Source of the DNA: Schlegelella aquatica
GTDB lineage: Bacteria; Pseudomonadota; Gammaproteobacteria; Burkholderiales; Burkholderiaceae_C
Length of the DNA: 64,000 nucleotides
Assembly: GCF_026013905.1 (NCBI RefSeq)
Contig: NZ_CP110257.1
Coordinates: 1,364,001-1,428,000, forward strand
Direction of reading: 5' to 3'
In this document: piece by piece, positions 1 to 64,000 of the stretch
Layout of the letters: each line of letters opens with the position of its first letter
How positions within the stretch are numbered: the stretch's first letter is position 1
Made by a program: the position numbers and the translations under genes
The notes under the pieces: model-generated
Database searches by the model: none
What the model was told of the DNA's origin: nothing
Seen by the model: the letters and a program-made list of their open reading frames with translations, nothing else

Positions 1-201
1 CGCCGCCAGTGCGAGGCGCAGATGGTGCTGCTGGAGGGCAGCGAACTGCGCTTCACCGTCTCGATGGGCGTGGCGAGCTTTCCCCATACCGCGCAGGACC
101 GCCAGGCTTTGCTCGCAGCGGCCGAGGCGGCGTTGGCACGCGCGGGCGAGCGCGGGGGCAACTGCACCCTGCCTGCGCCGATCGCGCTCGATCCGCGCTG
201 A
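1..201 (+). CDS. C-terminal end of a GGDEF (diguanylate cyclase-like) protein, partial
   Basis: The frame is open from the first base to a TGA at 199-201, giving the last 66 residues of a protein whose start lies outside the window. The stretch TVSMGVASFP followed by an Ala-rich helix ending in ARAGERGGN is the usual C-terminal part of a GGDEF domain, downstream of the active-site loop: a beta strand, then the helix in which family members normally read ADxALYxAKxxGRN. The expected Tyr-Ala-Lys is replaced by LARAGERGGN, so the ending is somewhat divergent. GGDEF proteins make cyclic di-GMP, but the catalytic loop is not visible here and activity cannot be judged. Confidence 0.6.
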   Translation, partial: RRQCEAQMVLLEGSELRFTVSMGVASFPHTAQDRQALLAAAEAALARAGERGGNCTLPAPIALDPR

Positions 202-1008
202 TCAGGCCAACGCCTTGTAGAGCATGTAGGCTGCCAGCCCGTAGAGCAGCAGCGCGAACACGCGCTTGAGTTGCCGCACGTTCATCGCATGCGCGACGCG
301 GGCGCCGAAGGGGGCGGTGAGCACGCTGGCGCTCGCGATCACCGCCAGCGCCGGCAGGTAGAGGTAGCCGAGCGCGCCCGGCAGCGGAGCCGGCACCGAC
401 CAACCCCCCACCACGTAGCCCACCGTATTGGCCAGGGCGATCGGGAAGCCCAGCGCGGCGCTCGTCGCCACCGCGTTGTGCATTGCCACGTTGCACCAGG
501 TCATGAACGGCACCGACACGAACCCGCCGCCGGCGCCGACCAGCCCGGAGACGAAGCCGATGCCGCCGCCCGCAACCCATTGCCCCGCCATGCCGGGCAT
601 CTGGCGCGCAGGGGCGGGCTTCTTGTCCAGCAGCATCTGCGTGGCCGAAAAGCCGACGAAGGCCGCGAAGACGAGCGCCAGCCACTGGCCCTTGAGCACC
701 GCGAAGACACCGGCGCCGGCGAGCAGGCCGCCGATGACGATGCCCGGCGCCAGGCCGCGCACGATGTCCCATCGCACCGCCCCGCGCTTGTGATGGGCAC
801 GCACGCTGGAGAGCGAGGTGAACAAGATGGTGGCCATCGAGGTGGCAATCGCCATCTTCACCGCCAGCCCGTCCGGCACCCCTCGGTGCGAGAGGATGAA
901 CGTCATGAACGGCACGAGCAGCATGCCGCCCCCGATACCGAGCAGCCCCGCCAGGAACCCCGTGCAGGAGCCGAGCAGGAGCAGTTCCGCGATGAGTTGA
1001 AACTCCAT
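202..1008 (-). CDS. Sulfite exporter TauE/SafE family membrane protein
   Basis: This is a 268-residue, strongly hydrophobic protein with about eight membrane segments. The two glycine-rich repeats typical of TauE/SafE (DUF81) permeases are visible: GLLGIGGGMLLVPFM near residue 25 and GLVGAGGGFVSVPFM near residue 160, each followed by a conserved polar loop containing A(V/T)ATS. Members export sulfite, sulfoacetate or other small organic anions; the substrate here cannot be read from sequence. I chose the ATG at 1008; a TTG two codons upstream is also possible. It lies 2 bp downstream of the EVE gene on the same strand, so the two are probably co-transcribed. Confidence 0.85.
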   Translation of the reverse strand: MEFQLIAELLLLGSCTGFLAGLLGIGGGMLLVPFMTFILSHRGVPDGLAVKMAIATSMATILFTSLSSVRAHHKRGAVRWDIVRGLAPGIVIGGLLAGAGVFAVLKGQWLALVFAAFVGFSATQMLLDKKPAPARQMPGMAGQWVAGGGIGFVSGLVGAGGGFVSVPFMTWCNVAMHNAVATSAALGFPIALANTVGYVVGGWSVPAPLPGALGYLYLPALAVIASASVLTAPFGARVAHAMNVRQLKRVFALLLYGLAAYMLYKALA

Positions 1009-1010
1009 GG

Positions 1011-1481
1011 TCAAGCGATCGATTCAAGGGCCGTGAGCACCCGCCGCCACTGGTCGGGCGTCACGGGCGTGATCGAAAGCCGGTTGGCCGGCTTGAGGAC
1101 GAGCAGATCCGCGAGTTCGGGCCGCTCGCGCATGTCCTTGAGGCAGAGCAGCCGGGTCTTGCGCACCAGGCGCACATCGACGAGCCACCAGCGCGGCGCC
1201 TCAGGCGATGCCTTCGGATCGTGGTAGCGGCTGGCGGGATCGAACTGGGTCGGATCGGGATAGGGCGCGGACGCGACCTCCGCGAGACCGGCAATGCCGG
1301 GCTGCGCGCACGAGGAGTGATAGAACAACACGCCGTCGCCCACGCGCATCGCATCGCGCATGAAGTTGCGGGCCTGGTAGTTGCGCACCCCGGTCCAGGG
1401 CACCGTCTGGTTCGGCAGGCGCGCCAAGTCATCGATCGAGCACTCGTCGGGCTCGCTTTTCATCAACCAGTAGGAGGGCAT
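1011..1481 (-). CDS. EVE domain-containing protein
   Basis: A 156-residue protein beginning MPSYWLMKSEPDECSIDDL, the classical start of the EVE domain (thymocyte nuclear protein 1 family, PUA-like fold). Further family signatures are the WTGVRNYQARNFMRD and GVLFYHSS stretches and WWLVDVRLVRK. EVE domains are thought to bind modified bases in DNA or RNA; the biological role in bacteria is not settled. The frame is open upstream to 1556, but that extension would run into the 3' end of 6S RNA and lacks homology, so the ATG at 1481 is preferred. The neighbouring position next to 6S RNA and zapA is often held by a folate cyclo-ligase gene in other proteobacteria. Confidence 0.85.
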   Translation of the reverse strand: MPSYWLMKSEPDECSIDDLARLPNQTVPWTGVRNYQARNFMRDAMRVGDGVLFYHSSCAQPGIAGLAEVASAPYPDPTQFDPASRYHDPKASPEAPRWWLVDVRLVRKTRLLCLKDMRERPELADLLVLKPANRLSITPVTPDQWRRVLTALESIA

Positions 1482-1545
1482 AGAGAAGGCGTTGCGCGAC
1501 ACACGGCGGCGGGCGCCGGGCGCAGAAGCCATCGTGAAGGCAAAG

Positions 1546-1724
1546 GTGTCCGCCACGGACCGGGAGCCGCATTCCTGAACCCAGGGGATTCAGGTGGGCG
1601 AGGTCAGTCCGGCTTCGGGTTCATCTGACGCGAGACGATCGCACCAGCCGGACGATCTTCCAAGCCCTAGCTCCAAGAGCATCGGTTCAAGGAAATATAA
1701 AACTCCCGCGAACGCGACGGACGA
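1546..1724 (-). ncRNA. ssrS: 6S RNA
   Basis: The ~180-nt gap downstream of zapA holds a 6S RNA-like sequence on the minus strand. The proposed ends can pair (GTCCG near 1720 with CGGAC near 1549, and GCGGGAG with CTCCCG further in), forming the closing stem. The 3' half has the characteristic hairpin CCTGAATCCCCTGGGTTCAGG in the place of the E. coli CCTTGAACCAAGGGTTCAAGG. A -10-like TAGAAT at 1729-1734 lies 7 bases before the proposed 5' end. 6S RNA mimics an open promoter and holds sigma-70 RNA polymerase in stationary phase. Position after zapA and length both match. Ends are approximate. Confidence 0.75.
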
Positions 1725-1750
1725 CCCCATTCTACGGCCCCTGTGCTGCT

Positions 1751-2083
1751 TCAAATGAGTTGCCCGTCCTGTCCTAGGGCTTCGTCGAGCCGCCGGATCA
1801 AGCCGTGCAGATCTGTGCTTGACCCTGGGGCGCTGCCACGGTCGTCTTGCAGCACGGCAGCGTTCACCGCGGGCGCCAGCGGCTGCTTCTCGGCCAGCTC
1901 ATAGGCGATGTTGAGCGCCGCGAGCACGGCGATGCGCTCGCGCGCCTTGACCTTGCCCGCATCGCGGATGGCGCACATCTCGCGGTCCACGACGTTCACC
2001 GCTTCGAGCAGCGCGGCTTCGCCGCCTTCGGGGCAGGCCAGGATGTAGCTCTGGCCCATGATCGTCACCTCGATCTGCTTCAC
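1751..2083 (-). CDS. zapA: Cell division protein ZapA
   Basis: A 110-residue protein starting MKQIEVTIMGQSYILACPEG, the beta-strand module of ZapA, followed by a helix with NVVDREMCAIRDAGK and the ERIAVLAALNIAYEL coiled-coil region. ZapA binds FtsZ at the division ring and bundles protofilaments. Its start overlaps the end of the upstream small coiled-coil gene by 4 bp, a usual arrangement. 6S RNA follows directly downstream, as in many proteobacteria. Confidence 0.92.
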   Translation of the reverse strand: MKQIEVTIMGQSYILACPEGGEAALLEAVNVVDREMCAIRDAGKVKARERIAVLAALNIAYELAEKQPLAPAVNAAVLQDDRGSAPGSSTDLHGLIRRLDEALGQDGQLI

Positions 2084-2343
2084 GCGCCGCCTCCTTCTCG
2101 CGGCGTCCCGGCGCTGCTGTCGGCCGTTTCACCGCCCGGTGCCGCAAGGGTCAGGGTTTCCGGCAGGCGGTCGATCAGCGCATCGATGCGCGCGCGTGCG
2201 GCGCTCAGCCGCGAGCGCAAGCTGTCGCGCTCGGCGGTCACGCTCGCCAGCTGCTGCTCGAGCAGCTCATTGGTGCGTTGCAGTTCCTCGTAGCGCAACA
2301 GCAATCGCTCCACACGCTCGACGAGTCGATCGATGTCTGACAT
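2080..2343 (-). CDS. Small coiled-coil protein next to ZapA (TIGR02449-like, ZapB-like)
   Basis: An 87-residue protein starting MSDIDRLVERVERLLLRYEE. It is almost entirely a predicted coiled coil: heptads of Leu, Arg and Glu run to about residue 60 (LQRTNELLEQQLASVTAERD), then a short Ala/Gly/Pro-rich tail. Small proteins of this kind usually lie directly upstream of zapA and have been assigned to a TIGR02449-type family; a ZapB-like role at the division site is plausible but inferred only. The open frame extends 11 codons further upstream, but the MSDID start is chosen because the extension is Arg-rich and unlike the family. Confidence 0.75.
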   Translation of the reverse strand: MSDIDRLVERVERLLLRYEELQRTNELLEQQLASVTAERDSLRSRLSAARARIDALIDRLPETLTLAAPGGETADSSAGTPREGGGA

Positions 2344-2516
2344 GGGCCGGGCCGTCCTTTGGTGTCGCCTTCGCACGCCCCAAGCGGGCGCACGTCGCGT
2401 CGCGAGGCATTGTAGAACGCGCCCTTACAAATCGGCCTCGACAGGGCAGGGGTGCCAGGGTCCGGTGTGACCGATTCCCTTGCGTTGGGCGGCCCGACAT
2501 GCTCTACGCGCAGACT

Positions 2517-3167
2517 TCAGCCCCCAGGAGGAGCCGTCTTCGGCTCGAAGTCGCAGTACTTCGCCACCTGGCACTTCCAGCACAGGGGCTTGCGTGCCAC
2601 GCACACGTAGCGCCCGTGCAGGATCAGCCAGTGGTGGGCGTCGGGGAGGTAGTGCGCCGGCACGCGCCGCAACAGCTCGAGCTCGACCTCGAGCGGGTTC
2701 TTGCCCGGTGCGAGACCGGTGCGGTTGCTCACGCGGAAGATGTGCGTGTCCACTGCCATCGTGGGCTCGCCGAATGCCACATTGAGCACGACGTTGGCCG
2801 TCTTGCGGCCCACGCCCGGCAGCGCCTCCAGCTCCTCGCGAGTGCGCGGCACTTCTGCGCCATGACGCTCGAGGAGGATGCGGCAGGTGTCGAGCAGGTG
2901 CTTGGCCTTGTTGCGGTACAGCCCGATCGTCTTGATGTGCTCGCACAGCCCTTCGTAACCGAGCGCCAGGATCTTCGCCGGGGTGTTGGCCACGGGGAAC
3001 AGCCGCCGCGTGGCCTTGTTGACGCCCGCGTCGGTCGCCTGCGCCGAAAGCAGCACCGCGGTCAGCAGCTCGAAAACGCTGCTGTACTCCAGTTCGCTGG
3101 CCGGCTGGGGGTTGGCCGCCTTCAAGGTCGCGAAGAAGGGTTCGATGTCCTCGGTCTTCATGGGCAT
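2517..3167 (-). CDS. nth: Endonuclease III
   Basis: A 216-residue DNA glycosylase/AP lyase of normal length for the family. The helix-hairpin-helix motif LPGVGRKTANVVL near residue 118 carries the catalytic Lys, and VDTHIFRVSNR near residue 140 carries the catalytic Asp. The C-terminal [4Fe-4S] cluster motif is complete (C-x6-C-x2-C-x5-C, from CVARKPLCWKC to YC). The enzyme removes oxidised pyrimidines in base excision repair. No clear Shine-Dalgarno precedes either possible start (MPMKT or MKT). An RsxB-like gene, often the neighbour of nth, is about 0.5 kb away with a glyoxalase-fold gene inserted between. Confidence 0.95.
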   Translation of the reverse strand: MPMKTEDIEPFFATLKAANPQPASELEYSSVFELLTAVLLSAQATDAGVNKATRRLFPVANTPAKILALGYEGLCEHIKTIGLYRNKAKHLLDTCRILLERHGAEVPRTREELEALPGVGRKTANVVLNVAFGEPTMAVDTHIFRVSNRTGLAPGKNPLEVELELLRRVPAHYLPDAHHWLILHGRYVCVARKPLCWKCQVAKYCDFEPKTAPPGG

Positions 3168-3238
3168 GGATTGTCACTTGACGCGCGGTGTGCCCAGGTT
3201 CAGGATGGATCTTTCACCCGTCGTCGAGGAGGCCTGCC

Positions 3239-3619
3239 ATGTTGAGCGAAGCACCTGTCACGACGATGCTGCCGGTGCGTAACCTGCAGCGCGCCCGAGA
3301 GTTCTACGAACACTGCCTGGGTCTGGGGCCCGGCGAGCTGCGGCCCGACGGCAAGGTCGTCTACCGCTGCGGCGGCGCCCGTCTCGCGCTTTTTCCGAAG
3401 GAGGAGGGCACCAAGGCGGAGCACACGGCGGTGAGCTTCGAGGTGTCCGACATCGCGGCGTCGGTCCGCGAGCTGGAAGCGCACGGCGTGCGGTTCGAGG
3501 ACTACGACCTGCCGGGACTGAAGACCTCGGACCACGTCTGCGTGCTCGGCGCCGAGAAGGCGGCGTGGTTCAAGGACACCGAGGGCAACTACCTCTGCCT
3601 GCACGAGGACCTGTCCTGA
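3239..3619 (+). CDS. VOC (glyoxalase/bleomycin resistance fold) family protein
   Basis: A 126-residue protein with a single VOC module pair: TTMLPVRNLQRAREFYEHCLGL at the N-terminus, a central GGARLALFP strand, and a second beta-alpha-beta unit ending AAWFKDTEGNYLCLHE. The fold binds a divalent metal in many members; Glu in the final LCLHE is a possible ligand. The substrate is unknown; small solitary members include dioxygenases, lyases and thiol-dependent resistance enzymes. GAGGAGG just upstream supports the ATG at 3239. It is transcribed divergently from nth and convergently with the RsxB-like gene, so it forms its own unit. Confidence 0.75.
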   Translation: MLSEAPVTTMLPVRNLQRAREFYEHCLGLGPGELRPDGKVVYRCGGARLALFPKEEGTKAEHTAVSFEVSDIAASVRELEAHGVRFEDYDLPGLKTSDHVCVLGAEKAAWFKDTEGNYLCLHEDLS

Positions 3620-3628
3620 CCAGGCGTG

Positions 3629-4294
3629 TCAGCCGGCTCTGCGGGCGCGGGCGCGTGCCATTGCGGCCTCGATGATGCTGCGCTTGCGCTGCAGCGTCTG
3701 CGGATCGGTGATCGTCGATGCGGCGGCGAGGTCCGCCAGCTTGGCATCGGCCTTGGCCGCCAGGCGTTCCTCGTGCTCGCGACGGTCGCGCTCCACCCGC
3801 AGACGGTGAAAGTCGTAGCGTTCGCGCGCCTGCGCCGCCTGCTCGGGGCTCCACGCCTGCCATCCGGTGCGCCCCGGCGTCTCCACGCGCAGGGTGATGC
3901 AGTCCACCGGACAGACGGGAATGCACAACTCGCAGCCCGTGCACCACTGTTCCACGACGGTGTGCATGCGCTTATGCGTGCCCACGATGCAGTCCACCGG
4001 GCAGGCCTTGATGCACAACGTGCAGCCGATGCACCACGCCTCGTCGATGACCGCGACGGCGCGCGGCCCTTCCGCCCCGCATGCCGGGTCGAGCGGGCGC
4101 GCGGCGAGCCCCGTGAGGCGCGCGAGGCGTTCGATCCCCTCGGCCCCGCCGGGGGGGCAGCGGTTGATGTCCGCCTCGCCGGCGGCGATCGCTTCGGCGT
4201 AGCTGCGGCAGTCGGGGTAGCCGCACCGGGTGCACTGGGTCTGGGGGAGGAGGGCGTCGATCTCCTCGACGCGGAGCGTATTCATGGCTGCCAA
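3629..4294 (-). CDS. rsxB: RsxB/RnfB-like polyferredoxin
   Basis: A 221-residue iron-sulfur protein. Residues about 5-60 match the Fe-S domain of RnfB/RsxB ([21 protein letters not shown]...INRCPPGG). Two ferredoxin-type [4Fe-4S] motifs follow: [16 protein letters not shown] near residue 90 and [16 protein letters not shown] near residue 120. The C-terminal third is a charged helix rich in Arg, Glu and Ala. Unlike RnfB it lacks the N-terminal membrane anchor, and no rnfA/C/D/G/E gene is nearby, so it may act as a soluble electron carrier. The start could also be the Met three codons inside (4285). Confidence 0.85.
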
Positions 4295-4319
4295 GAAGAA
4301 GAGCGCCCACAGGCGCTCC
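4293..4319 (-). terminator. Rho-independent terminator after phaZ
   Basis: On the minus strand a GAGCGCC/GGCGCTC stem with a 4-base loop (TGTG) is followed by TTCTTCTT, 23 bp downstream of the phaZ stop. It lies in the gap before the RsxB-like gene on the same strand. Confidence 0.7.
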
Positions 4320-4341
4320 GTGATTGTCGCTCAGGGGCGGC

Positions 4342-5583
4342 TCACTTCTCGTGGCGGGCGATGAACTCGCGCACCACCGGGTAGACCTTCTCGCGCCAGC
4401 GGCGCCCCGAGAAGATGCCGTAGTGCCCCGCGCCTTCCACGGTGTAGTGCGGCTGCTCCTTCTTCGGAATGCCGGTGCACAGATCGTGGGCGGCGCGCGT
4501 CTGCCCGGCGCCGGAGATGTCGTCGAGCTCGCCCTCGATCGTCAGCAGGGCGGTCGTCTTGATGTCCTGAGGCCGTACCAGTTCGCCCCGCACCCGCCAC
4601 GTGCCGTTGACCAGCGCGAAGTCCTGGAAGACGGTCTTGATGGTGTCCAGGTAGTACTCGGCCGGCATGTCCAGCACGGCGTTGTACTCGTCGTAGAAGC
4701 GCCGATGAGCTTCCACACTGTCTTCGTCCCCGCGCACCAGGTCGAGGAAGTAGTCGTAGTGAGAAGACAGGTGGCGGTCCGGGTTCATCGCAACGAAACC
4801 GGTGTACTGCAGGAAGCCGGGGTACACGCGCCGGCCCGCACCGGGGTAGTTGGGCGGCACCCGGTAGATCAGGTTGCTCTCGAACCACTCGTAGCTGCGG
4901 GTCATCGCCAGGTTGTTGACCGCGGTCGGGCTCTTGCGAGCGTCGATCGGCCCGCCCATCATGGTCATCGTGCGCGGGGTCTGCTCGCCGCGGGAGGCCA
5001 TGAGGGAGATGGCGGCCAGCACCGGCACGGTGGGCTGACACACGGACATCACGTGCACGTGCGGCCCGATGTGGCGGATGAACTCCTGCACGTACTCGAC
5101 GTAGTCGTCGAGGTGGAAGGGGCCTTCCGAAACCGGCACCATCCGGGCATCCACCCAATCGGTGATGTAGACCTTGTGGCCCGTGAGCAGCATGCCCACC
5201 GTGTCGCGCAGCAAGGTGGCGTGGTGACCCGACAGGGGCGCGACCACGAGCACCGTGGGCTGCCGCTTCATCTTCGCCAGCGCCTCGACGTTGTCGGTGA
5301 AGCGCTTGAAGCGCTTGAGCTTGCAGAACGGCTTGGACACCGCCACCTGCTCCTGGACCGCGACCTCGACGCCGTCCACCTTGACGGAGGTGATGCCGAA
5401 TTCCGGCTTCTCGTACTCCTTCGAGAGGCGGTGCATCAGGTCGAAGCCGGCCGCGATGCGGTCGGCCAACGGCACATGGGTGAACGGCGACAGCGGGTGG
5501 CTGTACAGCTTGGCCGAAGCATTGGCGAATTCCGCGAACGGGCTGATCAGGGCCCGCTGGGTCTCATACAACTGGTAGAGCAT
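4342..5583 (-). CDS. phaZ: Intracellular polyhydroxyalkanoate depolymerase
   Basis: A 413-residue protein of the PhaZ (intracellular PHB depolymerase) family, starting MLYQLYETQRALISPFAEFA. The alpha/beta-hydrolase core has VLVVAPLSGHHATLLRDTV near residue 110, and the nucleophile elbow VMSVCQPTVPVLA carries Cys in place of Ser, as in Ralstonia PhaZa1. The catalytic His is probably in GAGHYGIFSGRRW near the C-terminus. It mobilises stored poly(3-hydroxybutyrate) granules. AGAAAGGGG precedes the ATG at 5583. The upstream region holds a perfect inverted repeat and other TGC-rich elements that may be operator sites. Confidence 0.93.
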   Translation of the reverse strand: MLYQLYETQRALISPFAEFANASAKLYSHPLSPFTHVPLADRIAAGFDLMHRLSKEYEKPEFGITSVKVDGVEVAVQEQVAVSKPFCKLKRFKRFTDNVEALAKMKRQPTVLVVAPLSGHHATLLRDTVGMLLTGHKVYITDWVDARMVPVSEGPFHLDDYVEYVQEFIRHIGPHVHVMSVCQPTVPVLAAISLMASRGEQTPRTMTMMGGPIDARKSPTAVNNLAMTRSYEWFESNLIYRVPPNYPGAGRRVYPGFLQYTGFVAMNPDRHLSSHYDYFLDLVRGDEDSVEAHRRFYDEYNAVLDMPAEYYLDTIKTVFQDFALVNGTWRVRGELVRPQDIKTTALLTIEGELDDISGAGQTRAAHDLCTGIPKKEQPHYTVEGAGHYGIFSGRRWREKVYPVVREFIARHEK

Positions 5584-5652
5584 GGACGCCCCTTTCTGCG
5601 ACTGCTTGCTGCACTGCAACTTGTGTGCGCGGCCCCTGCAGCACAGGGGCGG

Positions 5653-5667
5653 TGTTGCATCGCAACA
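5653..5667. promoter_or_regulatory. Perfect inverted repeat upstream of phaZ, candidate operator
   Basis: TGTTGC-ATC-GCAACA is a 15-bp perfect palindrome 70 bp before the phaZ start. A related TGCACTGCAAC sequence lies at 5609-5619, and a GCCCCTG/CAGGGGC hairpin lies at 5632-5650 between them. PHA-granule regulators of the PhaR type bind TGC/GCA-rich sites in this group; the assignment here is inference from the neighbouring gene only. Confidence 0.4.
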
Positions 5668-5759
5668 TACTTGAAGCGTATCAGGATGTGCGTCGTTGCG
5701 TGGTCCGGGCATCCCCTCAAGACCCGTGCAGATCGCACGCCAGGAGCCGACTTGCAACG

Positions 5760-5785
5760 AAAAGGGGCCCCGAGGGGCCCCTTGC
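5760..5785 (-). terminator. Rho-independent terminator of the aminotransferase gene
   Basis: A GC-rich palindrome (AAGGGGCCCC/GGGGCCCCTT with a very short loop) is followed on the minus strand by TTTTCG. It lies about 25-50 bp downstream of the aminotransferase stop and before the phaZ promoter region. Confidence 0.75.
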
Positions 5786-5808
5786 TGTCTCTTGCGCCGT
5801 GAGGTGCG

Positions 5809-7008
5809 TCACAGCACCTTCGCAATCGCCCGGGCGACGTAGTCGATGTTCCGGGTGTTGAGGGCGGCCACACAGATGCGGCCGGAATCCACGCCGTACA
5901 CCCCGAACTCGCTGCGCAGGCGCTGCATTTGCTCCTTCGTGAGCCCGGAGTAACTGAATATGCCCTTCTGCTGCGTGATGAAGCTCATGTCCTGAGTCAC
6001 GCCGGCGGCGCGCAGCTTCTGCACGAGCAACTCGCGCATCTGCTTGATGCGAACGCGCATGGTGGCGAGCTCGTCTTCCCAGGTCTGGCGCAGGGCCGGC
6101 GTCGTCAGCACGGCAGCCACCACCTGCGCGCCGTGGGTGGGCGGATTGGAATAGTTGGTCCGGATCACCCGCTTGAGCTGGGAAAGGACGCGGTCGGCCT
6201 CTTCCTTGGAGCTGCACACCACGCTCAGCGCCCCGACGCGCTCGCCGTAGAGCGAGAAGCTCTTGGAAAACGAGGTCGAGACGAACATGGGCAGCCCGGC
6301 CTTCAGGAACTGGCCGATCACCGCACCGTCCTCGGCGATGCCTTCGCCGAAACCCTGGTAGGCCATGTCCAGGAAGGGCACCAGGCCGCGCGAGCCGATC
6401 GCCTCGATGACTTGCTCCCACTGGGCGGGGGTCAGGTCGTAGCCGGTCGGGTTGTGGCAACAGGCGTGCAGCACCACGATCGTCCCAGGCTCGGCGGCGC
6501 GCAGGGCGGCCAGCATCGCGTCGAAGTCGATGCCCCGGCGCCCGGCGTCATAGTAGGGATAAGTGCCCACCTGGAAGCCGGCGTTCTCGAACAGGGCTCG
6601 GTGGTTCTCCCAGCTGGGGTCGCTGATGAGCACCTTGGCCTGCGGCGTGAGCTTCTTGAGGAAGTCGGCGCCGATCTTGAGGCCACCCGTGCCCCCCAGG
6701 GCCTGGACGGTTGCCACCCGGCCGCTTTGGACGGCCTGGCTCTCGGCACCGAACACCAGGCCCTGCACCGCCTTGTCGTAGGCGGCGATGCCATCGATCG
6801 GCAGGTAGCCGCGGGGTTTGGCGGCTTCGACCAGTTGCTTCTCGGCCTGCGTCACGCATTTGAGCAGCGGAAGCTTGCCGTTGTCGTCGTAGTACACGCC
6901 CACCCCGAGGTTGACCTTGTCCGGGTTCGGGTCGGCGTTGAACTGTTCGTTCAGCCCCAGGATGGGGTCGCGCGGCGCCATCTCGACGGCGGCAAACAGG
7001 GAAGCCAT
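5809..7008 (-). CDS. tyrB: Aromatic/aspartate aminotransferase (class I)
   Basis: A 399-residue PLP enzyme of the AspC/TyrB subgroup, starting MASLFAAVEMAPRDPILGLNE. Typical family features are VNLGVGVYYDDNGKLPLL, the YLPIDG loop, NPTGYDL near residue 190, and the PLP-lysine motif STSFSKSFSLYGERVG near residue 250. The substrate arginine is expected in GRICVAALN near the C-terminus. It interconverts aspartate or aromatic amino acids with the 2-oxo acids; AspC and TyrB cannot be separated by eye. It is divergent from uvrB with about 110 bp between the starts. Confidence 0.88.
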   Translation of the reverse strand: MASLFAAVEMAPRDPILGLNEQFNADPNPDKVNLGVGVYYDDNGKLPLLKCVTQAEKQLVEAAKPRGYLPIDGIAAYDKAVQGLVFGAESQAVQSGRVATVQALGGTGGLKIGADFLKKLTPQAKVLISDPSWENHRALFENAGFQVGTYPYYDAGRRGIDFDAMLAALRAAEPGTIVVLHACCHNPTGYDLTPAQWEQVIEAIGSRGLVPFLDMAYQGFGEGIAEDGAVIGQFLKAGLPMFVSTSFSKSFSLYGERVGALSVVCSSKEEADRVLSQLKRVIRTNYSNPPTHGAQVVAAVLTTPALRQTWEDELATMRVRIKQMRELLVQKLRAAGVTQDMSFITQQKGIFSYSGLTKEQMQRLRSEFGVYGVDSGRICVAALNTRNIDYVARAIAKVL

Positions 7009-7120
7009 GAGGAGTCAGTCCTTGTCAGTGGAGGGGGACGGGTGATTGCGCTAATCTGGACGGCTCGCCTGGCCACCCGCAGCCAGGGATAACCCGCATT
7101 TTAGGCGCCCGCACAGCTTC

Positions 7121-9211
<2,091 letters not shown>

Positions 9212-9230
9212 ACAAAATTAGAATTGTTCT

Positions 9231-9746
9231 ATGAGCTCCGGCGCCCTGTACTCCGTCTTGTTCTGTTGCATGGGCAACATCTGTCGCTCGCCCACGGCGG
9301 AGGGGGTCATGCGCGCCTACCTCGAGCGGCACGGATGGGCCGGCCGGGTCCACCTCGATTCCGCCGGCACGCACGGCTGGCACGTGGGCGCGCCGCCGGA
9401 TCCCCGCGCGCAGCGTCACGCGGCCGCCCGCGGCTACGACCTCTCCCGTTTGCGAGCAAGGCGGGTGGAGGTGGCGGACTTCGTGCGCTTCGACCTGGTG
9501 CTGGCGATGGACGAGGAGAACCTCGCCGCGTTGCGCGCACTCGCGCCCGCCGAGCACGAGGACAAGGTGCAGCTGCTGATGCGGTACGCCCGCCGGCATC
9601 GTTCGCCCATCGTCCCGGACCCTTACTATGGGCCGGCCGCGGGCTTCGACGTGGTGCTGGACTACGTGGAAGACGCGTGCGAAGGCCTGCTGGAACACGT
9701 ACGCGGCTTCTTGGTCGACGCAGGGAACTTCCCGGTCAAAACTTGA
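9231..9746 (+). CDS. Low-molecular-weight protein-tyrosine phosphatase
   Basis: A 171-residue protein with the LMW-PTP active-site loop CCMGNICRSPTAEG (C-x5-R-S) at residues 12-25 and the general-acid motif VPDPYYG near residue 130. In many bacteria such phosphatases reverse autokinases of EPS systems, and an EPS tyrosine autokinase lies 11 kb downstream; a functional link is conjecture. The stop codon overlaps the -35-like TTGACC of a duplicated isc promoter unit. The last 30 codons, from VLDYVED on, are repeated downstream in the 112-bp tandem duplication. Confidence 0.88.
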   Translation: MSSGALYSVLFCCMGNICRSPTAEGVMRAYLERHGWAGRVHLDSAGTHGWHVGAPPDPRAQRHAAARGYDLSRLRARRVEVADFVRFDLVLAMDEENLAALRALAPAEHEDKVQLLMRYARRHRSPIVPDPYYGPAAGFDVVLDYVEDACEGLLEHVRGFLVDAGNFPVKT

Positions 9747-9766
9747 CCAAAAAAGTAGGCTTCAGA
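9655..9766 (+). repeat. 112-bp tandem duplication, copy 1
   Basis: This unit holds the last ~30 codons of the phosphatase gene, its stop, and the AACTTGACCAAAAAAGTAGG segment that in copy 2 forms the -35 part of the iscR promoter. It repeats without a mismatch at 9767-9878. The base after each copy is also T, so the exact break point can slide by one. Confidence 0.97.
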
Positions 9767-9878
9767 TGCTGGACTACGTGGAAGACGCGTGCGAAGGCCT
9801 GCTGGAACACGTACGCGGCTTCTTGGTCGACGCAGGGAACTTCCCGGTCAAAACTTGACCAAAAAAGTAGGCTTCAGA
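9767..9878 (+). repeat. 112-bp tandem duplication, copy 2
   Basis: Exact second copy of 9655-9766. It leaves an orphan, untranslated fragment of the phosphatase C-terminus (beginning MLDYVED if read from the ATG formed at the junction) between the phosphatase stop and iscR. Only this copy is followed by the -10 hexamer TAAAAT. Confidence 0.97.
9855..9871 (+). promoter_or_regulatory. IscR type-1-like site overlapping the -35
   Basis: TTGACCAAAAAAGTAGG agrees with the type-1 IscR core YYGACTRWWWYAGTCRR at 14 of 17 positions. The same sequence is present in the first repeat copy at 9743-9759, giving an additional site without a promoter. Confidence 0.55.
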
Positions 9879-9884
9879 TAAAAT
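9855..9884 (+). promoter_or_regulatory. Sigma-70-type promoter of the isc operon
   Basis: TTGACC at 9855-9860 and TAAAAT at 9879-9884 are separated by 18 bp, a good sigma-70 match about 105 bp before the iscR ATG. The -35 overlaps an IscR-like site, as expected for autorepression. Confidence 0.75.
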
Positions 9885-9901
9885 TCGAGTAAATCAGTCG
9901 G
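9885..9901 (+). promoter_or_regulatory. IscR type-1-like site just downstream of the -10
   Basis: TCGAGTAAATCAGTCGG matches the core YYGACTRWWWYAGTCRR at 16 of 17 positions and lies directly after the -10, at the expected transcription start. Binding of [2Fe-2S] IscR there should block the isc promoter. Confidence 0.65.
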
Positions 9902-9990
9902 ACTCTTCCGAGGGTTTACCCGGGTCGCAAGCCGTTTGTTGGGTTCAACATTCAGCGGGCCACACCCGCTGGAAGCGTAAGGAGCTTGCC

Positions 9991-10521
9991 ATGCGTCTCA
10001 CCACCAAAGGCCGTTTTGCCGTCACCGCAATGATCGATCTCGCCTTGCGAGAGCATCAGGGCCCGGTGGCTTTGGCTGCCATCAGCCAGCGTCAGCAAAT
10101 CTCCTTGTCGTACCTGGAGCAACTCTTCGGCAAGCTGCGCCGCCACGAACTGGTCGAAAGCACGCGCGGGCCGGGCGGCGGCTATTCCCTGGGCCGCAAG
10201 CCGGAGGAGATCACGGTGGCCGACATCATCGTGGCAGTGGACGAGCCGATCGACGCCACCGGCTGCGGCGGCAAGGAAAACTGCATGACCGACCAGGGCC
10301 GCTGCATGACGCACGACCTGTGGGCCAGCCTGAACGCCAAGATGATCGAGTATCTCGACTCCATCACGCTGAAGAAGCTGGTGGAAGACCAGCTCGCGCG
10401 CGGCGTCTCGGTCGAGGAGCAGCCTGTCAAGCGGGCCATCTCCAGCCAGCCGGTCGTCAAGCCGATCAAGGTCAACGCGCCCAACTCGGTCTTCGCGCTC
10501 GGAAACGCCTTCTCGAAGTAA
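9991..10521 (+). CDS. iscR: Fe-S cluster regulator IscR
   Basis: A 176-residue Rrf2-family regulator starting MRLTTKGRFAVTAMIDLAL. The winged helix (SLSYLEQLFGKLRRHELVESTRG) and the GPGGGYSLGR wing are clear. The three cluster cysteines are at GCGGKENCMTDQGRCMTHDLW (residues 92, 98 and 104), with the His of CMTHDLW as the likely fourth ligand. AAGGAG precedes the ATG. It senses cluster supply and represses the isc operon; matching sites lie on the promoter upstream. The tail of about 30 residues (KRAISSQPVVKPIKV) is variable in the family. Confidence 0.96.
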   Translation: MRLTTKGRFAVTAMIDLALREHQGPVALAAISQRQQISLSYLEQLFGKLRRHELVESTRGPGGGYSLGRKPEEITVADIIVAVDEPIDATGCGGKENCMTDQGRCMTHDLWASLNAKMIEYLDSITLKKLVEDQLARGVSVEEQPVKRAISSQPVVKPIKVNAPNSVFALGNAFSK

Positions 10522-10569
10522 TCCCTTCGTCTTCGCCAGCAGGGGCGTTGCGGCCCCCGATGCAAGCCC

Positions 10570-11790
10570 ATGGACATGACCCCTCACTTCCCGATCTACA
10601 TGGACTACGGCGCCACCACGCCGGTCGATCCGCGCGTGGTGGACGCGATGATTCCGTGGTTGCGCGAGCATTTCGGCAACCCGGCGTCGCGCAGCCACGC
10701 CTGGGGATGGGAAGCGGAGGAGGCGGTGGAGAAGGCGCGCCAGCAGGTCGCCGATCTCATCGGCGCGGACCCGCGGGAGATCGTGTGGACTTCCGGCGCC
10801 ACCGAGTCGGACAACCTGGCGCTGAAGGGCGCGGCGCACTTCTACAAGTCGCGCGGCAAGCACATCGTCACCGTCCAGACGGAACACAAGGCCGTGCTCG
10901 ACACCTGCCGCGAGCTGGAGCGCCAGGGCTTCGAGGTCACCTACCTGCCGGTGCAGGAGAACGGGCTGCTGGATCTGGACCTTTTCAAGGACTCGCTGCG
11001 GCCGGACACCATCCTCGTGTCGGTGATGCTGGTCAACAACGAGATCGGCGTCATCCAGGACATCGAGGCCATCGGCTCCATCTGCCGCGAGCGCGGCATC
11101 ATCTTCCACACCGACGCGGCGCAGGCCACGGGCAAGGTGCACATCGACCTGGCCAAGCTGCCGGTGGACCTGATGAGCCTGGCCTCGCACAAGACCTACG
11201 GGCCCAAGGGCGTCGGCGCGCTCTACGTGCGGCGCAAGCCGCGCGTGCGTCTGGAGGCGCAGATGCACGGCGGCGGCCACGAGCGCGGGCTGCGCTCGGG
11301 CACCTTGCCCACGCACCAGATCGTGGGCATGGGCGAGGCCTTCCGCATCGCCAAGGAGGAGATGCCCGCCGAACTGGAGCGCATCCGCATGCTGCAAAAG
11401 CGCCTGCTCGATGGGATCTGCGACATCGAACAGGTCTACATCAACGGCGACCTGGAGCGGCGCGTGCCGCACAACGTCAACGCCTCGTTCAATTTCGTCG
11501 AAGGCGAGTCCCTCATCATGGGCATCAAGGGCATCGCGGTGTCGTCCGGGTCGGCCTGCACCTCGGCGAGCCTGGAGCCCAGCTACGTGTTGCGCGCACT
11601 GGGCCGCAGCGACGAGCTGGCGCACAGCAGCCTGCGCATGACCATCGGCCGCTTCACCACGGTGGAGGAGATCGACTACGCCGTCAGCGTCCTGAAGGAC
11701 CGCGTGGCCAAACTACGCGAACTCTCCCCACTGTGGGAGATGTACAAGGACGGCGTGGACCTGAACGCGATCCAGTGGACCGCCCATTGA
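10570..11790 (+). CDS. iscS: Cysteine desulfurase IscS
   Basis: A 406-residue class V PLP enzyme. [13 protein letters not shown] lies near the N-terminus, the PLP lysine is in [17 protein letters not shown], and the mobile active-site cysteine loop is [20 protein letters not shown] near residue 325. It removes sulfur from cysteine and passes persulfide to IscU and other acceptors. Second gene of the isc operon, 48 bp after iscR. An alternative start is the second Met (MTPHFP) two codons in. Confidence 0.97.
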
Positions 11791-11811
11791 TCGAGCAGTT
11801 GGAGAACGACC

Positions 11812-12207
11812 ATGGCTTACAGCAGTAAAGTCATCGACCACTATGAGAATCCCCGCAACGTCGGTTCGTTCGACAAGGGTGACGAGACCGTCGGCACCGG
11901 CATGGTCGGCGCGCCGGCGTGCGGCGACGTGATGAAGCTGCAGATCAAGGTCAACCCGCAGACCGGTGTGATCGAGGACGCGCGTTTCAAGACCTACGGT
12001 TGCGGCTCGGCCATTGCCTCCAGCTCTCTCGTCACCGAATGGGTGAAGGGCAAGACGCTCGATGAGGCGCTGCAGATCAAGAACACGCAGATCGCCGAAG
12101 AACTGGCGTTGCCGCCGGTGAAGATCCATTGCTCCATCCTGGCCGAAGACGCCATCAAGGCCGCGGTGCAGGACTACAAGGCCAAGCACTCGGCCACCGT
12201 CGACTGA
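11812..12207 (+). CDS. iscU: Fe-S cluster scaffold IscU
   Basis: A 131-residue scaffold starting [21 protein letters not shown]. The three cluster cysteines are in [26 protein letters not shown] and [15 protein letters not shown], and the HscA-binding LPPVK motif is present just before the third. Assembles [2Fe-2S]/[4Fe-4S] clusters with IscS sulfur. Twenty-one bp after iscS, with a GAG-type ribosome site. Confidence 0.98.
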
Positions 12208-12230
12208 AAGCACAGGACGAGGACCACGAG

Positions 12231-12554
12231 ATGGCAGTGACCCTGACCGAAGCGGCTGCGCGTCACGTCTCGCGCTACCTGGCCCGTCGGGGGCGGGGCG
12301 TGGGGGTGCGCCTGGGCGTCAAGACGACCGGGTGTTCCGGGCTCGCCTACAAGCTCGAGTACGCCGACGAGATCGCTCCCGAGGACCATGTCTTCGAGGA
12401 GCATGGCGTGAAGGTCCTCGTGGACCCGAAGAGCTTGCCCTACCTGGACGGCACGCAGCTGGACTTCGTGCGCGAGGGCTTGAACGAAGGCTTTCGCTTC
12501 AACAACCCGAACGAGCGCGACCGCTGCGGCTGCGGCGAGTCCTTCCGTATCTGA
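12231..12554 (+). CDS. iscA: Iron-sulfur assembly protein IscA
   Basis: A 107-residue A-type carrier starting [17 protein letters not shown]. The conserved cysteines are in [13 protein letters not shown] and the C-terminal [11 protein letters not shown]. It accepts clusters from IscU and delivers [4Fe-4S] clusters to targets. The ATG at 12231 was chosen because the family starts there; the open frame extends upstream into iscU. Confidence 0.97.
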
Positions 12555-12663
12555 CACGCGCCGGCGCGGCGCCCGCCTCGTAGCCGGTATCACCGGATGT
12601 GTCGGGCAGCCGGCCTGAGGGGCTGGCCGTTGCCTGCGAACCAAGAACCCTGACGACCGTGCC

Positions 12664-13191
12664 ATGGGCTTCTCGCCGCTGGATGTCAACGATTTCGAGC
12701 TTTTCGGCGTGCCGGCGCGCTTCGAGCTGGCGCGCGAGGTGCTCGACGCCCGCTGGAAGAAGCTCCAGGCCGAGGTCCACCCCGATCGCTTCGCCTCGCA
12801 GGGGCCGGCCGCGCAACGGGTGGCGATGCAGTGGGCGGTGCGGGTGAACGAGGCATACCAGCGCCTGAAGGACCCGCTCAAACGCGCGGCCTACCTGTGC
12901 GAACTGCGCGGACATCCGCTGCGCGCCGAAAGCAACACCGCCATGCCGGCGGACTTCCTCATGCAGCAGATGGCCTGGCGCGAGGCGTTGGAGCAGACCA
13001 CCTCCGCGGCCGAGCTGGACCGCCTGGCCACCGAGGTCATGCAGCGACGGCAGGAAATGCTTGCCGCCGTCCGTGAGGCGCTCGACGTGCGCGACGACAC
13101 CGAAGCGGCCGCCCACCAGGTCAGAGCCCTCATGTTCGTCGAGCGCTTTGCCGAAGAGATCGACCGGCGTTTCGAGGCGCTGGGACAATGA
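12664..13191 (+). CDS. hscB: Co-chaperone HscB
   Basis: A 175-residue J-type co-chaperone. The N-terminal J domain has [14 protein letters not shown] and the HPD motif in [13 protein letters not shown]; the C-terminal three-helix domain that binds IscU is at residues ~90-170. It delivers IscU to HscA and stimulates its ATPase. It follows iscA by 109 bp with no obvious element in the gap, and is followed by hscA after 34 bp. Confidence 0.95.
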
Positions 13192-13225
13192 CGGCCCGTC
13201 ACCCACGCATCGGAAAATTCCCTTC

Positions 13226-15082
13226 ATGGCCTTGCTGCAAATCTCCGAACCCGGCATGACGCCCGATCCCCACCAGCGGCGCATCGCGGTGGGTATCGAT
13301 CTGGGCACGACCCACTCGCTGGTGGCCGCCGTGCGCCATGGCCTGCCCGAGTGCCTGCCGGACGATCAGGGGCGCGTGCTGCTGCCTTCGGCCGTGCGCT
13401 ACCTCGGGGACGGGCGCCGCCAGATCGGTTACGACGCTCTGGAGGCCCAGGCGAGCGATCCGGAGAACACGATCGTGTCGGTCAAGCGCTTCATGGGGCG
13501 TACGCTGTCGGACGTGGCCGAGCGGAGCAAGCTGCCGTATCGCTTCATCGATGCACCCGGGATGCTGCAGATCGAAACGCGCGAGGGGCCCAAGTCGCCG
13601 GTCGAGGTCTCGGCCGAGATCCTCGCGACGCTGCGCTATCGAGCCGAGGAGACGTTCGACGACGACATCTTCGGCGCCGTGATCACCGTGCCGGCCTACT
13701 TCGACGATGCGCAGCGCCAGGCCACCAAGGACGCCGCCAAGCTGGCGGGCCTGAACGTCCTGCGGCTCATCAATGAGCCGACCGCCGCAGCCATCGCGTA
13801 CGGTCTGGAGAACGGAGCAGAAGGGCTGTACGCCGTCTATGACCTGGGCGGCGGCACCTTCGATGTCTCGCTGCTGCGCCTGACCCGCGGCGTGTTCGAG
13901 GTCGTGGCCACGGGGGGGGATTCCTCGCTCGGCGGGGACGATTTCGACCGGCTGCTGGCGGATTGGGCCCTGCAGCGCACGGGCCTGGAAGCGCGGTCGG
14001 CGCAGGACAAACGCGCCGTGCTCGTGGCCGCTCGCGCGGCCAAGGAGGCGCTCTCGCAGGCGCAGCACGCTCAGATGCGATGCGCGATGGGGGCAGGCGA
14101 GTTGTGCGTGCAGGTGTCGCGCGACGATCTGGATGCCATCGTGGCGCCGCTGGTCCAGCGCACGCTCCTTTCGGTGCGCAAGGTGCTGCGCGATGCGAAG
14201 GTGGACCGCTGCGAAGTGCAAGGTGTCGTGATGGTCGGCGGCTCGACGCGCATGCCGCAGGTGCGGCGTGCCGTGGGCGAGTTCTTCGGCCGTGAGCCGC
14301 TCGTCAACCTCGACCCGGATCAGGTCGTTGCGCTCGGCGCGGCGATCCAGGCCAACGCCCTCGCCGGCAATCGGCCCGACGGTGAGTTGCTGCTCCTGGA
14401 CGTCATCCCGCTTTCGCTCGGTATCGAGACGATGGGCGGCCTGGTCGAACGGATCATCCCGCGCAACAGCACCATCCCCACGGCCCGAGCACAGGACTTC
14501 ACCACGTTCAAGGACGGCCAGACCGCCATGGCGATCCACGTGGTGCAGGGCGAGCGCGAGCTGGTCAGCGAATGCCGCTCGCTCGGCCGCTTCGAGCTGC
14601 GCGGCATCCCGCCGATGGCGGCCGGTGCCGCGCGCATCCGGGTGACGTTCCAGGTGGATGCGGACGGTCTGCTCAGTGTGTCGGCGCGCGAGCAGACCTC
14701 GGGCGTCGAGGCCTCCATCACCGTCAAGCCGAGCTACGGGCTGAGCGATGACGAGATCGCCCGCATGCTGAAGGAAGGCTTCAGCGCTGCCGAGGAAGAC
14801 ATGAAACAGCGCGCGCTGCGAGAAGCCCGCGTGGAAGCCGAGCGTCTGGTGCTGGCCACGCGCTCGGCGCTGCAGCAGGACGGCGACCTGCTCGCGCCCG
14901 CCGAGCGCGCCGCCATCGACCGCTTGATCGAGGAGGTGCAGGTGGCGGCTGGCGGATCGGACCATCGCGCGATCGAGGCCGCCTTGGAGCGCCTCGCGCG
15001 CGGCACAGAGGCTTTCGCCGCCGAGCGCATGAACCGCGGCATCCGCCAGGCCCTCAGCGGCCGGCGCGTCGAGGACGTCTAA
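13226..15082 (+). CDS. hscA: Hsp70-type chaperone HscA
   Basis: A 618-residue Hsp70 of the HscA group. The nucleotide-binding domain shows [40 protein letters not shown] and [12 protein letters not shown]; the substrate domain (residues ~385-500) has [15 protein letters not shown] and a helical lid follows. With HscB it releases clusters from IscU via the LPPVK motif. The start MALLQISEP at 13226 was chosen because residues before it have no homology and overlap hscB. Confidence 0.96.
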
Positions 15083-15085
15083 GAC

Positions 15086-15424
15086 ATGCCTATCATCAAG
15101 ATCCTCCCCCATCCCGAGTACTGCCCGAAGGGTGCAACGATCGAGGCTCCGACGGGTACCTCCATCTGCGAGGCGCTTCTCGACCATGACATCGAGATCG
15201 AGCACGCGTGCGAGATGAGCTGCGCGTGCACCACGTGCCACGTGATCGTGCGCGAAGGCTTCGAGTCGCTCAACGAGATGGACGAGAACGAGGAAGACAT
15301 GCTCGACCGCGCGTGGGGCCTGGAGCCCAACTCGCGGCTGTCGTGTCAGGCGATCGTCGGCAACAAGGACCTGACGGTCGAGATCCCCAAGTACTCGATC
15401 AACTACGCCAAGGAAAAGCACTGA
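15086..15424 (+). CDS. fdx: [2Fe-2S] ferredoxin of the isc operon
   Basis: A 112-residue adrenodoxin-type ferredoxin. Cluster cysteines are in HACEMSCACTTCHV (C-x5-C-x2-C) with the fourth in SRLSCQAIV. It supplies electrons to cluster assembly on IscU. It lies 3 bp after hscA. No iscX follows; the next gene is dnaQ. Confidence 0.96.
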   Translation: MPIIKILPHPEYCPKGATIEAPTGTSICEALLDHDIEIEHACEMSCACTTCHVIVREGFESLNEMDENEEDMLDRAWGLEPNSRLSCQAIVGNKDLTVEIPKYSINYAKEKH

Positions 15425-15508
15425 CTTTTCCTCACCGGGCGGCGAAGGGCTGCCCGGGGGGCGACTCCTGCCTCCTGCCAGCGCCGGCCCCCCGGCATAA
15501 TCCGCGGC

Positions 15509-16216
15509 ATGCTGCGTCAGATCTTCCTGGACACCGAGACCACCGGCCTCAGCCCCGAGTCGGGCGACCGCATCATCGAGATCGGCTGCGTCGAAATGGT
15601 GAACCGGCGGTTGACGGGGAACAACAAGCACTTCTACATCAACCCCGAGCGCCGCAACAGCGAGGACGCGGTCAAGATCCACGGCCTGACGGACGAGTTC
15701 CTCGCCGACAAGCCTGTCTTCTCCGCCATCGCCGACGAACTGCTCGAGTACCTGGCGGGCGCCGAGACCATCATCCACAACGCGAGCTTCGACGTGGGCT
15801 TTCTCGACGCGGAGCTCCGCCGCCTGGGCAAGGGGAAGTTCGAGACCTACGTTGCGCGCATCACCGACAGCCTGCTGATGGCGCGCGAGATGTTCCCGGG
15901 GAAGTCGAACTCGCTGGATGCGCTGTGCAAGCGCCTGGAGGTGGACAACTCGGGCCGCACGCTTCACGGCGCCTTGCTGGACGCAGGCCTTTTGGCCGAG
16001 GTCTACATCCAGATGACTCGGGGCCAGGAGTCGCTGGTCATCGAGGAAGAGGAGGCCGCCGCCGAGGAGATCGTGGTCGAGAAGGTCGATCTGGCCGCCT
16101 TCACCTTGCCGGTGCTGCTGGCCGACGCGTCGGAACGGGCTGCCCACGAGGCGGTGTTGGCCGACCTCGACAAGTCTTCGAACGGCAAGACACTTTGGCG
16201 AACAGTTGTGGCATAA
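15509..16216 (+). CDS. dnaQ: DNA polymerase III epsilon subunit
   Basis: A 235-residue DEDDh 3'-5' exonuclease. Exo I is FLDTETTGLS (residues ~7-16), Exo II is HNASFDVGFLDAEL near residue 90, and Exo III is HGALLDAGLLAEVY near residue 152. The acidic, Glu/Ala-rich region after residue 170 and the C-terminal segment bind the alpha subunit. It proofreads replication errors. A tRNA gene follows after 58 bp. Confidence 0.96.
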   Translation: MLRQIFLDTETTGLSPESGDRIIEIGCVEMVNRRLTGNNKHFYINPERRNSEDAVKIHGLTDEFLADKPVFSAIADELLEYLAGAETIIHNASFDVGFLDAELRRLGKGKFETYVARITDSLLMAREMFPGKSNSLDALCKRLEVDNSGRTLHGALLDAGLLAEVYIQMTRGQESLVIEEEEAAAEEIVVEKVDLAAFTLPVLLADASERAAHEAVLADLDKSSNGKTLWRTVVA

Positions 16217-16217
16217 T
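16187..16217 (+). promoter_or_regulatory. Possible promoter of the tRNA-Val gene
   Basis: CATAAT at 16212-16217, overlapping the dnaQ stop, is a fair -10 hexamer 58 bp before the tRNA; AAGACA at 16187-16192 is a weak -35 with 19-bp spacing. Read-through from dnaQ is the alternative. Confidence 0.35.
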
Positions 16218-16274
16218 CTTGGTTTCTTGGACGACGTCGACCAGATCCGTCGGTCGTCCTACGCACCGGACCCC

Positions 16275-16349
16275 GGGTGGTTAGCTCAGCGGTAGAGCAC
16301 TGCCTTCACACGGCAGGGGTCGCAGGTTCGAACCCTGCACCACCCACCA
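16275..16349 (+). tRNA. tRNA-Val (anticodon CAC)
   Basis: A complete cloverleaf of 75 nt: acceptor GGGTGGT/ACCACCC, D arm GCTCAGCGGTAGAGC, anticodon stem CTGCC/GGCAG around the loop TTCACAC (anticodon CAC, reading GUG), and T arm GCAGGTTCGAACCCTGC. The terminal CCA is encoded (ACCA at 16346-16349). Confidence 0.97.
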
Positions 16350-16370
16350 GCATCCCCAGCCCCGCGCGTT

Positions 16371-16392
16371 CCCCGCAGCGGGGCTTTTCGTT
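16371..16392 (+). terminator. Rho-independent terminator after tRNA-Val
   Basis: A CCCCGC/GCGGGG hairpin followed by CTTTTCGTTT, about 20 bp after the tRNA 3' end. The remaining ~245 bp up to the first EPS gene is GC-rich and shows no clear promoter hexamers or RNA structure that I can name. Confidence 0.7.
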
Positions 16393-16637
16393 TGGGCGCG
16401 GCCTTTCTGGGCGCCCCCCCCGACGGCGCGCGTCTTGCGGCCCGGCGGGCGCGCGCCTTGCGCGTGTGACGCCTGCCCGGCGTGCGCGGCCGGGCTGCGA
16501 GACTCCACGCCTTTGCGATCCCTTACATCGGGGGTGACCGACCCCTGTTTGGTGGGTTGGTCGCACCACCACCCCCCGCGAGAATCGTTCTGCCGATTGC
16601 ACCCCTATACCGGCGGGTGTGAGTGCACGGAGGGGTC

Positions 16638-18047
16638 ATGAGGGTGTTCCGCTTGTTTCAGCACCACGTCGCGTTGTCGACGTTGCTCGAGCTGCTGGCC
16701 GACAGCCTGCTGTGCTATTTCGCGGCGGTGTTCGTGTTTTCAGCCCTGCCCGGCGGCCGTGCCGACGCGGCCGCGGTGGCCGTGCGTCTGGACCAGGCTC
16801 CGTGGGTGCATGCCCTCGGTTTCGCGGCTGCCATGCTGTTGCTGTATGCCTTCGTCGGCCTTTATCGGCAGGCGGCGGTGGAAATGGGTTTCGGCCGCGT
16901 CGTGAGGCGGGCGATCCTGGCGCTCGTGATCGGCGCCTACATCGCCTATGTCGTGCTCGCCTCGGATCTGGACGGGCAGTCGGCCACCTATCTCGTCGTC
17001 AGCGCGATGCTGTACCTCCTCGTGGGCCTGGTGGCCGTGCGGCTGGGGATCTCGCTCATCACGCGTCTCCTCGGGGTGCCGCGCGTGCTCATCGTGGGCA
17101 CCGGTCCCGAGGCCTGGAGCGTCGCACAAGACCTGCAGGCGCTGCAGCGGCTGGAACGGCGTCTCGTCGGCTTCTATCCCACCGGGGAGCGTGACGGACG
17201 GCTGGGGGGCATGCGCGTGTTCGAACGCTCCGAGCCGCTCGAGGACCTGGTGGAGCGCCTGGCGGTCGACGAGATCATCGTGGCCGCCAAGGAGCAACGC
17301 GGGGGCGGCGTGCCGATCGACCAGCTCCTCGCCTGCCGCATCCGCGGGGTGCCGATTCTCGACATGTCGGGCTTCTACGAGCGGGTCAAGGCCGAGGTGC
17401 CGATCGACAGCCTGAAGGCCAGCTGGCTCGTGTACAGCCAAGGGTTCGTGCAAGGGCCGGCACGGCGAGCGGCCAAGCGCGTGTTCGACATCCTCACCTC
17501 CAGCGTGCTGCTCGTCCTGGCCGCTCCGGTGATGGTCCTCACCGCGTTGGCGATCAAACTCGACAGCCCGGGCCCCGTCATCTATCGCCAGGAGCGCGTG
17601 GGGCTGGGCGGCCGTCGATTCATGTGCCTGAAGTTCCGCAGCATGACGGTCGACGCCGAGAAGGACGGCGTGGCGCGGTGGGCGAGCAAGAACGATGCGC
17701 GCGTCACACGCGTGGGGCGCTTCATTCGCAAGACACGTATCGACGAGCTGCCCCAGCTGCTCAGCGTGCTCAAGGGCGAAATGAGCATGGTCGGCCCCCG
17801 GCCCGAAAGGCCGAGCTTCGTCGAGGAGCTCAAGCAGCACATTCCGTTCTATGACCTGCGCCACAGCGTCAAGCCCGGGGTGACCGGCTGGGCGCAGGTG
17901 CGCTACAGCTACGGCGCCTCCCTGGAGGACGCGCGCCGCAAGCACCAGTTCGACTTGTACTACGTCAAGAACAACTCCTTGTTCCTGGACGTGCTCGTGC
18001 TCATCGAGACGGTGAGCGTCGTGTTGTTTCGAGAAGGGGCTCGCTGA
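16638..18047 (+). CDS. EPS initiating sugar transferase (undecaprenyl-phosphate sugar phosphotransferase, XrtA-system type)
   Basis: A 469-residue polyprenol-phosphate sugar-1-phosphate transferase. The N-terminal half has about four or five membrane segments and a Rossmann-like CoA-binding-type domain (VPRVLIVGTGPEAWSVAQDL); one further segment at residue ~285 is followed by the catalytic domain with YRQERVGLGGRRFMCLKFRSM, TRIDELPQLLSVLKGEMS and MVGPRPERP. It attaches the first sugar to undecaprenyl phosphate. The architecture fits the EpsB-type family found in exosortase-A EPS loci (TIGR03013, from memory). GGAGGGG precedes the ATG at 16638. First gene of the operon. Confidence 0.9.
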   Translation: MRVFRLFQHHVALSTLLELLADSLLCYFAAVFVFSALPGGRADAAAVAVRLDQAPWVHALGFAAAMLLLYAFVGLYRQAAVEMGFGRVVRRAILALVIGAYIAYVVLASDLDGQSATYLVVSAMLYLLVGLVAVRLGISLITRLLGVPRVLIVGTGPEAWSVAQDLQALQRLERRLVGFYPTGERDGRLGGMRVFERSEPLEDLVERLAVDEIIVAAKEQRGGGVPIDQLLACRIRGVPILDMSGFYERVKAEVPIDSLKASWLVYSQGFVQGPARRAAKRVFDILTSSVLLVLAAPVMVLTALAIKLDSPGPVIYRQERVGLGGRRFMCLKFRSMTVDAEKDGVARWASKNDARVTRVGRFIRKTRIDELPQLLSVLKGEMSMVGPRPERPSFVEELKQHIPFYDLRHSVKPGVTGWAQVRYSYGASLEDARRKHQFDLYYVKNNSLFLDVLVLIETVSVVLFREGAR

Positions 18048-18102
18048 GGGCGGGCATGACGCGGCGTTCGGGCCGGCTATCTGGGTTTCGAGAGGAGTGG
18101 AG

Positions 18103-18741
18103 ATGAGATTCGCGTTCCGTATGAAGCACAAGTCGATCATCCGTCGGGCCACGGCAGCTTTCGTGGCGGCTGGCATGTTGTCCGCCTGCGGCACGGTGGG
18201 GCAGTACCCGCCGGCGCCATCGGCGGCGGAGACCCCGGACCACCGCTACAAGATCGGGGCCCTCGACACCCTGAACATCGTCGTCTGGCGCAACCCCGAA
18301 CTCTCGACCGTCGTGACGGTGAGACCCGACGGTCGCATCTCGACCCCGCTCGTGGAAGACGTGATGGCGGCGGGCCGCAGCCCGGCAGATCTCTCGCGCG
18401 AGGTGGAGAAGGCGCTCGCGAAGTTCATCCGCGATCCGGTGGTGACCATCGTGGTGAGCAACTTCCAGGGAACCTTCTCGGAGCAGATCCGCATCGTGGG
18501 GGAAGCCACGAGGCCGCAATCGATTCCGTACCGCCAGGGAATGACGGTGCTCGATGTGATGATCCAGGCGGGCGGCCTCACCGACTTCGCCGATGGCAAC
18601 GGCGCGGTGCTGGTGCGGGGCTCGGAGGCCGGCAAGCAGTACAGCGTTCGGCTGAAGGACCTGCTCAAGCGGGGCGACATCTCGGCCAACGTGCAGATGA
18701 AGCCGGGCGACATCATCATCGTGCCGCAGAGCTGGTTCTGA
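18103..18741 (+). CDS. Polysaccharide export lipoprotein (Wza-like)
   Basis: A 212-residue export protein. The signal peptide ends in the lipobox LSAC (Cys at residue 28), so it should be an outer-membrane or periplasmic lipoprotein. The Poly_export domain is YKIGALDTLNIVVWRNPELS...VRPDGRISTPLVEDV, followed by an SLBB-type domain (IRIVGEATRPQSIPYRQGMTVLD) and MKPGDIIIVPQSWF. It should form the export channel periplasmic part. AGAGGAG supports the ATG at 18103; a later Met at 18121 would also give a normal signal peptide. Confidence 0.92.
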   Translation: MRFAFRMKHKSIIRRATAAFVAAGMLSACGTVGQYPPAPSAAETPDHRYKIGALDTLNIVVWRNPELSTVVTVRPDGRISTPLVEDVMAAGRSPADLSREVEKALAKFIRDPVVTIVVSNFQGTFSEQIRIVGEATRPQSIPYRQGMTVLDVMIQAGGLTDFADGNGAVLVRGSEAGKQYSVRLKDLLKRGDISANVQMKPGDIIIVPQSWF

Positions 18742-18826
18742 GCCAGGTGGTGTCGGCCGACCCACCTCCAGCGCACCTTCCGCGCTTTTCGCGCGCACAC
18801 ATGGGTCCGAGAGGAATCAGCCTCAG

Positions 18827-20371
18827 ATGGAAACCGACGAACTGATTCGCCACGTCAAGCAGGTGGCAACGGGGGTCTGGCGGCACCGCTGGACGGGTCT
18901 TGCCGTCGGCGCTCTCGTCGGCGTCCTCGGCATGGTGGCGGTGAGCCTGATCAAAGACCGGTACGAGGCGGGGGCGCGTGTCTATGTGGACACGCAAAGC
19001 GTGCTCAAGCCGCTCATGGCGGGACTCGCGTTCCAGCCGGATATCGACCAGCAGGTGCGGATGCTGGCTCGTACGCTGATATCGCGGCCCAATGTGGAGC
19101 GCCTGATGGATTCCCCGGACATCGGCCTTGCGCCGGAGGACGCCACGGACCGCGAGCGCATGGTGATGCGGCTGATGGAGAAGATCAAGGTGGCGCCGAG
19201 CGGTTCGGGCAACCTCTACAACATCAGTTATCGCGACACCGACCCGGAGCGGGCCCGCCTGTTGGTGGAGAGGCTGGTGCAGTTGTTCGTGGATTCGAGC
19301 GTGGGCACCAAGTCGCGCGACTCGGCAGAGGCCAGCCGCTTCATCGACCAGCAGATCGCCGAGTACGAGAAGAAGCTGGTCGACGCCGAGAACCGCCTCA
19401 AGGAGTTCAAGATCCGCAATTTCGGCGTGTCGGGTGTGTCGAATCAGGACTACTTCGCACGCATGTCGGAGCTGGCCGACCAGGTGACGCGGCTGCGGGT
19501 GGAACTGAGCGCGGCCGAGCATTCGCGCAATGCCTTGCGCCGGGAACTCTCGGCCGAGGATCCGCAGTTGCCCCCGGGGGCGGTGCCGCTGTCGGGGATG
19601 CCGCTGCAATCGGAGGTCGATGCCCGGCTCGAGGCTCAGAACCGACAGCTCGACGACCTGCTCCGGCGGTACACCGATGAACACCCGGATGTGGTGAGCA
19701 CCCGCCGTACCATCGCCCAGCTCGAAGCCCAGAAGCGTCAGGAGGCCTTGTCCAAGGATGGCAAGGGGCGCAGCGCGCCGACGAACCCCGTGTTCCAGCG
19801 CATCCGCATGTCGCTCGCGGAGGCGGAGGCGAACGTGGCGTCCTTGCGTACGCGGCTGGCCGCGGAGCAGGCGAGGCTGGATCAGGTGCGCGCGCTCGCC
19901 TCGCGTGTCCCGCAGGTCGAGGCGGAACTGGCGCAGCTCAATCGCGACTACGACATCATCCGCAAGAACTACGAGCAGCTGGTCGCCCGTCGGGAAGCCG
20001 CGTCGCTGGGGGTGAAGATCGATCAGACGTCGCAGCTCGCCGACTTCCGCCTCGTCGAGCCGGCCAGCGTGTCTCCTCTTCCCGTTTTCCCGAGCCGCAA
20101 GATCCTGGCGCTGCTCGTGATCGTCGCGTCAGCAGGAGCGGGCGTCGCGGCCGCCTTCTTCCGCTGGAAATCGAATCCGCCGATCGACGCCGAGAGGGCC
20201 TTGAATGCCATCACGGGCCGACCCGTGCTCGGCAGCATCTCCTTGATCATGAGCAACTCGATGAGGCTCCAACAGCGCAAGGAGAACCTGGCATTCGCCA
20301 GCGCGTCGACGGGTTTCGGGCTGGTCTGCGTGGCTTGGCTGGCGTGGATCGTGATCCAAGGTCGCCTGTGA
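18827..20371 (+). CDS. EPS chain-length determinant (XrtA-type polysaccharide co-polymerase)
   Basis: A 514-residue Wzz-like co-polymerase. One membrane helix near residue 23-45, a long periplasmic region with extended coiled coil (residues ~170-410, many Glu/Arg/Gln heptads), and a second helix near residue 425. The N-terminal motif ARVYVDTQSVLKPLM and the final PASVSPLPVFPSRKILALL are typical for the long-chain determinants of XrtA-type EPS loci (TIGR03007-like). The cytoplasmic kinase is a separate gene, 16 bp downstream. An additional hydrophobic segment ends the protein. Confidence 0.9.
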   Translation: METDELIRHVKQVATGVWRHRWTGLAVGALVGVLGMVAVSLIKDRYEAGARVYVDTQSVLKPLMAGLAFQPDIDQQVRMLARTLISRPNVERLMDSPDIGLAPEDATDRERMVMRLMEKIKVAPSGSGNLYNISYRDTDPERARLLVERLVQLFVDSSVGTKSRDSAEASRFIDQQIAEYEKKLVDAENRLKEFKIRNFGVSGVSNQDYFARMSELADQVTRLRVELSAAEHSRNALRRELSAEDPQLPPGAVPLSGMPLQSEVDARLEAQNRQLDDLLRRYTDEHPDVVSTRRTIAQLEAQKRQEALSKDGKGRSAPTNPVFQRIRMSLAEAEANVASLRTRLAAEQARLDQVRALASRVPQVEAELAQLNRDYDIIRKNYEQLVARREAASLGVKIDQTSQLADFRLVEPASVSPLPVFPSRKILALLVIVASAGAGVAAAFFRWKSNPPIDAERALNAITGRPVLGSISLIMSNSMRLQQRKENLAFASASTGFGLVCVAWLAWIVIQGRL

Positions 20372-20387
20372 GGCAGAGGGGTCGTTC

Positions 20388-21320
20388 ATGAGCATCATCG
20401 AGCAGGCGGCCAAGCGGCTGGAGGAACTGCGGCGAGCAGGGGTGGAGGTGCCGTGGGCTGCGGCCGGGGTGTCGCAACCGGAGTTCGAGCGGCTGGCCGA
20501 AGGCGCCCGCAGGGAGGGCACCGTCAGTCGCCTCGGTCCCGAGAGGACGGCCCGCGCACCGGCGCAACCATCGCCTGCCCGGCAGGAGGAGGGACGCTGT
20601 TCGCGTCAGGTCGATCTGCCCCTCGCGATGCTCGCCCAGGCCGGCCTGCTGGTGCCGGGGCAGCCTCGATCGGCGTGGTCCGACGAGTTCAGGGTGATCA
20701 AGCGGCCTCTGTTGCGCAACGTGGACGGCGAGGGCGCTGCGCCGGTGGAGCGCGCCAACCTGATCGTGGTGACCAGCGCATTGCCAGGCGAGGGCAAAAC
20801 GTTCACGGCCATCAATCTCGCACTGAGCATCGCGATGGAACTCGACAGGACCGTGCTGCTCGTCGATGCCGACGTCGTCCGGCCTTCGGTGGTGCAGCGG
20901 CTGGGCATCGAGGAGGCACCGCAAGGACTGCTCGATGTGTTGACGCATCCGGAGCTCAGTCTGGCCGACGTGCTGCTGCGGACCAACATTCCCAAGCTGA
21001 CCCTGCTTCCGTCCGGCTCGGCGTCGGCCAACGCGACGGAGTTGCTCGCCAGTTCTGCCATGGAGCGCTTGCTGGACGACATGGCGACGAGGTACGCGGA
21101 CCGCGTCATCGTGTTCGATGCGCCGCCGTTGCTTGCAACGACCGAGTCGCGGGTGCTGGCCTCTCGCGCGGGCCAGGTCGTGATGGTGGTCGAAGCCGGC
21201 CGCACCCCGCAGGCGAGCGTCATTCAAGCTTTCGCCGCGGTGGAATCGTGCCCCGTGGTGATGTCGGTCCTCAACAAGTGCCCCGAGACGTCGACGGCCT
21301 ACCGCTATGGTTACTACTGA
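20388..21320 (+). CDS. EPS tyrosine autokinase (BY-kinase, XrtA-associated type)
   Basis: A 310-residue cytoplasmic kinase with Walker A TSALPGEGKTFTAINLAL near residue 130, Walker A' VLLVDADVVRPSV near 158, and Walker B RVIVFDAPPLLATTESRVL near 240. The C-terminus ends in YRYGYY, a short tyrosine cluster for autophosphorylation. It works with the chain-length protein to control polymer assembly. The LMW phosphatase near position 9231 could be a partner, but it is not in the operon. Confidence 0.9.
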   Translation: MSIIEQAAKRLEELRRAGVEVPWAAAGVSQPEFERLAEGARREGTVSRLGPERTARAPAQPSPARQEEGRCSRQVDLPLAMLAQAGLLVPGQPRSAWSDEFRVIKRPLLRNVDGEGAAPVERANLIVVTSALPGEGKTFTAINLALSIAMELDRTVLLVDADVVRPSVVQRLGIEEAPQGLLDVLTHPELSLADVLLRTNIPKLTLLPSGSASANATELLASSAMERLLDDMATRYADRVIVFDAPPLLATTESRVLASRAGQVVMVVEAGRTPQASVIQAFAAVESCPVVMSVLNKCPETSTAYRYGYY

Positions 21321-21378
21321 GCAGAGCCGGCGCTCGCCGGCACGTTCCCGTGGCCGGCACCCTGCCCCGGGGCGCACG

Positions 21379-23040
21379 ATGCGGCGGTTGAGCCTGATGA
21401 TCCTGGCGGCGCTGGGCAGCAGCGCTCACGCGCAGGCGCAGACGTACGGCGGGCAGCCTCTCGGAGGCCCCGGTGCTTCGTCCGCCGGGGGGCGGGGTGT
21501 GCCTATGGCCGCACCCCTCCCCGCGGGTGCGGCATCGGCGCCGCAGCTGCCGCCCATCCTGCGAATGCCCCCGCCGGCCGAGGCCAACTGGCGCATGCGT
21601 CCGGAGGTCGCTCTCAGCGTCACGGCCACGGACAACTCGGCGTACGCCGCTGTCGAGGATGGCCGCTCCGATGTCATCGTCGGGTTGGCTCCGCGCCTGC
21701 GGTTCTACAACCGCGGCGCACGTGTGAACTTCCAGGGCGACGTGTCGGCCACCGCGCTCCACTACACGCGGTCCACGCAGTCGAACAAGGTCTTGCCGCA
21801 GGCGGATTTCGCGCTGCAGGCCAACGTGGTGGAGGGGTGGGCGCATCTGGATGGTCGTGCGAGGGTCGATCAGGGGGCCTCGGACCCTTATGGGCCCCGG
21901 TCGGAAGGACCGACGTCGGTCAACAAGCTCACCACCCGCAGCTTGCGCCTGAGCCCTTATATCGAGCGACGCCTGAGCGCGGACCTGGCATTCCTGGCCA
22001 GGTCCGACCACCTCTGGACGCGTCGCAACGGGGAGTTCGCGGCCACCGATCCCCGTCGCGACGCGTACGAGGAGCAGCAGACGGTCAGGCTGGAACGCGA
22101 CCCCCTTCCTTTCGGATGGTCGGGCGAATACGTCCGACAGGAAACCCGGTTCTCGGGCGACTCCACCGCCGGTCTGCGTTTGCAGACGGCGCGCGCGACG
22201 GTGGACTATGCCTTGGACACGCAGTTGGTCCTGGGGCTCGTCGGCGGATGGGAGCGGGCGCGTTTCCAGAATGACGAGGAAAGCGACCCGCTCTACGGCA
22301 TCCGGGGCCGGTGGCAGCCGACCGAACGTACGGCCCTCTCGGCGCTCGTGGAGCGTCGGTTCTTCGGCACGGGCTGGAACGCTCTCGCGTCGCACCGCAC
22401 GCCCTTCTTGGTGTTCCAGGTGCGTTCGTTCCGGCAGCCGGTGGGCCTGCCCAACTCCGACCTCCTGCCACTGGGCGCCGCGTCCTCCGTGGCCGAACTG
22501 CTCGACGCCATCCTCACCACGAGGTACCCGGACCCGCTCGCGCGAGAGCCGATCGTGCGCGAGCTGATCGATGAGCTGGGCCTGCCCGAAGTGCTGCCCG
22601 GGCCGACCACGGTCTACTCGGACTACCCCCAGGTCCAGACCGGAACGAGCCTGGGCGCGGCGTTCCTCGGGCGGCGAACCATTGCTTCCGTCTCGCTGTA
22701 CGAACGTCGTTACCGTCAGCTGACGCGATCGGACACTGGGCCCTCCATCGACCCGTTGCTTGCCTCGGACAACAAGCAGCGGGGCGCCTCGGTAGAAGTG
22801 ACGCGGCGGCTGACCGAGCTGACGGCGCTGAATCTCCTGTTGCGATCGACACGTATCGAGGGATTGGGCGTACGCGAGGGCGAGGCTGCGCGCGAGAAGA
22901 CCGCACGCCTCAGCCTGGTTCGCGCTCTGTCGCCGAAGACGGCCGCCTCCATCGGGGTCCGGCGCCAGCTCTTCGACTCCACCGGCTCGCGGGATGCGCA
23001 GGAGACGGCCGTCTTCGCGGCGTTGGTCCACCGGTTCTGA
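21379..23040 (+). CDS. Outer-membrane beta-barrel protein of the EPS locus
   Basis: A 553-residue exported protein: signal peptide MRRLSLMILAALGSSAHAQA, a Gly/Pro/Ala-rich linker to about residue 60, then alternating polar/hydrophobic strands (VALSVTATDNSAYAAVEDG, GLAPRLRFYNRGARVNFQGDV) and a terminal strand AVFAALVHRF ending in aromatic Phe, as outer-membrane barrels do. It matches the XrtA/PEP-CTERM-associated outer-membrane family (TIGR03016-like) in position and appearance. Possible function: secretion pore for the polymer. The ATG at 21379 was chosen for its signal peptide; the upstream open frame overlaps the kinase. Confidence 0.8.
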   Translation: MRRLSLMILAALGSSAHAQAQTYGGQPLGGPGASSAGGRGVPMAAPLPAGAASAPQLPPILRMPPPAEANWRMRPEVALSVTATDNSAYAAVEDGRSDVIVGLAPRLRFYNRGARVNFQGDVSATALHYTRSTQSNKVLPQADFALQANVVEGWAHLDGRARVDQGASDPYGPRSEGPTSVNKLTTRSLRLSPYIERRLSADLAFLARSDHLWTRRNGEFAATDPRRDAYEEQQTVRLERDPLPFGWSGEYVRQETRFSGDSTAGLRLQTARATVDYALDTQLVLGLVGGWERARFQNDEESDPLYGIRGRWQPTERTALSALVERRFFGTGWNALASHRTPFLVFQVRSFRQPVGLPNSDLLPLGAASSVAELLDAILTTRYPDPLAREPIVRELIDELGLPEVLPGPTTVYSDYPQVQTGTSLGAAFLGRRTIASVSLYERRYRQLTRSDTGPSIDPLLASDNKQRGASVEVTRRLTELTALNLLLRSTRIEGLGVREGEAAREKTARLSLVRALSPKTAASIGVRRQLFDSTGSRDAQETAVFAALVHRF

Positions 23041-23055
23041 GCACTGCGCGCATCC

Positions 23056-25176
23056 ATGTACGAGTCCCACTTCGGCCTGAGCGGGCCCCCCTTCCAGCTC
23101 AACCCGGATCCCGCGTTCTATTTCGACAGTCGCGGGCACAGCAATGCACTCGCGTACCTGAAGTACGGTGTCTACCAGGGCGAGGGGTTCATCGTCGTCA
23201 CGGGGGAGATCGGCGCGGGCAAGACGACGCTCGTGCGCACGCTGCTCGAGGGGCTCGATCCCGAGCGGGTGGTGGCCGCCCAGGTCGTGAGCACGCAGCT
23301 GGAATCGGGTGACTTGCTGAGATCCATCATCGCGTCGTTCGGTGTCCCACCGAGCGGGACGACCAAGGCCCACCTCATCGCGACCCTCGAGGGGTTCCTG
23401 ACGGCGCTGGCGGCCCAGGGCAAGCGGGCCTTGCTGATCGTGGACGAGGCGCAGAACCTCAACCTGGAAGCGATCGAGGAACTGAGGATGCTGTCGAACT
23501 TCCAGCTCGGCAAGCACGCCCTGTTGCAAAGCTTCCTGATCGGTCAGCCCGAGCTGAGGGTGCTGCTCGAGTCCAAGTCGATGGAGCAATTCAGACAACG
23601 GGTGATCGCTTCGTGCCATCTGGGGCCGTTGGACGAGACCGAGACGAAGTCCTACATCGAGCATCGGCTGCGGCGGGTGGGTTGGACGGGGGTGCCCGCC
23701 TTCGAGCCCGAGGCCTTCCGGGAGATCCACAAGTGGACCGCCGGCATTCCTCGACGCGTGAACCTGCTGTGCAACCGCTTGCTGCTTGGGGCGTTCCTCA
23801 GCGGCAACGACGTCATCAGCGGCAGCCTGGTGGAGGAGACCGCACACGAACTGCGAGGCGAGGTCGGTGAATCGGCGCATCCCCCGCCGGTGAGCCGCGG
23901 CCCGATCCGTGCGCCCGGCAGCGGGGCGGCGAGGCCGGTGCCGGGCGCCAGCGGGGCTCAGGAGGTCGTTCGCCATCTGCGCGCGCCGTTGCCGCCGGCG
24001 GAAAGCCGGCTCGTGTGCGTCGTGGATCGGGCCGTGGATTACCTCAAAGCTCTTGCGGTGGCGGAGGCCTGGGAGGCGCAGGGCCGAGCCCCGGCGGTGG
24101 TGGTCGTTCATCCGGGATGCGAGGCGGACTGGTCCGACGAGCGCCTGCGCAGTGCGGCGCTTCCGCAACCCTGCGCGGAGTACCGCCTCGGCGTGCGGCC
24201 GGCCGAGAGCTTCGACGTCACGGCTCCACTGCTGATCGCGCGCTTCGGCGAGCTGCTCGAGGAGGTGGGCCCCCGCGCGGTGCTGGCCTTGGGGGCGAGC
24301 GATGCCGTTCTTGCCTGCGCGCTCACGGCGCACAAGAAGGGCGTGGCGCTCTTGCGCGCCGATGCGGGCGTCCGGGATCCGCAAGAGGAGGAGGCCGACC
24401 GCCTGAACGCAGTGCTGCTCGACCGCCTGGCGGATCTGGTCTACACGGGCAGCCTCACCTCGCACTACACGCTTTATCGGGAAGGCATCTCGTCGGCGCG
24501 GGTCCAGTGCGTGGGGGCTCTGATGGAGAACGTGGTGCACTCGGCCCTGCAGCGGTCGCGCCCCGCGGCCGAGGTGCTGCTGGGCTCCGGCCATGAGGAT
24601 GCGGTGCTCAGAAGCGCCGACGGCTTCGCCTTGTGCATGGTGAGGCGGCACCACAGGGGAGGCGACTTCGAGCACCAGATGGCACAGCTGGGCCAGGTGC
24701 TCGCGGTCGTCAAGACCGAGATCCCCATCGTCTGGCCGGTCGATCCGCAAACGATGGTGGCTTTGCGTTCGACGGGTATGGAGAAGCGCCTGCGCAATGC
24801 GGGGCTCCTTTTCCTTCCCGAGCTCGAGTATGCGGACTTGCTTGCGCTCATGCGGGAGGCGACCTGCGTCCTGAGAGCGGGGCCATGCTTCCTCGACGAC
24901 GAGATCGCGGCGATGGAGACGCCGGTGATCGATCTGCTCGGCACCTCGTCTGCGGCCGGTACGCCCTTCGAGGCAGGGGCTGTGGTCAGGAGTGCGGACG
25001 AGTGCGTGAGTGCGCTGCACGTGATTCTGAGGAACCGTCAGCAGCGGGAGGAGCATGCCGATGCCTATTGGGACGGCGGGCCCGGTGTGCGATTGATCCG
25101 GCACTGGCTGCATGCGATGCCCGCAGACCCGGGCGGGCGCGAGTGGCATTCGCCGGTCGCTTCGCTGGCTTCGTGA
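23056..25176 (+). CDS. AAA ATPase fused to a degenerate UDP-GlcNAc 2-epimerase-like domain
   Basis: A 706-residue two-domain protein. Residues 1-275 form the ExeA/GspA-type ATPase of XrtA EPS loci (TIGR03015-like): MYESHFGLSGPPFQLNPDP, Walker A TGEIGAGKTTLVRTLL, Walker B RALLIVDEAQNL, and the IPRRVNLLCNRLLLGAF sensor region. After a Pro/Gly-rich linker (residues ~275-315), residues ~315-690 resemble WecB-type epimerases: VLALGASDAVLACALTA, ADAGVRDPQEEEADR, RRHHRGGDFEHQM and a late APCFLDDE-like strand region. The N-terminal GTRPE loop and the SGGIQEE motif of active enzymes are lost, so catalysis is doubtful. ATPase and wecB are usually adjacent separate genes in such loci. Confidence 0.85.
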   Translation: MYESHFGLSGPPFQLNPDPAFYFDSRGHSNALAYLKYGVYQGEGFIVVTGEIGAGKTTLVRTLLEGLDPERVVAAQVVSTQLESGDLLRSIIASFGVPPSGTTKAHLIATLEGFLTALAAQGKRALLIVDEAQNLNLEAIEELRMLSNFQLGKHALLQSFLIGQPELRVLLESKSMEQFRQRVIASCHLGPLDETETKSYIEHRLRRVGWTGVPAFEPEAFREIHKWTAGIPRRVNLLCNRLLLGAFLSGNDVISGSLVEETAHELRGEVGESAHPPPVSRGPIRAPGSGAARPVPGASGAQEVVRHLRAPLPPAESRLVCVVDRAVDYLKALAVAEAWEAQGRAPAVVVVHPGCEADWSDERLRSAALPQPCAEYRLGVRPAESFDVTAPLLIARFGELLEEVGPRAVLALGASDAVLACALTAHKKGVALLRADAGVRDPQEEEADRLNAVLLDRLADLVYTGSLTSHYTLYREGISSARVQCVGALMENVVHSALQRSRPAAEVLLGSGHEDAVLRSADGFALCMVRRHHRGGDFEHQMAQLGQVLAVVKTEIPIVWPVDPQTMVALRSTGMEKRLRNAGLLFLPELEYADLLALMREATCVLRAGPCFLDDEIAAMETPVIDLLGTSSAAGTPFEAGAVVRSADECVSALHVILRNRQQREEHADAYWDGGPGVRLIRHWLHAMPADPGGREWHSPVASLAS

Positions 25177-25262
25177 GGAGGCCTCGTATGTCCGGGCGGG
25201 CTGTTTCTGTCGGGGCTCTTCGCTGAGGGGCGCCGGTTCTCCGGCCCACCCGGTTCAACGCC

Positions 25263-26762
25263 ATGCTCAAGAGCCTGCTCGTACACGTCTCGAACTACAC
25301 GACGGCCAGCGTCCTCGTGACGCTGGCCAGTGTGATCTCGTTTCCGATCCTCACGCGATTGCTGAGCGTCGAGGAGTATGGCGTGATGAATCTGGTGGCC
25401 ACGGCGCTGGCGCTGCTGGTCGGCATCGGAAAGCTGGGGCTCCAGCATTCGGCCCTGCGCTACTACAGCGAGGTTCGCGCGGGCAAGCACGCGGCAGGAC
25501 TCGGTCAGTACGAGGCCACGGTGGCCTTCGGCATGGTGGCCAGCGCGCTCGTCGTGGCAGTGTTCTGGGCCGTGGTCAGCCAATGGGTGCCCGAGCGTGT
25601 GTGGAACGATCCGCGCGTCGCGCCGCTGTTCTTGCTGACGGCGGGGCTCATCGTGGTCAGGGCGTTCGACAGCGCATTGATCAACCAACTGCGCGCTCAA
25701 GAGCGCAGCCGCGCCATCACCATCTACAGCGTGGCGCGCCGTTACGCGGTGCTGATCCTGACCATCGGCGCGTTGCTCCTGGTCGCCGGGGACCTCTGGG
25801 GGTTCTATGGCGCGACGGTGTTGGCGGAGACCGTCGCGACGGTGTGGCTGGCGGCATGGATGTGGCGACGGGGACGCCCCTCGCTCAAGGACTTCGACCC
25901 CCGGCTCTACCGGAACATGCTCGTGTTCGGGCTGCCCATGATCGGGTACGAGCTGTCGTCGGTCATCCTCGCGATGGGAGACCGCTACGTCATCCAGAAC
26001 CTCCTGGGCCCGGAGCCGCTGGGCCACTACGCGGCGGCCTACAACCTGTGCGACTACGTGCGGGCTGTGTTCCTTGCATCGTTCAGCGCGGCGGTGGTTC
26101 CCATGTACTTGAGGATCTGGGAGGAACAGGGGCGGGAGGCGACCCTCGAACTCCTTCACCGCTTCCTGCACCTCTACATCATGGTCGCCATGCTGGTGAT
26201 CGCAGGGTTGAGTGCGACCGGCGGTGAACTGATCGGGCTGCTCGCTTCGCCCAAGTACCGTGAGGGGGCCGAGGTCATCCCCTACGTGATCGCCGGGATG
26301 GCATTCGACGGACTCGTGATGGTCGCGGGTGCGGGCCTGTATATCGAGAAGCGCAGCAAGGCCGGCATGGGGCTCGTGGCTGTCTGTGCCGTCTTGAACA
26401 TCGCGCTGAACTTCCTGCTCATCCCCATGCTCGGGTTGATCGGAGCGGGTGTGGCGACGGTTGCGTCCTATGCCGCCTTGTTGCTGCTTGCCCTCCGTAT
26501 GGGGCATGAGCGCCTGCCCGTGAGGCTGCCCGTCGTTGCGTTCCTCAAGTTCGGCGCGATCGGCCTGGCGATGTATGCGGCCCTCATGCACATCGAGTTC
26601 GAGCACGAGCTCTTGACGCTGGCAGCTCGCATCGCCGCGGGGGCGGTTCTCTACCCGGCGATGGTGCTGCTGGCCGACAAGGCGGCGCGCCAGTGGGCCT
26701 CGCAGGGGTGGTCGAGACTCACCCGGGGTCATGCGGGCGCCATCCGGGCGGAGCTGCCATGA
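25263..26762 (+). CDS. Oligosaccharide flippase (Wzx/MATE-like)
   Basis: A 499-residue membrane protein with about 12-14 helices, starting MLKSLLVHVSNYTTASVLV. It has the usual flippase opening SFPILTRLLSVEEYGVMNL and a central GLPMIGYELSSVILAMGDRY stretch after helix 6. It should move lipid-linked EPS repeat units to the periplasm. The gap of 86 bp before it holds a ribosome site and a 12-codon ORF (25188-25226) without homology that I recognise. Its stop overlaps the region of the deacetylase ribosome site. Confidence 0.88.
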   Translation: MLKSLLVHVSNYTTASVLVTLASVISFPILTRLLSVEEYGVMNLVATALALLVGIGKLGLQHSALRYYSEVRAGKHAAGLGQYEATVAFGMVASALVVAVFWAVVSQWVPERVWNDPRVAPLFLLTAGLIVVRAFDSALINQLRAQERSRAITIYSVARRYAVLILTIGALLLVAGDLWGFYGATVLAETVATVWLAAWMWRRGRPSLKDFDPRLYRNMLVFGLPMIGYELSSVILAMGDRYVIQNLLGPEPLGHYAAAYNLCDYVRAVFLASFSAAVVPMYLRIWEEQGREATLELLHRFLHLYIMVAMLVIAGLSATGGELIGLLASPKYREGAEVIPYVIAGMAFDGLVMVAGAGLYIEKRSKAGMGLVAVCAVLNIALNFLLIPMLGLIGAGVATVASYAALLLLALRMGHERLPVRLPVVAFLKFGAIGLAMYAALMHIEFEHELLTLAARIAAGAVLYPAMVLLADKAARQWASQGWSRLTRGHAGAIRAELP

Positions 26763-26773
26763 AAGGAGCCGCC

Positions 26774-27562
26774 ATGAACCACGCCTTGGTCCCCGTCCTG
26801 ATGTACCACGCCGTGTCCCAGCCGCCTGGCGCCGTGGAAGAGGCCGACGAGCACTACTGTGTGACCCGAGGCAGGTTCGCGGCCCATCTGGCGGCCATTC
26901 GCGCCCGCGGGAGGGTCCCGAGCAGCGTCTCGCGGATCTTGGAAGGGCAGGTGCGTGATCCGGTGGTCGGGGTCACGTTCGACGATGGGCACGAAAGCAA
27001 TGCCTGGGCCGCCGGGGATCTTCTGTCGTATGGCGGAAGTGCCGACTTCTTTGTCAATCCGAGCACGGTCGGACGCGGGCGGCACCTGAGCTGGGGCGCC
27101 TTGCGCGACATGGCTGCGGAGGGCATGTCGATCCAGTCGCACGGGCAGCACCACCGGTATCTGGATGAGCTCGCCCCGTCCGAGGTCGAACAGGAGCTGC
27201 GGCAGTCCAAATGGGAGATCGAGGACCGCTTGGGACTGCCCGTGACGCTCTTTGCGCCGCCGGGCGGCCGCATGAGCCGCGACCTGCCGGAGACGGCGGT
27301 GCGGCTCGGCTACCGGGCGGTGTGCAGTTCGCGCGTGGGCCTCTGGCGCCCCGGGCGGGAGCAGGGCGTGGAGATCCCGCGCCTGGCCGTTCTGCATTCG
27401 ACGACCGAACGGCAGGTGGATCGTTGGATCACCCAGGAGGGATGGGAGCTGCGATCCATGGAGCTGCGCTACCTGGTGCTGAACGCGGCGAAGCGCGCAC
27501 TGGGAAACAGTCGTTATGAGAGGCTGCGCCGTGCGGCCCTGGCCGTCAGGGGGCGGATGTGA
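26774..27562 (+). CDS. Polysaccharide deacetylase family protein (first)
   Basis: A 262-residue NodB-fold protein starting MNHALVPVLMYHAVSQP. Motif 1 GVTFDDGHESN holds the metal/catalytic Asp pair, motif 2 SHGQHHRYL holds the metal histidines, and FAPPGGRMSRDLPE is motif 3. It should remove N- or O-acetyl groups from the EPS or its lipid-linked precursor. AAAGGAG 6 bp before 26774 supports this start rather than the upstream ATG at 26759. No signal peptide, so the protein is probably cytoplasmic. Confidence 0.88.
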   Translation: MNHALVPVLMYHAVSQPPGAVEEADEHYCVTRGRFAAHLAAIRARGRVPSSVSRILEGQVRDPVVGVTFDDGHESNAWAAGDLLSYGGSADFFVNPSTVGRGRHLSWGALRDMAAEGMSIQSHGQHHRYLDELAPSEVEQELRQSKWEIEDRLGLPVTLFAPPGGRMSRDLPETAVRLGYRAVCSSRVGLWRPGREQGVEIPRLAVLHSTTERQVDRWITQEGWELRSMELRYLVLNAAKRALGNSRYERLRRAALAVRGRM

Positions 27563-28857
27563 TGGAAGCGCTCTTCTGGGGCTCGGTCCTCTTGATCGGC
27601 TACGTCTATGTGGGCTATCCGCTGCTCATGTGGTGCTGGGCGCGCTGCGCCGGGCGGCCCGTTCGGCCGCAGGACTGGGAGCCGTCGGTCGCGATCGTCG
27701 TCGTCGCGCACAACGAGAAGGCGAGGATCGAGGAGAAGCTGCGCAGCTGCATGGCCCAGGACTACCCGGCGTCGCGCCTGCGTGTGGTGATTGCCTCCGA
27801 TGGCTCGGACGACGGCATGAACGAATGGTTGCGCGCTCGGGGCTGCCGCGCCGTGGTCCAGGGGGGTGGCGAGGAACGGCACGGCGCCCACCGGGCGCCG
27901 CAGGGAGCCGCGGAGCCCGAGGTCGTCTTGCTGGCCTTTCCCGAGCGTCGTGGCAAGGCAGCCTGTTTGAACGATGCCGTCATGTGGTGCGACGAGGAGG
28001 TCATCGTGTTCACCGACGCGCGCCAGCGCTTGAACCCCCAGGCGGTGCGCTCGCTGGTGCGCACCCTGGGAGACCGAACCGTCGGCGCGGTGAGCGGGGA
28101 ACTGATGTTCACCCAGGAGGAGTCGAGCACGTTCTCGCAGAGCGTCGGCGCGTACTGGCGATACGAGAAGTTCGTGCGCCGGCAGGAGGCGGCCGTCCAT
28201 TCGTCGGTCGGGGTGACGGGAGCCCTCTATGCCATCCGGCGGGAGCTGTATCGGCCGATCCCACCGCAGACCATCCTCGACGACGTTGCGATCCCGATGG
28301 CGATCGCCGCACAGGGAGCCCGCGTCGTGTTCGAGCCGGCGGCCCGGGCTTACGACCTGCCCTCCAAGGAGCCCGAGCAGGAGCGCCGCAGGAAGGTGCG
28401 TACCCTGGCGGGCAACTTCCAGCTGATGGCGATGAATCCGGGCCTGCTCCTGCCATGGAGGAATCCCCTGTGGCTCCAGTTCGTCTCGCACAAGGCGGCG
28501 CGGCTTTTCGTTCCTCCGGTGCTGGCGGGCCTGCTGGCGGCCAACATCGCGCTGGCGATGGATTCCACCTTCTACGCCGGGCTGCTGCTCGCGCACCTGG
28601 GTGCGTACGCCGCAGGCACCCTGGGGCCCCGGTCGGGGCTCGCCTCGCAATGGCGGATCGTGAAGCTCGCGCGCGCGTTCTTGTTCATGAACTGGTGCGT
28701 GATGCTCGGTGCGCGGGAGTTCTTCGCCAATCGGCACGGGCATCTCTGGCAGGTCACTCGCACGGCTGCGGCGGGGGGCGAGGCTGCCGCGGCCGGCGCC
28801 TCGACGGGGCCGGTCGACGAGCGGTCCGACCGGCGGCAATGCGGAGGCTCGGCATGA
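27562..28857 (+). CDS. Glycosyltransferase family 2, membrane-bound
   Basis: A 431-residue GT2 with an N-terminal helix (LFWGSVLLIGYVYVGYPLLM) and several C-terminal helices. The GT-A motifs are SVAIVVVAHNEKARIEEKL, VVIASDGSDDG, ERRGKAACLNDAV, VFTDARQRL and GVTGALYAIRR; the QxxRW-type site may be RRKVRTLAGNFQL. It has an insertion of about 20 residues (QGGGEERHGAHRAPQG) before the GKAACLND motif. The architecture resembles processive beta-glycan synthases and inverting membrane GT2 enzymes. The start overlaps the deacetylase stop (TGATG). Confidence 0.88.
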   Translation: MEALFWGSVLLIGYVYVGYPLLMWCWARCAGRPVRPQDWEPSVAIVVVAHNEKARIEEKLRSCMAQDYPASRLRVVIASDGSDDGMNEWLRARGCRAVVQGGGEERHGAHRAPQGAAEPEVVLLAFPERRGKAACLNDAVMWCDEEVIVFTDARQRLNPQAVRSLVRTLGDRTVGAVSGELMFTQEESSTFSQSVGAYWRYEKFVRRQEAAVHSSVGVTGALYAIRRELYRPIPPQTILDDVAIPMAIAAQGARVVFEPAARAYDLPSKEPEQERRRKVRTLAGNFQLMAMNPGLLLPWRNPLWLQFVSHKAARLFVPPVLAGLLAANIALAMDSTFYAGLLLAHLGAYAAGTLGPRSGLASQWRIVKLARAFLFMNWCVMLGAREFFANRHGHLWQVTRTAAAGGEAAAAGASTGPVDERSDRRQCGGSA

Positions 28858-30047
28858 AGGTGCTCTACTTCGTTTCGCTCTTTCCGTGCTGGTCCGAGAC
28901 GTTCATCGTGCGTGAGATGCATGAGCTGATCCGCATGGGCGTGGACGTTCGCATCGTCTCGCTGAAGCATCCGCAGGAAAGGCTGGTGCAAGACGACGCC
29001 CGGGCACTGGACGACCGTGTGACCTACCCGGCGGCGGGGTGGAGGGGCCTGTGCGACGGTGCGAGAGAGATCGCGCGGCATCCGCTGCAATCGCTGCGTG
29101 AGCTCGGCAGGATCGTCTCGGGATTGAGCCGCCACCCCCGAGCGATGGTCAAGACCATCGTGGTGTGGTGGCGCGTGCTCGCGTTGATGCCCCGCATCCG
29201 GGAAGCGGCGCCTGCCCATCTGCACGCCCATTGGGCGACGTATCCATCGACCGCCGCGTTCATCGCTCACCAGCGGCTGGGCATTCCTTACAGCTTCACC
29301 GCGCACGCACACGACATCTTCCTGGAGCACCATCTGCTGGCCGACAAGATCCGGAGTGCGCGATGCGGGGTGACCATCTCGCGCTTCAACTGCGCCTATC
29401 TCTCCAGACGGCTCGGCATGGATGTCTTCCAGCGGTTTCGCGTCGTGCATTGCGGGGTGCCGGCCGAGGAGATCCCCTACCGGGAAGGCGGTCGGCGGGC
29501 AGGCCTGGTCGTCTCGGTCGGGCGCCTGGACGAGATCAAGGGGTTTCCGTACCTCATCGAGGCCTGCAAGATCCTCGACCGGCGGGGCCTGGCGTTCCAG
29601 TGTGTGCTGATCGGAGAAGGGCGCTTGCGCCGGCAGCTGGAGCAGCAGATCGCGCAGGCGGGGCTGGAAGACAAGGTGCTGCTGCCGGGGGCCATGGCGC
29701 AGGAGCAGGTGCGCCGGCATCTGTACGAAGCGAGCGTCTTCGTGCTGCCCTCGGTCGTGACCTCCGAGGGCGATCGGGATGGGATTCCGGTTGCCTTGAT
29801 GGAGGCGATGGCCTGCGGTGCACCCGTGGTGTCCACCTTCGTCTCGGGAATCCCCGAGTTGATCGAGCCCGGCATCGAAGGCTTGCTGGTGGAGCCGCGG
29901 GACGCCGAGGCTCTGGCCGATGCGATGGAGAAGCTGCTGACCCAGCCTCGCCTTGCCTCTGCCCTGGCGCGCAACGCGCGCGCGAAGGTCGAGCGCGACT
30001 TCGACGTGGCCAAGGAAGCCCGGAAGCTCTATGAAGCCTTTGCCTGA
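28854..30047 (+). CDS. Glycosyltransferase family 4 (first)
   Basis: A 397-residue GT-B enzyme starting MKVLYFVSLFPCWSETFIVREM. The N-terminal domain has HLHAHWATYPSTAAFIAHQRL and FTAHAHDIFLE; the C-terminal domain has VVSVGRLDEIKGFPYLIEA, VLIGEGRLRRQLE, and the donor-binding EGDRDGIPVALMEAMACGAPVV (E-x7-E). Sugar donor not predictable. Start overlaps the GT2 stop by 4 bp (ATGA). Confidence 0.9.
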   Translation: MKVLYFVSLFPCWSETFIVREMHELIRMGVDVRIVSLKHPQERLVQDDARALDDRVTYPAAGWRGLCDGAREIARHPLQSLRELGRIVSGLSRHPRAMVKTIVVWWRVLALMPRIREAAPAHLHAHWATYPSTAAFIAHQRLGIPYSFTAHAHDIFLEHHLLADKIRSARCGVTISRFNCAYLSRRLGMDVFQRFRVVHCGVPAEEIPYREGGRRAGLVVSVGRLDEIKGFPYLIEACKILDRRGLAFQCVLIGEGRLRRQLEQQIAQAGLEDKVLLPGAMAQEQVRRHLYEASVFVLPSVVTSEGDRDGIPVALMEAMACGAPVVSTFVSGIPELIEPGIEGLLVEPRDAEALADAMEKLLTQPRLASALARNARAKVERDFDVAKEARKLYEAFA

Positions 30048-31218
30048 TTCCCGCTCGGCCGCGCCCTCCAGGATCAAGGTGCTGCTGCTCACCGACGAGA
30101 TGGAAGTCGGCGGCACGCAGCGGCAGATCGTGCACGTCGCCAGGACCTTGGACCGGAGCCGTTTCGAGCCGACCGTCGTCTATTTCAGGAACGAGTCGTT
30201 CTTCGTCGACGAGCTGAAAGCCGCAGGGGTGCCGGTCGTGCGGATCGAGAAGAAGGGGCGGTTCGACCCCGCTTTCGTCGCTCGATTGAGGAACCATCTG
30301 GTGCGCTCGCGCTACGACGTCGTCCATTGCTTCTCGTTCTCGGGCGAACTCTGGGGTGCGGTGGCCCGGCGTCTGGTGCGGCCGTCGATGCGTCCTGCGT
30401 TGGTGTCGTCGATCCGTGGTACCTACGAGTGGTACAGCGCCGCGCAATGGAGGATCAAGCGGTGGGTGTCCATGCAATCCTCGTGCGTGGTGGCGAACTC
30501 CAGGGCTGGCGCGGCGTACGCGTGTGAGCGCATGGGGCGGCCCGAGTGCGCCATGGACGTGGTCTACAACGGGGTGCAATGCGAGCCGCCCTGTGAGGAC
30601 GCCGCGCGAGAGCTGCGTCGGTTGCTTTCTCCGGCAGGCGAGCCTTTGATTCTGTTCGTGGGGCGTCTGGTCGTGCACAAGGACGTTCCGACGCTGGTTC
30701 GCGCCTTTCACACGCTCCGGGCTCGCGGGATCGGCGCGCGGTTGTGCGTCGCCGGCGACGGGCCGCTGAGGGCGGAGCTGGAGTCGCTGGTGCGGGCGCT
30801 GGACTTGGAGGCGCAGGTGGCCCTGATCGGCGAGCGGCACGACGTGGCGAATCTCATCGCCGCTTCGGATTTCCTGGTGCTGCCATCCCTCAGAGAGGGG
30901 CTTTCCAACGTCATTCTCGAAGCGATGATTGGCGGGCGCCCCGTCATCGCTTCTCGCACTGGAGGCAATGTGGAACTGGTGGAGCAGGGCAGGACCGGAC
31001 TTCTCTTCGAGGTGGGCAGCGAGGTCCAACTGGTCGAGGCGATGAGCCGGTTGGCCACGGATGCGGACCTGCGAAGGTCGCTCGGAACGGCTGCGCGGGC
31101 CGTCGCCGAGGCGCGCTACTCGGTTCCCGCGATGGTCCAGTCCTTGGAACGCCACTACGCGGCTGTCAGCCGCCGGGCGCCGGGGGCGTCGGTTCGTGTC
31201 ACACCCGCTGCAGGTTGA
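30031..31218 (+). CDS. Glycosyltransferase family 4 (second)
   Basis: A 395-residue GT-B enzyme. After an N-terminal Ser/Pro stretch it has RIKVLLLTDEMEVGGTQRQIVHVA, VVHCFSFSGELWGAV, the C-terminal FVGRLVVHKDVPTLVRAF, LCVAGDGPLRAELE and the EGLSNVILEAMIGGRPVIA donor loop. Overlaps the previous gene by 17 bp, so translation is probably coupled. Sugar specificity unknown. Confidence 0.9.
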   Translation: MKPLPDSRSAAPSRIKVLLLTDEMEVGGTQRQIVHVARTLDRSRFEPTVVYFRNESFFVDELKAAGVPVVRIEKKGRFDPAFVARLRNHLVRSRYDVVHCFSFSGELWGAVARRLVRPSMRPALVSSIRGTYEWYSAAQWRIKRWVSMQSSCVVANSRAGAAYACERMGRPECAMDVVYNGVQCEPPCEDAARELRRLLSPAGEPLILFVGRLVVHKDVPTLVRAFHTLRARGIGARLCVAGDGPLRAELESLVRALDLEAQVALIGERHDVANLIAASDFLVLPSLREGLSNVILEAMIGGRPVIASRTGGNVELVEQGRTGLLFEVGSEVQLVEAMSRLATDADLRRSLGTAARAVAEARYSVPAMVQSLERHYAAVSRRAPGASVRVTPAAG

Positions 31219-31222
31219 AGTG

Positions 31223-33064
31223 ATGTCTGGTTCTCTCGGTGAATTCTTGGTTCGTGTCGACGCAGGGGGATCGCCACTGCCCGCGCAGAGGTTGATGAAG
31301 CCCTCGGCGTGGCCGGGATGGAGAGGCGCCGAGGACGAGATCGCGTACACCGCGCCGGCACCGGGTGTGCAGGTCTGGTCGCGCGGCGCAGTCGCGTTCG
31401 AATCCTTGGGCGGCCTGGGCGGGATGGGCGTGGGCATCGATCCGGCCGGACATCAGGCGGTCGTTCGGGCGGCACTGAGGCGTTGGGCGACGCAACGGGT
31501 GGTGGACACGCGCACCCTGAAGGGACGGTACGCCCTCGTCTGGTGGGACGCGAGCGCGGGGCACGTGGCCGCCTGCACCGATGCATTCAGGACCTACCCC
31601 CTCTATTACGCCCGCTCGGGGAGCGCCATGTTGGTGGCCAGCGACGCCCGCCTGCTGCTCGCCACCGGGGAGGTGCCCAGGAAGCCATGCTTGCCGGCCC
31701 TCTACCACTATCTGAACTTCTCTTACGTCCCCGCACCCTACTCGGCCCTCGAAGGCATCGCGAAGCTCCCTGCGGGCAGCCTGCTCCAGGCCACCGCGGC
31801 TGCGGTGGAGGTCACCCGGTACTGGGATGCCGAGTACCCGGAGGACATCTCGGGCTCCGTGGAACAGCGGGCTGCGGAGTTGCGCCGCCGCATCGTGGAC
31901 ACGGTGACCGGCTACCGGCCCAACGGGGGCACGCGTTGGGGCACCTTCCTGAGCGGGGGAACCGACAGCTCCAGCATCGCGAGCATCCTGGCCCGTGCCG
32001 TGGCACCCGGCAAGGTCAGCAGCTTCTCGATCGGCTTCGAGGAGGCCGGATATGACGAGCTCTCCTACTCCCGGCTCGCCAGTGAGCGATTCGGCCTGGA
32101 GGCCCACGAGCGCAGGGTCGGAGAGGCGGAGGCGGTGGCGGCCATTCCGAGGCTCGTCGATGCCTTCGACGAGCCCTTCGGCAACTCCTCGGCCATACCG
32201 ACCTACTACTGCGCCGACCTCGCCGCACAACATGGTGTGTCCGTCCTCGTGGCCGGGGACGGTGGAGACGAGATCTACGGAGGCAACGAACGCTACCGCA
32301 AGGACCGCATCTTCGGCGCCTTCTACCGTTCACCGTGGATCGTCCGCAGAGCGGGGAGAGCGGCTGCGGGGCTGCTGGCGCCGGTGGACACGCGCTGGGC
32401 CAATCGCATCAAGAACTTCGTCGAGCGTGGATCGCTCGCGAATCCCGACCGCTTCTACAGCGACGACTCCTTCGCCTCGGACCAGTTCGACGAGCTGCTG
32501 AGCGAGGAGTTTCGCCAATGCGTGGCACGGGACGACTCTCTCGATCTGCAACGACGGATCTTTCACGAGGCGCGGGCGGGAAGCGAGCTCCATCGCCTCA
32601 TGTACCTCGATCTGAAGATGACCATCGCCGACAACGACGTGGTCAAGGTGGTGCGCGCGTCACGCACGGCGGGCGTGAGCGTGATGTTCCCCTACCTCGA
32701 TCGGGAGCTCGTCGACTACACCGGTCGGCTGCCCAGCACGGACAAGGTGCAGGGGCTGGAAAAGCGCTTCCTCTTCAAGAAGGCGACCCAGGACATCCTG
32801 CCGCCCGAGATTCGCAAGAAGAAGAAGCAGGGATTCGGCCTGCCGGTGAGCGTGTGGCTGCGGCGCAATGGGCCCTTCCGGGAGATGGCGCAAGACGTTC
32901 TGTTCTCATCGCAATGTCGCCAGCGCGGCTACTTCCAGACGGCGCACGTGGAGGCACTGATGAGGCGGCACGAACGGGGTGCCTGGGACCACGCGGCCGA
33001 GATCTACATGCTCTTGATGCTGGAGCTTTGGCATCGAAAGTACGTGGATGAGGGCGATGAGTGA
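31223..33064 (+). CDS. Asparagine synthase-like protein lacking the glutaminase Cys
   Basis: A 613-residue AsnB-type protein. The N-terminal glutaminase-like half is present (LKGRYALVWWDASAGHV, ACTDAFRTYPLYYARSG) but starts MSGSLGEFLV without the essential N-terminal Cys, so it should not hydrolyse glutamine. The synthase half is intact: FLSGGTDSSSIASI (ATP pyrophosphatase loop), IGFEEAGYDELSYSR, FDEPFGNSSAIPTYY, AGDGGDEIYGGNERYR and KKKKQGFGLPVSVWL. Such proteins in EPS loci may form amides on uronic acids or amino sugars with another ammonia or amine source; this is inference. Starts 4 bp after the GT4 stop. Confidence 0.85.
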   Translation: MSGSLGEFLVRVDAGGSPLPAQRLMKPSAWPGWRGAEDEIAYTAPAPGVQVWSRGAVAFESLGGLGGMGVGIDPAGHQAVVRAALRRWATQRVVDTRTLKGRYALVWWDASAGHVAACTDAFRTYPLYYARSGSAMLVASDARLLLATGEVPRKPCLPALYHYLNFSYVPAPYSALEGIAKLPAGSLLQATAAAVEVTRYWDAEYPEDISGSVEQRAAELRRRIVDTVTGYRPNGGTRWGTFLSGGTDSSSIASILARAVAPGKVSSFSIGFEEAGYDELSYSRLASERFGLEAHERRVGEAEAVAAIPRLVDAFDEPFGNSSAIPTYYCADLAAQHGVSVLVAGDGGDEIYGGNERYRKDRIFGAFYRSPWIVRRAGRAAAGLLAPVDTRWANRIKNFVERGSLANPDRFYSDDSFASDQFDELLSEEFRQCVARDDSLDLQRRIFHEARAGSELHRLMYLDLKMTIADNDVVKVVRASRTAGVSVMFPYLDRELVDYTGRLPSTDKVQGLEKRFLFKKATQDILPPEIRKKKKQGFGLPVSVWLRRNGPFREMAQDVLFSSQCRQRGYFQTAHVEALMRRHERGAWDHAAEIYMLLMLELWHRKYVDEGDE

Positions 33065-34223
33065 GTACAAGATGGCCGTGGTGATGGTGCTCGACAGCGT
33101 GTTCCCCACCCAAGGGGGAGGAGGAGCGGAAACGCAGGTGCGCACGCTGGGCTCGCACATGCGCCAACGCAGTCTCGAGGTGTCGGTGATCGTCCCGATG
33201 GTGGCGCACGGTCCGCAGGTCGAGCACGATCTCGTCGACGGACTGAGAGTGCGAAGGATCGCGTATCCGCGCCTGCCGGTCGTCGGTGCGCTGTCCATGC
33301 TGTGCAAACTGGGGTGGCTGCTTTACAGGCAACGGCGTGAGTACGCGGTGATCCACGCGCACATCGCGAGCAACATGGCGGCAGTCAGCTGCGTCATGGG
33401 GCGCCTTTTGGGCAAGCCCGTGATCGTCAAGCTCACCGGCATGACGGAGATGTTGGGAGGCGTCCTCGACCCCCGTCCCGGCCCGGTCGCTCGGTTGAGA
33501 AAGGTGGCACTGCGGTGGGCGACGTACTACCAGGCCACGAGTTCCAGGATCGGCTGCTTGCTGGTGGACCGAGGCTTCGAGGCGCAGAAGGTCCGGTTGA
33601 TCCCGAATGCGGTCGACACGGCGCGCTTCCAGGGCATCTCGAAAGATCGGGCGCTGCGCGAGCGGCTGTGCGGCTCGCGCCGTGTCGTGGCCGTCTATGC
33701 CGGAAGGCTGGTATCGGAGAAGGGCCTGGAGCTGCTTCTCGATGGCTGGGCCCGGGTCTTCGGCCACACGCGCGACGGCGCTCTCGTGATCGTGGGCAAC
33801 GGGGCATTGCGCAAGGCGCTCGAGCAGCGAGCGGCGCGCCTCGGTATTGAGGAGCTGGTGCATTTCGTCGGCCCGACCGACTCGGTGGAGACGTACCTCG
33901 CCATCGCCGATTTCGGCGTTCTGACGTCCTTGAACGAAGGCCTGTCCAACACACTGCTCGAGTACATGGCGGCCGGGCTTCCCGTGCTGGGCTCTCGGGT
34001 CAGCGGCACCGAGGACTTCGTGGTGCCCGGGCGCACGGGGTGGCTCTTCGAAGCAGGCGACGTCGAGGGGCTCGTCGCTCGGCTGACGGAGGTGGCGCAG
34101 GCGCCTGTCCATGAACTCGCGGAGATGGGCAGGAACGCGAGACATTTGGTGAACGCGCGAGCGTCGATCGGCTCGGTCGTCGGCCAGCTCGCGTCGTTGT
34201 ACGGCGTCGTGCCGTTCTTGTGA
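33057..34223 (+). CDS. Glycosyltransferase family 4 (third)
   Basis: A 388-residue GT-B enzyme starting MSEYKMAVVMVLDSVFPTQG. It has the acceptor-side glycine-rich GGGGAETQVRTL, HAHIASNMAAVSCVMG, and the C-terminal VYAGRLVSEKGLELLLDGW, LVIVGNGALRKALE and EGLSNTLLEYMAAGLPVLG donor loop. The start overlaps the previous stop by 8 bp; GAGGG upstream of 33057 favours this Met over 33048. Confidence 0.9.
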   Translation: MSEYKMAVVMVLDSVFPTQGGGGAETQVRTLGSHMRQRSLEVSVIVPMVAHGPQVEHDLVDGLRVRRIAYPRLPVVGALSMLCKLGWLLYRQRREYAVIHAHIASNMAAVSCVMGRLLGKPVIVKLTGMTEMLGGVLDPRPGPVARLRKVALRWATYYQATSSRIGCLLVDRGFEAQKVRLIPNAVDTARFQGISKDRALRERLCGSRRVVAVYAGRLVSEKGLELLLDGWARVFGHTRDGALVIVGNGALRKALEQRAARLGIEELVHFVGPTDSVETYLAIADFGVLTSLNEGLSNTLLEYMAAGLPVLGSRVSGTEDFVVPGRTGWLFEAGDVEGLVARLTEVAQAPVHELAEMGRNARHLVNARASIGSVVGQLASLYGVVPFL

Positions 34224-34278
34224 GACGGCCCCTGCGCTCTCGCGATAGGCAAACGGGGCAATAGACGAGGTTGACGCG

Positions 34279-36237
34279 ATGTGCGGCATTGCAGGGGTGT
34301 ATTCGCTGGATGGAAGAGGGGGGATCGACCCTTCCGTCGTCGACGACATGTGCCGGATGATCGTCCACCGCGGCCCGGACGACCAGGGGACGTTCATCCG
34401 GGACGGGGTGCAGATCGGCATGAGGCGCTTGAGCATCATCGATCTGTCCACGGGACACCAGCCGATCCACAACGAGGATCGAAGCGTCTGGGTGGTCTTC
34501 AACGGAGAGATCTACAACTTCAAGGAGCTCCGGCGCGACCTCGAGCGCCGTGGTCACACCTTCTACACCCAGAGCGACTCGGAATGCATCGTCCACGCCT
34601 ACGAGGAGTACGCAGAGGACTGCTTCAGGCATTTTCGAGGCATGTTCGGCATCGCCATCGTCGACCTGAAGGCCGACAAACTGGTGCTGGGGCGCGACCG
34701 ACTCGGCAAGAAGCCCCTGTACTACACCCGCCTGGGCGACGGGCTCCTGGGTTTCGCGTCCGAGCTGAAGTCGTTGCTCGCCGTCCCTGGCTTCGTTCCC
34801 CGAGTGGACGCGCGAGCCGCGCATGACTACTTCGTGCTGGGCTATGTGCCGTCGCCTTCCTCGATCTACCAAGGTGTCTACAAGCTTCCGCCGGCTCACT
34901 GCCTCGTGGCCCAGCATGGCAAGCTGACGTTGAAGCGCTACTGGAATCTCTCGTTCGAGCCGAAGCTCGATCTGCCGGAAGAGGATCTGAAGTCCGAGCT
35001 GCGCCAGCGGCTCGAGGAAGCGGTGCGCGTACGCCTGGTGAGCGACGTGCCTTTCGGCGCCTTCCTGAGCGGAGGGATCGATTCGAGTGTCGTCGCAGCC
35101 CTGATGGCCCGCAATCTCGACAGCCCCCTCAAGACCTTCACCATCGGATTCAAGGAGGCGCGTTTCAGCGAGATCGACGACGCACGGGCGGTGGCTCGCC
35201 ATCTGGGCTCCGAGCACCATGAGCTGGTCGTGGAGGCCGACGCGGTGAAGCTGCTGCACGATCTGGTGTGGTACTTCGACGAGCCCTTCGGGGATTCCTC
35301 CGCCATCCCGACGTACCTGGTGTCGCGGCTGGCGTCTCGCCACGTCAAGATGGTTCTCTCCGGCGACGGAGGAGACGAACTGTTCGTCGGCTACGAACGC
35401 TACCGGAAGTACCGCCAGCTGATGCAGTTGCAGCGCTGCACGGCAGGGCTGGGCCCGGCCTTGCTCAAGGCGGGCGGGGGGCTGGTGGGTGGCGCCAGAG
35501 GGTACCGGTGGGAGCGGATCGCGCGCCGGATGATGCAGCCGTTTCCAGATCGCTATCTCTCAGGAGTGGGGCTGAACTCGCAGGACGACCTGAGCCGGTT
35601 CCTCGCGCCCGGTGTGGCCGGCGGGGACCTCTATGGCGGAGTGCGAGCCCTGTTCGAGAGGCCGGACATCGGCGATCCTCTGGACCGGATCGTGGCGGGC
35701 GACCTCGGATCGTATCTGGCCGACGACATTCTCGTGAAAGTGGACAGGATGACGATGGCCAACTCTCTGGAGGCACGGGCGCCGTTGCTGGACCATGAGC
35801 TGCTCGAGTTCGCAGCGAGGCTTCCGATGAAGTACCGGCTGCGTGGCAAGACGGGCAAGTACCTGCTCAAGCAGGTGGCTGCGGACCTGCTGCCTGCCAC
35901 CGTCATGAACAAGCGCAAGCAAGGGTTCGCGATCCCGCTCGCCCAGTGGCTGCGTGGCGAGTTGCGGCCCCTCGTGGAGGACACGTTCTCCGATCGGCGC
36001 TTTCGCGAGCGCGGGATGTTCGACGTGGCCGGCGTGCAGGGCATGCTGAAGGAGCACTTCCGCGGCACCCGCGACCACGCGGAGGCCCTGTGGCTCCTGC
36101 TCACCTACGAGCTGTGGGCGAGGAAGTTCCTGGATGCGGACATGGCCGCCCAGGCGGCGGTTCGGGTGGGCCCGGGGGTGGATGGGGCCGGCTGGAGGAA
36201 GGCTGATGCTGTGGCCGCATGCCAAGTCGGTGCTTAA
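34279..36237 (+). CDS. Asparagine synthase-like amidotransferase with intact glutaminase (XrtA-associated type)
   Basis: A 652-residue AsnB-type protein starting MCGIAGVYSLDGRG, so Cys2 is present as the glutaminase nucleophile. Glutaminase motifs MIVHRGPDDQG, FNGEIYNFKELR and the synthase motifs FLSGGIDSSVVAAL, IGFKEARFSEIDDAR, DEPFGDSSAIPTYL and SGDGGDELFVGYERYR are all intact. It looks like the exosortase-A-associated amidotransferase 1 (TIGR03108-type; from memory). Likely transfers Gln-derived nitrogen to an EPS sugar acid. It follows the GT4 after 55 bp. Confidence 0.9.
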   Translation: MCGIAGVYSLDGRGGIDPSVVDDMCRMIVHRGPDDQGTFIRDGVQIGMRRLSIIDLSTGHQPIHNEDRSVWVVFNGEIYNFKELRRDLERRGHTFYTQSDSECIVHAYEEYAEDCFRHFRGMFGIAIVDLKADKLVLGRDRLGKKPLYYTRLGDGLLGFASELKSLLAVPGFVPRVDARAAHDYFVLGYVPSPSSIYQGVYKLPPAHCLVAQHGKLTLKRYWNLSFEPKLDLPEEDLKSELRQRLEEAVRVRLVSDVPFGAFLSGGIDSSVVAALMARNLDSPLKTFTIGFKEARFSEIDDARAVARHLGSEHHELVVEADAVKLLHDLVWYFDEPFGDSSAIPTYLVSRLASRHVKMVLSGDGGDELFVGYERYRKYRQLMQLQRCTAGLGPALLKAGGGLVGGARGYRWERIARRMMQPFPDRYLSGVGLNSQDDLSRFLAPGVAGGDLYGGVRALFERPDIGDPLDRIVAGDLGSYLADDILVKVDRMTMANSLEARAPLLDHELLEFAARLPMKYRLRGKTGKYLLKQVAADLLPATVMNKRKQGFAIPLAQWLRGELRPLVEDTFSDRRFRERGMFDVAGVQGMLKEHFRGTRDHAEALWLLLTYELWARKFLDADMAAQAAVRVGPGVDGAGWRKADAVAACQVGA

Positions 36238-37255
36238 GGCGATCGTCTCGCCGCTGCTCGATGCCACCGGCGTGTACGACAGGCGAATCGAGGAGGTCTC
36301 GGTCCGGGAGGACCGCTGGACCATCCTCATGTACCACCGCGTCGTGCTCGACGACCGGGCGGACCCGTTCCGTCTCGGGATGTGCGTGCGGCGCGACCGC
36401 TTCGAGGCGCAGATCCGCTATCTGAAGTCCAGGTTCAACCTCATCGGCGTGGGGGAGGCGGTGCGGCGGTTGACACAGGGGCGGCCGCTTCCCTCTCGGG
36501 CCGTTTCCGTCACCTTCGACGACGGGTACCTCGACAACCTGGAAGTGGCACTGCCCGTGCTCGAGTCGCACCAGGTGCCCTGGACTCTTTTCGTGCCCAC
36601 CGGAGGCCTCGCGACGGGTGAGCCTTTGTGGTGGGACCGGGTGATCCATGCTTTCGCCTGCACGTCGCGATCCTGGATCGACGCGCAGGCCATCGGCTTG
36701 CCCCGGCTTCGGCGCCGGCTTTCGCTGGCCCCGTGGTACCGGCGCCGCTCGGTGGAGCAGGTGCTCGAGGCGCTGTGGTCGTTGCCCATGGCGGAGATCG
36801 AGAGCGCGGTGCTCCGCCTGGAGCGCGCGCTCGCGCCGCGGGTGCGCCTGATGCCGTTGGCTCACCGCCTGCGACCGGCCGACGTGCGCGAGTTGCATCG
36901 TCGCGGCGTGGAGATCGGAGCGCACACGGTGAAGCATCCCAACCTGTGTCTGACGGACCGCGATCAACTGCGCGACGAAATGCTCGACTCCCGGCGCGAG
37001 CTGGAGGCCTTGTGCGGCTCGCCGGTCGAAGGCTTCGCCTACCCCGGGGGGCGGATGAACCAGGCGGTCAAGGAGGCGGCGCATGAGGCCGGCTTCTCCT
37101 ATGCGCTGGCGACGATCAGCGCCGTGAACCACCTTCCGTGCGACGCCTACGAGCTGTGCCGCATCGGCATGCCCGACGCAGAGCTGCCGGACTTCAAGCG
37201 CGCACTGAGCGCGACGATGGTCAGGGGCGACGGCACCTTGCACTCCATTGCGTGA
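36206..37255 (+). CDS. Polysaccharide deacetylase family protein (second)
   Basis: A 349-residue NodB-fold protein starting MLWPHAKSVLKAIVSPLLDA. It has TILMYHRVVLDDRADPF, motif 1 VSVTFDDGYLDNLEVAL, motif 2 EIGAHTVKHPNL and FAYPGGRMNQAVKEAA. It is larger than the first deacetylase because of an insert at residues ~145-215. No signal peptide is evident. GGAGGAAGG before the ATG and a 32-bp overlap with the preceding gene point to coupled translation. Confidence 0.88.
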   Translation: MLWPHAKSVLKAIVSPLLDATGVYDRRIEEVSVREDRWTILMYHRVVLDDRADPFRLGMCVRRDRFEAQIRYLKSRFNLIGVGEAVRRLTQGRPLPSRAVSVTFDDGYLDNLEVALPVLESHQVPWTLFVPTGGLATGEPLWWDRVIHAFACTSRSWIDAQAIGLPRLRRRLSLAPWYRRRSVEQVLEALWSLPMAEIESAVLRLERALAPRVRLMPLAHRLRPADVRELHRRGVEIGAHTVKHPNLCLTDRDQLRDEMLDSRRELEALCGSPVEGFAYPGGRMNQAVKEAAHEAGFSYALATISAVNHLPCDAYELCRIGMPDAELPDFKRALSATMVRGDGTLHSIA

Positions 37256-37265
37256 GGAGCAACGA

Positions 37266-38621
37266 ATGACGATCCTGCGACTCGTGCTGGCCGCCTTGCT
37301 GATCTACCTGCCCAACCAGCAGATGTTCAAGTTGGAGTTCACGGTCAAAGGCTTGAACGTGTTGAACATGCTGTTCCTCCTGGCGGTGGCCCTCATGGTG
37401 GCGTTGCGCGTCCGCGCGCCCGATCCTGCGCCGATGAGGCGGGCGTTCTTCTTTTTCTTCGCCGTGCTCGTCTGGGGCTTCGCTGCGGGGTTGATGCACG
37501 ACCCCTCGGAGTGGGTCAACGATCTCACCGCGCTCAAGAACAGCATCTTCTACATGCTGCTGTTTTTTTTGTTCTATCACGCGTCACAGGATGAACGCAC
37601 GATTCGCTTTCTGTTTGGCGTGATTCTGCTCGTGACATTTGTGGCCGCGGTGCAGGGCTTGCGGCAGGCACTGGACTACGGCATCGCGACCTACAACGAG
37701 ACTCGCCGCGTCTCGGCACCCTTCGGGTGGCACTACACGAATGCGAACAGAGCAGCGATCTTCTTTGCAATCTTCATTCCTTTGTTTGCCGCGGTCGGCT
37801 TGTTCTACCGAGGAAAGATCCTGCACCGGCTCGTGGGCCTCGGGAGCACCGCGCTCATTGCCTTCGTCGTCTTCTTCACCTACTCCCGCCAAGCCTATTT
37901 CATCCTGGCAGCGCTTGTGTTGCTCGTGACCCTTCGGCGCAGCGTGGTGTTGAGTGCACTGATCGTCGCCGCCTTGATGAGCTTCGAGTCGTGGGCGCCG
38001 GAGACCGTGGTCGAGCGCATCATGATGACCACGCAAGTGGAACATGCGACCACTGCGCCTGCCCGATCGGAGAGCGGGCGCGAACCGACGTACGACCAGA
38101 GCACCGAAAGCCGGTTCGAGATCTGGGAAGGTGCGGCTGCCATGATCGCGGACCGCCCCTGGGGGGTGGGCTTGAATCATTTCAAGCGCGAGATCGGGGC
38201 GTATGCCCCGGTCTACGCGAACATGGACGCCCACAACTTCTACGTGCTCATCACTGCGGAGGCGGGACTGCTCGGGCCGGTGGCCACACTGGTGTTGCTC
38301 GGGGGCTTGCTGCTCCTGGCGCGACGCGTGGAGCGGCTCGACACGCGTCCCGAGTCCCGGATGCTGGGCATCGGCTTCGGGCTGTCCGTGCTCGCCGTCG
38401 TCATGGGGAACATCTACGGCAGCCGGTTCCTCGACGGCGACGTGATGGGGAACTTCTGGGCCCTGGCCGGCCTGGTGGCACGCTACTACACGCTCTCGGC
38501 GCAGGGCAAACGCGTTGCTGCCGCCGAGGCGGTGAAAGCGGGGGAGCTCGGGGTGCCGGCCCCGGCCTGGCAACTGCCAAGTAGCGCACGCACCCGCACG
38601 CGTCCTGCACCGGATTTGTAA
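37266..38621 (+). CDS. O-antigen ligase/polymerase family membrane protein (Wzy-like)
   Basis: A 451-residue protein with about 11-12 membrane segments and a large periplasmic loop with TESRFEIWEGAAAMIADRPWGVGLNHF near residues 280-310, the Wzy_C (O-antigen ligase) signature including the DRPWGVGxxxF and AHNFYVLITAEAGLLG stretches. In a Wzy-dependent EPS locus it most likely polymerises repeat units. Last clear member of the EPS operon; it follows the deacetylase by 10 bp. Confidence 0.88.
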   Translation: MTILRLVLAALLIYLPNQQMFKLEFTVKGLNVLNMLFLLAVALMVALRVRAPDPAPMRRAFFFFFAVLVWGFAAGLMHDPSEWVNDLTALKNSIFYMLLFFLFYHASQDERTIRFLFGVILLVTFVAAVQGLRQALDYGIATYNETRRVSAPFGWHYTNANRAAIFFAIFIPLFAAVGLFYRGKILHRLVGLGSTALIAFVVFFTYSRQAYFILAALVLLVTLRRSVVLSALIVAALMSFESWAPETVVERIMMTTQVEHATTAPARSESGREPTYDQSTESRFEIWEGAAAMIADRPWGVGLNHFKREIGAYAPVYANMDAHNFYVLITAEAGLLGPVATLVLLGGLLLLARRVERLDTRPESRMLGIGFGLSVLAVVMGNIYGSRFLDGDVMGNFWALAGLVARYYTLSAQGKRVAAAEAVKAGELGVPAPAWQLPSSARTRTRPAPDL

Positions 38622-38826
38622 CAAGGGCGGAAGGCAGACAAAGGGCGAAGTTCCCGCGCGAGCCCCCTCATTCAAGGGGGGACAAGAGGCCTCCGGCGCC
38701 CTCGGTCTGCGCCACGGGCCGGCGGCATTTGTTGCACCCGGTTACTTTCTCCGCTCATCTGACGGCACCATTCGGCCGTCGGGGTATGGAAGAGGGAGGC
38801 GAGCGGAGCTGGCCATCACCTCTCCA

Positions 38827-38859
38827 TGCCGATCAGGACGGCCTCGGAGGCCGTCGGCA
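38827..38859 (+). other. Stem-loop upstream of the first propeller-type lipoprotein
   Basis: GACGGCC-TCGGA-GGCCGTC (38837-38855) is a perfect 7-bp stem, with flanking TGCCG/CGGCA (38827-38831, 38855-38859) able to extend or compete with it. It ends 17 bp before the ATG of the lipoprotein gene. No T tract follows, so it is not a terminator; a role in translation is possible. The rest of the 255-bp gap shows nothing I can name. Confidence 0.4.
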
Positions 38860-38876
38860 ACGAGGGTGGGCTTCCA

Positions 38877-40217
38877 ATGATTTCTGTGGTTCGGCTCGGC
38901 GTTGCCGGGTTTCTGTCCTTCGCGTTGGCGGGTTGCGGCGGGGGCGGGGGCTCTGCCACGGGTGGTGGGGGTGAGACCGACAGGGGCGGCGTCCCGGGGA
39001 CGGGTGTGAGCGCCAGCCCATCCAGCGGCTGCAGGGATTTCTACTCGGCCGGTGGCGCACTCGTGAGCGGTCAATGGTTGACGGCGGCCATCCCGTCGCT
39101 TGCCAAGCCTGTGAAGGGCAAGGCGTTTGCGGAGCCGACGTACAAGACGTGCGTGACGAGGGTGACGGACCATGCGGTGGAGCCGCCGTCGGGTTTTGCG
39201 CGCAACGACTACTCACGGCGCCAGGCGTTCAATGCGGACAGCTCGAAGCTGCTGGTGTATGCGCTGGACGGGTTCTGGCATGTGTATGACGCGCGCACGA
39301 TGGCGTATGTGAAGAAGCTGGTGGGCCCGGGAGGCGATGCGGAGCCGCAATGGCATCCGAGCGACCCGAACCTGCTGTACTACCTGCCGAGCAACGGCGT
39401 CGGGATGAAGCTGTACGAGCTGAACGTGGCGACCGACCAGACGAGGGTGGTGGGCGACTTCGGTGCGCGGCTGAAGGCCCGGTGGCCCGGTGCGGCGGCG
39501 GCGTGGACGAAGTCGGAGGGCTCGCCCTCGGCGGACGGGCGGTACTGGTGCTTCATGGTGGACGACGCGAACTGGAACGGCGTGGGCGTGTTCACGTGGG
39601 ACCGTGACACCAACACGATTCTGGGGATGAAGAGCACGAACGGCGAGAGGCCGGACCATGTGAGCATGAGCCCGAGCGGCAACTACTGCGTGGTGTCGTC
39701 GGACGGTGCGAGCGGGACGGTGGCGTACAGCCGCGACTTCAGCCAGCAGAAGAAGGTGCACCACAAGTCGGAGCACTCGGACATTGCGCTGGACGAGAAC
39801 GGCGACGACGTGTATGTGGCGATCGACTACCAGTCCAACGCGGGCGACGTGTTCATGGTGAACCTGCGCACGGGGGTGAGGACGGTGCTGTTCCCGACGT
39901 ACCTGAGCGGCACGGCGACGGCGCTGCACGTGTCGGGCAAGGCGTACAACAAGCGCGGCTGGGTGGTGATCTCGACGTACGCGGACGGTGGCGGTTCGCT
40001 GCAGTGGCTGCACCGAAAGGTGATGGCTGTGCAGCTGAGGGCGGACCCGGTGATCTACCACCTGGCGCACCACCACTCGGCGCCGGCGGGCTACTGGACG
40101 GAGCCGCACGCGAGCGTGAACCGCGACTTCACCAAGATCCTGTTCAACTCGAACTGGGACGTGGCATCCGAGAACATCGATACCTACATGATCGAGCTGC
40201 CTGGATCATGGAACTGA
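38877..40217 (+). CDS. Propeller-like lipoprotein of unknown function, paralog 1
   Basis: A 446-residue exported protein that I do not recognise by name. Signal peptide with lipobox LAGC followed by a Gly/Ser linker (to about residue 60). The rest looks like a six- or seven-bladed PD40/WD40-like beta-propeller: repeated SADGRYWCFMVDD, PSGNYCVVSSDG, NGDDVYVAIDY and FTKILFNSNWD strands. Conserved His/Asp motifs RPDHVSMS, HKSEHSDIAL and WTEPHASVNRDF recall metal-binding residues of propeller-type oligogalacturonate lyases, but this is only suggestive. Residues ~70-440 are almost identical to the next gene. Placed at the end of the EPS operon, it may bind or cut the polymer at the cell surface. 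Confidence 0.75.
   Translation: MISVVRLGVAGFLSFALAGCGGGGGSATGGGGETDRGGVPGTGVSASPSSGCRDFYSAGGALVSGQWLTAAIPSLAKPVKGKAFAEPTYKTCVTRVTDHAVEPPSGFARNDYSRRQAFNADSSKLLVYALDGFWHVYDARTMAYVKKLVGPGGDAEPQWHPSDPNLLYYLPSNGVGMKLYELNVATDQTRVVGDFGARLKARWPGAAAAWTKSEGSPSADGRYWCFMVDDANWNGVGVFTWDRDTNTILGMKSTNGERPDHVSMSPSGNYCVVSSDGASGTVAYSRDFSQQKKVHHKSEHSDIALDENGDDVYVAIDYQSNAGDVFMVNLRTGVRTVLFPTYLSGTATALHVSGKAYNKRGWVVISTYADGGGSLQWLHRKVMAVQLRADPVIYHLAHHHSAPAGYWTEPHASVNRDFTKILFNSNWDVASENIDTYMIELPGSWN
39090..40201 (+). repeat. 1.1-kb dispersed direct repeat, copy 1
   Basis: This block matches 41640-42751 at a constant offset of 2550 with five visible differences (39221, 39308, 40016, 40043, 40191), about 99.5% identity. 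It covers the propeller domain only; the N-terminal coding parts and both flanks are unrelated. Confidence 0.95.
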
Positions 40218-40559
40218 GACATCGACTCTTGATTGGACTCGCGTCGGGACGACGATGAGGCCAGGGGCTGAGTGAGGCAGCCCCACCTGCCCTCTGTTGA
40301 CTGATCGATCGGCGGCGCGCCCCTCGCGGGCACGCCCTCGGGGCAGGCTTTTTCTATCGCCAATTCACCGTGCGCAGGCCCGAGGCCCGTGCAGGGGGGA
40401 GTGTTTGCGTCGGAACCCCGGCCGAGACCAGATCGGCCGCATGCAAGCGCTCGGGCATCGAGGGTTCCAGTTGCGATGAGACGAAGAAATCCAGTGGGGG
40501 CAAGGACCCGCAGCCAAGAAGCAAGCGCGGGACATTGTCGGACGTCGTTGGGAGCAATG
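40218..40559 (+). other. Intergenic region between the two propeller lipoproteins
   Basis: The 342-bp gap contains a GGGGCTG/CAGCCCC hairpin (40264-40284), a terminator-like hairpin near 40317-40353, and then about 200 bp without any promoter hexamers or RNA fold I can identify. A GGGAG ribosome site lies at 40550-40554 before paralog 2. Confidence 0.5.
40317..40353 (+). terminator. Terminator after propeller paralog 1
   Basis: A GC-rich inverted region (GCCCC ... GGGGC, with internal GGGC/GCCC pairing) is followed by AGGCTTTTT. It should end most transcription from the EPS operon and paralog 1. Confidence 0.6.
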
Positions 40560-42770
40560 ATGGAAAGCAAAGCATGGTGGGCAGGATTCCTCCTGCCTTT
40601 GGTAGCAGCGGCGCTGTCCGCCTGTGGTGGCGGCAGCGGTGGCGGTGGAACTGGTGGTCTCGAGACGACCCCTTCTTCCACGGTGGCGGTCTCGACGGAT
40701 GATCCGAACTTCGATGGAGGTTCGTCTGACGAAGACATCGCGGTGGCTCAGCGGATTCTCTCGTCGAGCTACTTCCTCGCGCAGCCGATCACCGTCTCGG
40801 TGAGTGGCGCGGGCCGTGTGTTGGGAACACCGGGCGGCATCGACTGCGGAGTGGGCTCGAAGAACGTGTGCAAGGCCACTTTCTCGAGCTTCACCTACGT
40901 CAAGCTGAGTGCGGCGCCCGCGCCGGGGGCCACCTTCCTCGGCTGGTCGGGCAGCTGCAGCGGCACGGGGCTGTACTGCAAGGTGTCGAACGCCTTTGCA
41001 CGCGACGTGCGCGCGGTCTTCTCGCAGCCCGCGACCGTGGCGCCCACGACCTACACGTTGAGCACGTCGGTGACGGGCAAGGGCACGGTCGCCAGCCAGC
41101 CGGCGGGCATCTTGTGTGGCGCCGCCGGCACGTCCTGCTCGACTTCGTTCAAGTCGGGTACCGCGGTGACGTTGACCGCCACCGCACCGGCGGGGTACTC
41201 GTTCTCCGGCTGGTCCGGCGCCTGCTCCGGGACGGCTTCGACCTGCACGGTGTCGATGTCCGGGGCCCGCAGCGTGGGGGCCGCCTTCACGCAGTCGCCG
41301 ACCACGTATGCGTTGAGCGTGAGCGTCGCTGGCACGGGCTCTGTCAAGAGCACGCCGGCCGGGATCGACTGCGGCGGCTCGGCCACGGCATGCAAGTCCT
41401 ACTTCGGCGCGGGCAGCTCGGTCACGCTGAGCGCTGTGGCTCCTCAGGGGTACACCTTCACCGGGTGGAAGGGCGCATGCAGCGGAACGAGCTCGACGTG
41501 CACCGTTCCCATGAACGGCGCCCAGTCCGTCGAAGCGGGGTTCGCGGCGACGGTGACCAGCGCTCCGACGAGCAGCAGTGCGTGCACGCAGGTCTACTCT
41601 TCCGGCGCGACGCTGGTGAGCGGGAAGGTGGTCTCCACGATCCCGTCGCTTGCCAAGCCTGTGAAGGGCAAGGCGTTTGCGGAGCCGACGTACAAGACGT
41701 GCGTGACGAGGGTGACGGACCATGCGGTGGAGCCGCCGTCGGGTTTTGCGCGCAACGACTACTCACGGCGGCAGGCGTTCAATGCGGACAGCTCGAAGCT
41801 GCTGGTGTATGCGCTGGACGGGTTCTGGCATGTGTATGACGCGCGCACGATGGCGTACGTGAAGAAGCTGGTGGGCCCGGGAGGCGATGCGGAGCCGCAA
41901 TGGCATCCGAGCGACCCGAACCTGCTGTACTACCTGCCGAGCAACGGCGTCGGGATGAAGCTGTACGAGCTGAACGTGGCGACCGACCAGACGAGGGTGG
42001 TGGGCGACTTCGGTGCGCGGCTGAAGGCCCGGTGGCCCGGTGCGGCGGCGGCGTGGACGAAGTCGGAGGGCTCGCCCTCGGCGGACGGGCGGTACTGGTG
42101 CTTCATGGTGGACGACGCGAACTGGAACGGCGTGGGCGTGTTCACGTGGGACCGTGACACCAACACGATTCTGGGGATGAAGAGCACGAACGGCGAGAGG
42201 CCGGACCATGTGAGCATGAGCCCGAGCGGCAACTACTGCGTGGTGTCGTCGGACGGTGCGAGCGGGACGGTGGCGTACAGCCGCGACTTCAGCCAGCAGA
42301 AGAAGGTGCACCACAAGTCGGAGCACTCGGACATTGCGCTGGACGAGAACGGCGACGACGTGTATGTGGCGATCGACTACCAGTCCAACGCGGGCGACGT
42401 GTTCATGGTGAACCTGCGCACGGGGGTGAGGACGGTGCTGTTCCCGACGTACCTGAGCGGCACGGCGACGGCGCTGCACGTGTCGGGCAAGGCGTACAAC
42501 AAGCGCGGCTGGGTGGTGATCTCGACGTACGCGGACGGTGGCGGTTCGCTGCAGTGGCTGCACCGCAAGGTGATGGCTGTGCAGCTGAGGGCCGACCCGG
42601 TGATCTACCACCTGGCGCACCACCACTCGGCGCCGGCGGGCTACTGGACGGAGCCGCACGCGAGCGTGAACCGCGACTTCACCAAGATCCTGTTCAACTC
42701 GAACTGGGACGTGGCATCCGAGAACATCGATACCTACATGGTCGAGCTGCCGGCCGGCGCGATCAAGTGA
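40560..42770 (+). CDS. Propeller-like lipoprotein with three Cys-rich repeats, paralog 2
   Basis: A 736-residue exported protein. Signal peptide MMESKAWWAGFLLPLVAAALSAC (lipobox LSAC; the first Met is at 40557 or 40560), then a Gly-rich linker. Residues ~77-330 hold three repeats of ~78 residues of the InlB-B/Flg_new type (SVxGxGxVxSxPAGIxCG...GYxFxGWxGxCSGTxSTCTV), each with four cysteines that can form two disulfides. Residues ~360-730 are the propeller domain nearly identical to paralog 1. The repeats probably serve as a spacer or adhesive stalk. Same unknown function as paralog 1. Confidence 0.78.
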   Translation: MESKAWWAGFLLPLVAAALSACGGGSGGGGTGGLETTPSSTVAVSTDDPNFDGGSSDEDIAVAQRILSSSYFLAQPITVSVSGAGRVLGTPGGIDCGVGSKNVCKATFSSFTYVKLSAAPAPGATFLGWSGSCSGTGLYCKVSNAFARDVRAVFSQPATVAPTTYTLSTSVTGKGTVASQPAGILCGAAGTSCSTSFKSGTAVTLTATAPAGYSFSGWSGACSGTASTCTVSMSGARSVGAAFTQSPTTYALSVSVAGTGSVKSTPAGIDCGGSATACKSYFGAGSSVTLSAVAPQGYTFTGWKGACSGTSSTCTVPMNGAQSVEAGFAATVTSAPTSSSACTQVYSSGATLVSGKVVSTIPSLAKPVKGKAFAEPTYKTCVTRVTDHAVEPPSGFARNDYSRRQAFNADSSKLLVYALDGFWHVYDARTMAYVKKLVGPGGDAEPQWHPSDPNLLYYLPSNGVGMKLYELNVATDQTRVVGDFGARLKARWPGAAAAWTKSEGSPSADGRYWCFMVDDANWNGVGVFTWDRDTNTILGMKSTNGERPDHVSMSPSGNYCVVSSDGASGTVAYSRDFSQQKKVHHKSEHSDIALDENGDDVYVAIDYQSNAGDVFMVNLRTGVRTVLFPTYLSGTATALHVSGKAYNKRGWVVISTYADGGGSLQWLHRKVMAVQLRADPVIYHLAHHHSAPAGYWTEPHASVNRDFTKILFNSNWDVASENIDTYMVELPAGAIK
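41640..42751 (+). repeat. 1.1-kb dispersed direct repeat, copy 2
   Basis: Second copy of the propeller-coding block, matching 39090-40201. The encoded proteins are identical over most of the domain, pointing to very recent duplication or gene conversion. Confidence 0.95.
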
Positions 42771-42791
42771 TGCGTCTTTCGATGTGACCGC

Positions 42792-42820
42792 AAGGGGGCG
42801 CTCGTCGCCCCCTTTCTTTC
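42792..42820 (+). terminator. Rho-independent terminator after propeller paralog 2
   Basis: GGGGGCG-CTCGT-CGCCCCC is followed by TTTCTTTCTTTCTT, 24 bp after the stop. It separates the plus-strand EPS side from the convergent minus-strand NRPS operon. Confidence 0.85.
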
Positions 42821-42833
42821 TTTCTTGTCGGGC

Positions 42834-43613
42834 TCAGTCCGCCCAGCCTTGCCAGCGGTAATAGGCAAGACCGAGCACTTCATGCAGCGCTTGGGCAAGG
42901 AGCTGGGGCCCACCGTTGTTCGGCAGCCAGGCACGCCATGTCGGCCGCTCGATCTGCCGGAAGCCGCACGGCCAGGGGCGCACGTCCCAATCCAAGCTTC
43001 GGGCGACCGCGAGCGAGCGGGGCATGTGCAGCGCACTCGTCACCAGCCAGATCGGGCCCTCGTGATCGCCGAGGCGCTTTCTTGCCCAGAGGAGGTCTTC
43101 GTGCGTGCGCGAGGTGTCGGGGCTCAGCACGATGGCCTGCTCCGGTACTCCCATCGAGACCGCCACGGCTGCCATGCGTGCGGCGAACGACTCCGCGGGC
43201 GGGATGCCCTTCGGCCCTCCGGCCATCAACAGCCGCCCGCCGGTGCGTCGCCACAGCGACACCGCGGCATGCACCCGCTCCCATCCGTCGGCGTCCAGGC
43301 GGGTGTGCGGGGCGGCTGCCGTACCGGCGATCTCCCCGCTCGCCAGCACCACGATCACGCTGCGCGGGTCGGCCTGCGGGCGGTGCGCGGAGCGCGGGAC
43401 GGCGTTCTCGAGCTGGCGCACGACCAGGTTGCCCAGCGCGGGGGTGCTGAGAATCCAGCTCCATGCGGCAAGCGCGAGCAGCAGATGGCGCCACCGGTAC
43501 AAGCGGCTTCCATCGGCCAGGCGGGATCCGATGGCCAGGATCACGAGGATCAGGACGAGATACACCGCCCCCGGCAAGGGGATCTCCGAGGCGGAGGTGA
43601 AGAACAGGCGCAC
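42834..43613 (-). CDS. YdcF/ElyC/SanA family (DUF218) membrane protein
   Basis: A 259-residue protein with two N-terminal membrane helices (YLVLILVILAIGSRL and LLLALAAWSWIL) and a DUF218 domain: VIVVLASGE, LDADGWERVHAAVSLWRRTGGRLLMAGG, DTSRTHEDLLWAR and LVTSALHMPRSLAVARS. Relatives affect envelope and lipid-carrier homeostasis; the catalytic role is unknown. The start is a GTG at 43613 with TGAGGG upstream. It lies 9 bp after propeller paralog 3 and ends the NRPS operon. Confidence 0.85.
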   Translation of the reverse strand: MRLFFTSASEIPLPGAVYLVLILVILAIGSRLADGSRLYRWRHLLLALAAWSWILSTPALGNLVVRQLENAVPRSAHRPQADPRSVIVVLASGEIAGTAAAPHTRLDADGWERVHAAVSLWRRTGGRLLMAGGPKGIPPAESFAARMAAVAVSMGVPEQAIVLSPDTSRTHEDLLWARKRLGDHEGPIWLVTSALHMPRSLAVARSLDWDVRPWPCGFRQIERPTWRAWLPNNGGPQLLAQALHEVLGLAYYRWQGWAD

Positions 43614-43622
43614 CGTGCGCCC

Positions 43623-44993
43623 TCAGGGCCGCGGGGAGAGCGCCTGCGGCGGCACCACCAGCATGTAAGTGTCCACGTCCGTCTCGCTCGCCACCCCCCA
43701 GTTGGAGTTGAACACGACGCGGGAGAAGTCGCGGTTCACCGAGGCGTGCGGCTCCGTCCAGTACTTGGCGTACCGGCTCTGATGAAAGCCGAGGTTGACG
43801 ATGCGCGGGGAGGCTTTGAGTTCGACGGCCAGCAGCTTGCGGTGCAGCCACTGCCGACCGCCGCGGCCGCCATCGGCGTAGGTGGACACGAGCACCCAGC
43901 CGGGGCGCCGGTAGGCCTTGCCGGAGACGTGCAGCGCCGTCGCTGTGCCGTCGATGTAGGTGTCGAACAGGTCTGTCCGCTGTCCGGTGCGCAGGTTGAC
44001 CATGAACAGAGGCCCTTTGCCGGCCTGGTAGTCGATCGCCACGTAGGCGTCGTCGCCCTCGGCGGTGAGGGCGATGTCGGAGTGTTCGCTCTTGGACTGC
44101 AAGAGGCGAGGGGCGCGGAAGTCCCTCGTGAACGCGGTGGGGCCGTCGAGCCACGAGACCACCACGTGATTGCCGCTCGGGCTCATGCTGATGTGGTCCG
44201 GGCGGTCCTTGCCGTGGCGCGCCAGATCGTAGGTCGCAATGATCCGGTCTTCGACCAGATCGTAGGTGAACAGGCCGAGCCCCTTCCAATCCGGGCCGTC
44301 GACCTGGAAGGCCCAGTAGCGGCCGTCGGCCGACGGCGACCCCTCGGATCGCGTCCAGACGCTGTGCGCGCTGGGCCACACCGCCTTCACGCGAGGTCCG
44401 AGGTCCGCGACGTCGCTCGCGATGCCTGTTCTCACGTTCAGCTGGCGCAGCTTCATGCCGATGCCGTTGCTCGGCAGGAAGTAGAGAAGGTCCGGGTCGC
44501 TCGGGTGCCACTGGGGCTCGGCATCGCCCGCCAGCGGGTCGAGGGCCACGAGGTAGTCGAGCGTCTCGGCGTCGTACAGATGCCAGCGCCCGTCCTGGGC
44601 GACGACGACGAGGCGGGTGTCGTCGGCATTGAACGACTGGCGGCGCGAGTAGTCTGCGCGCGCGAAGCCGCGCGGCGGTTCACGGTCGTGCTCCGTCACG
44701 CGAAGGATGCACGTCCGGTACGCGGGATCGAGCACGGCGATGCCCTTGGCAGGCCGTTCCCCGGCAGCAGGCAACGGGGCGAGGTGCTTGCCGGTGGTGG
44801 GACGCCATTGGGCCGCTTGCTGTGGGGAACACAACTCCTTGACCTTGGGCAAGATGCTCGTCCCAGCGGGGCGGACGGCGCCGGGGCCGGGGGAGGGGTT
44901 CGCCCACCCCTGCCATGCATGCAGCAAGCCGAGCAAGAGGACGGCCGCGGCGCGGTGCTTGCCGAAGCGCCGACGCGAAGGACAGGGGATCAT
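43623..44993 (-). CDS. Exported propeller-like protein of unknown function, paralog 3
   Basis: A 456-residue protein with a signal peptide (RAAAVLLLGLLHAWQGWA) but no lipobox, so it is probably periplasmic or secreted rather than lipid-anchored. It shares the propeller family motifs with paralogs 1 and 2: EPPRGFARADYSRRQSFNAD, EPQWHPSDPDLLYFLPSNG, SEGSPSADGRYWAF, RPDHISMSPSGN, SKSEHSDIAL and WTEPHASVNRDFSRVVFNS, but is far more divergent (by eye about half the residues). The ATGA overlap with the hydrolase gene shows it belongs to the NRPS operon. Function unknown; I infer the same ligand as the EPS-side paralogs. Confidence 0.75.
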   Translation of the reverse strand: MIPCPSRRRFGKHRAAAVLLLGLLHAWQGWANPSPGPGAVRPAGTSILPKVKELCSPQQAAQWRPTTGKHLAPLPAAGERPAKGIAVLDPAYRTCILRVTEHDREPPRGFARADYSRRQSFNADDTRLVVVAQDGRWHLYDAETLDYLVALDPLAGDAEPQWHPSDPDLLYFLPSNGIGMKLRQLNVRTGIASDVADLGPRVKAVWPSAHSVWTRSEGSPSADGRYWAFQVDGPDWKGLGLFTYDLVEDRIIATYDLARHGKDRPDHISMSPSGNHVVVSWLDGPTAFTRDFRAPRLLQSKSEHSDIALTAEGDDAYVAIDYQAGKGPLFMVNLRTGQRTDLFDTYIDGTATALHVSGKAYRRPGWVLVSTYADGGRGGRQWLHRKLLAVELKASPRIVNLGFHQSRYAKYWTEPHASVNRDFSRVVFNSNWGVASETDVDTYMLVVPPQALSPRP

Positions 44994-45874
44994 GCGGCCC
45001 TCCGGCTCTGAACCTGCGTCGTCGGCACGCCCACCTGGGTCGCCCAGTGGACCACGCGGTGACAGGCTTCCTCTTGAGCGGCCAGGGGCGTGAGGGTGTG
45101 GTCGAGATGGGGCGTGTAATGGCATTCGATCCGGGCCGCCCACGGGTGGCGGCCGAACACATCCATGAACTGCCCCTGATAGTTGTAGGTGTTGAGCAAG
45201 CTGCCCGAGTAGGTCATGCAGATGCGCACGCCGCGCGCAACCAGGGCTTCCAACTGGGAGGAGAACTCCTCGACCGTCGGCACCGGCCGGCCATACGAGA
45301 TGGCGTCGCCTTGCGGCCGGCGCCTGAGGAGACCCTGGGCGGCGAGGGCCGGCAGGGTCCAGGCCTTGGCGACCAACCAGCCAACGGAGCCGAGCGGCCC
45401 ACGTCGAGCGAGGCTCTTCCAGTAGAGCAGCGCTTGCGTCTTCCAGGTCGGGTAGGCGTAGCCGTCCAGCATCCACAAGCCCTGGATGCGGTCGTCCTGC
45501 AGCGCACAGGCGAGGCCGTGGTCCGCCCCGGAACAGATGCCGACGACCGCGAAGTGGCGAAGGCCGCAGGACTGCCCGAGCTGATCCATCGCGGCCTGCA
45601 AGTCCAGGATCGATTGCTCGCGGTAGGGGAGGCCTGCGTCCGCGGCGCGGCTGTCTCCTTGCCCTGAGAGATCGAAGCGCAGGCTGGCGAATCCGGCCTC
45701 GCTCAGCCGGCGGGCCATCTTCACGTTCAGGCGGTGCGGACCGATGCGGTGGATGACGCCCGCGTTGAGCAGGACGATGCCCAGGGGCCGCATCTCGGTG
45801 TCGGGCACGGTGAGCGTGCCGCTCAGGCGGCGGTCAGGCCCGAAGGTGACGGCGATCTCGTTCACGGCAGGCAT
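44990..45874 (-). CDS. Alpha/beta hydrolase (exosortase-A-associated hydrolase 1-like)
   Basis: A 294-residue alpha/beta hydrolase. The nucleophile elbow is VVGICSGADHGL (Ser near residue 115), the oxyanion region is LLNAGVIHRIGPHRLNV, and FASLRFDLSGQGDS is typical. The catalytic His is likely in HLDHTLTPL near residue 265. It resembles hydrolases of exosortase-A loci and NRPS-associated acyl hydrolases; one role could be release of the NRPS product, as neither NRPS has a thioesterase. Overlaps the end of the next-upstream hydrolase gene and the start of paralog 3. Confidence 0.78.
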   Translation of the reverse strand: MPAVNEIAVTFGPDRRLSGTLTVPDTEMRPLGIVLLNAGVIHRIGPHRLNVKMARRLSEAGFASLRFDLSGQGDSRAADAGLPYREQSILDLQAAMDQLGQSCGLRHFAVVGICSGADHGLACALQDDRIQGLWMLDGYAYPTWKTQALLYWKSLARRGPLGSVGWLVAKAWTLPALAAQGLLRRRPQGDAISYGRPVPTVEEFSSQLEALVARGVRICMTYSGSLLNTYNYQGQFMDVFGRHPWAARIECHYTPHLDHTLTPLAAQEEACHRVVHWATQVGVPTTQVQSRRAA

Positions 45875-46665
45875 TCGACTTGGGTGGCGAGCAGGTGCAC
45901 GGCTTCATGGGGCACCAAGGCGGTGTTGAGGGCTTCCTCCGAGGTCCAATCGAAGTCGTGCTCGAGCGGGATGTGCGTGGCTTTGTGCGCCTCGGCGGCG
46001 AGGGACGCGGCGTACTCGGACGCCCCGGTGGCGCGGGGGCGGTCGATCAGCGCGAACGGCAGGTCGCGCAGATGGGCACTCTGGCGGGGAAGATCGAGTT
46101 CGCGCAGTTGTTGTCGCAGGGATCCACCGATGGCGAAGCCGAGCGCTTCGCCCGGGAAGCTCCGGTCGCGAAGGTGGGGCGGCACGATGCTGTAGCTCTC
46201 CGACAGCGCACGTACGTGGGACGAGGCGAGCTCGCGCAGGTACTGTTCACCCGAGAGGACCGGCTCCCAGAGCACGAGCCCGCGGGGCGGCGGGCTCGCC
46301 GAGCGGGATGCGAGCACCGCGAGACTCGCCCCGAGGCGGGCGCCGAGCCACAGCGTGCGCGTGCACTTGGACCGCCGCAGGAGCTCGTGCTGCGCGGCAA
46401 GCACGTCTTGCGACCAGCCCTCGAGATCGCCTTCTTCGTCACTGCCTGCGGCGTCCCCCGTGCCGTAGTAGTCGAACCTGAGCACATGGTGGCCCTTGCG
46501 GGCCAGCCGGTCGGCGAGCACCCGGTACATGCGCTGGGTGCGGACGGCCTCTTGACCGTAAGGGTTGAGCAGTAGGACGGCACTGGCTCGCGTCGCGTCG
46601 CCGAGCGCGGCGTGGTACACCCCATAGAGCTGACGCGCCGGGGGACCGAATCGGAAGGGTTGCAT
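45862..46665 (-). CDS. Alpha/beta hydrolase-like protein (exosortase-A-associated hydrolase 2-like)
   Basis: A 267-residue hydrolase-fold protein starting MQPFRFGPPARQLYGVYHAA. It has ASAVLLLNPYGQEAVRTQRMYRVLA and HHVLRFDYYGTGDAAGSDEEG. At the usual nucleophile elbow stands LWLGARLGASLAVLA, without the canonical G-x-S-x-G Ser, a feature I also recall from the exosortase-A hydrolase 2 group. It may be non-hydrolytic or use another residue. Located 49 bp after the FAAL-NRPS; start chosen at the first Met that matches the family. Confidence 0.75.
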   Translation of the reverse strand: MQPFRFGPPARQLYGVYHAALGDATRASAVLLLNPYGQEAVRTQRMYRVLADRLARKGHHVLRFDYYGTGDAAGSDEEGDLEGWSQDVLAAQHELLRRSKCTRTLWLGARLGASLAVLASRSASPPPRGLVLWEPVLSGEQYLRELASSHVRALSESYSIVPPHLRDRSFPGEALGFAIGGSLRQQLRELDLPRQSAHLRDLPFALIDRPRATGASEYAASLAAEAHKATHIPLEHDFDWTSEEALNTALVPHEAVHLLATQVECLP

Positions 46666-46714
46666 CAGAATCCGGGTGATGGTGTGCGAGATCGGGCAGC
46701 CGGACAGGCGCGCG

Positions 46715-49700
46715 TCACGACGCCTCGTGCTCCGAGACCCGCCCAGACAGTGCCTGCAGGACGCGTGCCAGCCAGGGCCTCCTGTAGGACGGCGGGCTGG
46801 GCGGCGGCGCCGGGCTGCACGCGGCTGCGATCTGAGAGAGGGATTCGAAGATGAGGCGTCGCACGGGCAGGCGCACGCCCAGGCGTGCTTCGATGTCGGA
46901 GGCGGCGCGCATGGCCAGCAGGGAGTGGCCGCCGAGGTCGAAGAAGTTGTCGGAGCAGCTGACGTGCTCGATGCCGAGCAGGCGCTGCCAGACCTCGGCG
47001 ATGGCGATCTCGGCGGCGGTGGTGGGCGGCACGAGCGAGGCGGCGGCGGTGCTGCGTGCGGCCGAAGGCGGCGCGGGCAGGGCCTTGCGGTCGATCTTGC
47101 CGTTGGGCAGCAGGGGGATGGCCTCGAGCATGACGAAGTGCTGCGGCAGCATGTACTCGGGCAGAGTGCGCCGCAGGTGCTCGCGCAACGCCGCGGGCTG
47201 AGGCGCGGGGCCGTCGGGCACCACATAGGCGAGCAGCCGCGCATCGCCGGGGTGGTCCTCGCGCAGCGCCACCACGCAGCGCGCCACACCCGGGTGCGAG
47301 GCCAGCTGGGCCTCGATCTCGCCGAGCTCGATGCGGTAGCCGCGCAGCTTGACCTGCGAGTCCAGCCGCCCCTGGTGCTCGAGCCAGCCGTCATGACGCC
47401 AGCGACCGCGGTCGCCGGTGCGGTAGAGCCGGTGGCCCGGGCGCTGCGGATCGTCGATGAAGCGCTCGGCGGTGAGCTCGGGGCGGCGCCAATAGCCCGA
47501 GGCCAACCCCAGCCCGCCGATGCAGATCTCGCCGGGCACGCCGATGGGGCAGGGCTGGCCGCGCTCGTCGAGGATGTGCACCTGCGTGTTGGCGATGGGC
47601 CGCCCGATGCTGATGCCCGAGTGCAGCGACGAGACGCGACCACAGGTGGACCACACGGTGGTCTCGGTGGGGCCGTACATGTTCCACAGCTCGCCGGTGC
47701 GCGCGAGCAACTGCTCGGCCAGATCCGCCGGCAGCGGCTCACCGCCGATGAGGGCCTTGAACGAGGCACTGCCTTGCCAGCCGGCCTCCAGCAGCATGCG
47801 CCAGGTCGAAGGCGTGGCCTGCATCACGGTGGCCTGCGAGGACAGCAGCAGCGCATGCAGGGCCTGGCCGTCCATGGCCTCGTCGCGGCTGGCCATCACG
47901 ATCTGAGCGCCCACGGCCAGGGGCAACAGCAACTCCAGCACGGCGATGTCGAACGACAGCGTGGTGACGGCCAGCAGGCGGTCCGAGGGGGCCAGGCCCG
48001 GCTCGCGCGCCATGCTGAGCAGGAAGTTGACGACCGCGCGGTGAGGCACGACCACGCCCTTGGGGCGACCGGTGGAGCCGGAGGTGTAGATCACATAGGC
48101 CGGGTCCTCGGGGCGGGCCGAACGCTCGTCGCGGGGCAGCGGCGTGCTCGGGTGGCGCTCGATGCGAGGGGTGTCGATGTCGAGCAAGACGCTGCGCTCG
48201 CGCGGCCAGGGCAGCAAGCCCGCCAGGGGCGAGGAGGTCACCAGCAGCGCGAGCTGGGCGTCGTCGGCCATGTAGGCCAGGCGCTCGGCGGGGAAGGCCG
48301 GATCGAGCGGGACATAGGCGGCGCCGCACTTGAGGATGGCCAGCTGAGCGACCAGCATGTCCAGCCCGCGCGGCAGGCACAGCCCCACCAGCGAGCCGCG
48401 CGCCGCCCCGTGCGCGCGCAGCTCGTGCGCCAGACGGTTCGACTTCTCGTCGAGATCGGCGTAGCTGACGCGCTGCTGAGCGGCGGTCACCGCGCACGCG
48501 TGCGGCCGCGCCCGTGCCTGCGTGGCCAGCAGGTCATGGACACACAGCTCCGACGGCACTTCCTGCACGGTGGCGTTCCATTGCTCCAGGCAGGCCACGT
48601 CGCTCGGCGTCATCAGCGAGATCGACGAGACGCGTCGGCGAGGATCGGCCAGCGCCTGTCGCAGCAGGAGCAAGTAGGACTCCAGCCAGCGCCCGGCTGT
48701 CTCAGGGCTGAACAGGTCGGCGGCGTACTCGATGGTGACGCGATGCGCGAACTCCGTGTCCACGTGCATCGAGAGGTCGAACTGGGCGGAACCTCGATCC
48801 ACCTCGAGGGGAGCCAGACGCAGCCCGCCCGTCAAGCGCACCTCCTCGAGCGGGGCGTTCAGCACGTTGAACAACACGCTGATGCCCAAGTCCTTGCGTG
48901 CCGATCCCTCGCCCTGGAGGCGCTCGACGAGGAAGTCGAAGGGAACGTCCTGATGATCGTAGGCGTCGAGCGCGGTCTGCCGCACGCGCTCCACCAGTTC
49001 CCCGAAAGTGGGGTCACCCTCGAGGGAACACCGCATGACCAGCGTGTTCACCAAGGTCCCTACCAGGTGCTCCGCCGCGAAATGCGTGCGGTTGGCGATC
49101 GGGGTGCCGACGGCCACGTCCTGCTGCCCGCAAATGCGCGACAGGAGCACCTTGAAGCCGGCAAGAAGCACCATGAAGGGCGTGGCCCCGTGGGCGATGC
49201 CCGTCTCTCGCACCGCGGCCAGAAGATCGGCGGGCAGCGCCGCGCTGACCTGCCGTCCCGCCGACGAGCGCCCTGCGAGCCGCGGGCGGTCCGTGGGCAG
49301 ATCGAGAGGCGTCATGCCCTGGAGCTGGTATCGCCAGTAGGCCAGTTGAGGCGCCAGCGCGGCAGGCCCGTAGGTCGCGCGCTGCCAGGCGGCATAGTCG
49401 GCATACGCGACCTCGATCGCCGGCAACGCGGGGGGCGTGTCGGCCGCAGCCCCGTACAGGGCGGCGAACTCCTTCAGGAGGATCGTTCCCGACCACTCGT
49501 CTCCGATGGCATGGTGCACGAGCCACATCATCAGGTGGTGTCGGTCGTCGAGCTTCGCCAGGAACAAGCGGTGCAGGGGCGGCGTCGACAGGTCGAACGG
49601 CACGGCGGCGTGGGCCTCGAGCCATCGTAGGGCCTTCGCCTTGCGGTCCTCACCCGCGGCGGCCGAGGAGAAGTCTTCGATCACCAACGGCAGATCCGCG

Positions 49701-52700
49701 GCGGGCGAGATCTTCTGCATGGGCTCGTCGCCTTGCAAGGCGAAGGAGGTGCGGAACGCCTCGTGGCGCTCGACCAGCGCTTGCGCACAGCGCAGCAGCG
49801 AGTCCAGGTCGAGCGGGCCCTTCAGTTCGACGGCATAGGGGATGTTGTAGGCCGTGGAGTCCGGGTCGAACTGCTGGACCAGCCACATCCGTCGCTGCGA
49901 GTAGGAGACCGGCAACGGCTGCGCGCGGTCCAGGGGTGGGCGGTGGTGCAAGTCATCCGGCAGCAGCTCGTGGGTGGCGTGGCGGGCGGCCTCGACCGCA
50001 GGGGCGAGCTCTGCGATGGTGCGTGCGGAGAAGATCGTTCGCAGGGGAAGATCCGCCTGACACACCTTGCGCAGCCGAGCGAGCACCTGCGTGGCGAGCA
50101 GCGAGTGGCCGCCCAGCGAGAAGAAGTCGTCATGCACGCCGAAGCCGCCGTGCCGCAGGACATCCCTCCAGACCTCCCAGAGCAGTTGCTCCGTGGGGCT
50201 CCTCGGGGGCACGTGTTCGAGCTCGGCATGCGCCGGGGCGGGCGAGGGCAAGGCCTTGCGGTCGAGCTTGCCGTTCGGCAAACGGGGGAGCCGAGGCACG
50301 GAGACGACCGCATTGGGGCACATGTACTCGGGCAGCAGGTCGCGCAGACGCGCGAGCACTTCGGCATCGCGGACGCGAGGGCCGACCACGTAGGCGATGA
50401 GCTTCGTCGCCGTCGTGTCGCAGGAAGCGGCCACGGCGGCATCGTCGATGCCCTCGATCGACCTCAGCGCCGCTTCCACTTCGCCGAGTTCCACCCGGTG
50501 GCCGCGCACCTTGACCTGGAAGTCCGCGCGGCCAAGGAACTCGATGACCCCGTCGTGCCGGTAGCGTGCGATGTCGCCGGTGCGATAGAGGCGTTCGCCC
50601 GGGCGGTACGGGTCCTCGATGAAGCGCTCGGCGGTGAGGTCGGGCCGGCCGAGATAGCCTCGACCCAGGCCGGCACCTCCGATGTGCAGCTCGCCCGCCA
50701 CCCGCGGGGGAACCAATCGACCGTGCCGGTCGAGGATGAGCGTCCTCGTGTTGGCGATGGGACGCCCCAGGGGAACGACCCCGGCTCGGGGGCCGTCCTC
50801 GCCGACTTCCCAGTGCGTGGCATCGTCCGAGGCCTCGCTCGGGCCATAGAAGTTGCCGATCCTGACGTCGGGCAGCAAGGCGCGGCAGCGGTGCACCAGA
50901 TCCCAGTCCAGGGCTTCTCCTCCGCAGACCAGGTGCCGCAGGGTGAGGCAGTGTTCCAGCTCGCCTTGCTCGACGAGCGCCCGCAACGCGGACGGGACCA
51001 TCTGGAGGATCGTCACCCGGTGCGTGCGGATCTGGCGGATCAGGGCGGCGGGATCGCGGTGCGAATCGGGTTCGGCGAGTACCACCGTCGCGCCGCTGAC
51101 CAGCGGCGCGAGGAACTCCCAGACCGAGGCATCGAAGCTGATCGACGTCTTCTGCAGGACGCGGTCTCCGGGGCCCAGCCGCAGCGTCTCGCGCAGCCAC
51201 AACAGATGGTTCGTCAACCCCCGGTGCGTGAGCAGGCAGGCCTTGGGGGTGCCCGTCGAGCCGGAGGTGTAGATGGCATAGGCCGCGCTGTCGGCCGGAA
51301 GCGGTGTGCGCACGCGCAGGCTCACTGCCTCGACGAGCGGCATTTCATCGACACAGAGGACTTGCACGTCCCCGCCTGCCCCGCTGAAGGCGCCGCGCAG
51401 GTGGCTTTGCGTGAGCACGCATTTCACCTTGCTGTCGGCGAGCATGAACGAGATGCGAGGGCCCGGGTAGTCGGGGTCGATCGGCAAGAAGGCGGCTGCG
51501 GCCTTGAGCACGGCCATCATGGCGATCGGCAGCTCCAGCGAGCGGTGCATCGCGATCGCGACGAGGTCACCGGGGGCGACACCGCGCTCGCGCAGGAGCG
51601 CCGCGAGCTGATCCGCACGCCGATGCAAGGCGTCGTAGCTCAGCTGCGACTGCCCGAACGTCACGGCCGGCGCGTCCGGGGCCTCGGCGGCCACCTGGTC
51701 GAACAGCTCGTGTGCCGCAAGCTCGAGAGGATAGTGCCGATGCGTGTCGTTCCAGGTGTGGAGAAGCCGCTCGAGCTCCGGTTCGCTGAGCAGCGGAAGG
51801 CGCGACAGCGGCGTCTCGGGGGCCGCGAGGGCGGCCTCGAGGAGGGTGAGGTGGTGCCGGGCCAGGTTCTGGATGGTCTCTGCGTCGAACAGGTCGGCGC
51901 TGTACTCGTACTCGAGCTCGACGCCACCGTGCGTCTGCGTGCACTCGACCCAAAGGTCGGTCTTCGCGATCCCGAGCGGGAAGGGGCGGACCTCGGCACA
52001 GGCCCCGGGCAGGCGCACGTCCGACACGCCGCGTTGACGCCACGCGAAGACCACGGGGTAGAGCGGGTTGCGGCCCGGCACGCGGGGCAGGCCGAGCGCG
52101 GCCACCAGGTGATCGGAGGGATACGCCTGATGCGCATGGGCCTCGACGGTGGTCTCGCTGACTCTGCGCACCAGGGTCTCGAAGGACGGATCGCCTTCGA
52201 GCGTGGTGCGCAGGACCAGGGTGTTGGAGAAGTAGCCGACCGTCTTCTCGTGCCGGGCATGCAATCGACACGCGCTGGGAGAACCGACGGTGATGTCGTC
52301 CTGGCCGGTGTAGCGGGCAAGCAGCGCCTTGAAGGCGGCCAGCATGACTACGTACGGTGTCGTCTGCAGGCGCAGGGACAGCTGCCGGACACGCTCGAGC
52401 AGCGGGGCCGGGAGCCGCAGCCCCTGATGCTCGGCGCGGAAGCTGGCGTGCGCCGGCGGCGGACGGTCGGGGAGGAGCTCCACAGGCTCGAAGGCGGCGA
52501 GCTTGCCGCGCCAGTACTCGAGCAGCCGCTCGCCCTCAGGGCCGGTGAGCAGGCGGTGGTGTTCCAACGCGTACTCGTCATAGCCCGTGGCCGGAGGGAG
52601 GTCCAAGCGCACGCCGGTTCGCTCCTGCTCGCTGAATTCCGCCAGCTCGCAGAGCAACAGATCGAAGGACCAGCCGTCGAACACCAGGTGGTGGGTCACG

Positions 52701-55189
52701 AGCAGCAGCACGCTTCGCTCTGCGGCGTCGCGATAGAGGCGCGCTCTCAACAGCGGCGTGCCGTCGAAAGGAAACGGCTCGCAGGCATCGGCTCGCATGC
52801 GGGCGACGAGTGCGGTGTCTTCCAGCCGGGCCTGCGGCACCTCGATCACCTCGACCGGCACCCGGCCCGGGCCGCCGACCGTGACTTCGAGCGCTTCTCC
52901 ACGCTGAGCGATGGTCGTCCTGAGGACGCGGTGGCGATCGACGATGCGCTCCAGGCACCTCTCCAATGCAGCGGTGTCGAGAGTGCCGGACACGAGGAGC
53001 GACACGGCGAGGTGATAGGTGCCGGGCGGCTGCAGGCGGTCGAGCACCCACATGCCTTGCTGCGCCGGAGACAGGGTCGCCGCCTCCGGTGCCGGGCTGT
53101 TCGTCTGGCAAGCCGCGACCGTGGACGGATGTGCGAAGCGCGCCTGCTCGGCAAGATCCGCGGCCAGAGCCTCCAGGCTGCGCGCCGTGAGGAACCGCGC
53201 ATGGTCCAGGGGGCGGCCGAGCCAGTTCTCCACCGAACGCAGCATCTGGAAGACCGCGAGCGAGTCCAGACCGCAGCCGAACAGCGAGAGGCGATCGTCG
53301 ATCTCGTCGGGGGCCCGGTCCGTGAGCTGCGCCACCAGGGCGCGAAGGTAGTCCTTGCATGCGGCCGCGCTCGCGGGCGTGCCCGAGGGCCGCAGATCCT
53401 TCGTGGGCGCTTGCGGTGTGAGTTCGGCTTCGGCGCGGGCAGCAGGGAGCTGCGGACCCTGCCGGCTCTCCTGGTGGACCGCGACAAGGAGGCCGCTCGA
53501 GTAAAGCTGCTTGCAGGCGGCGCGTTGCACCTTTCCGCTCGACGTGACGGGCACCGCCCCGGCGCGCACCAGCACGATCGCGCTCGGCACGATGCCGTGC
53601 TCGGCGGACACTGCCTCACGAATGGAGTTGCACAAGAGGCCGAAGTCCTGCACGCCATGCCGTCGTTCGAGCTCCTGGACGATGACCAGGGCCTCGCCAT
53701 CCGGTGCGTCGACGGCGAAGGCGCATCCCCGCCCGGAGCGCACAGCGGGGGCGCTGCGCTGGACCGTCCATTCGATGTCCTGGGGGTGGTGGTTGCGTCC
53801 CCGGACGATGATCAGGTCCTTGAGGCGTCCGGTGATGTAGATCTGGCCGCGGTCGATGAAACCGAGGTCCCCCGTTCGCAGGAAAGGTCCCTCTGCGGCC
53901 GACGTGTGTGCTTCGAACGTCGCGCTGCTTTCCTGCGGGCGACGCCAATAGCCGCTTCCGACGAAGGGGCCGCGGACCCAAAGCTCGCCGACCTGGCCTG
54001 CGGGAAGGGGCTCGCGCGATTCCGGATCGACCACCCGTACCGTCATGGTGGGGGCGGGCGAGCCGCACGCCACCAAGATCCTGGCGTGCTCGCTTCCCTG
54101 GCCGTTGACGTGGACCGCATGGCCGTCCGTCAGCGAGCGGGGGTCGCAGCGCAACACCCGCAATCCACCAGCGCGGACGGGAACCGTGATGGACAGCACC
54201 GTTTCCGCCATTCCGTAGCCCGCGCGGAAGGCCGAAGGGCGCAAACCATGAGGGACCGTCAGGCGCAGGAAGCGCTCGATCGTTGGGGCGTGGATCGGTT
54301 CGGCGCCGCAGGTGAGCCACTGCAAGCTGTCCAGGCGACCGTGCAGCCGGGCTCCGGACTCGATCGCCTTCGCACATGCGGCGAAGGCGAAGTTGGGCGC
54401 GCCGGTGTGCGTGATGCGAAACCTCGCCACCGCTTGCAGCCAGCGAAGCGGATCGCGCAGGAACGTCAGCGGCGACATCAGGTAGCTGGTGCCCCCGGCT
54501 GCCATCGGCCACAACAACCCCGAAACGAGGCCGTAGTCGTGGTAGTGCGGGAGCCAGCACAGCGTGCGGCTGTCGCGTCCCATCCCCATGGCTCGGCGCG
54601 CCTGCACGCATTGCGCGAGCACCTGGGCATGGGTGAGCACCACGCCCTTGGGCGCAGACGTGGATCCGGAGGTGTACTGCAGGTAGACCACCCCTTGCGG
54701 ATCGAGGCGGGGTAGGTCGGCCGGCTTCGCAGGATCGCTGAGAGTAGCGTCCTCGATCGCATGCCAGGCGTGCGCAGCTTGCTCGGCCTGCGCGCACCGT
54801 GCCCGATGAGACAGGACGAGCGAGGCGTCGGCGTCGGTGATGATGGTTTGGAGGCGGGCCGCGGCATGGCGTTGCCGCAGGGCGTCGGAGTCCGGGACGG
54901 GAACGGCGATGCGGCCGCTGAGGACGCAGCCCCAGAAGGCGCGGACGAAGTCGAGTCCGGGGGCGAGGGCCAGCAAGACCCGGTCCCCCTGCCGGGTGTG
55001 CTGCATCAGATGCTGCGCGACCCGCAGCGACTGATGCAGCAGCTGCGTGAAGGTCAACCGCTCCTCGACCTCGAGGTCGTGACGCAGGAACGCCACTGCC
55101 GTGCGTCCGCCCGCGGGCCCGGCACGCATCCGCAGCATCGCGGCGACATCAGGGTACGGCGATGCATGCGTGTGGAGGGCGACGGGCAT
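46715..55189 (-). CDS. Non-ribosomal peptide synthetase: FAAL-ACP-C-A-PCP-C-A-PCP
   Basis: A 2824-residue protein. Residues ~1-590: fatty-acyl-AMP ligase with LQYTSGSTSAPKGVVLTH and WLPHYHDYGLVSGLLWPM. ~610-690: acyl carrier with GCGLDSLAVFQ. ~725-1150: condensation domain with HHLVFDGW. ~1160-1640: adenylation domain 1 (IYTSGSTGTPK, NGKLDRKALP). ~1660-1735: PCP (LGGHSLLAT). ~1755-2190: second C domain with HHAIGDE, where the usual Gly after Asp is Glu. ~2220-2690: adenylation domain 2 (IYTSGSTGRPKG). ~2720-2790: PCP. No thioesterase. By eye the specificity residues of A2 read DILQIGMVWK, close to the glycine code; A1 reads about DAWQVGFDDK, unassigned. It should load a fatty acid and add two residues. 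Confidence 0.93.
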   Translation of the reverse strand: MPVALHTHASPYPDVAAMLRMRAGPAGGRTAVAFLRHDLEVEERLTFTQLLHQSLRVAQHLMQHTRQGDRVLLALAPGLDFVRAFWGCVLSGRIAVPVPDSDALRQRHAAARLQTIITDADASLVLSHRARCAQAEQAAHAWHAIEDATLSDPAKPADLPRLDPQGVVYLQYTSGSTSAPKGVVLTHAQVLAQCVQARRAMGMGRDSRTLCWLPHYHDYGLVSGLLWPMAAGGTSYLMSPLTFLRDPLRWLQAVARFRITHTGAPNFAFAACAKAIESGARLHGRLDSLQWLTCGAEPIHAPTIERFLRLTVPHGLRPSAFRAGYGMAETVLSITVPVRAGGLRVLRCDPRSLTDGHAVHVNGQGSEHARILVACGSPAPTMTVRVVDPESREPLPAGQVGELWVRGPFVGSGYWRRPQESSATFEAHTSAAEGPFLRTGDLGFIDRGQIYITGRLKDLIIVRGRNHHPQDIEWTVQRSAPAVRSGRGCAFAVDAPDGEALVIVQELERRHGVQDFGLLCNSIREAVSAEHGIVPSAIVLVRAGAVPVTSSGKVQRAACKQLYSSGLLVAVHQESRQGPQLPAARAEAELTPQAPTKDLRPSGTPASAAACKDYLRALVAQLTDRAPDEIDDRLSLFGCGLDSLAVFQMLRSVENWLGRPLDHARFLTARSLEALAADLAEQARFAHPSTVAACQTNSPAPEAATLSPAQQGMWVLDRLQPPGTYHLAVSLLVSGTLDTAALERCLERIVDRHRVLRTTIAQRGEALEVTVGGPGRVPVEVIEVPQARLEDTALVARMRADACEPFPFDGTPLLRARLYRDAAERSVLLLVTHHLVFDGWSFDLLLCELAEFSEQERTGVRLDLPPATGYDEYALEHHRLLTGPEGERLLEYWRGKLAAFEPVELLPDRPPPAHASFRAEHQGLRLPAPLLERVRQLSLRLQTTPYVVMLAAFKALLARYTGQDDITVGSPSACRLHARHEKTVGYFSNTLVLRTTLEGDPSFETLVRRVSETTVEAHAHQAYPSDHLVAALGLPRVPGRNPLYPVVFAWRQRGVSDVRLPGACAEVRPFPLGIAKTDLWVECTQTHGGVELEYEYSADLFDAETIQNLARHHLTLLEAALAAPETPLSRLPLLSEPELERLLHTWNDTHRHYPLELAAHELFDQVAAEAPDAPAVTFGQSQLSYDALHRRADQLAALLRERGVAPGDLVAIAMHRSLELPIAMMAVLKAAAAFLPIDPDYPGPRISFMLADSKVKCVLTQSHLRGAFSGAGGDVQVLCVDEMPLVEAVSLRVRTPLPADSAAYAIYTSGSTGTPKACLLTHRGLTNHLLWLRETLRLGPGDRVLQKTSISFDASVWEFLAPLVSGATVVLAEPDSHRDPAALIRQIRTHRVTILQMVPSALRALVEQGELEHCLTLRHLVCGGEALDWDLVHRCRALLPDVRIGNFYGPSEASDDATHWEVGEDGPRAGVVPLGRPIANTRTLILDRHGRLVPPRVAGELHIGGAGLGRGYLGRPDLTAERFIEDPYRPGERLYRTGDIARYRHDGVIEFLGRADFQVKVRGHRVELGEVEAALRSIEGIDDAAVAASCDTTATKLIAYVVGPRVRDAEVLARLRDLLPEYMCPNAVVSVPRLPRLPNGKLDRKALPSPAPAHAELEHVPPRSPTEQLLWEVWRDVLRHGGFGVHDDFFSLGGHSLLATQVLARLRKVCQADLPLRTIFSARTIAELAPAVEAARHATHELLPDDLHHRPPLDRAQPLPVSYSQRRMWLVQQFDPDSTAYNIPYAVELKGPLDLDSLLRCAQALVERHEAFRTSFALQGDEPMQKISPAADLPLVIEDFSSAAAGEDRKAKALRWLEAHAAVPFDLSTPPLHRLFLAKLDDRHHLMMWLVHHAIGDEWSGTILLKEFAALYGAAADTPPALPAIEVAYADYAAWQRATYGPAALAPQLAYWRYQLQGMTPLDLPTDRPRLAGRSSAGRQVSAALPADLLAAVRETGIAHGATPFMVLLAGFKVLLSRICGQQDVAVGTPIANRTHFAAEHLVGTLVNTLVMRCSLEGDPTFGELVERVRQTALDAYDHQDVPFDFLVERLQGEGSARKDLGISVLFNVLNAPLEEVRLTGGLRLAPLEVDRGSAQFDLSMHVDTEFAHRVTIEYAADLFSPETAGRWLESYLLLLRQALADPRRRVSSISLMTPSDVACLEQWNATVQEVPSELCVHDLLATQARARPHACAVTAAQQRVSYADLDEKSNRLAHELRAHGAARGSLVGLCLPRGLDMLVAQLAILKCGAAYVPLDPAFPAERLAYMADDAQLALLVTSSPLAGLLPWPRERSVLLDIDTPRIERHPSTPLPRDERSARPEDPAYVIYTSGSTGRPKGVVVPHRAVVNFLLSMAREPGLAPSDRLLAVTTLSFDIAVLELLLPLAVGAQIVMASRDEAMDGQALHALLLSSQATVMQATPSTWRMLLEAGWQGSASFKALIGGEPLPADLAEQLLARTGELWNMYGPTETTVWSTCGRVSSLHSGISIGRPIANTQVHILDERGQPCPIGVPGEICIGGLGLASGYWRRPELTAERFIDDPQRPGHRLYRTGDRGRWRHDGWLEHQGRLDSQVKLRGYRIELGEIEAQLASHPGVARCVVALREDHPGDARLLAYVVPDGPAPQPAALREHLRRTLPEYMLPQHFVMLEAIPLLPNGKIDRKALPAPPSAARSTAAASLVPPTTAAEIAIAEVWQRLLGIEHVSCSDNFFDLGGHSLLAMRAASDIEARLGVRLPVRRLIFESLSQIAAACSPAPPPSPPSYRRPWLARVLQALSGRVSEHEAS
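46819..48464 (-). repeat. 1.65-kb A-PCP repeat, copy in the FAAL-NRPS
   Basis: Matches 55565-57210 at a constant offset of 8746 with about five visible differences (for example 46880, 47114, 47405, 48398, 48414), ~99.7% identity. It spans almost exactly the A domain from its first core motifs through the PCP. Confidence 0.95.
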
Positions 55190-55430
55190 GAGATCGAAGG
55201 AGTGAGACTGCCTGGGCCCTGTCCGAAGTACCGGTCCGCCGCGAGCGGTGTCTCATGCGGAGCGGAAGCCGCTCATGCCGACGTGCCAGTGCTCGTTCAA
55301 GGTTTGTAACGGAGGTTAAGAGGAGCGATGGGCTGCGCGAATCCCTCGTACGAGGGGGCTGCGCCGCGTACAGCGGGAAAGCATCACGCCTCGACGCGTT
55401 TGCTCTCTTGCGCTGCACGCGGTGAGGCGG
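55190..55430 (-). other. Gap between the two NRPS genes
   Basis: A 241-bp non-coding stretch. It contains the perfect 14-bp palindrome CCCTCGTACGAGGG at 55343-55356, a candidate operator or start of a secondary promoter. I see no convincing -35/-10 pair and no terminator with a T tract; the ribosome site of the downstream NRPS is weak. Confidence 0.4.
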
Positions 55431-58400
55431 TCATCCCAGTCTTTGCTTCACGTCCTCCTGCGTGCGGTCGCCGGCAACGGCCGTGAGCACGCGCTTGAGC
55501 CAGCCCGCTCGCGAGGCGGGGCTGGCTTCGGTGACTTGCGGGGGGCGTTCCTCTTCGATCTCACACGCGGCTGCGATCTGAGAGAGGGATTCGAAGATGA
55601 GGCGTCGCACGGGCAGGCGCACGCCGAGGCGTGCTTCGATGTCGGAGGCGGCGCGCATGGCCAGCAGGGAGTGGCCGCCGAGGTCGAAGAAGTTGTCGGA
55701 GCAGCTGACGTGCTCGATGCCGAGCAGGCGCTGCCAGACCTCGGCGATGGCGATCTCGGCGGCGGTGGTGGGCGGCACGAGCGAGGCGGCGGCGGTGCTG
55801 CGTGCGGCCGAAGGCGGCGCGGGCAGGGCCTTGCGGTCGATCTTGCCGTTGGGCAGCAGCGGGATGGCCTCGAGCATGACGAAGTGCTGCGGCAGCATGT
55901 ACTCGGGCAGAGTGCGCCGCAGGTGCTCGCGCAACGCCGCGGGCTGAGGCGCGGGGCCGTCGGGCACCACATAGGCGAGCAGCCGCGCATCGCCGGGGTG
56001 GTCCTCGCGCAGCGCCACCACGCAGCGCGCCACACCCGGGTGCGAGGCCAGCTGGGCCTCGATCTCGCCGAGCTCGATGCGGTAGCCGCGCAGCTTGACC
56101 TGCGAGTCCAGCCGCCCCTGGTGCTCGAGCCAGCCGTCATGACGCCAGCGGCCGCGGTCGCCGGTGCGGTAGAGCCGGTGGCCCGGGCGCTGCGGATCGT
56201 CGATGAAGCGCTCGGCGGTGAGCTCGGGGCGGCGCCAATAGCCCGAGGCCAACCCCAGCCCGCCGATGCAGATCTCGCCGGGCACGCCGATGGGGCAGGG
56301 CTGGCCGCGCTCGTCGAGGATGTGCACCTGCGTGTTGGCGATGGGCCGCCCGATGCTGATGCCCGAGTGCAGCGACGAGACGCGACCACAGGTGGACCAC
56401 ACGGTGGTCTCGGTGGGGCCGTACATGTTCCACAGCTCGCCGGTGCGCGCGAGCAACTGCTCGGCCAGATCCGCCGGCAGCGGCTCACCGCCGATGAGGG
56501 CCTTGAACGAGGCACTGCCTTGCCAGCCGGCCTCCAGCAGCATGCGCCAGGTCGAAGGCGTGGCCTGCATCACGGTGGCCTGCGAGGACAGCAGCAGCGC
56601 ATGCAGGGCCTGGCCGTCCATGGCCTCGTCGCGGCTGGCCATCACGATCTGAGCGCCCACGGCCAGGGGCAACAGCAACTCCAGCACGGCGATGTCGAAC
56701 GACAGCGTGGTGACGGCCAGCAGGCGGTCCGAGGGGGCCAGGCCCGGCTCGCGCGCCATGCTGAGCAGGAAGTTGACGACCGCGCGGTGAGGCACGACCA
56801 CGCCCTTGGGGCGACCGGTGGAGCCGGAGGTGTAGATCACATAGGCCGGGTCCTCGGGGCGGGCCGAACGCTCGTCGCGGGGCAGCGGCGTGCTCGGGTG
56901 GCGCTCGATGCGAGGGGTGTCGATGTCGAGCAAGACGCTGCGCTCGCGCGGCCAGGGCAGCAAGCCCGCCAGGGGCGAGGAGGTCACCAGCAGCGCGAGC
57001 TGGGCGTCGTCGGCCATGTAGGCCAGGCGCTCGGCGGGGAAGGCCGGATCGAGCGGGACATAGGCGGCGCCGCACTTGAGGATGGCCAGCTGAGCGACCA
57101 GCATGTCCAGCCCGCGCGGCAGGCACAGCCCCACCAGCGAGCCACGCGCCGCCCCGTGCACGCGCAGCTCGTGCGCCAGACGGTTCGACTTCTCGTCGAG
57201 ATCGGCGTAGGAGCAGCGCTCGGTCGAAGTCGCGACCGCGCACGACCGTGCGTGGCGTTCGAACGAGGGGGCGAGCAGCGTGGGCACGCACGCCTGCTTC
57301 ACGTCCTGGGCGGTGTCGTTCCAAGCGCTCAGGCGATCTTGTTCTGCCTGCGCCAGCATGCGGTAGCGGCTCGAGGCCGTTTCGGCCTCAGCGGTCACCT
57401 GCTCCAGCACGTCCTGGAACCGGAGGGCAAAGGACACGACCGTCTCGTGGCAGAAGAGGTCCGCGGCGTAGGTGTAGGCGCACTCGATGCCCGCCGGTGT
57501 TTCCACGCACCAGAGGCTGAAGTCCTCCGAGGCCCCATGCAGTCCGATGCCGGTGCGTTGGTGCGTCAGCCTTCCCCACTGCAACCGACGCTCTCGCGCG
57601 TCCTGGAAAGAGAACATCGACTGATAGAGCACCGGCCGGCTCGGGTCGCGAGGCACGTTGAGCTCGCGTACCAGATGCTCGAACGGCACCTCCGGGTATG
57701 CGAATGCCTGTGTCACGACGTCGTGCACGTCGTCGAGCCATCGGCTGAACGAAAGGTCCGGGCCGGGGCGAAGGCGCAAGGGAAGAGCGTTGACGAAGAA
57801 CCCCATGACCGGTTCGAGCTCAGGCTGCTCGCGGCCTCGTACCGGCGTGCCCACCACGAAGTCCGACTGCCCCGTCATACGGTGCAACAGCAGTCCGTAA
57901 GCGGCCAACAGCACGACATACAGCGTCTTGCCCCGTTGCCGTGCGAATGCGTGGAGACGATCTGCCAGCTCGCGAGGAAGCAGGTGTCGGTGCGAAGCGC
58001 CACGGCCCGACATCGAGGGCGGCCGCGGGCGGTCCAATGGAAGCTCCAGCGGCTGCGGCAGAGGAGTGAGCTGGGACTTCCAGTAGTGGGTCTGCCGGGC
58101 CAGTTCGGCGCCCTGCATCCACTGGCGCTGCCAAACCGAATAGTCCCCGTATGTCACGGAAAGCGGGGGCAGGCGAGGCTCTCTGCCCTCGCAGTGTGCG
58201 GCATAGAGTTCGGACAACTCACGGTACAGCAGGTCGAACGACCATCCGTCCCAGATCGCATGGTGTGCCATGAAGAACAGCACGTGTTCCTGCTCGTCCA
58301 TGCAGAAGAGCTGCAGACGGAAAAGTGGTGGCTGTTCCAGAGAAATCGGCGTCTTCGCCATGCGGGCGATGTGTTCCTGAAGCACTTGCTCGCGCTCTTG

Positions 58401-61400
58401 CGCAGGAACTCCGGACAGGTCCACCAACGGGAGGCGGACCTCGAGGGACGGAAGAACCCTTTGCACCGCCCCTGCGTCTGGCGTGCGCTCGAAGTAGGTG
58501 CGAAGTGCGCTTTGGCGCTGCACGAGCCCGGCGAGCGCCGCCTCGAGGGCAGCCAGGTTCATCGGGCCCTTCAACCGATGCGCGGAGGGCAGGTTGTTCA
58601 CGGGCGTGCCGGGATTCAGCTGCTCGAGGAACCACAGCCTCTGCTGCATCAACGACATCGGGGCGGTGTCCTGATCTGCACGGGGCAGGACGGGCGGCAA
58701 CTGCCTCGCCTGGTCCGACGGAGCCGATCGCAGCGCAGTGGCCAGCGCATGGGGCGTGGGGGACTGAAAGATCGTCTTCAAAAGGACTCGTTGACCCGCG
58801 AGCCGGCCGACCCTGGAAGCCAGACGGGCCGCGAGCAGAGAGTGGCCTCCCAGCTCGAAGAAGTGGTCATCCGGCTCCAGCGGTGCGCGGCCCAGAATCT
58901 CTCCCATGATCTGCCCGATCTGCTCTGCGGTGACGGCCTGCTCGGCGGTCGCAGCCGCAGGTTGCGCGCGGGCCGGCGCAGCGGCCGGCAATCCGCCAGC
59001 CGGTGCCGGCAGCGCCTTGCGATCGATCTTGCCGTTCGGCAGCAACGGAAACCGATCCAGCAAGACGAACTGAGCCGGCACCATGTAGTCGGGAAGGTTC
59101 GTCTTCAGCGCCGCCCGAATGCCCGCCTCGTCGAAGGAAGTGTGATCCCCCGGGATGACGTAGGCGACGAGCCGCAGACCCCCGGATGCGTCTTCCTGCA
59201 CGCTCACGACGGCGCGGCGAACGTTGTCCAGGGCTTCCAGCTGTGCCTCGATCTCGCCGAGCTCGATGCGGTAGCCGCGAATCTTCACCTGATGGTCGAG
59301 GCGACCGAGATGCTCGATCGTTCCATCTTCCAGCCAGCGGCCGAGATCGCCCGTGCGGTACAGGCGAGCGCCGGGGCGGGTCGCGAAGGGGTCGGGAACG
59401 AACTTCTCGGCGGTGAGTTCCGGCCGGTTGAAGTAGCCGGTGGCGACGCCGGCACCGCCAATGCAGATCTCGCCTTCCTCACCCACGGCACAAGGGCGCA
59501 TTCCTGCATCCACCACCCACACTTGGGTGTTGTCGATGGGCCGGCCCACGGTGATCTTGCGGCTCGCGTCGGTGATGCGGGCGACGGTCGACCAGACGGT
59601 CGTCTCCGTCGGGCCGTACATGTTCCACAGCTCCACACCCTGGCGCAGCAGGCGCTCGGCGAGCGAGGCAGGCAAAGGCTCACCGCCGCACAGCGCCTTG
59701 AACCCCGCGGGAGCCCGCCAGCCCGTGTCCAGCAGGAGGTGCCAGGTGGTGGGAGTGGCTTGCATCACGGTGATGCGGTGCTTCTGGATCAACTGTGCGA
59801 GCGCCTCGCCGTCCATGGCTTCCTCGCGTTCGGCCAAGACGACCTGTGCGCCCACCACCAAGGGCAGCAGCAACTCGAGCACCGCGATGTCGAAGGACAG
59901 CGTGGTCACCGCAAGGAGCCTGTCGTCACGGCCCAGACCTGGCTCACGCTTCATGCTCGCAAGGAAATTGCACACTGCACGCCTGGGCACGACCACCCCC
60001 TTGGGCCTTCCCGTGGACCCGGAGGTGTAGATCACGTAGGCCGTGGCGTCGCCCGCATGCTCACGAGGTGGAGCCACCGGCGAGAGCGACGCCTGCGCGA
60101 GCGCGTCCGCGTCATCGTCGATGCGAAGCTGCAGTTCGCGCGGAACTCCGCACGCGTGGGCGTGTACCCGCTCGGTCACCACGACCTTCACGCCCGCGTC
60201 CTCGGCCATGTAGAGGAGGCGGTCGCGTGGAAAGCCCGGGTCGAGCGGCACGTAAGCCGCGCCGGTCTTCAACACGCCGAGCAGTGCGGCAACGAGGTCC
60301 GTCCCCCGTCCAAGGCACAGACCCACACGAGTGCCGGGGCCCGCGCCGTGGGCGAGCAGCGCGTGGGCGAAGCGGTTGGATCGGGCCTCCAGCTCCCCAT
60401 AGGTCATCTCGACCCGCCCGGCGATCAGAGCGACGGCTTGCGGTGCGAGACGTACCTGGTCGCGAAACCATTGCTCCACGCTCGCGTCGTGGGACAACTC
60501 CGCGTCGGTCGCGTTCCACGCGACCAGCCTCGGGTCCACGGCAGGGCAGCCCGGCCCGCGCAGCCGGCCGGAATCCGGCTCCCCCGCGGCCGCGTCGTCT
60601 CGCGCCCGAGCCAGCGGCTCATCCGGCGAACTGGCGAGTGCCTCGCATGAGGCCACCAACGACTCGACGAGGAACCTCGCCCGCTCGGGGCTGAAATGCT
60701 CCGTGCTGTAATGGAGATCGAGCGTGATGACGCCGTCGTTCTCGTAGAAATTGAAGAACAACTCGCTCAGGATTCCCGCTTTGCGCCCCTCCTGCATCCT
60801 TGCTTTCAACGGGGCAAAGGCGGTCAGATCGACCTTCGGGTTGAGGTTGAAGAAGATGCCCGTCAGAGCAGGGCGGTCTCCGGGGCTGGCATGTCCCAGC
60901 GCGCGGGCGATCGATCCTTGCGTCACGAGGGGATGGTGCAGTGCATCGATCAGCCGGGAGCGCACCCGGCCGAGCAGCGACGCGCCCGTGTCGGTCTCCT
61001 CGCAGTCGATCAGCAGCGGCAGGTCGAGCACACCGTCCGCCATGAGCGGTCCATGGCGGTCCAGGGACTGACTGGCATAGGGGATGCAAACCACGAAGCG
61101 GTTTTGACCGCCCACGCGGTACAACATCGCACTGAGGGCTGCGAGCAGCACCTGGAACGCCGTGGCTGCGTGTTGTCGTGCCCGCTCGCGCAGCCGTCGG
61201 CACAGCGAAGCTTCGAGGCGGGTATGCAGCGTGTTCGCTTCGTAACGCCGGGGCGACGGCGGCGTGCGATCGCCCAGGGCCAGCGGCGGCGGTGCCTCTT
61301 CGAGGCAGCGCAACCAGAACGCACGACACGCCTCGCCTTCGGGGCCGTTCATGCGTGCATCCTCTTTCCTGGCGAACTCGATCGGCGATTCCGCGGCAGG

Positions 61401-63989
61401 AAGCTGCAGTGCCTCGCCGCGGACTCGCGCCCGGTAGGCGGCGCCCAGCTCCGCAACGAAAACGCTCGAGGCCCAGCCATCGAGGATGAGGTGACTGGTC
61501 ACGAGATGGACGGCCGCCCGCGTGTCGCCGAGCCGCAGCAAGGTGATCGCCGCCAGCGGGGGCTGATCGAGCGGAAAGGCGCGTCGGCTCGCCTCGGTGC
61601 AGAACCGATCCAGGGCTGCGTCAGGATCCGGCTGCCCCCGCAGATCGACTTCGGTCACCGACATGGCCCGGGGCGGCGAGAGTCTCTGCCGAGGTTCGTC
61701 CAGGTCGAAGCTGAGACGGAAGGCCTCGTGGCGCTCCAGCACGTCGGCGACGGCCGCCTTGAGGGCGGGGAGGTCGACGTCTCCCGACAACTCGATGTAG
61801 AAGGACTCGTTGAGCGCACGGCGCACGTGGGGATCGAAACCGGCTGCCAGCCAACGTTCGGTCTGCCCCGGCGTCAGCGGCCCTTCCAGGAGGGACCCGC
61901 GCCCATCGTCGTGGGGGCCGGCGGGGGGCGGGAAGCCCGCGCGCGGCTGGATGAAGCCGAGCGCCATCAGTTCGTCGAGCGACTGCGTGAAGACGGTGAA
62001 GATGCGGTCCAGCTCCTCGTCGCCCATCGCCTCCGTCACGAAGTGCCCGAACTGCTCGTACAGGTGTAGGCCGTGATGGCGCACCAGGTAGTAGAACAGG
62101 CTGACGTACTTCTGGCCCTCGTCCCAGGAAAGCCGCCACAGGGAGGCGCAATGGACGGCCTTGCACGGAGCCCCTCGAACGGCGAACGCCGTGTTGAGAC
62201 GATCGACGAGGCGCTGTGTCCGATCGTTCAGGCGGCGATAGATCGAGCGGCCCTCCTCCTTGAGGCGCAGCAGCGTGGCCCGTGCCGCGGCGAGCGCGAG
62301 CGGGTGGCGGACGAACGTGCCCGCGAAATAGGTCACGCCCGCTTCAGGATAGGAATCGTCTGCGTACTGCCAGTACCCGCCATCCAAGGCATCGAGCCAG
62401 CGGGCGGCACCAGCGATGGCAGCGAGGGGAAGGCCCCCGCCGATCACCTTCCCGTAGGTGCAGATGTCTGCCCGTACTCCATAGAACTCCTGCGCGCCAC
62501 CCGGCGCGACACGGAACCCGGTGACCACCTCGTCGAAGATCAGCGCGCAGCCTGCCTCGTCTGCGATGCGGCGCAACTGGTGTACGAACTCCCGGGGTTG
62601 GAGCGTGGGGCACTTGTTCTGGATCGGCTCGATCATGATCGCGGCCAGTTCGTGCCCTCGCTCGTGCAGCACCCGCAGAGATTCCTGGCTGTCGTAGTCC
62701 AGCACGAGGACGTTCTCCACCGCACTGGCAAGAATGCCGGGCGCTGCGGAAACCGAGCGAAGCTGCTTGGTGCCGCGAACGATCACCTCATCGAAGATGC
62801 CGTGGTAGGAGTTGGTGAAGATGGCGATCGTCTTGCGCCCCGTCACCGTGCGAGCGATACGCATGGCGCCCATCACGGCCTCCGACCCGGTGTTGCAGAA
62901 CGCGACGCGTTCTGCGCCGGTCAGCTCCGAGATGAGCTGGGCGACCTCAGCCGACAACGGGTGCTGAGGGCCCACCTCGATTCCGGCCTGGAGTTGGTCG
63001 ACCATCGCCTGCACGACACCGGCCGGTTGATAGCCGAGCAGGTTGGCGCCGAAGCACGACAGCAGGTCGATGTACTCGTTGCCGTCGATGTCCCAAAGCC
63101 GCGCCCCATGCGAGCGGTTGACGACGATGGGGTAGACGAGGTCTTTCCAGAGCGGATTGAACCCCGTGACCACCCGGGGATCCGCCATGAGGCGGCGGTG
63201 CTGCTGACTGAACGCCTTCGACTTCGCGGTCCTTGCGTTGTAGCGGGCAATGAAGTCTTCGAGCCACCTGCGCTGCGCAGGCGTCTCGTCGTGCCTGGCA
63301 TCCAAGGTGATGCGGGCCGCTGCCCCGAAGGGTTTCTCGATCAGGGCCGTGATCGAAGGCTGCTCGGACGATTCCTTCGGCGCGGACACCGGCTGGGCCG
63401 AAGGGGCAGGTGCGCTGCCGGGCATCGGTGCCTGTGCACGCGGCTGCGCCAGGGCCGCCGGGGCTGGCCCCTGGCCGGCCAGCAGAGCGAGCTGCTGAGA
63501 CATCAGCTGCATCTGTTGTTGGAGGAGCTGGTGTAGGGCATCGGTGCCGATGCCTGTCGGCGCTGGCGAGGGGATGGCTGCGTTCGCGTCGCCCGCAAGG
63601 CTCGGGGTCACAGCGGCTGTGCCTCTGTGGGGTGTGGGCGAGAGCAGGGGAACGGCCTCCGGGGTGTGCGGCGTCGGGCCGGGCTGGGTGGAGGGCCCGC
63701 TCGAGACCTCGGGGGGCTGAGCCGGGCTGGGCCGGAAGCGATCGGGAGGAAGTTGTCCGTCGAGGAACACCGCCAGCTTGGGGACGGTGTCGAGGTCTTC
63801 CATCAATCGGCGCATCCGCAGCTTGACGCCGAACACTCGCTCGATCTCGAGTGTGGCCTGGGTGAGCGACAGAGAGTCGAGCCCTTGATCCAGGAAGCAG
63901 GCGGTGCCGCCCATCTCCTCGGCGGGCACGCCCGAGACGTCGCTGAGAATGCGCTGGAGTTCCTGTTCGAGAAGAGGCAATCGGGTCAT
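55431..63989 (-). CDS. NRPS with built-in aminotransferase: ACP-AMT-C-A-PCP-C-A-PCP (5' end possibly outside the window)
   Basis: 2852 residues from the first Met, 11 bp from the window edge; no stop and no ribosome site lie between, so it may begin further upstream. ~1-80: carrier domain (GLDSLSLTQ). ~85-210: Pro/Ala/Gln-rich linker with helix LHQLLQQQMQLMSQQLALL. ~215-690: class III aminotransferase (IFDEVVTGFR; PLP lysine in TYGKVIGGGLPL near 515). ~700-1130: C domain with SHLILDGW (first His replaced). ~1170-1650: A1, code about DILQCGMVWK. ~1690-1760: PCP. ~1790-2220: C domain with HHAIWDGW. ~2240-2710: A2, DILQIGMVWK. ~2740-2810: PCP. The layout recalls McyE or mycosubtilin-type lines, in which a beta-keto acyl chain is aminated; the polyketide synthase domains that would make it are not in the window. 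Confidence 0.92.
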   Translation of the reverse strand: MTRLPLLEQELQRILSDVSGVPAEEMGGTACFLDQGLDSLSLTQATLEIERVFGVKLRMRRLMEDLDTVPKLAVFLDGQLPPDRFRPSPAQPPEVSSGPSTQPGPTPHTPEAVPLLSPTPHRGTAAVTPSLAGDANAAIPSPAPTGIGTDALHQLLQQQMQLMSQQLALLAGQGPAPAALAQPRAQAPMPGSAPAPSAQPVSAPKESSEQPSITALIEKPFGAAARITLDARHDETPAQRRWLEDFIARYNARTAKSKAFSQQHRRLMADPRVVTGFNPLWKDLVYPIVVNRSHGARLWDIDGNEYIDLLSCFGANLLGYQPAGVVQAMVDQLQAGIEVGPQHPLSAEVAQLISELTGAERVAFCNTGSEAVMGAMRIARTVTGRKTIAIFTNSYHGIFDEVIVRGTKQLRSVSAAPGILASAVENVLVLDYDSQESLRVLHERGHELAAIMIEPIQNKCPTLQPREFVHQLRRIADEAGCALIFDEVVTGFRVAPGGAQEFYGVRADICTYGKVIGGGLPLAAIAGAARWLDALDGGYWQYADDSYPEAGVTYFAGTFVRHPLALAAARATLLRLKEEGRSIYRRLNDRTQRLVDRLNTAFAVRGAPCKAVHCASLWRLSWDEGQKYVSLFYYLVRHHGLHLYEQFGHFVTEAMGDEELDRIFTVFTQSLDELMALGFIQPRAGFPPPAGPHDDGRGSLLEGPLTPGQTERWLAAGFDPHVRRALNESFYIELSGDVDLPALKAAVADVLERHEAFRLSFDLDEPRQRLSPPRAMSVTEVDLRGQPDPDAALDRFCTEASRRAFPLDQPPLAAITLLRLGDTRAAVHLVTSHLILDGWASSVFVAELGAAYRARVRGEALQLPAAESPIEFARKEDARMNGPEGEACRAFWLRCLEEAPPPLALGDRTPPSPRRYEANTLHTRLEASLCRRLRERARQHAATAFQVLLAALSAMLYRVGGQNRFVVCIPYASQSLDRHGPLMADGVLDLPLLIDCEETDTGASLLGRVRSRLIDALHHPLVTQGSIARALGHASPGDRPALTGIFFNLNPKVDLTAFAPLKARMQEGRKAGILSELFFNFYENDGVITLDLHYSTEHFSPERARFLVESLVASCEALASSPDEPLARARDDAAAGEPDSGRLRGPGCPAVDPRLVAWNATDAELSHDASVEQWFRDQVRLAPQAVALIAGRVEMTYGELEARSNRFAHALLAHGAGPGTRVGLCLGRGTDLVAALLGVLKTGAAYVPLDPGFPRDRLLYMAEDAGVKVVVTERVHAHACGVPRELQLRIDDDADALAQASLSPVAPPREHAGDATAYVIYTSGSTGRPKGVVVPRRAVCNFLASMKREPGLGRDDRLLAVTTLSFDIAVLELLLPLVVGAQVVLAEREEAMDGEALAQLIQKHRITVMQATPTTWHLLLDTGWRAPAGFKALCGGEPLPASLAERLLRQGVELWNMYGPTETTVWSTVARITDASRKITVGRPIDNTQVWVVDAGMRPCAVGEEGEICIGGAGVATGYFNRPELTAEKFVPDPFATRPGARLYRTGDLGRWLEDGTIEHLGRLDHQVKIRGYRIELGEIEAQLEALDNVRRAVVSVQEDASGGLRLVAYVIPGDHTSFDEAGIRAALKTNLPDYMVPAQFVLLDRFPLLPNGKIDRKALPAPAGGLPAAAPARAQPAAATAEQAVTAEQIGQIMGEILGRAPLEPDDHFFELGGHSLLAARLASRVGRLAGQRVLLKTIFQSPTPHALATALRSAPSDQARQLPPVLPRADQDTAPMSLMQQRLWFLEQLNPGTPVNNLPSAHRLKGPMNLAALEAALAGLVQRQSALRTYFERTPDAGAVQRVLPSLEVRLPLVDLSGVPAQEREQVLQEHIARMAKTPISLEQPPLFRLQLFCMDEQEHVLFFMAHHAIWDGWSFDLLYRELSELYAAHCEGREPRLPPLSVTYGDYSVWQRQWMQGAELARQTHYWKSQLTPLPQPLELPLDRPRPPSMSGRGASHRHLLPRELADRLHAFARQRGKTLYVVLLAAYGLLLHRMTGQSDFVVGTPVRGREQPELEPVMGFFVNALPLRLRPGPDLSFSRWLDDVHDVVTQAFAYPEVPFEHLVRELNVPRDPSRPVLYQSMFSFQDARERRLQWGRLTHQRTGIGLHGASEDFSLWCVETPAGIECAYTYAADLFCHETVVSFALRFQDVLEQVTAEAETASSRYRMLAQAEQDRLSAWNDTAQDVKQACVPTLLAPSFERHARSCAVATSTERCSYADLDEKSNRLAHELRVHGAARGSLVGLCLPRGLDMLVAQLAILKCGAAYVPLDPAFPAERLAYMADDAQLALLVTSSPLAGLLPWPRERSVLLDIDTPRIERHPSTPLPRDERSARPEDPAYVIYTSGSTGRPKGVVVPHRAVVNFLLSMAREPGLAPSDRLLAVTTLSFDIAVLELLLPLAVGAQIVMASRDEAMDGQALHALLLSSQATVMQATPSTWRMLLEAGWQGSASFKALIGGEPLPADLAEQLLARTGELWNMYGPTETTVWSTCGRVSSLHSGISIGRPIANTQVHILDERGQPCPIGVPGEICIGGLGLASGYWRRPELTAERFIDDPQRPGHRLYRTGDRGRWRHDGWLEHQGRLDSQVKLRGYRIELGEIEAQLASHPGVARCVVALREDHPGDARLLAYVVPDGPAPQPAALREHLRRTLPEYMLPQHFVMLEAIPLLPNGKIDRKALPAPPSAARSTAAASLVPPTTAAEIAIAEVWQRLLGIEHVSCSDNFFDLGGHSLLAMRAASDIEARLGVRLPVRRLIFESLSQIAAACEIEEERPPQVTEASPASRAGWLKRVLTAVAGDRTQEDVKQRLG
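55565..57210 (-). repeat. 1.65-kb A-PCP repeat, copy in the AMT-NRPS
   Basis: Second copy of the adenylation-PCP block, see 46819-48464. The two modules therefore must activate the same amino acid. Confidence 0.95.
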
Positions 63990-64000
63990 GGTCGGAGTGC

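Follow-up and report, generated by a model that had tools for sequence, protein, structure and literature searches.

Aminoacyl groups on surface sugars are known. In the Dlt system for D-alanylation of teichoic acids, a single A domain and an MBOAT transferase furnish an ester-linked single Ala; the locus described here resembles it in that a carrier-bound aminoacyl group would be moved to a cell-surface polymer, but differs in employing a PKS-NRPS peptide and alpha/beta hydrolases. The sheath glycoconjugate of Leptothrix and Sphaerotilus contains cysteine and glycine, and we know of no genes for its peptide part. In the excerpts of the sheath papers, extracellular glycoconjugate fibrils bearing thiol, carboxyl and amino groups are described (PMC8264430), and these excerpts held no peptide-synthetase gene evidence. 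In the related Aquincola, a large EPS cluster and genes of the PEP-CTERM system are needed for floc formation (PMC9850573).

The linking sugars of the T9SS carry an N-seryl or N-glycyl group on an aminouronic acid or uronamide, and belong to the Wbp/Vim pathway for anchoring T9SS cargo in Porphyromonas and Tannerella; VimE is a predicted CE4 deacetylase that removes acetyl, and WbpS falls in eps_aminotran_1 (PMC7468200). In that pathway, one amino acid, presumably added by VimA (a predicted N-acetyltransferase), is placed on an LPS-type glycan for protein anchoring, whereas our proposal for the present locus involves a multimodular PKS-NRPS together with a Cys hydrolase, acting on EPS, and 10 of 24 genomes had no exosortase found. 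The XrtA/PEP-CTERM EPS loci (TIGR03013/03027/03007/03018/03015) share six core proteins and distant relatives of hydrolases 1 and 2 with the present locus; unlike them, it showed no XrtA, its hydrolases scored below the cut-offs, and multimodular lines replace the stand-alone ligase (ligase_PEP_1). In the openly accessible literature (titles and abstract starts), no description was found of a PKS-NRPS line that serves EPS specifically. We estimate at roughly one half the probability that the assembly line belongs to the EPS locus and that its product is transferred onto the polysaccharide, not released free.

Organization of the locus

The window, i.e., the whole stretch of 64,000 nucleotides that was analysed, lies in a closed genome of 3.35 Mb, presumably of the genus that also contains Caldimonas mangrovi. 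As shown in Table 1, a plus-strand EPS operon (16623-42770) is faced by a minus-strand assembly-line operon, with 63 bp between them. The EPS core comprises a sugar transferase (TIGR03013), Wza (TIGR03027), a chain-length protein (TIGR03007), a tyrosine kinase (TIGR03018), an outer-membrane protein (TIGR03016), and an ATPase (TIGR03015) fused to a WecB-like domain, and is thus by its NCBIfam scores of the XrtA/PEP-CTERM type. On the minus strand, the original prediction of two giant genes followed by hydrolases 2 and 1, an exported propeller and a YdcF-type protein with overlaps or gaps below 50 bp was borne out: the stop of the second assembly-line gene at 46715 is separated from hydrolase 2 by 49 bp, hydrolases 2 and 1 overlap by 13 bp, hydrolase 1 and the propeller overlap by 4 bp, and a 9-bp gap precedes the DUF218 gene. 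The two giant genes themselves are 241 bp apart (55431 to 55189), and TviB/TviC-like genes lie upstream of the hybrid gene.

Table 1. Features of the locus in window coordinates
Feature	Position	Strand	Remarks
EPS core	16623..25176	+	all six proteins over NCBI cut-off
Wzx-type flippase	25263..26762	+	matches below cut-off
deacA, polysaccharide deacetylase-type protein	26693..27562	+	below-cut-off matches
Glycosyltransferases	27559..31218	+	GT2 27559-28857, GT4 28854-30047, GT4 to 31218
amidoA, asparagine-synthetase paralogue	31223..33064	+	glutaminase Cys absent, SGGTDS kept
GT4 glycosyltransferase	33048..34223	+	
amidoB, WbpS-type amidotransferase	34279..36237	+	Cys2 (MCGI), SGGIDS; TIGR03108 644 bits, cut-off 817
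deacB, polysaccharide deacetylase-type protein	36134..37255	+	PgaB/PdaB/NodB matches below cut-off
Wzy/ligase-type polymerase	37248..38621	+	weak TIGR00947 match and position
Propeller lipoprotein 1, 446 aa, PL22-like fold	38877..40217	+	
Propeller lipoprotein 2, InlB-type repeats	40560..42770	+	
DUF218 (YdcF/ElyC-type) envelope protein	42834..43613	-	PF02698 76 bits
Exported propeller, 456 aa	43623..44993	-	cleavable signal peptide by eye
Hydrolase 1 relative, 294 aa	44990..45874	-	TIGR03100 72 bits, cut-off 168
Hydrolase 2 relative, 267 aa	45862..46665	-	TIGR03101 93 bits, cut-off 203
Second assembly-line gene, 2824 aa	46715..55189	-	FAAL-ACP-C-A-PCP-C-A-PCP
PKS-NRPS hybrid gene, 3' part	55431..64000	-	frame runs past window to ~68561

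Two neighbours of the operons may be mentioned separately. A tRNA-Val gene (cac; 16275-16349, plus strand) lies directly 5' of the EPS operon and is a possible island boundary. A GDSL-type hydrolase gene (68712-69893 in continued window numbering; L004:12712-13893) is divergent from the hybrid gene; such a gene was found near the hybrid in g164, g7, the window genome, G391 and Rhizobacter, the genomes with relatives of it at that place being G391, Rhizobacter, G266, G591, G300, G502 and G629. The GDSL-type family is able to edit acyl groups of polysaccharides.

Domain composition of the assembly-line genes

The first giant gene had been predicted to start at 63989, but its frame runs on beyond the window edge to an ATG at ~68561 in the neighbouring sequence. 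The full protein of 4376 aa has the order A-PCP-KS-AT-ACP-AMT-C-A-PCP-C-A-PCP, of which the A-PCP-KS-AT part ahead of the ACP was contributed by the sequence beyond the window. With KS, AT, ACP, C, A and PCP in one chain, the gene is a type I PKS-NRPS hybrid, and the Caldimonas relatives P0188 and P0192 both showed the same domain set and order by Pfam. Among the homologues listed is also a hybrid of 4326 aa from Caldimonas thermodepolymerans. The order with A-PCP-KS-AT-ACP-AMT first therefore points to an amino-acid start, one polyketide unit, transamination, and then two residues.

A-domain codes were taken from alignment columns and read with code meanings (Pro, Gly, Ser and Val-like) that we take to be valid. 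The starter A domain of the hybrid has a Pro-like pocket code, and a Ser-like code, DVWHLSLVDK, was read in the Ideonella and Aquabacterium homologues by regular expression, a method that misread some positions of the codes; to our knowledge, no substrate is assigned to the code DAWQVGFDDK. The A domains also match ligase_PEP_1, as they do many A-domain models (scores summed over domains). Taken with the domain order, the product is likely a short beta-amino-acid peptide with a terminal Gly (or Ser).

Release and loading were considered as well. No terminal TE or reductase release domain was detected by Pfam in the window genes, P0192, P0188 or two G628 proteins, while one among the homologues listed, P0182, carries a thioesterase in its precomputed domains. 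In the second gene, the FAAL was called from matched FAAL-type PDB chains, the FAAL models themselves staying below cut-off. An acyl-peptide, as initially envisaged, did not hold up as the conserved product, given the amino-acid start of the hybrid; a fatty-acyl peptide was likewise dropped as the general product, since among 22 family genomes besides the window genome whose neighbourhoods were fetched, a clear FAAL gene was found beside the hybrid only in G391. A weak match (25%) lies 20 kb from the hybrid in G591, and the 26-38% FAAL matches in stretches from Xanthomonadales could represent A domains.

Within the locus, the last A-PCP stretch of the hybrid (55564..57210, minus strand) is 99.7% identical over 1647 bp to positions 46818-48464 of the second gene, and the DNA of the two plus-strand propellers is 99.55% identical over 1112 bp. 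From these identities, the pairs look like products of recent conversion or duplication inside the locus.

Two further arrangements were also observed. In L093 (Pseudoxanthomonas PXM02) and L095 (P. yeongjuensis), the same line has no AMT match and a Ser-like starter code, and judging by its domains would be a variant retaining the beta-keto group. In L180 (G501), the region that holds hydrolase 1 contains a second A-C-A stretch ~10 kb downstream of that gene.

Linkage of the hybrid gene to EPS genes

When the AMT segment alone was used as the query, matches were obtained in 24 of 399 family genomes, the window genome included (G001 and G613, apparently the same assembly, were counted once). 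A chain-length/Wzc match lay within 45 kb of the hybrid in 14 of these 24 genomes, representing six of ten genera (own included), and within 10 kb in ten; with matches over the family cut-off only, the counts were 11 and 7, respectively, the EPS marker near the hybrid in G284, G477 and G546 being a Wzc-type match below that cut-off. With one marker per genome, chance would give 0.52 (45 kb) or 0.14 (12 kb), and since the 24 genomes hold 57 matches, up to ~2.4 times more for matches of any score. Counted by genus, an over-cut-off marker was near the hybrid in 4/10 (binomial tail 4e-5). TIGR03007 itself was over cut-off in 138 of the 399 family genomes and in 17 of the 24 with the hybrid. Of the 22 genomes that could be tested, 19 have hydrolase 1 near the hybrid, and the other three are g180; G632, whose neighbourhood was not fetched, and G573, whose contig ends 331 bp behind the AMT match, belong to the 24 and were left out of this count.

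Twenty arbitrary 20-kb windows from 12 hybrid genomes, each covering less sequence than was read around the hybrids, yielded no match (0/20) to hydrolase 1, sugar transferase, Wza, chain length or kinase, and none to propeller, KS, AMT or C; three acyl-ligase-like, two amidoB-like and one deacetylase-like match occurred among them.

In G628, the co-directional genes run from an outer-membrane protein through ATPase, WecB-like, chain-length and kinase genes to an A-KS-AT-AMT protein and then a C-A-PCP-C-PCP protein, a PPTase, hydrolase 1, GT2, a deacetylase and Wzy, which places the cassette inside the EPS operon, between the kinase and the glycosyltransferase/polymerase genes. Four g180 genomes have the hybrid directly behind the Wza-to-kinase genes, and G284, G477 and G546 share an arrangement in which the hybrid is followed by hydrolase 1 and then by Wza (no match in G477), kinase/Wzc and sugar transferase. 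Among the relatives reached via the propeller, Dokdonella, Lysobacter and Pseudoxanthomonas have an assembly line of this kind close to EPS genes, two of the Pseudoxanthomonas lines having no AMT match. Rhizobacter has it at the end of a contig, together with hydrolase 1, propellers and TviB/TviC-like genes; TviB/TviC-like genes also occur near the hybrid in relatives.

These arrangements bear on the explanation that the product is a diffusible peptide or lipopeptide (an antibiotic, siderophore or surfactant), that its proximity to EPS genes is incidental, for instance through exchanged surface/competition islands, and that hydrolase 1 is a stand-alone thioesterase. NRPS/PKS loci usually make free metabolites, and the FAAL of the second gene, the tRNA-Val gene bordering the EPS operon and the 10 of 24 family hybrids with no chain-length match within 45 kb are all in line with such a product; but in G628 the hybrid is embedded in a co-directional EPS operon and in four g180 genomes it comes immediately after the EPS core, which argues against such a product, as do the Pfam-read proteins devoid of thioesterase, though P0182 has one. 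We consider a free product rather unlikely. Hybrids lying close to or within EPS loci in 14 of 24 genomes, against arbitrary windows free of EPS core genes, thus support the notion that peptide and EPS form one structure, but not by way of the propeller, to which it had originally been tied.

In a class-wide sample of 369 genomes, AMT was found in ten, own included; among the nine others, hydrolase 1 was present in three and EPS-type genes in two, the remaining ones being contig ends or ordinary NRPS/PKS arrangements. In a tree of 40 AMT rows (G839 left out), a crown of 32 rows, whose support of 89/71 is not firm, holds 25 hydrolase 1 loci; its other seven rows are five g180 (two untestable), one Pseudoxanthomonas composti and one contig-cut locus.

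Properties of hydrolases 1 and 2

The two hydrolases had been taken for EPS-type enzymes. They are, on their profile scores, relatives of TIGR03100 and TIGR03101 but not members, lying well below the cut-offs (Table 1), and hydrolase 1 of six relatives likewise scored 57-92 bits on TIGR03100, all below cut-off. Hydrolase 1 is over the cut-off of Abhydrolase_1 and has a nucleophile elbow GICSG containing Cys114. Cys114, Asp137 and His259 were kept in all 26 aligned rows, and Cys114 and His259 were unchanged in 120/120 homologues among the matches listed. In the structural model (pLDDT 86.6), which displays an alpha/beta hydrolase fold, Cys114 sits at the strand-turn-helix elbow between strand 108-113 and helix 115-126. 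These features make hydrolase 1 a candidate peptide transferase. Its best fold matches were esterases, as the stand-alone thioesterase of a diffusible product would also predict, and a fold search cannot separate a hydrolase from a transferase. Hydrolase 2 has an elbow GARLG with no Ser/Cys nucleophile, which was absent from each of the three copies, out of six, that were read in the right frame (own, G391 and C. mangrovi).

In the Lautropia loci L031 and L110, hydrolase 1, DUF218, a TviB-like dehydrogenase and a sugar transferase adjoin amidoA/amidoB and propellers, and no NRPS was found in the stretch read.

Amidotransferases and exosortase

AmidoA scored 286 bits on TIGR03108 (eps_aminotran_1/WbpS, cut-off 817) and lacks Cys2: neither the window copy nor 14 relatives with a complete N-terminus (truncated rows and amidoB-type matches left out) have the MCG[ILFV] motif of the glutaminase, but SGGTDS is kept. 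AmidoA may therefore be an amide ligase that joins a carboxylate to amines besides ammonia. The Cys-less type is also retained across EPS loci from Xanthomonadales, Lautropia and Rhizobacter.

Such an activity would allow another attachment route, in which the peptide amine is joined to a uronic acid carboxylate activated by amidoA and hydrolase 1 only releases the peptide. The loss of the Cys motif, set against the MCGI start of amidoB, is consistent with this route, as are the uronic acid predicted from the TviB/TviC-like genes and the free amines that the conserved hybrid would leave on its product because an amino acid starts the chain. However, amidoA is also present in the Lautropia stretches in which no NRPS was found and was unmatched in the g163/g180 hybrid stretches; it is therefore not a general attachment enzyme, and we judge this route distinctly improbable.

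The EPS locus had further been described as of the exosortase-A type. While this is true of its six core families, exosortase A was not found in the window genome; the sole exosortase found there is XrtB-type (XrtB 347 bits, cut-off 275; XrtA 170, below 208) and belongs to another EPS locus. That second locus, in L108 (G000:C1:748001-768000), contains EpsE, EpsF, the exosortase XrtB and EpsI type B. Exosortase was not found in 10 of 24 hybrid genomes, including all five g180 and all three g163 with a hybrid (G628 among them), and the four operons in which the hybrid comes immediately after the EPS core fall within this set. One might imagine that the peptide provides the amine used by an exosortase to anchor PEP-CTERM proteins on the EPS, as the T9SS linking sugar does for T9SS cargo; the same sugar chemistry in the T9SS case and the XrtA/PEP-CTERM families of the EPS genes speak for it. 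Because no exosortase was found in those 10 genomes, this role is excluded as a general one, and with only an XrtB-type enzyme in another EPS locus of the window genome we hold it to be very improbable.

Proposed pathway and its implications

Transfer of the peptide onto the polysaccharide would proceed as follows, the substrates, product, attachment and step order being predictions set beside the observed domain order, linkage, residues and model folds. An amino acid would be loaded by the Pro-like pocket and extended by a malonyl unit, and the beta-keto group would be transaminated by the AMT domain; two Gly would be added next, Ser replacing one of them in some relatives. With no thioesterase present, unloading of the last carrier would fall to hydrolase 1, which would hand the peptide on to an amine on the EPS sugar. 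The sugar bearing this amine would be a hexosamine or hexosaminuronamide, and its synthesis would involve the TviB/TviC-like, deacetylase and WbpS-like (amidoB) genes, where the TviB/TviC chemistry is the one that we presume. From the FAAL-loaded second line, whose last module is of the same Gly type, a fatty-acyl variant would arise, and the exported PL22-fold propellers could bind or trim the finished polymer.

By analogy, the pathway is best read as an assembly-line version of the Wbp/Vim linking-sugar chemistry. In its general form, that a conserved A-KS-AT-AMT-C-A-C cassette with a Cys hydrolase as transferase bonds Gly/Ser-ended beta-amino-acid peptides to EPS amino sugars, so that supposed orphan clusters serve matrix biosynthesis, the proposal is tentative, and we place it somewhat below even odds. 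Genome-mining pipelines would presumably class clusters of this kind as orphan NRPS/PKS loci that make free small molecules, and a product bonded to EPS would be missed by extraction of culture fluid. If the proposal is true, a set of 'cryptic' clusters from Burkholderiales and Xanthomonadales would have to be reinterpreted, and it would offer a genetic handle on peptide-bearing polysaccharides for biofilm, floc and sheath research and a programmable enzyme route to peptide-decorated polymers.

The propeller family

As predicted, the convergent EPS operon ends with two propeller lipoproteins (lipobox by eye) of the same family as the minus-strand copy, to which they are 57% identical. PDB sequence searches with propeller profiles gave nothing useful. 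The structural model adopts a seven-bladed fold for which oligogalacturonate lyase PL22 was the best match, at only 14-18% identity, and the PL22 profile alignment spans only ~106 columns near the N-terminus. Measured by eye against what we take to be the PL22 Mn-site His/Gln, catalytic His and residue numbering, two His positions fit, whereas the family varies at the position of the last metal-site His, which is H, Q, M or V.

The propeller had been expected to co-occur with NRPS genes. Among 60 propeller loci (flanks up to 10 kb; all 60 counted, 14 of them shorter than 14 kb), 30 had EPS amidotransferases and only 11 an NRPS condensation domain, and hence propeller loci are mostly away from NRPS genes, contrary to that expectation. 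As a marker of the system the propeller was rejected, 25 of the 60 loci being without amidotransferases, condensation domain or hydrolase 1; the flanks in L007, L013, L016 and L045 (Myxococcus, Massilia, Acidovorax and Cardiobacterium) are examples devoid of all three markers. No locus labelled Leptothrix or Sphaerotilus was among the 60.

A Caldimonas tepidiphila propeller adjoining NRPS genes (L061:10001-11185) has lost the histidines of SEHSD and ALHVSG and is, going by these residues, a decayed or non-catalytic copy.
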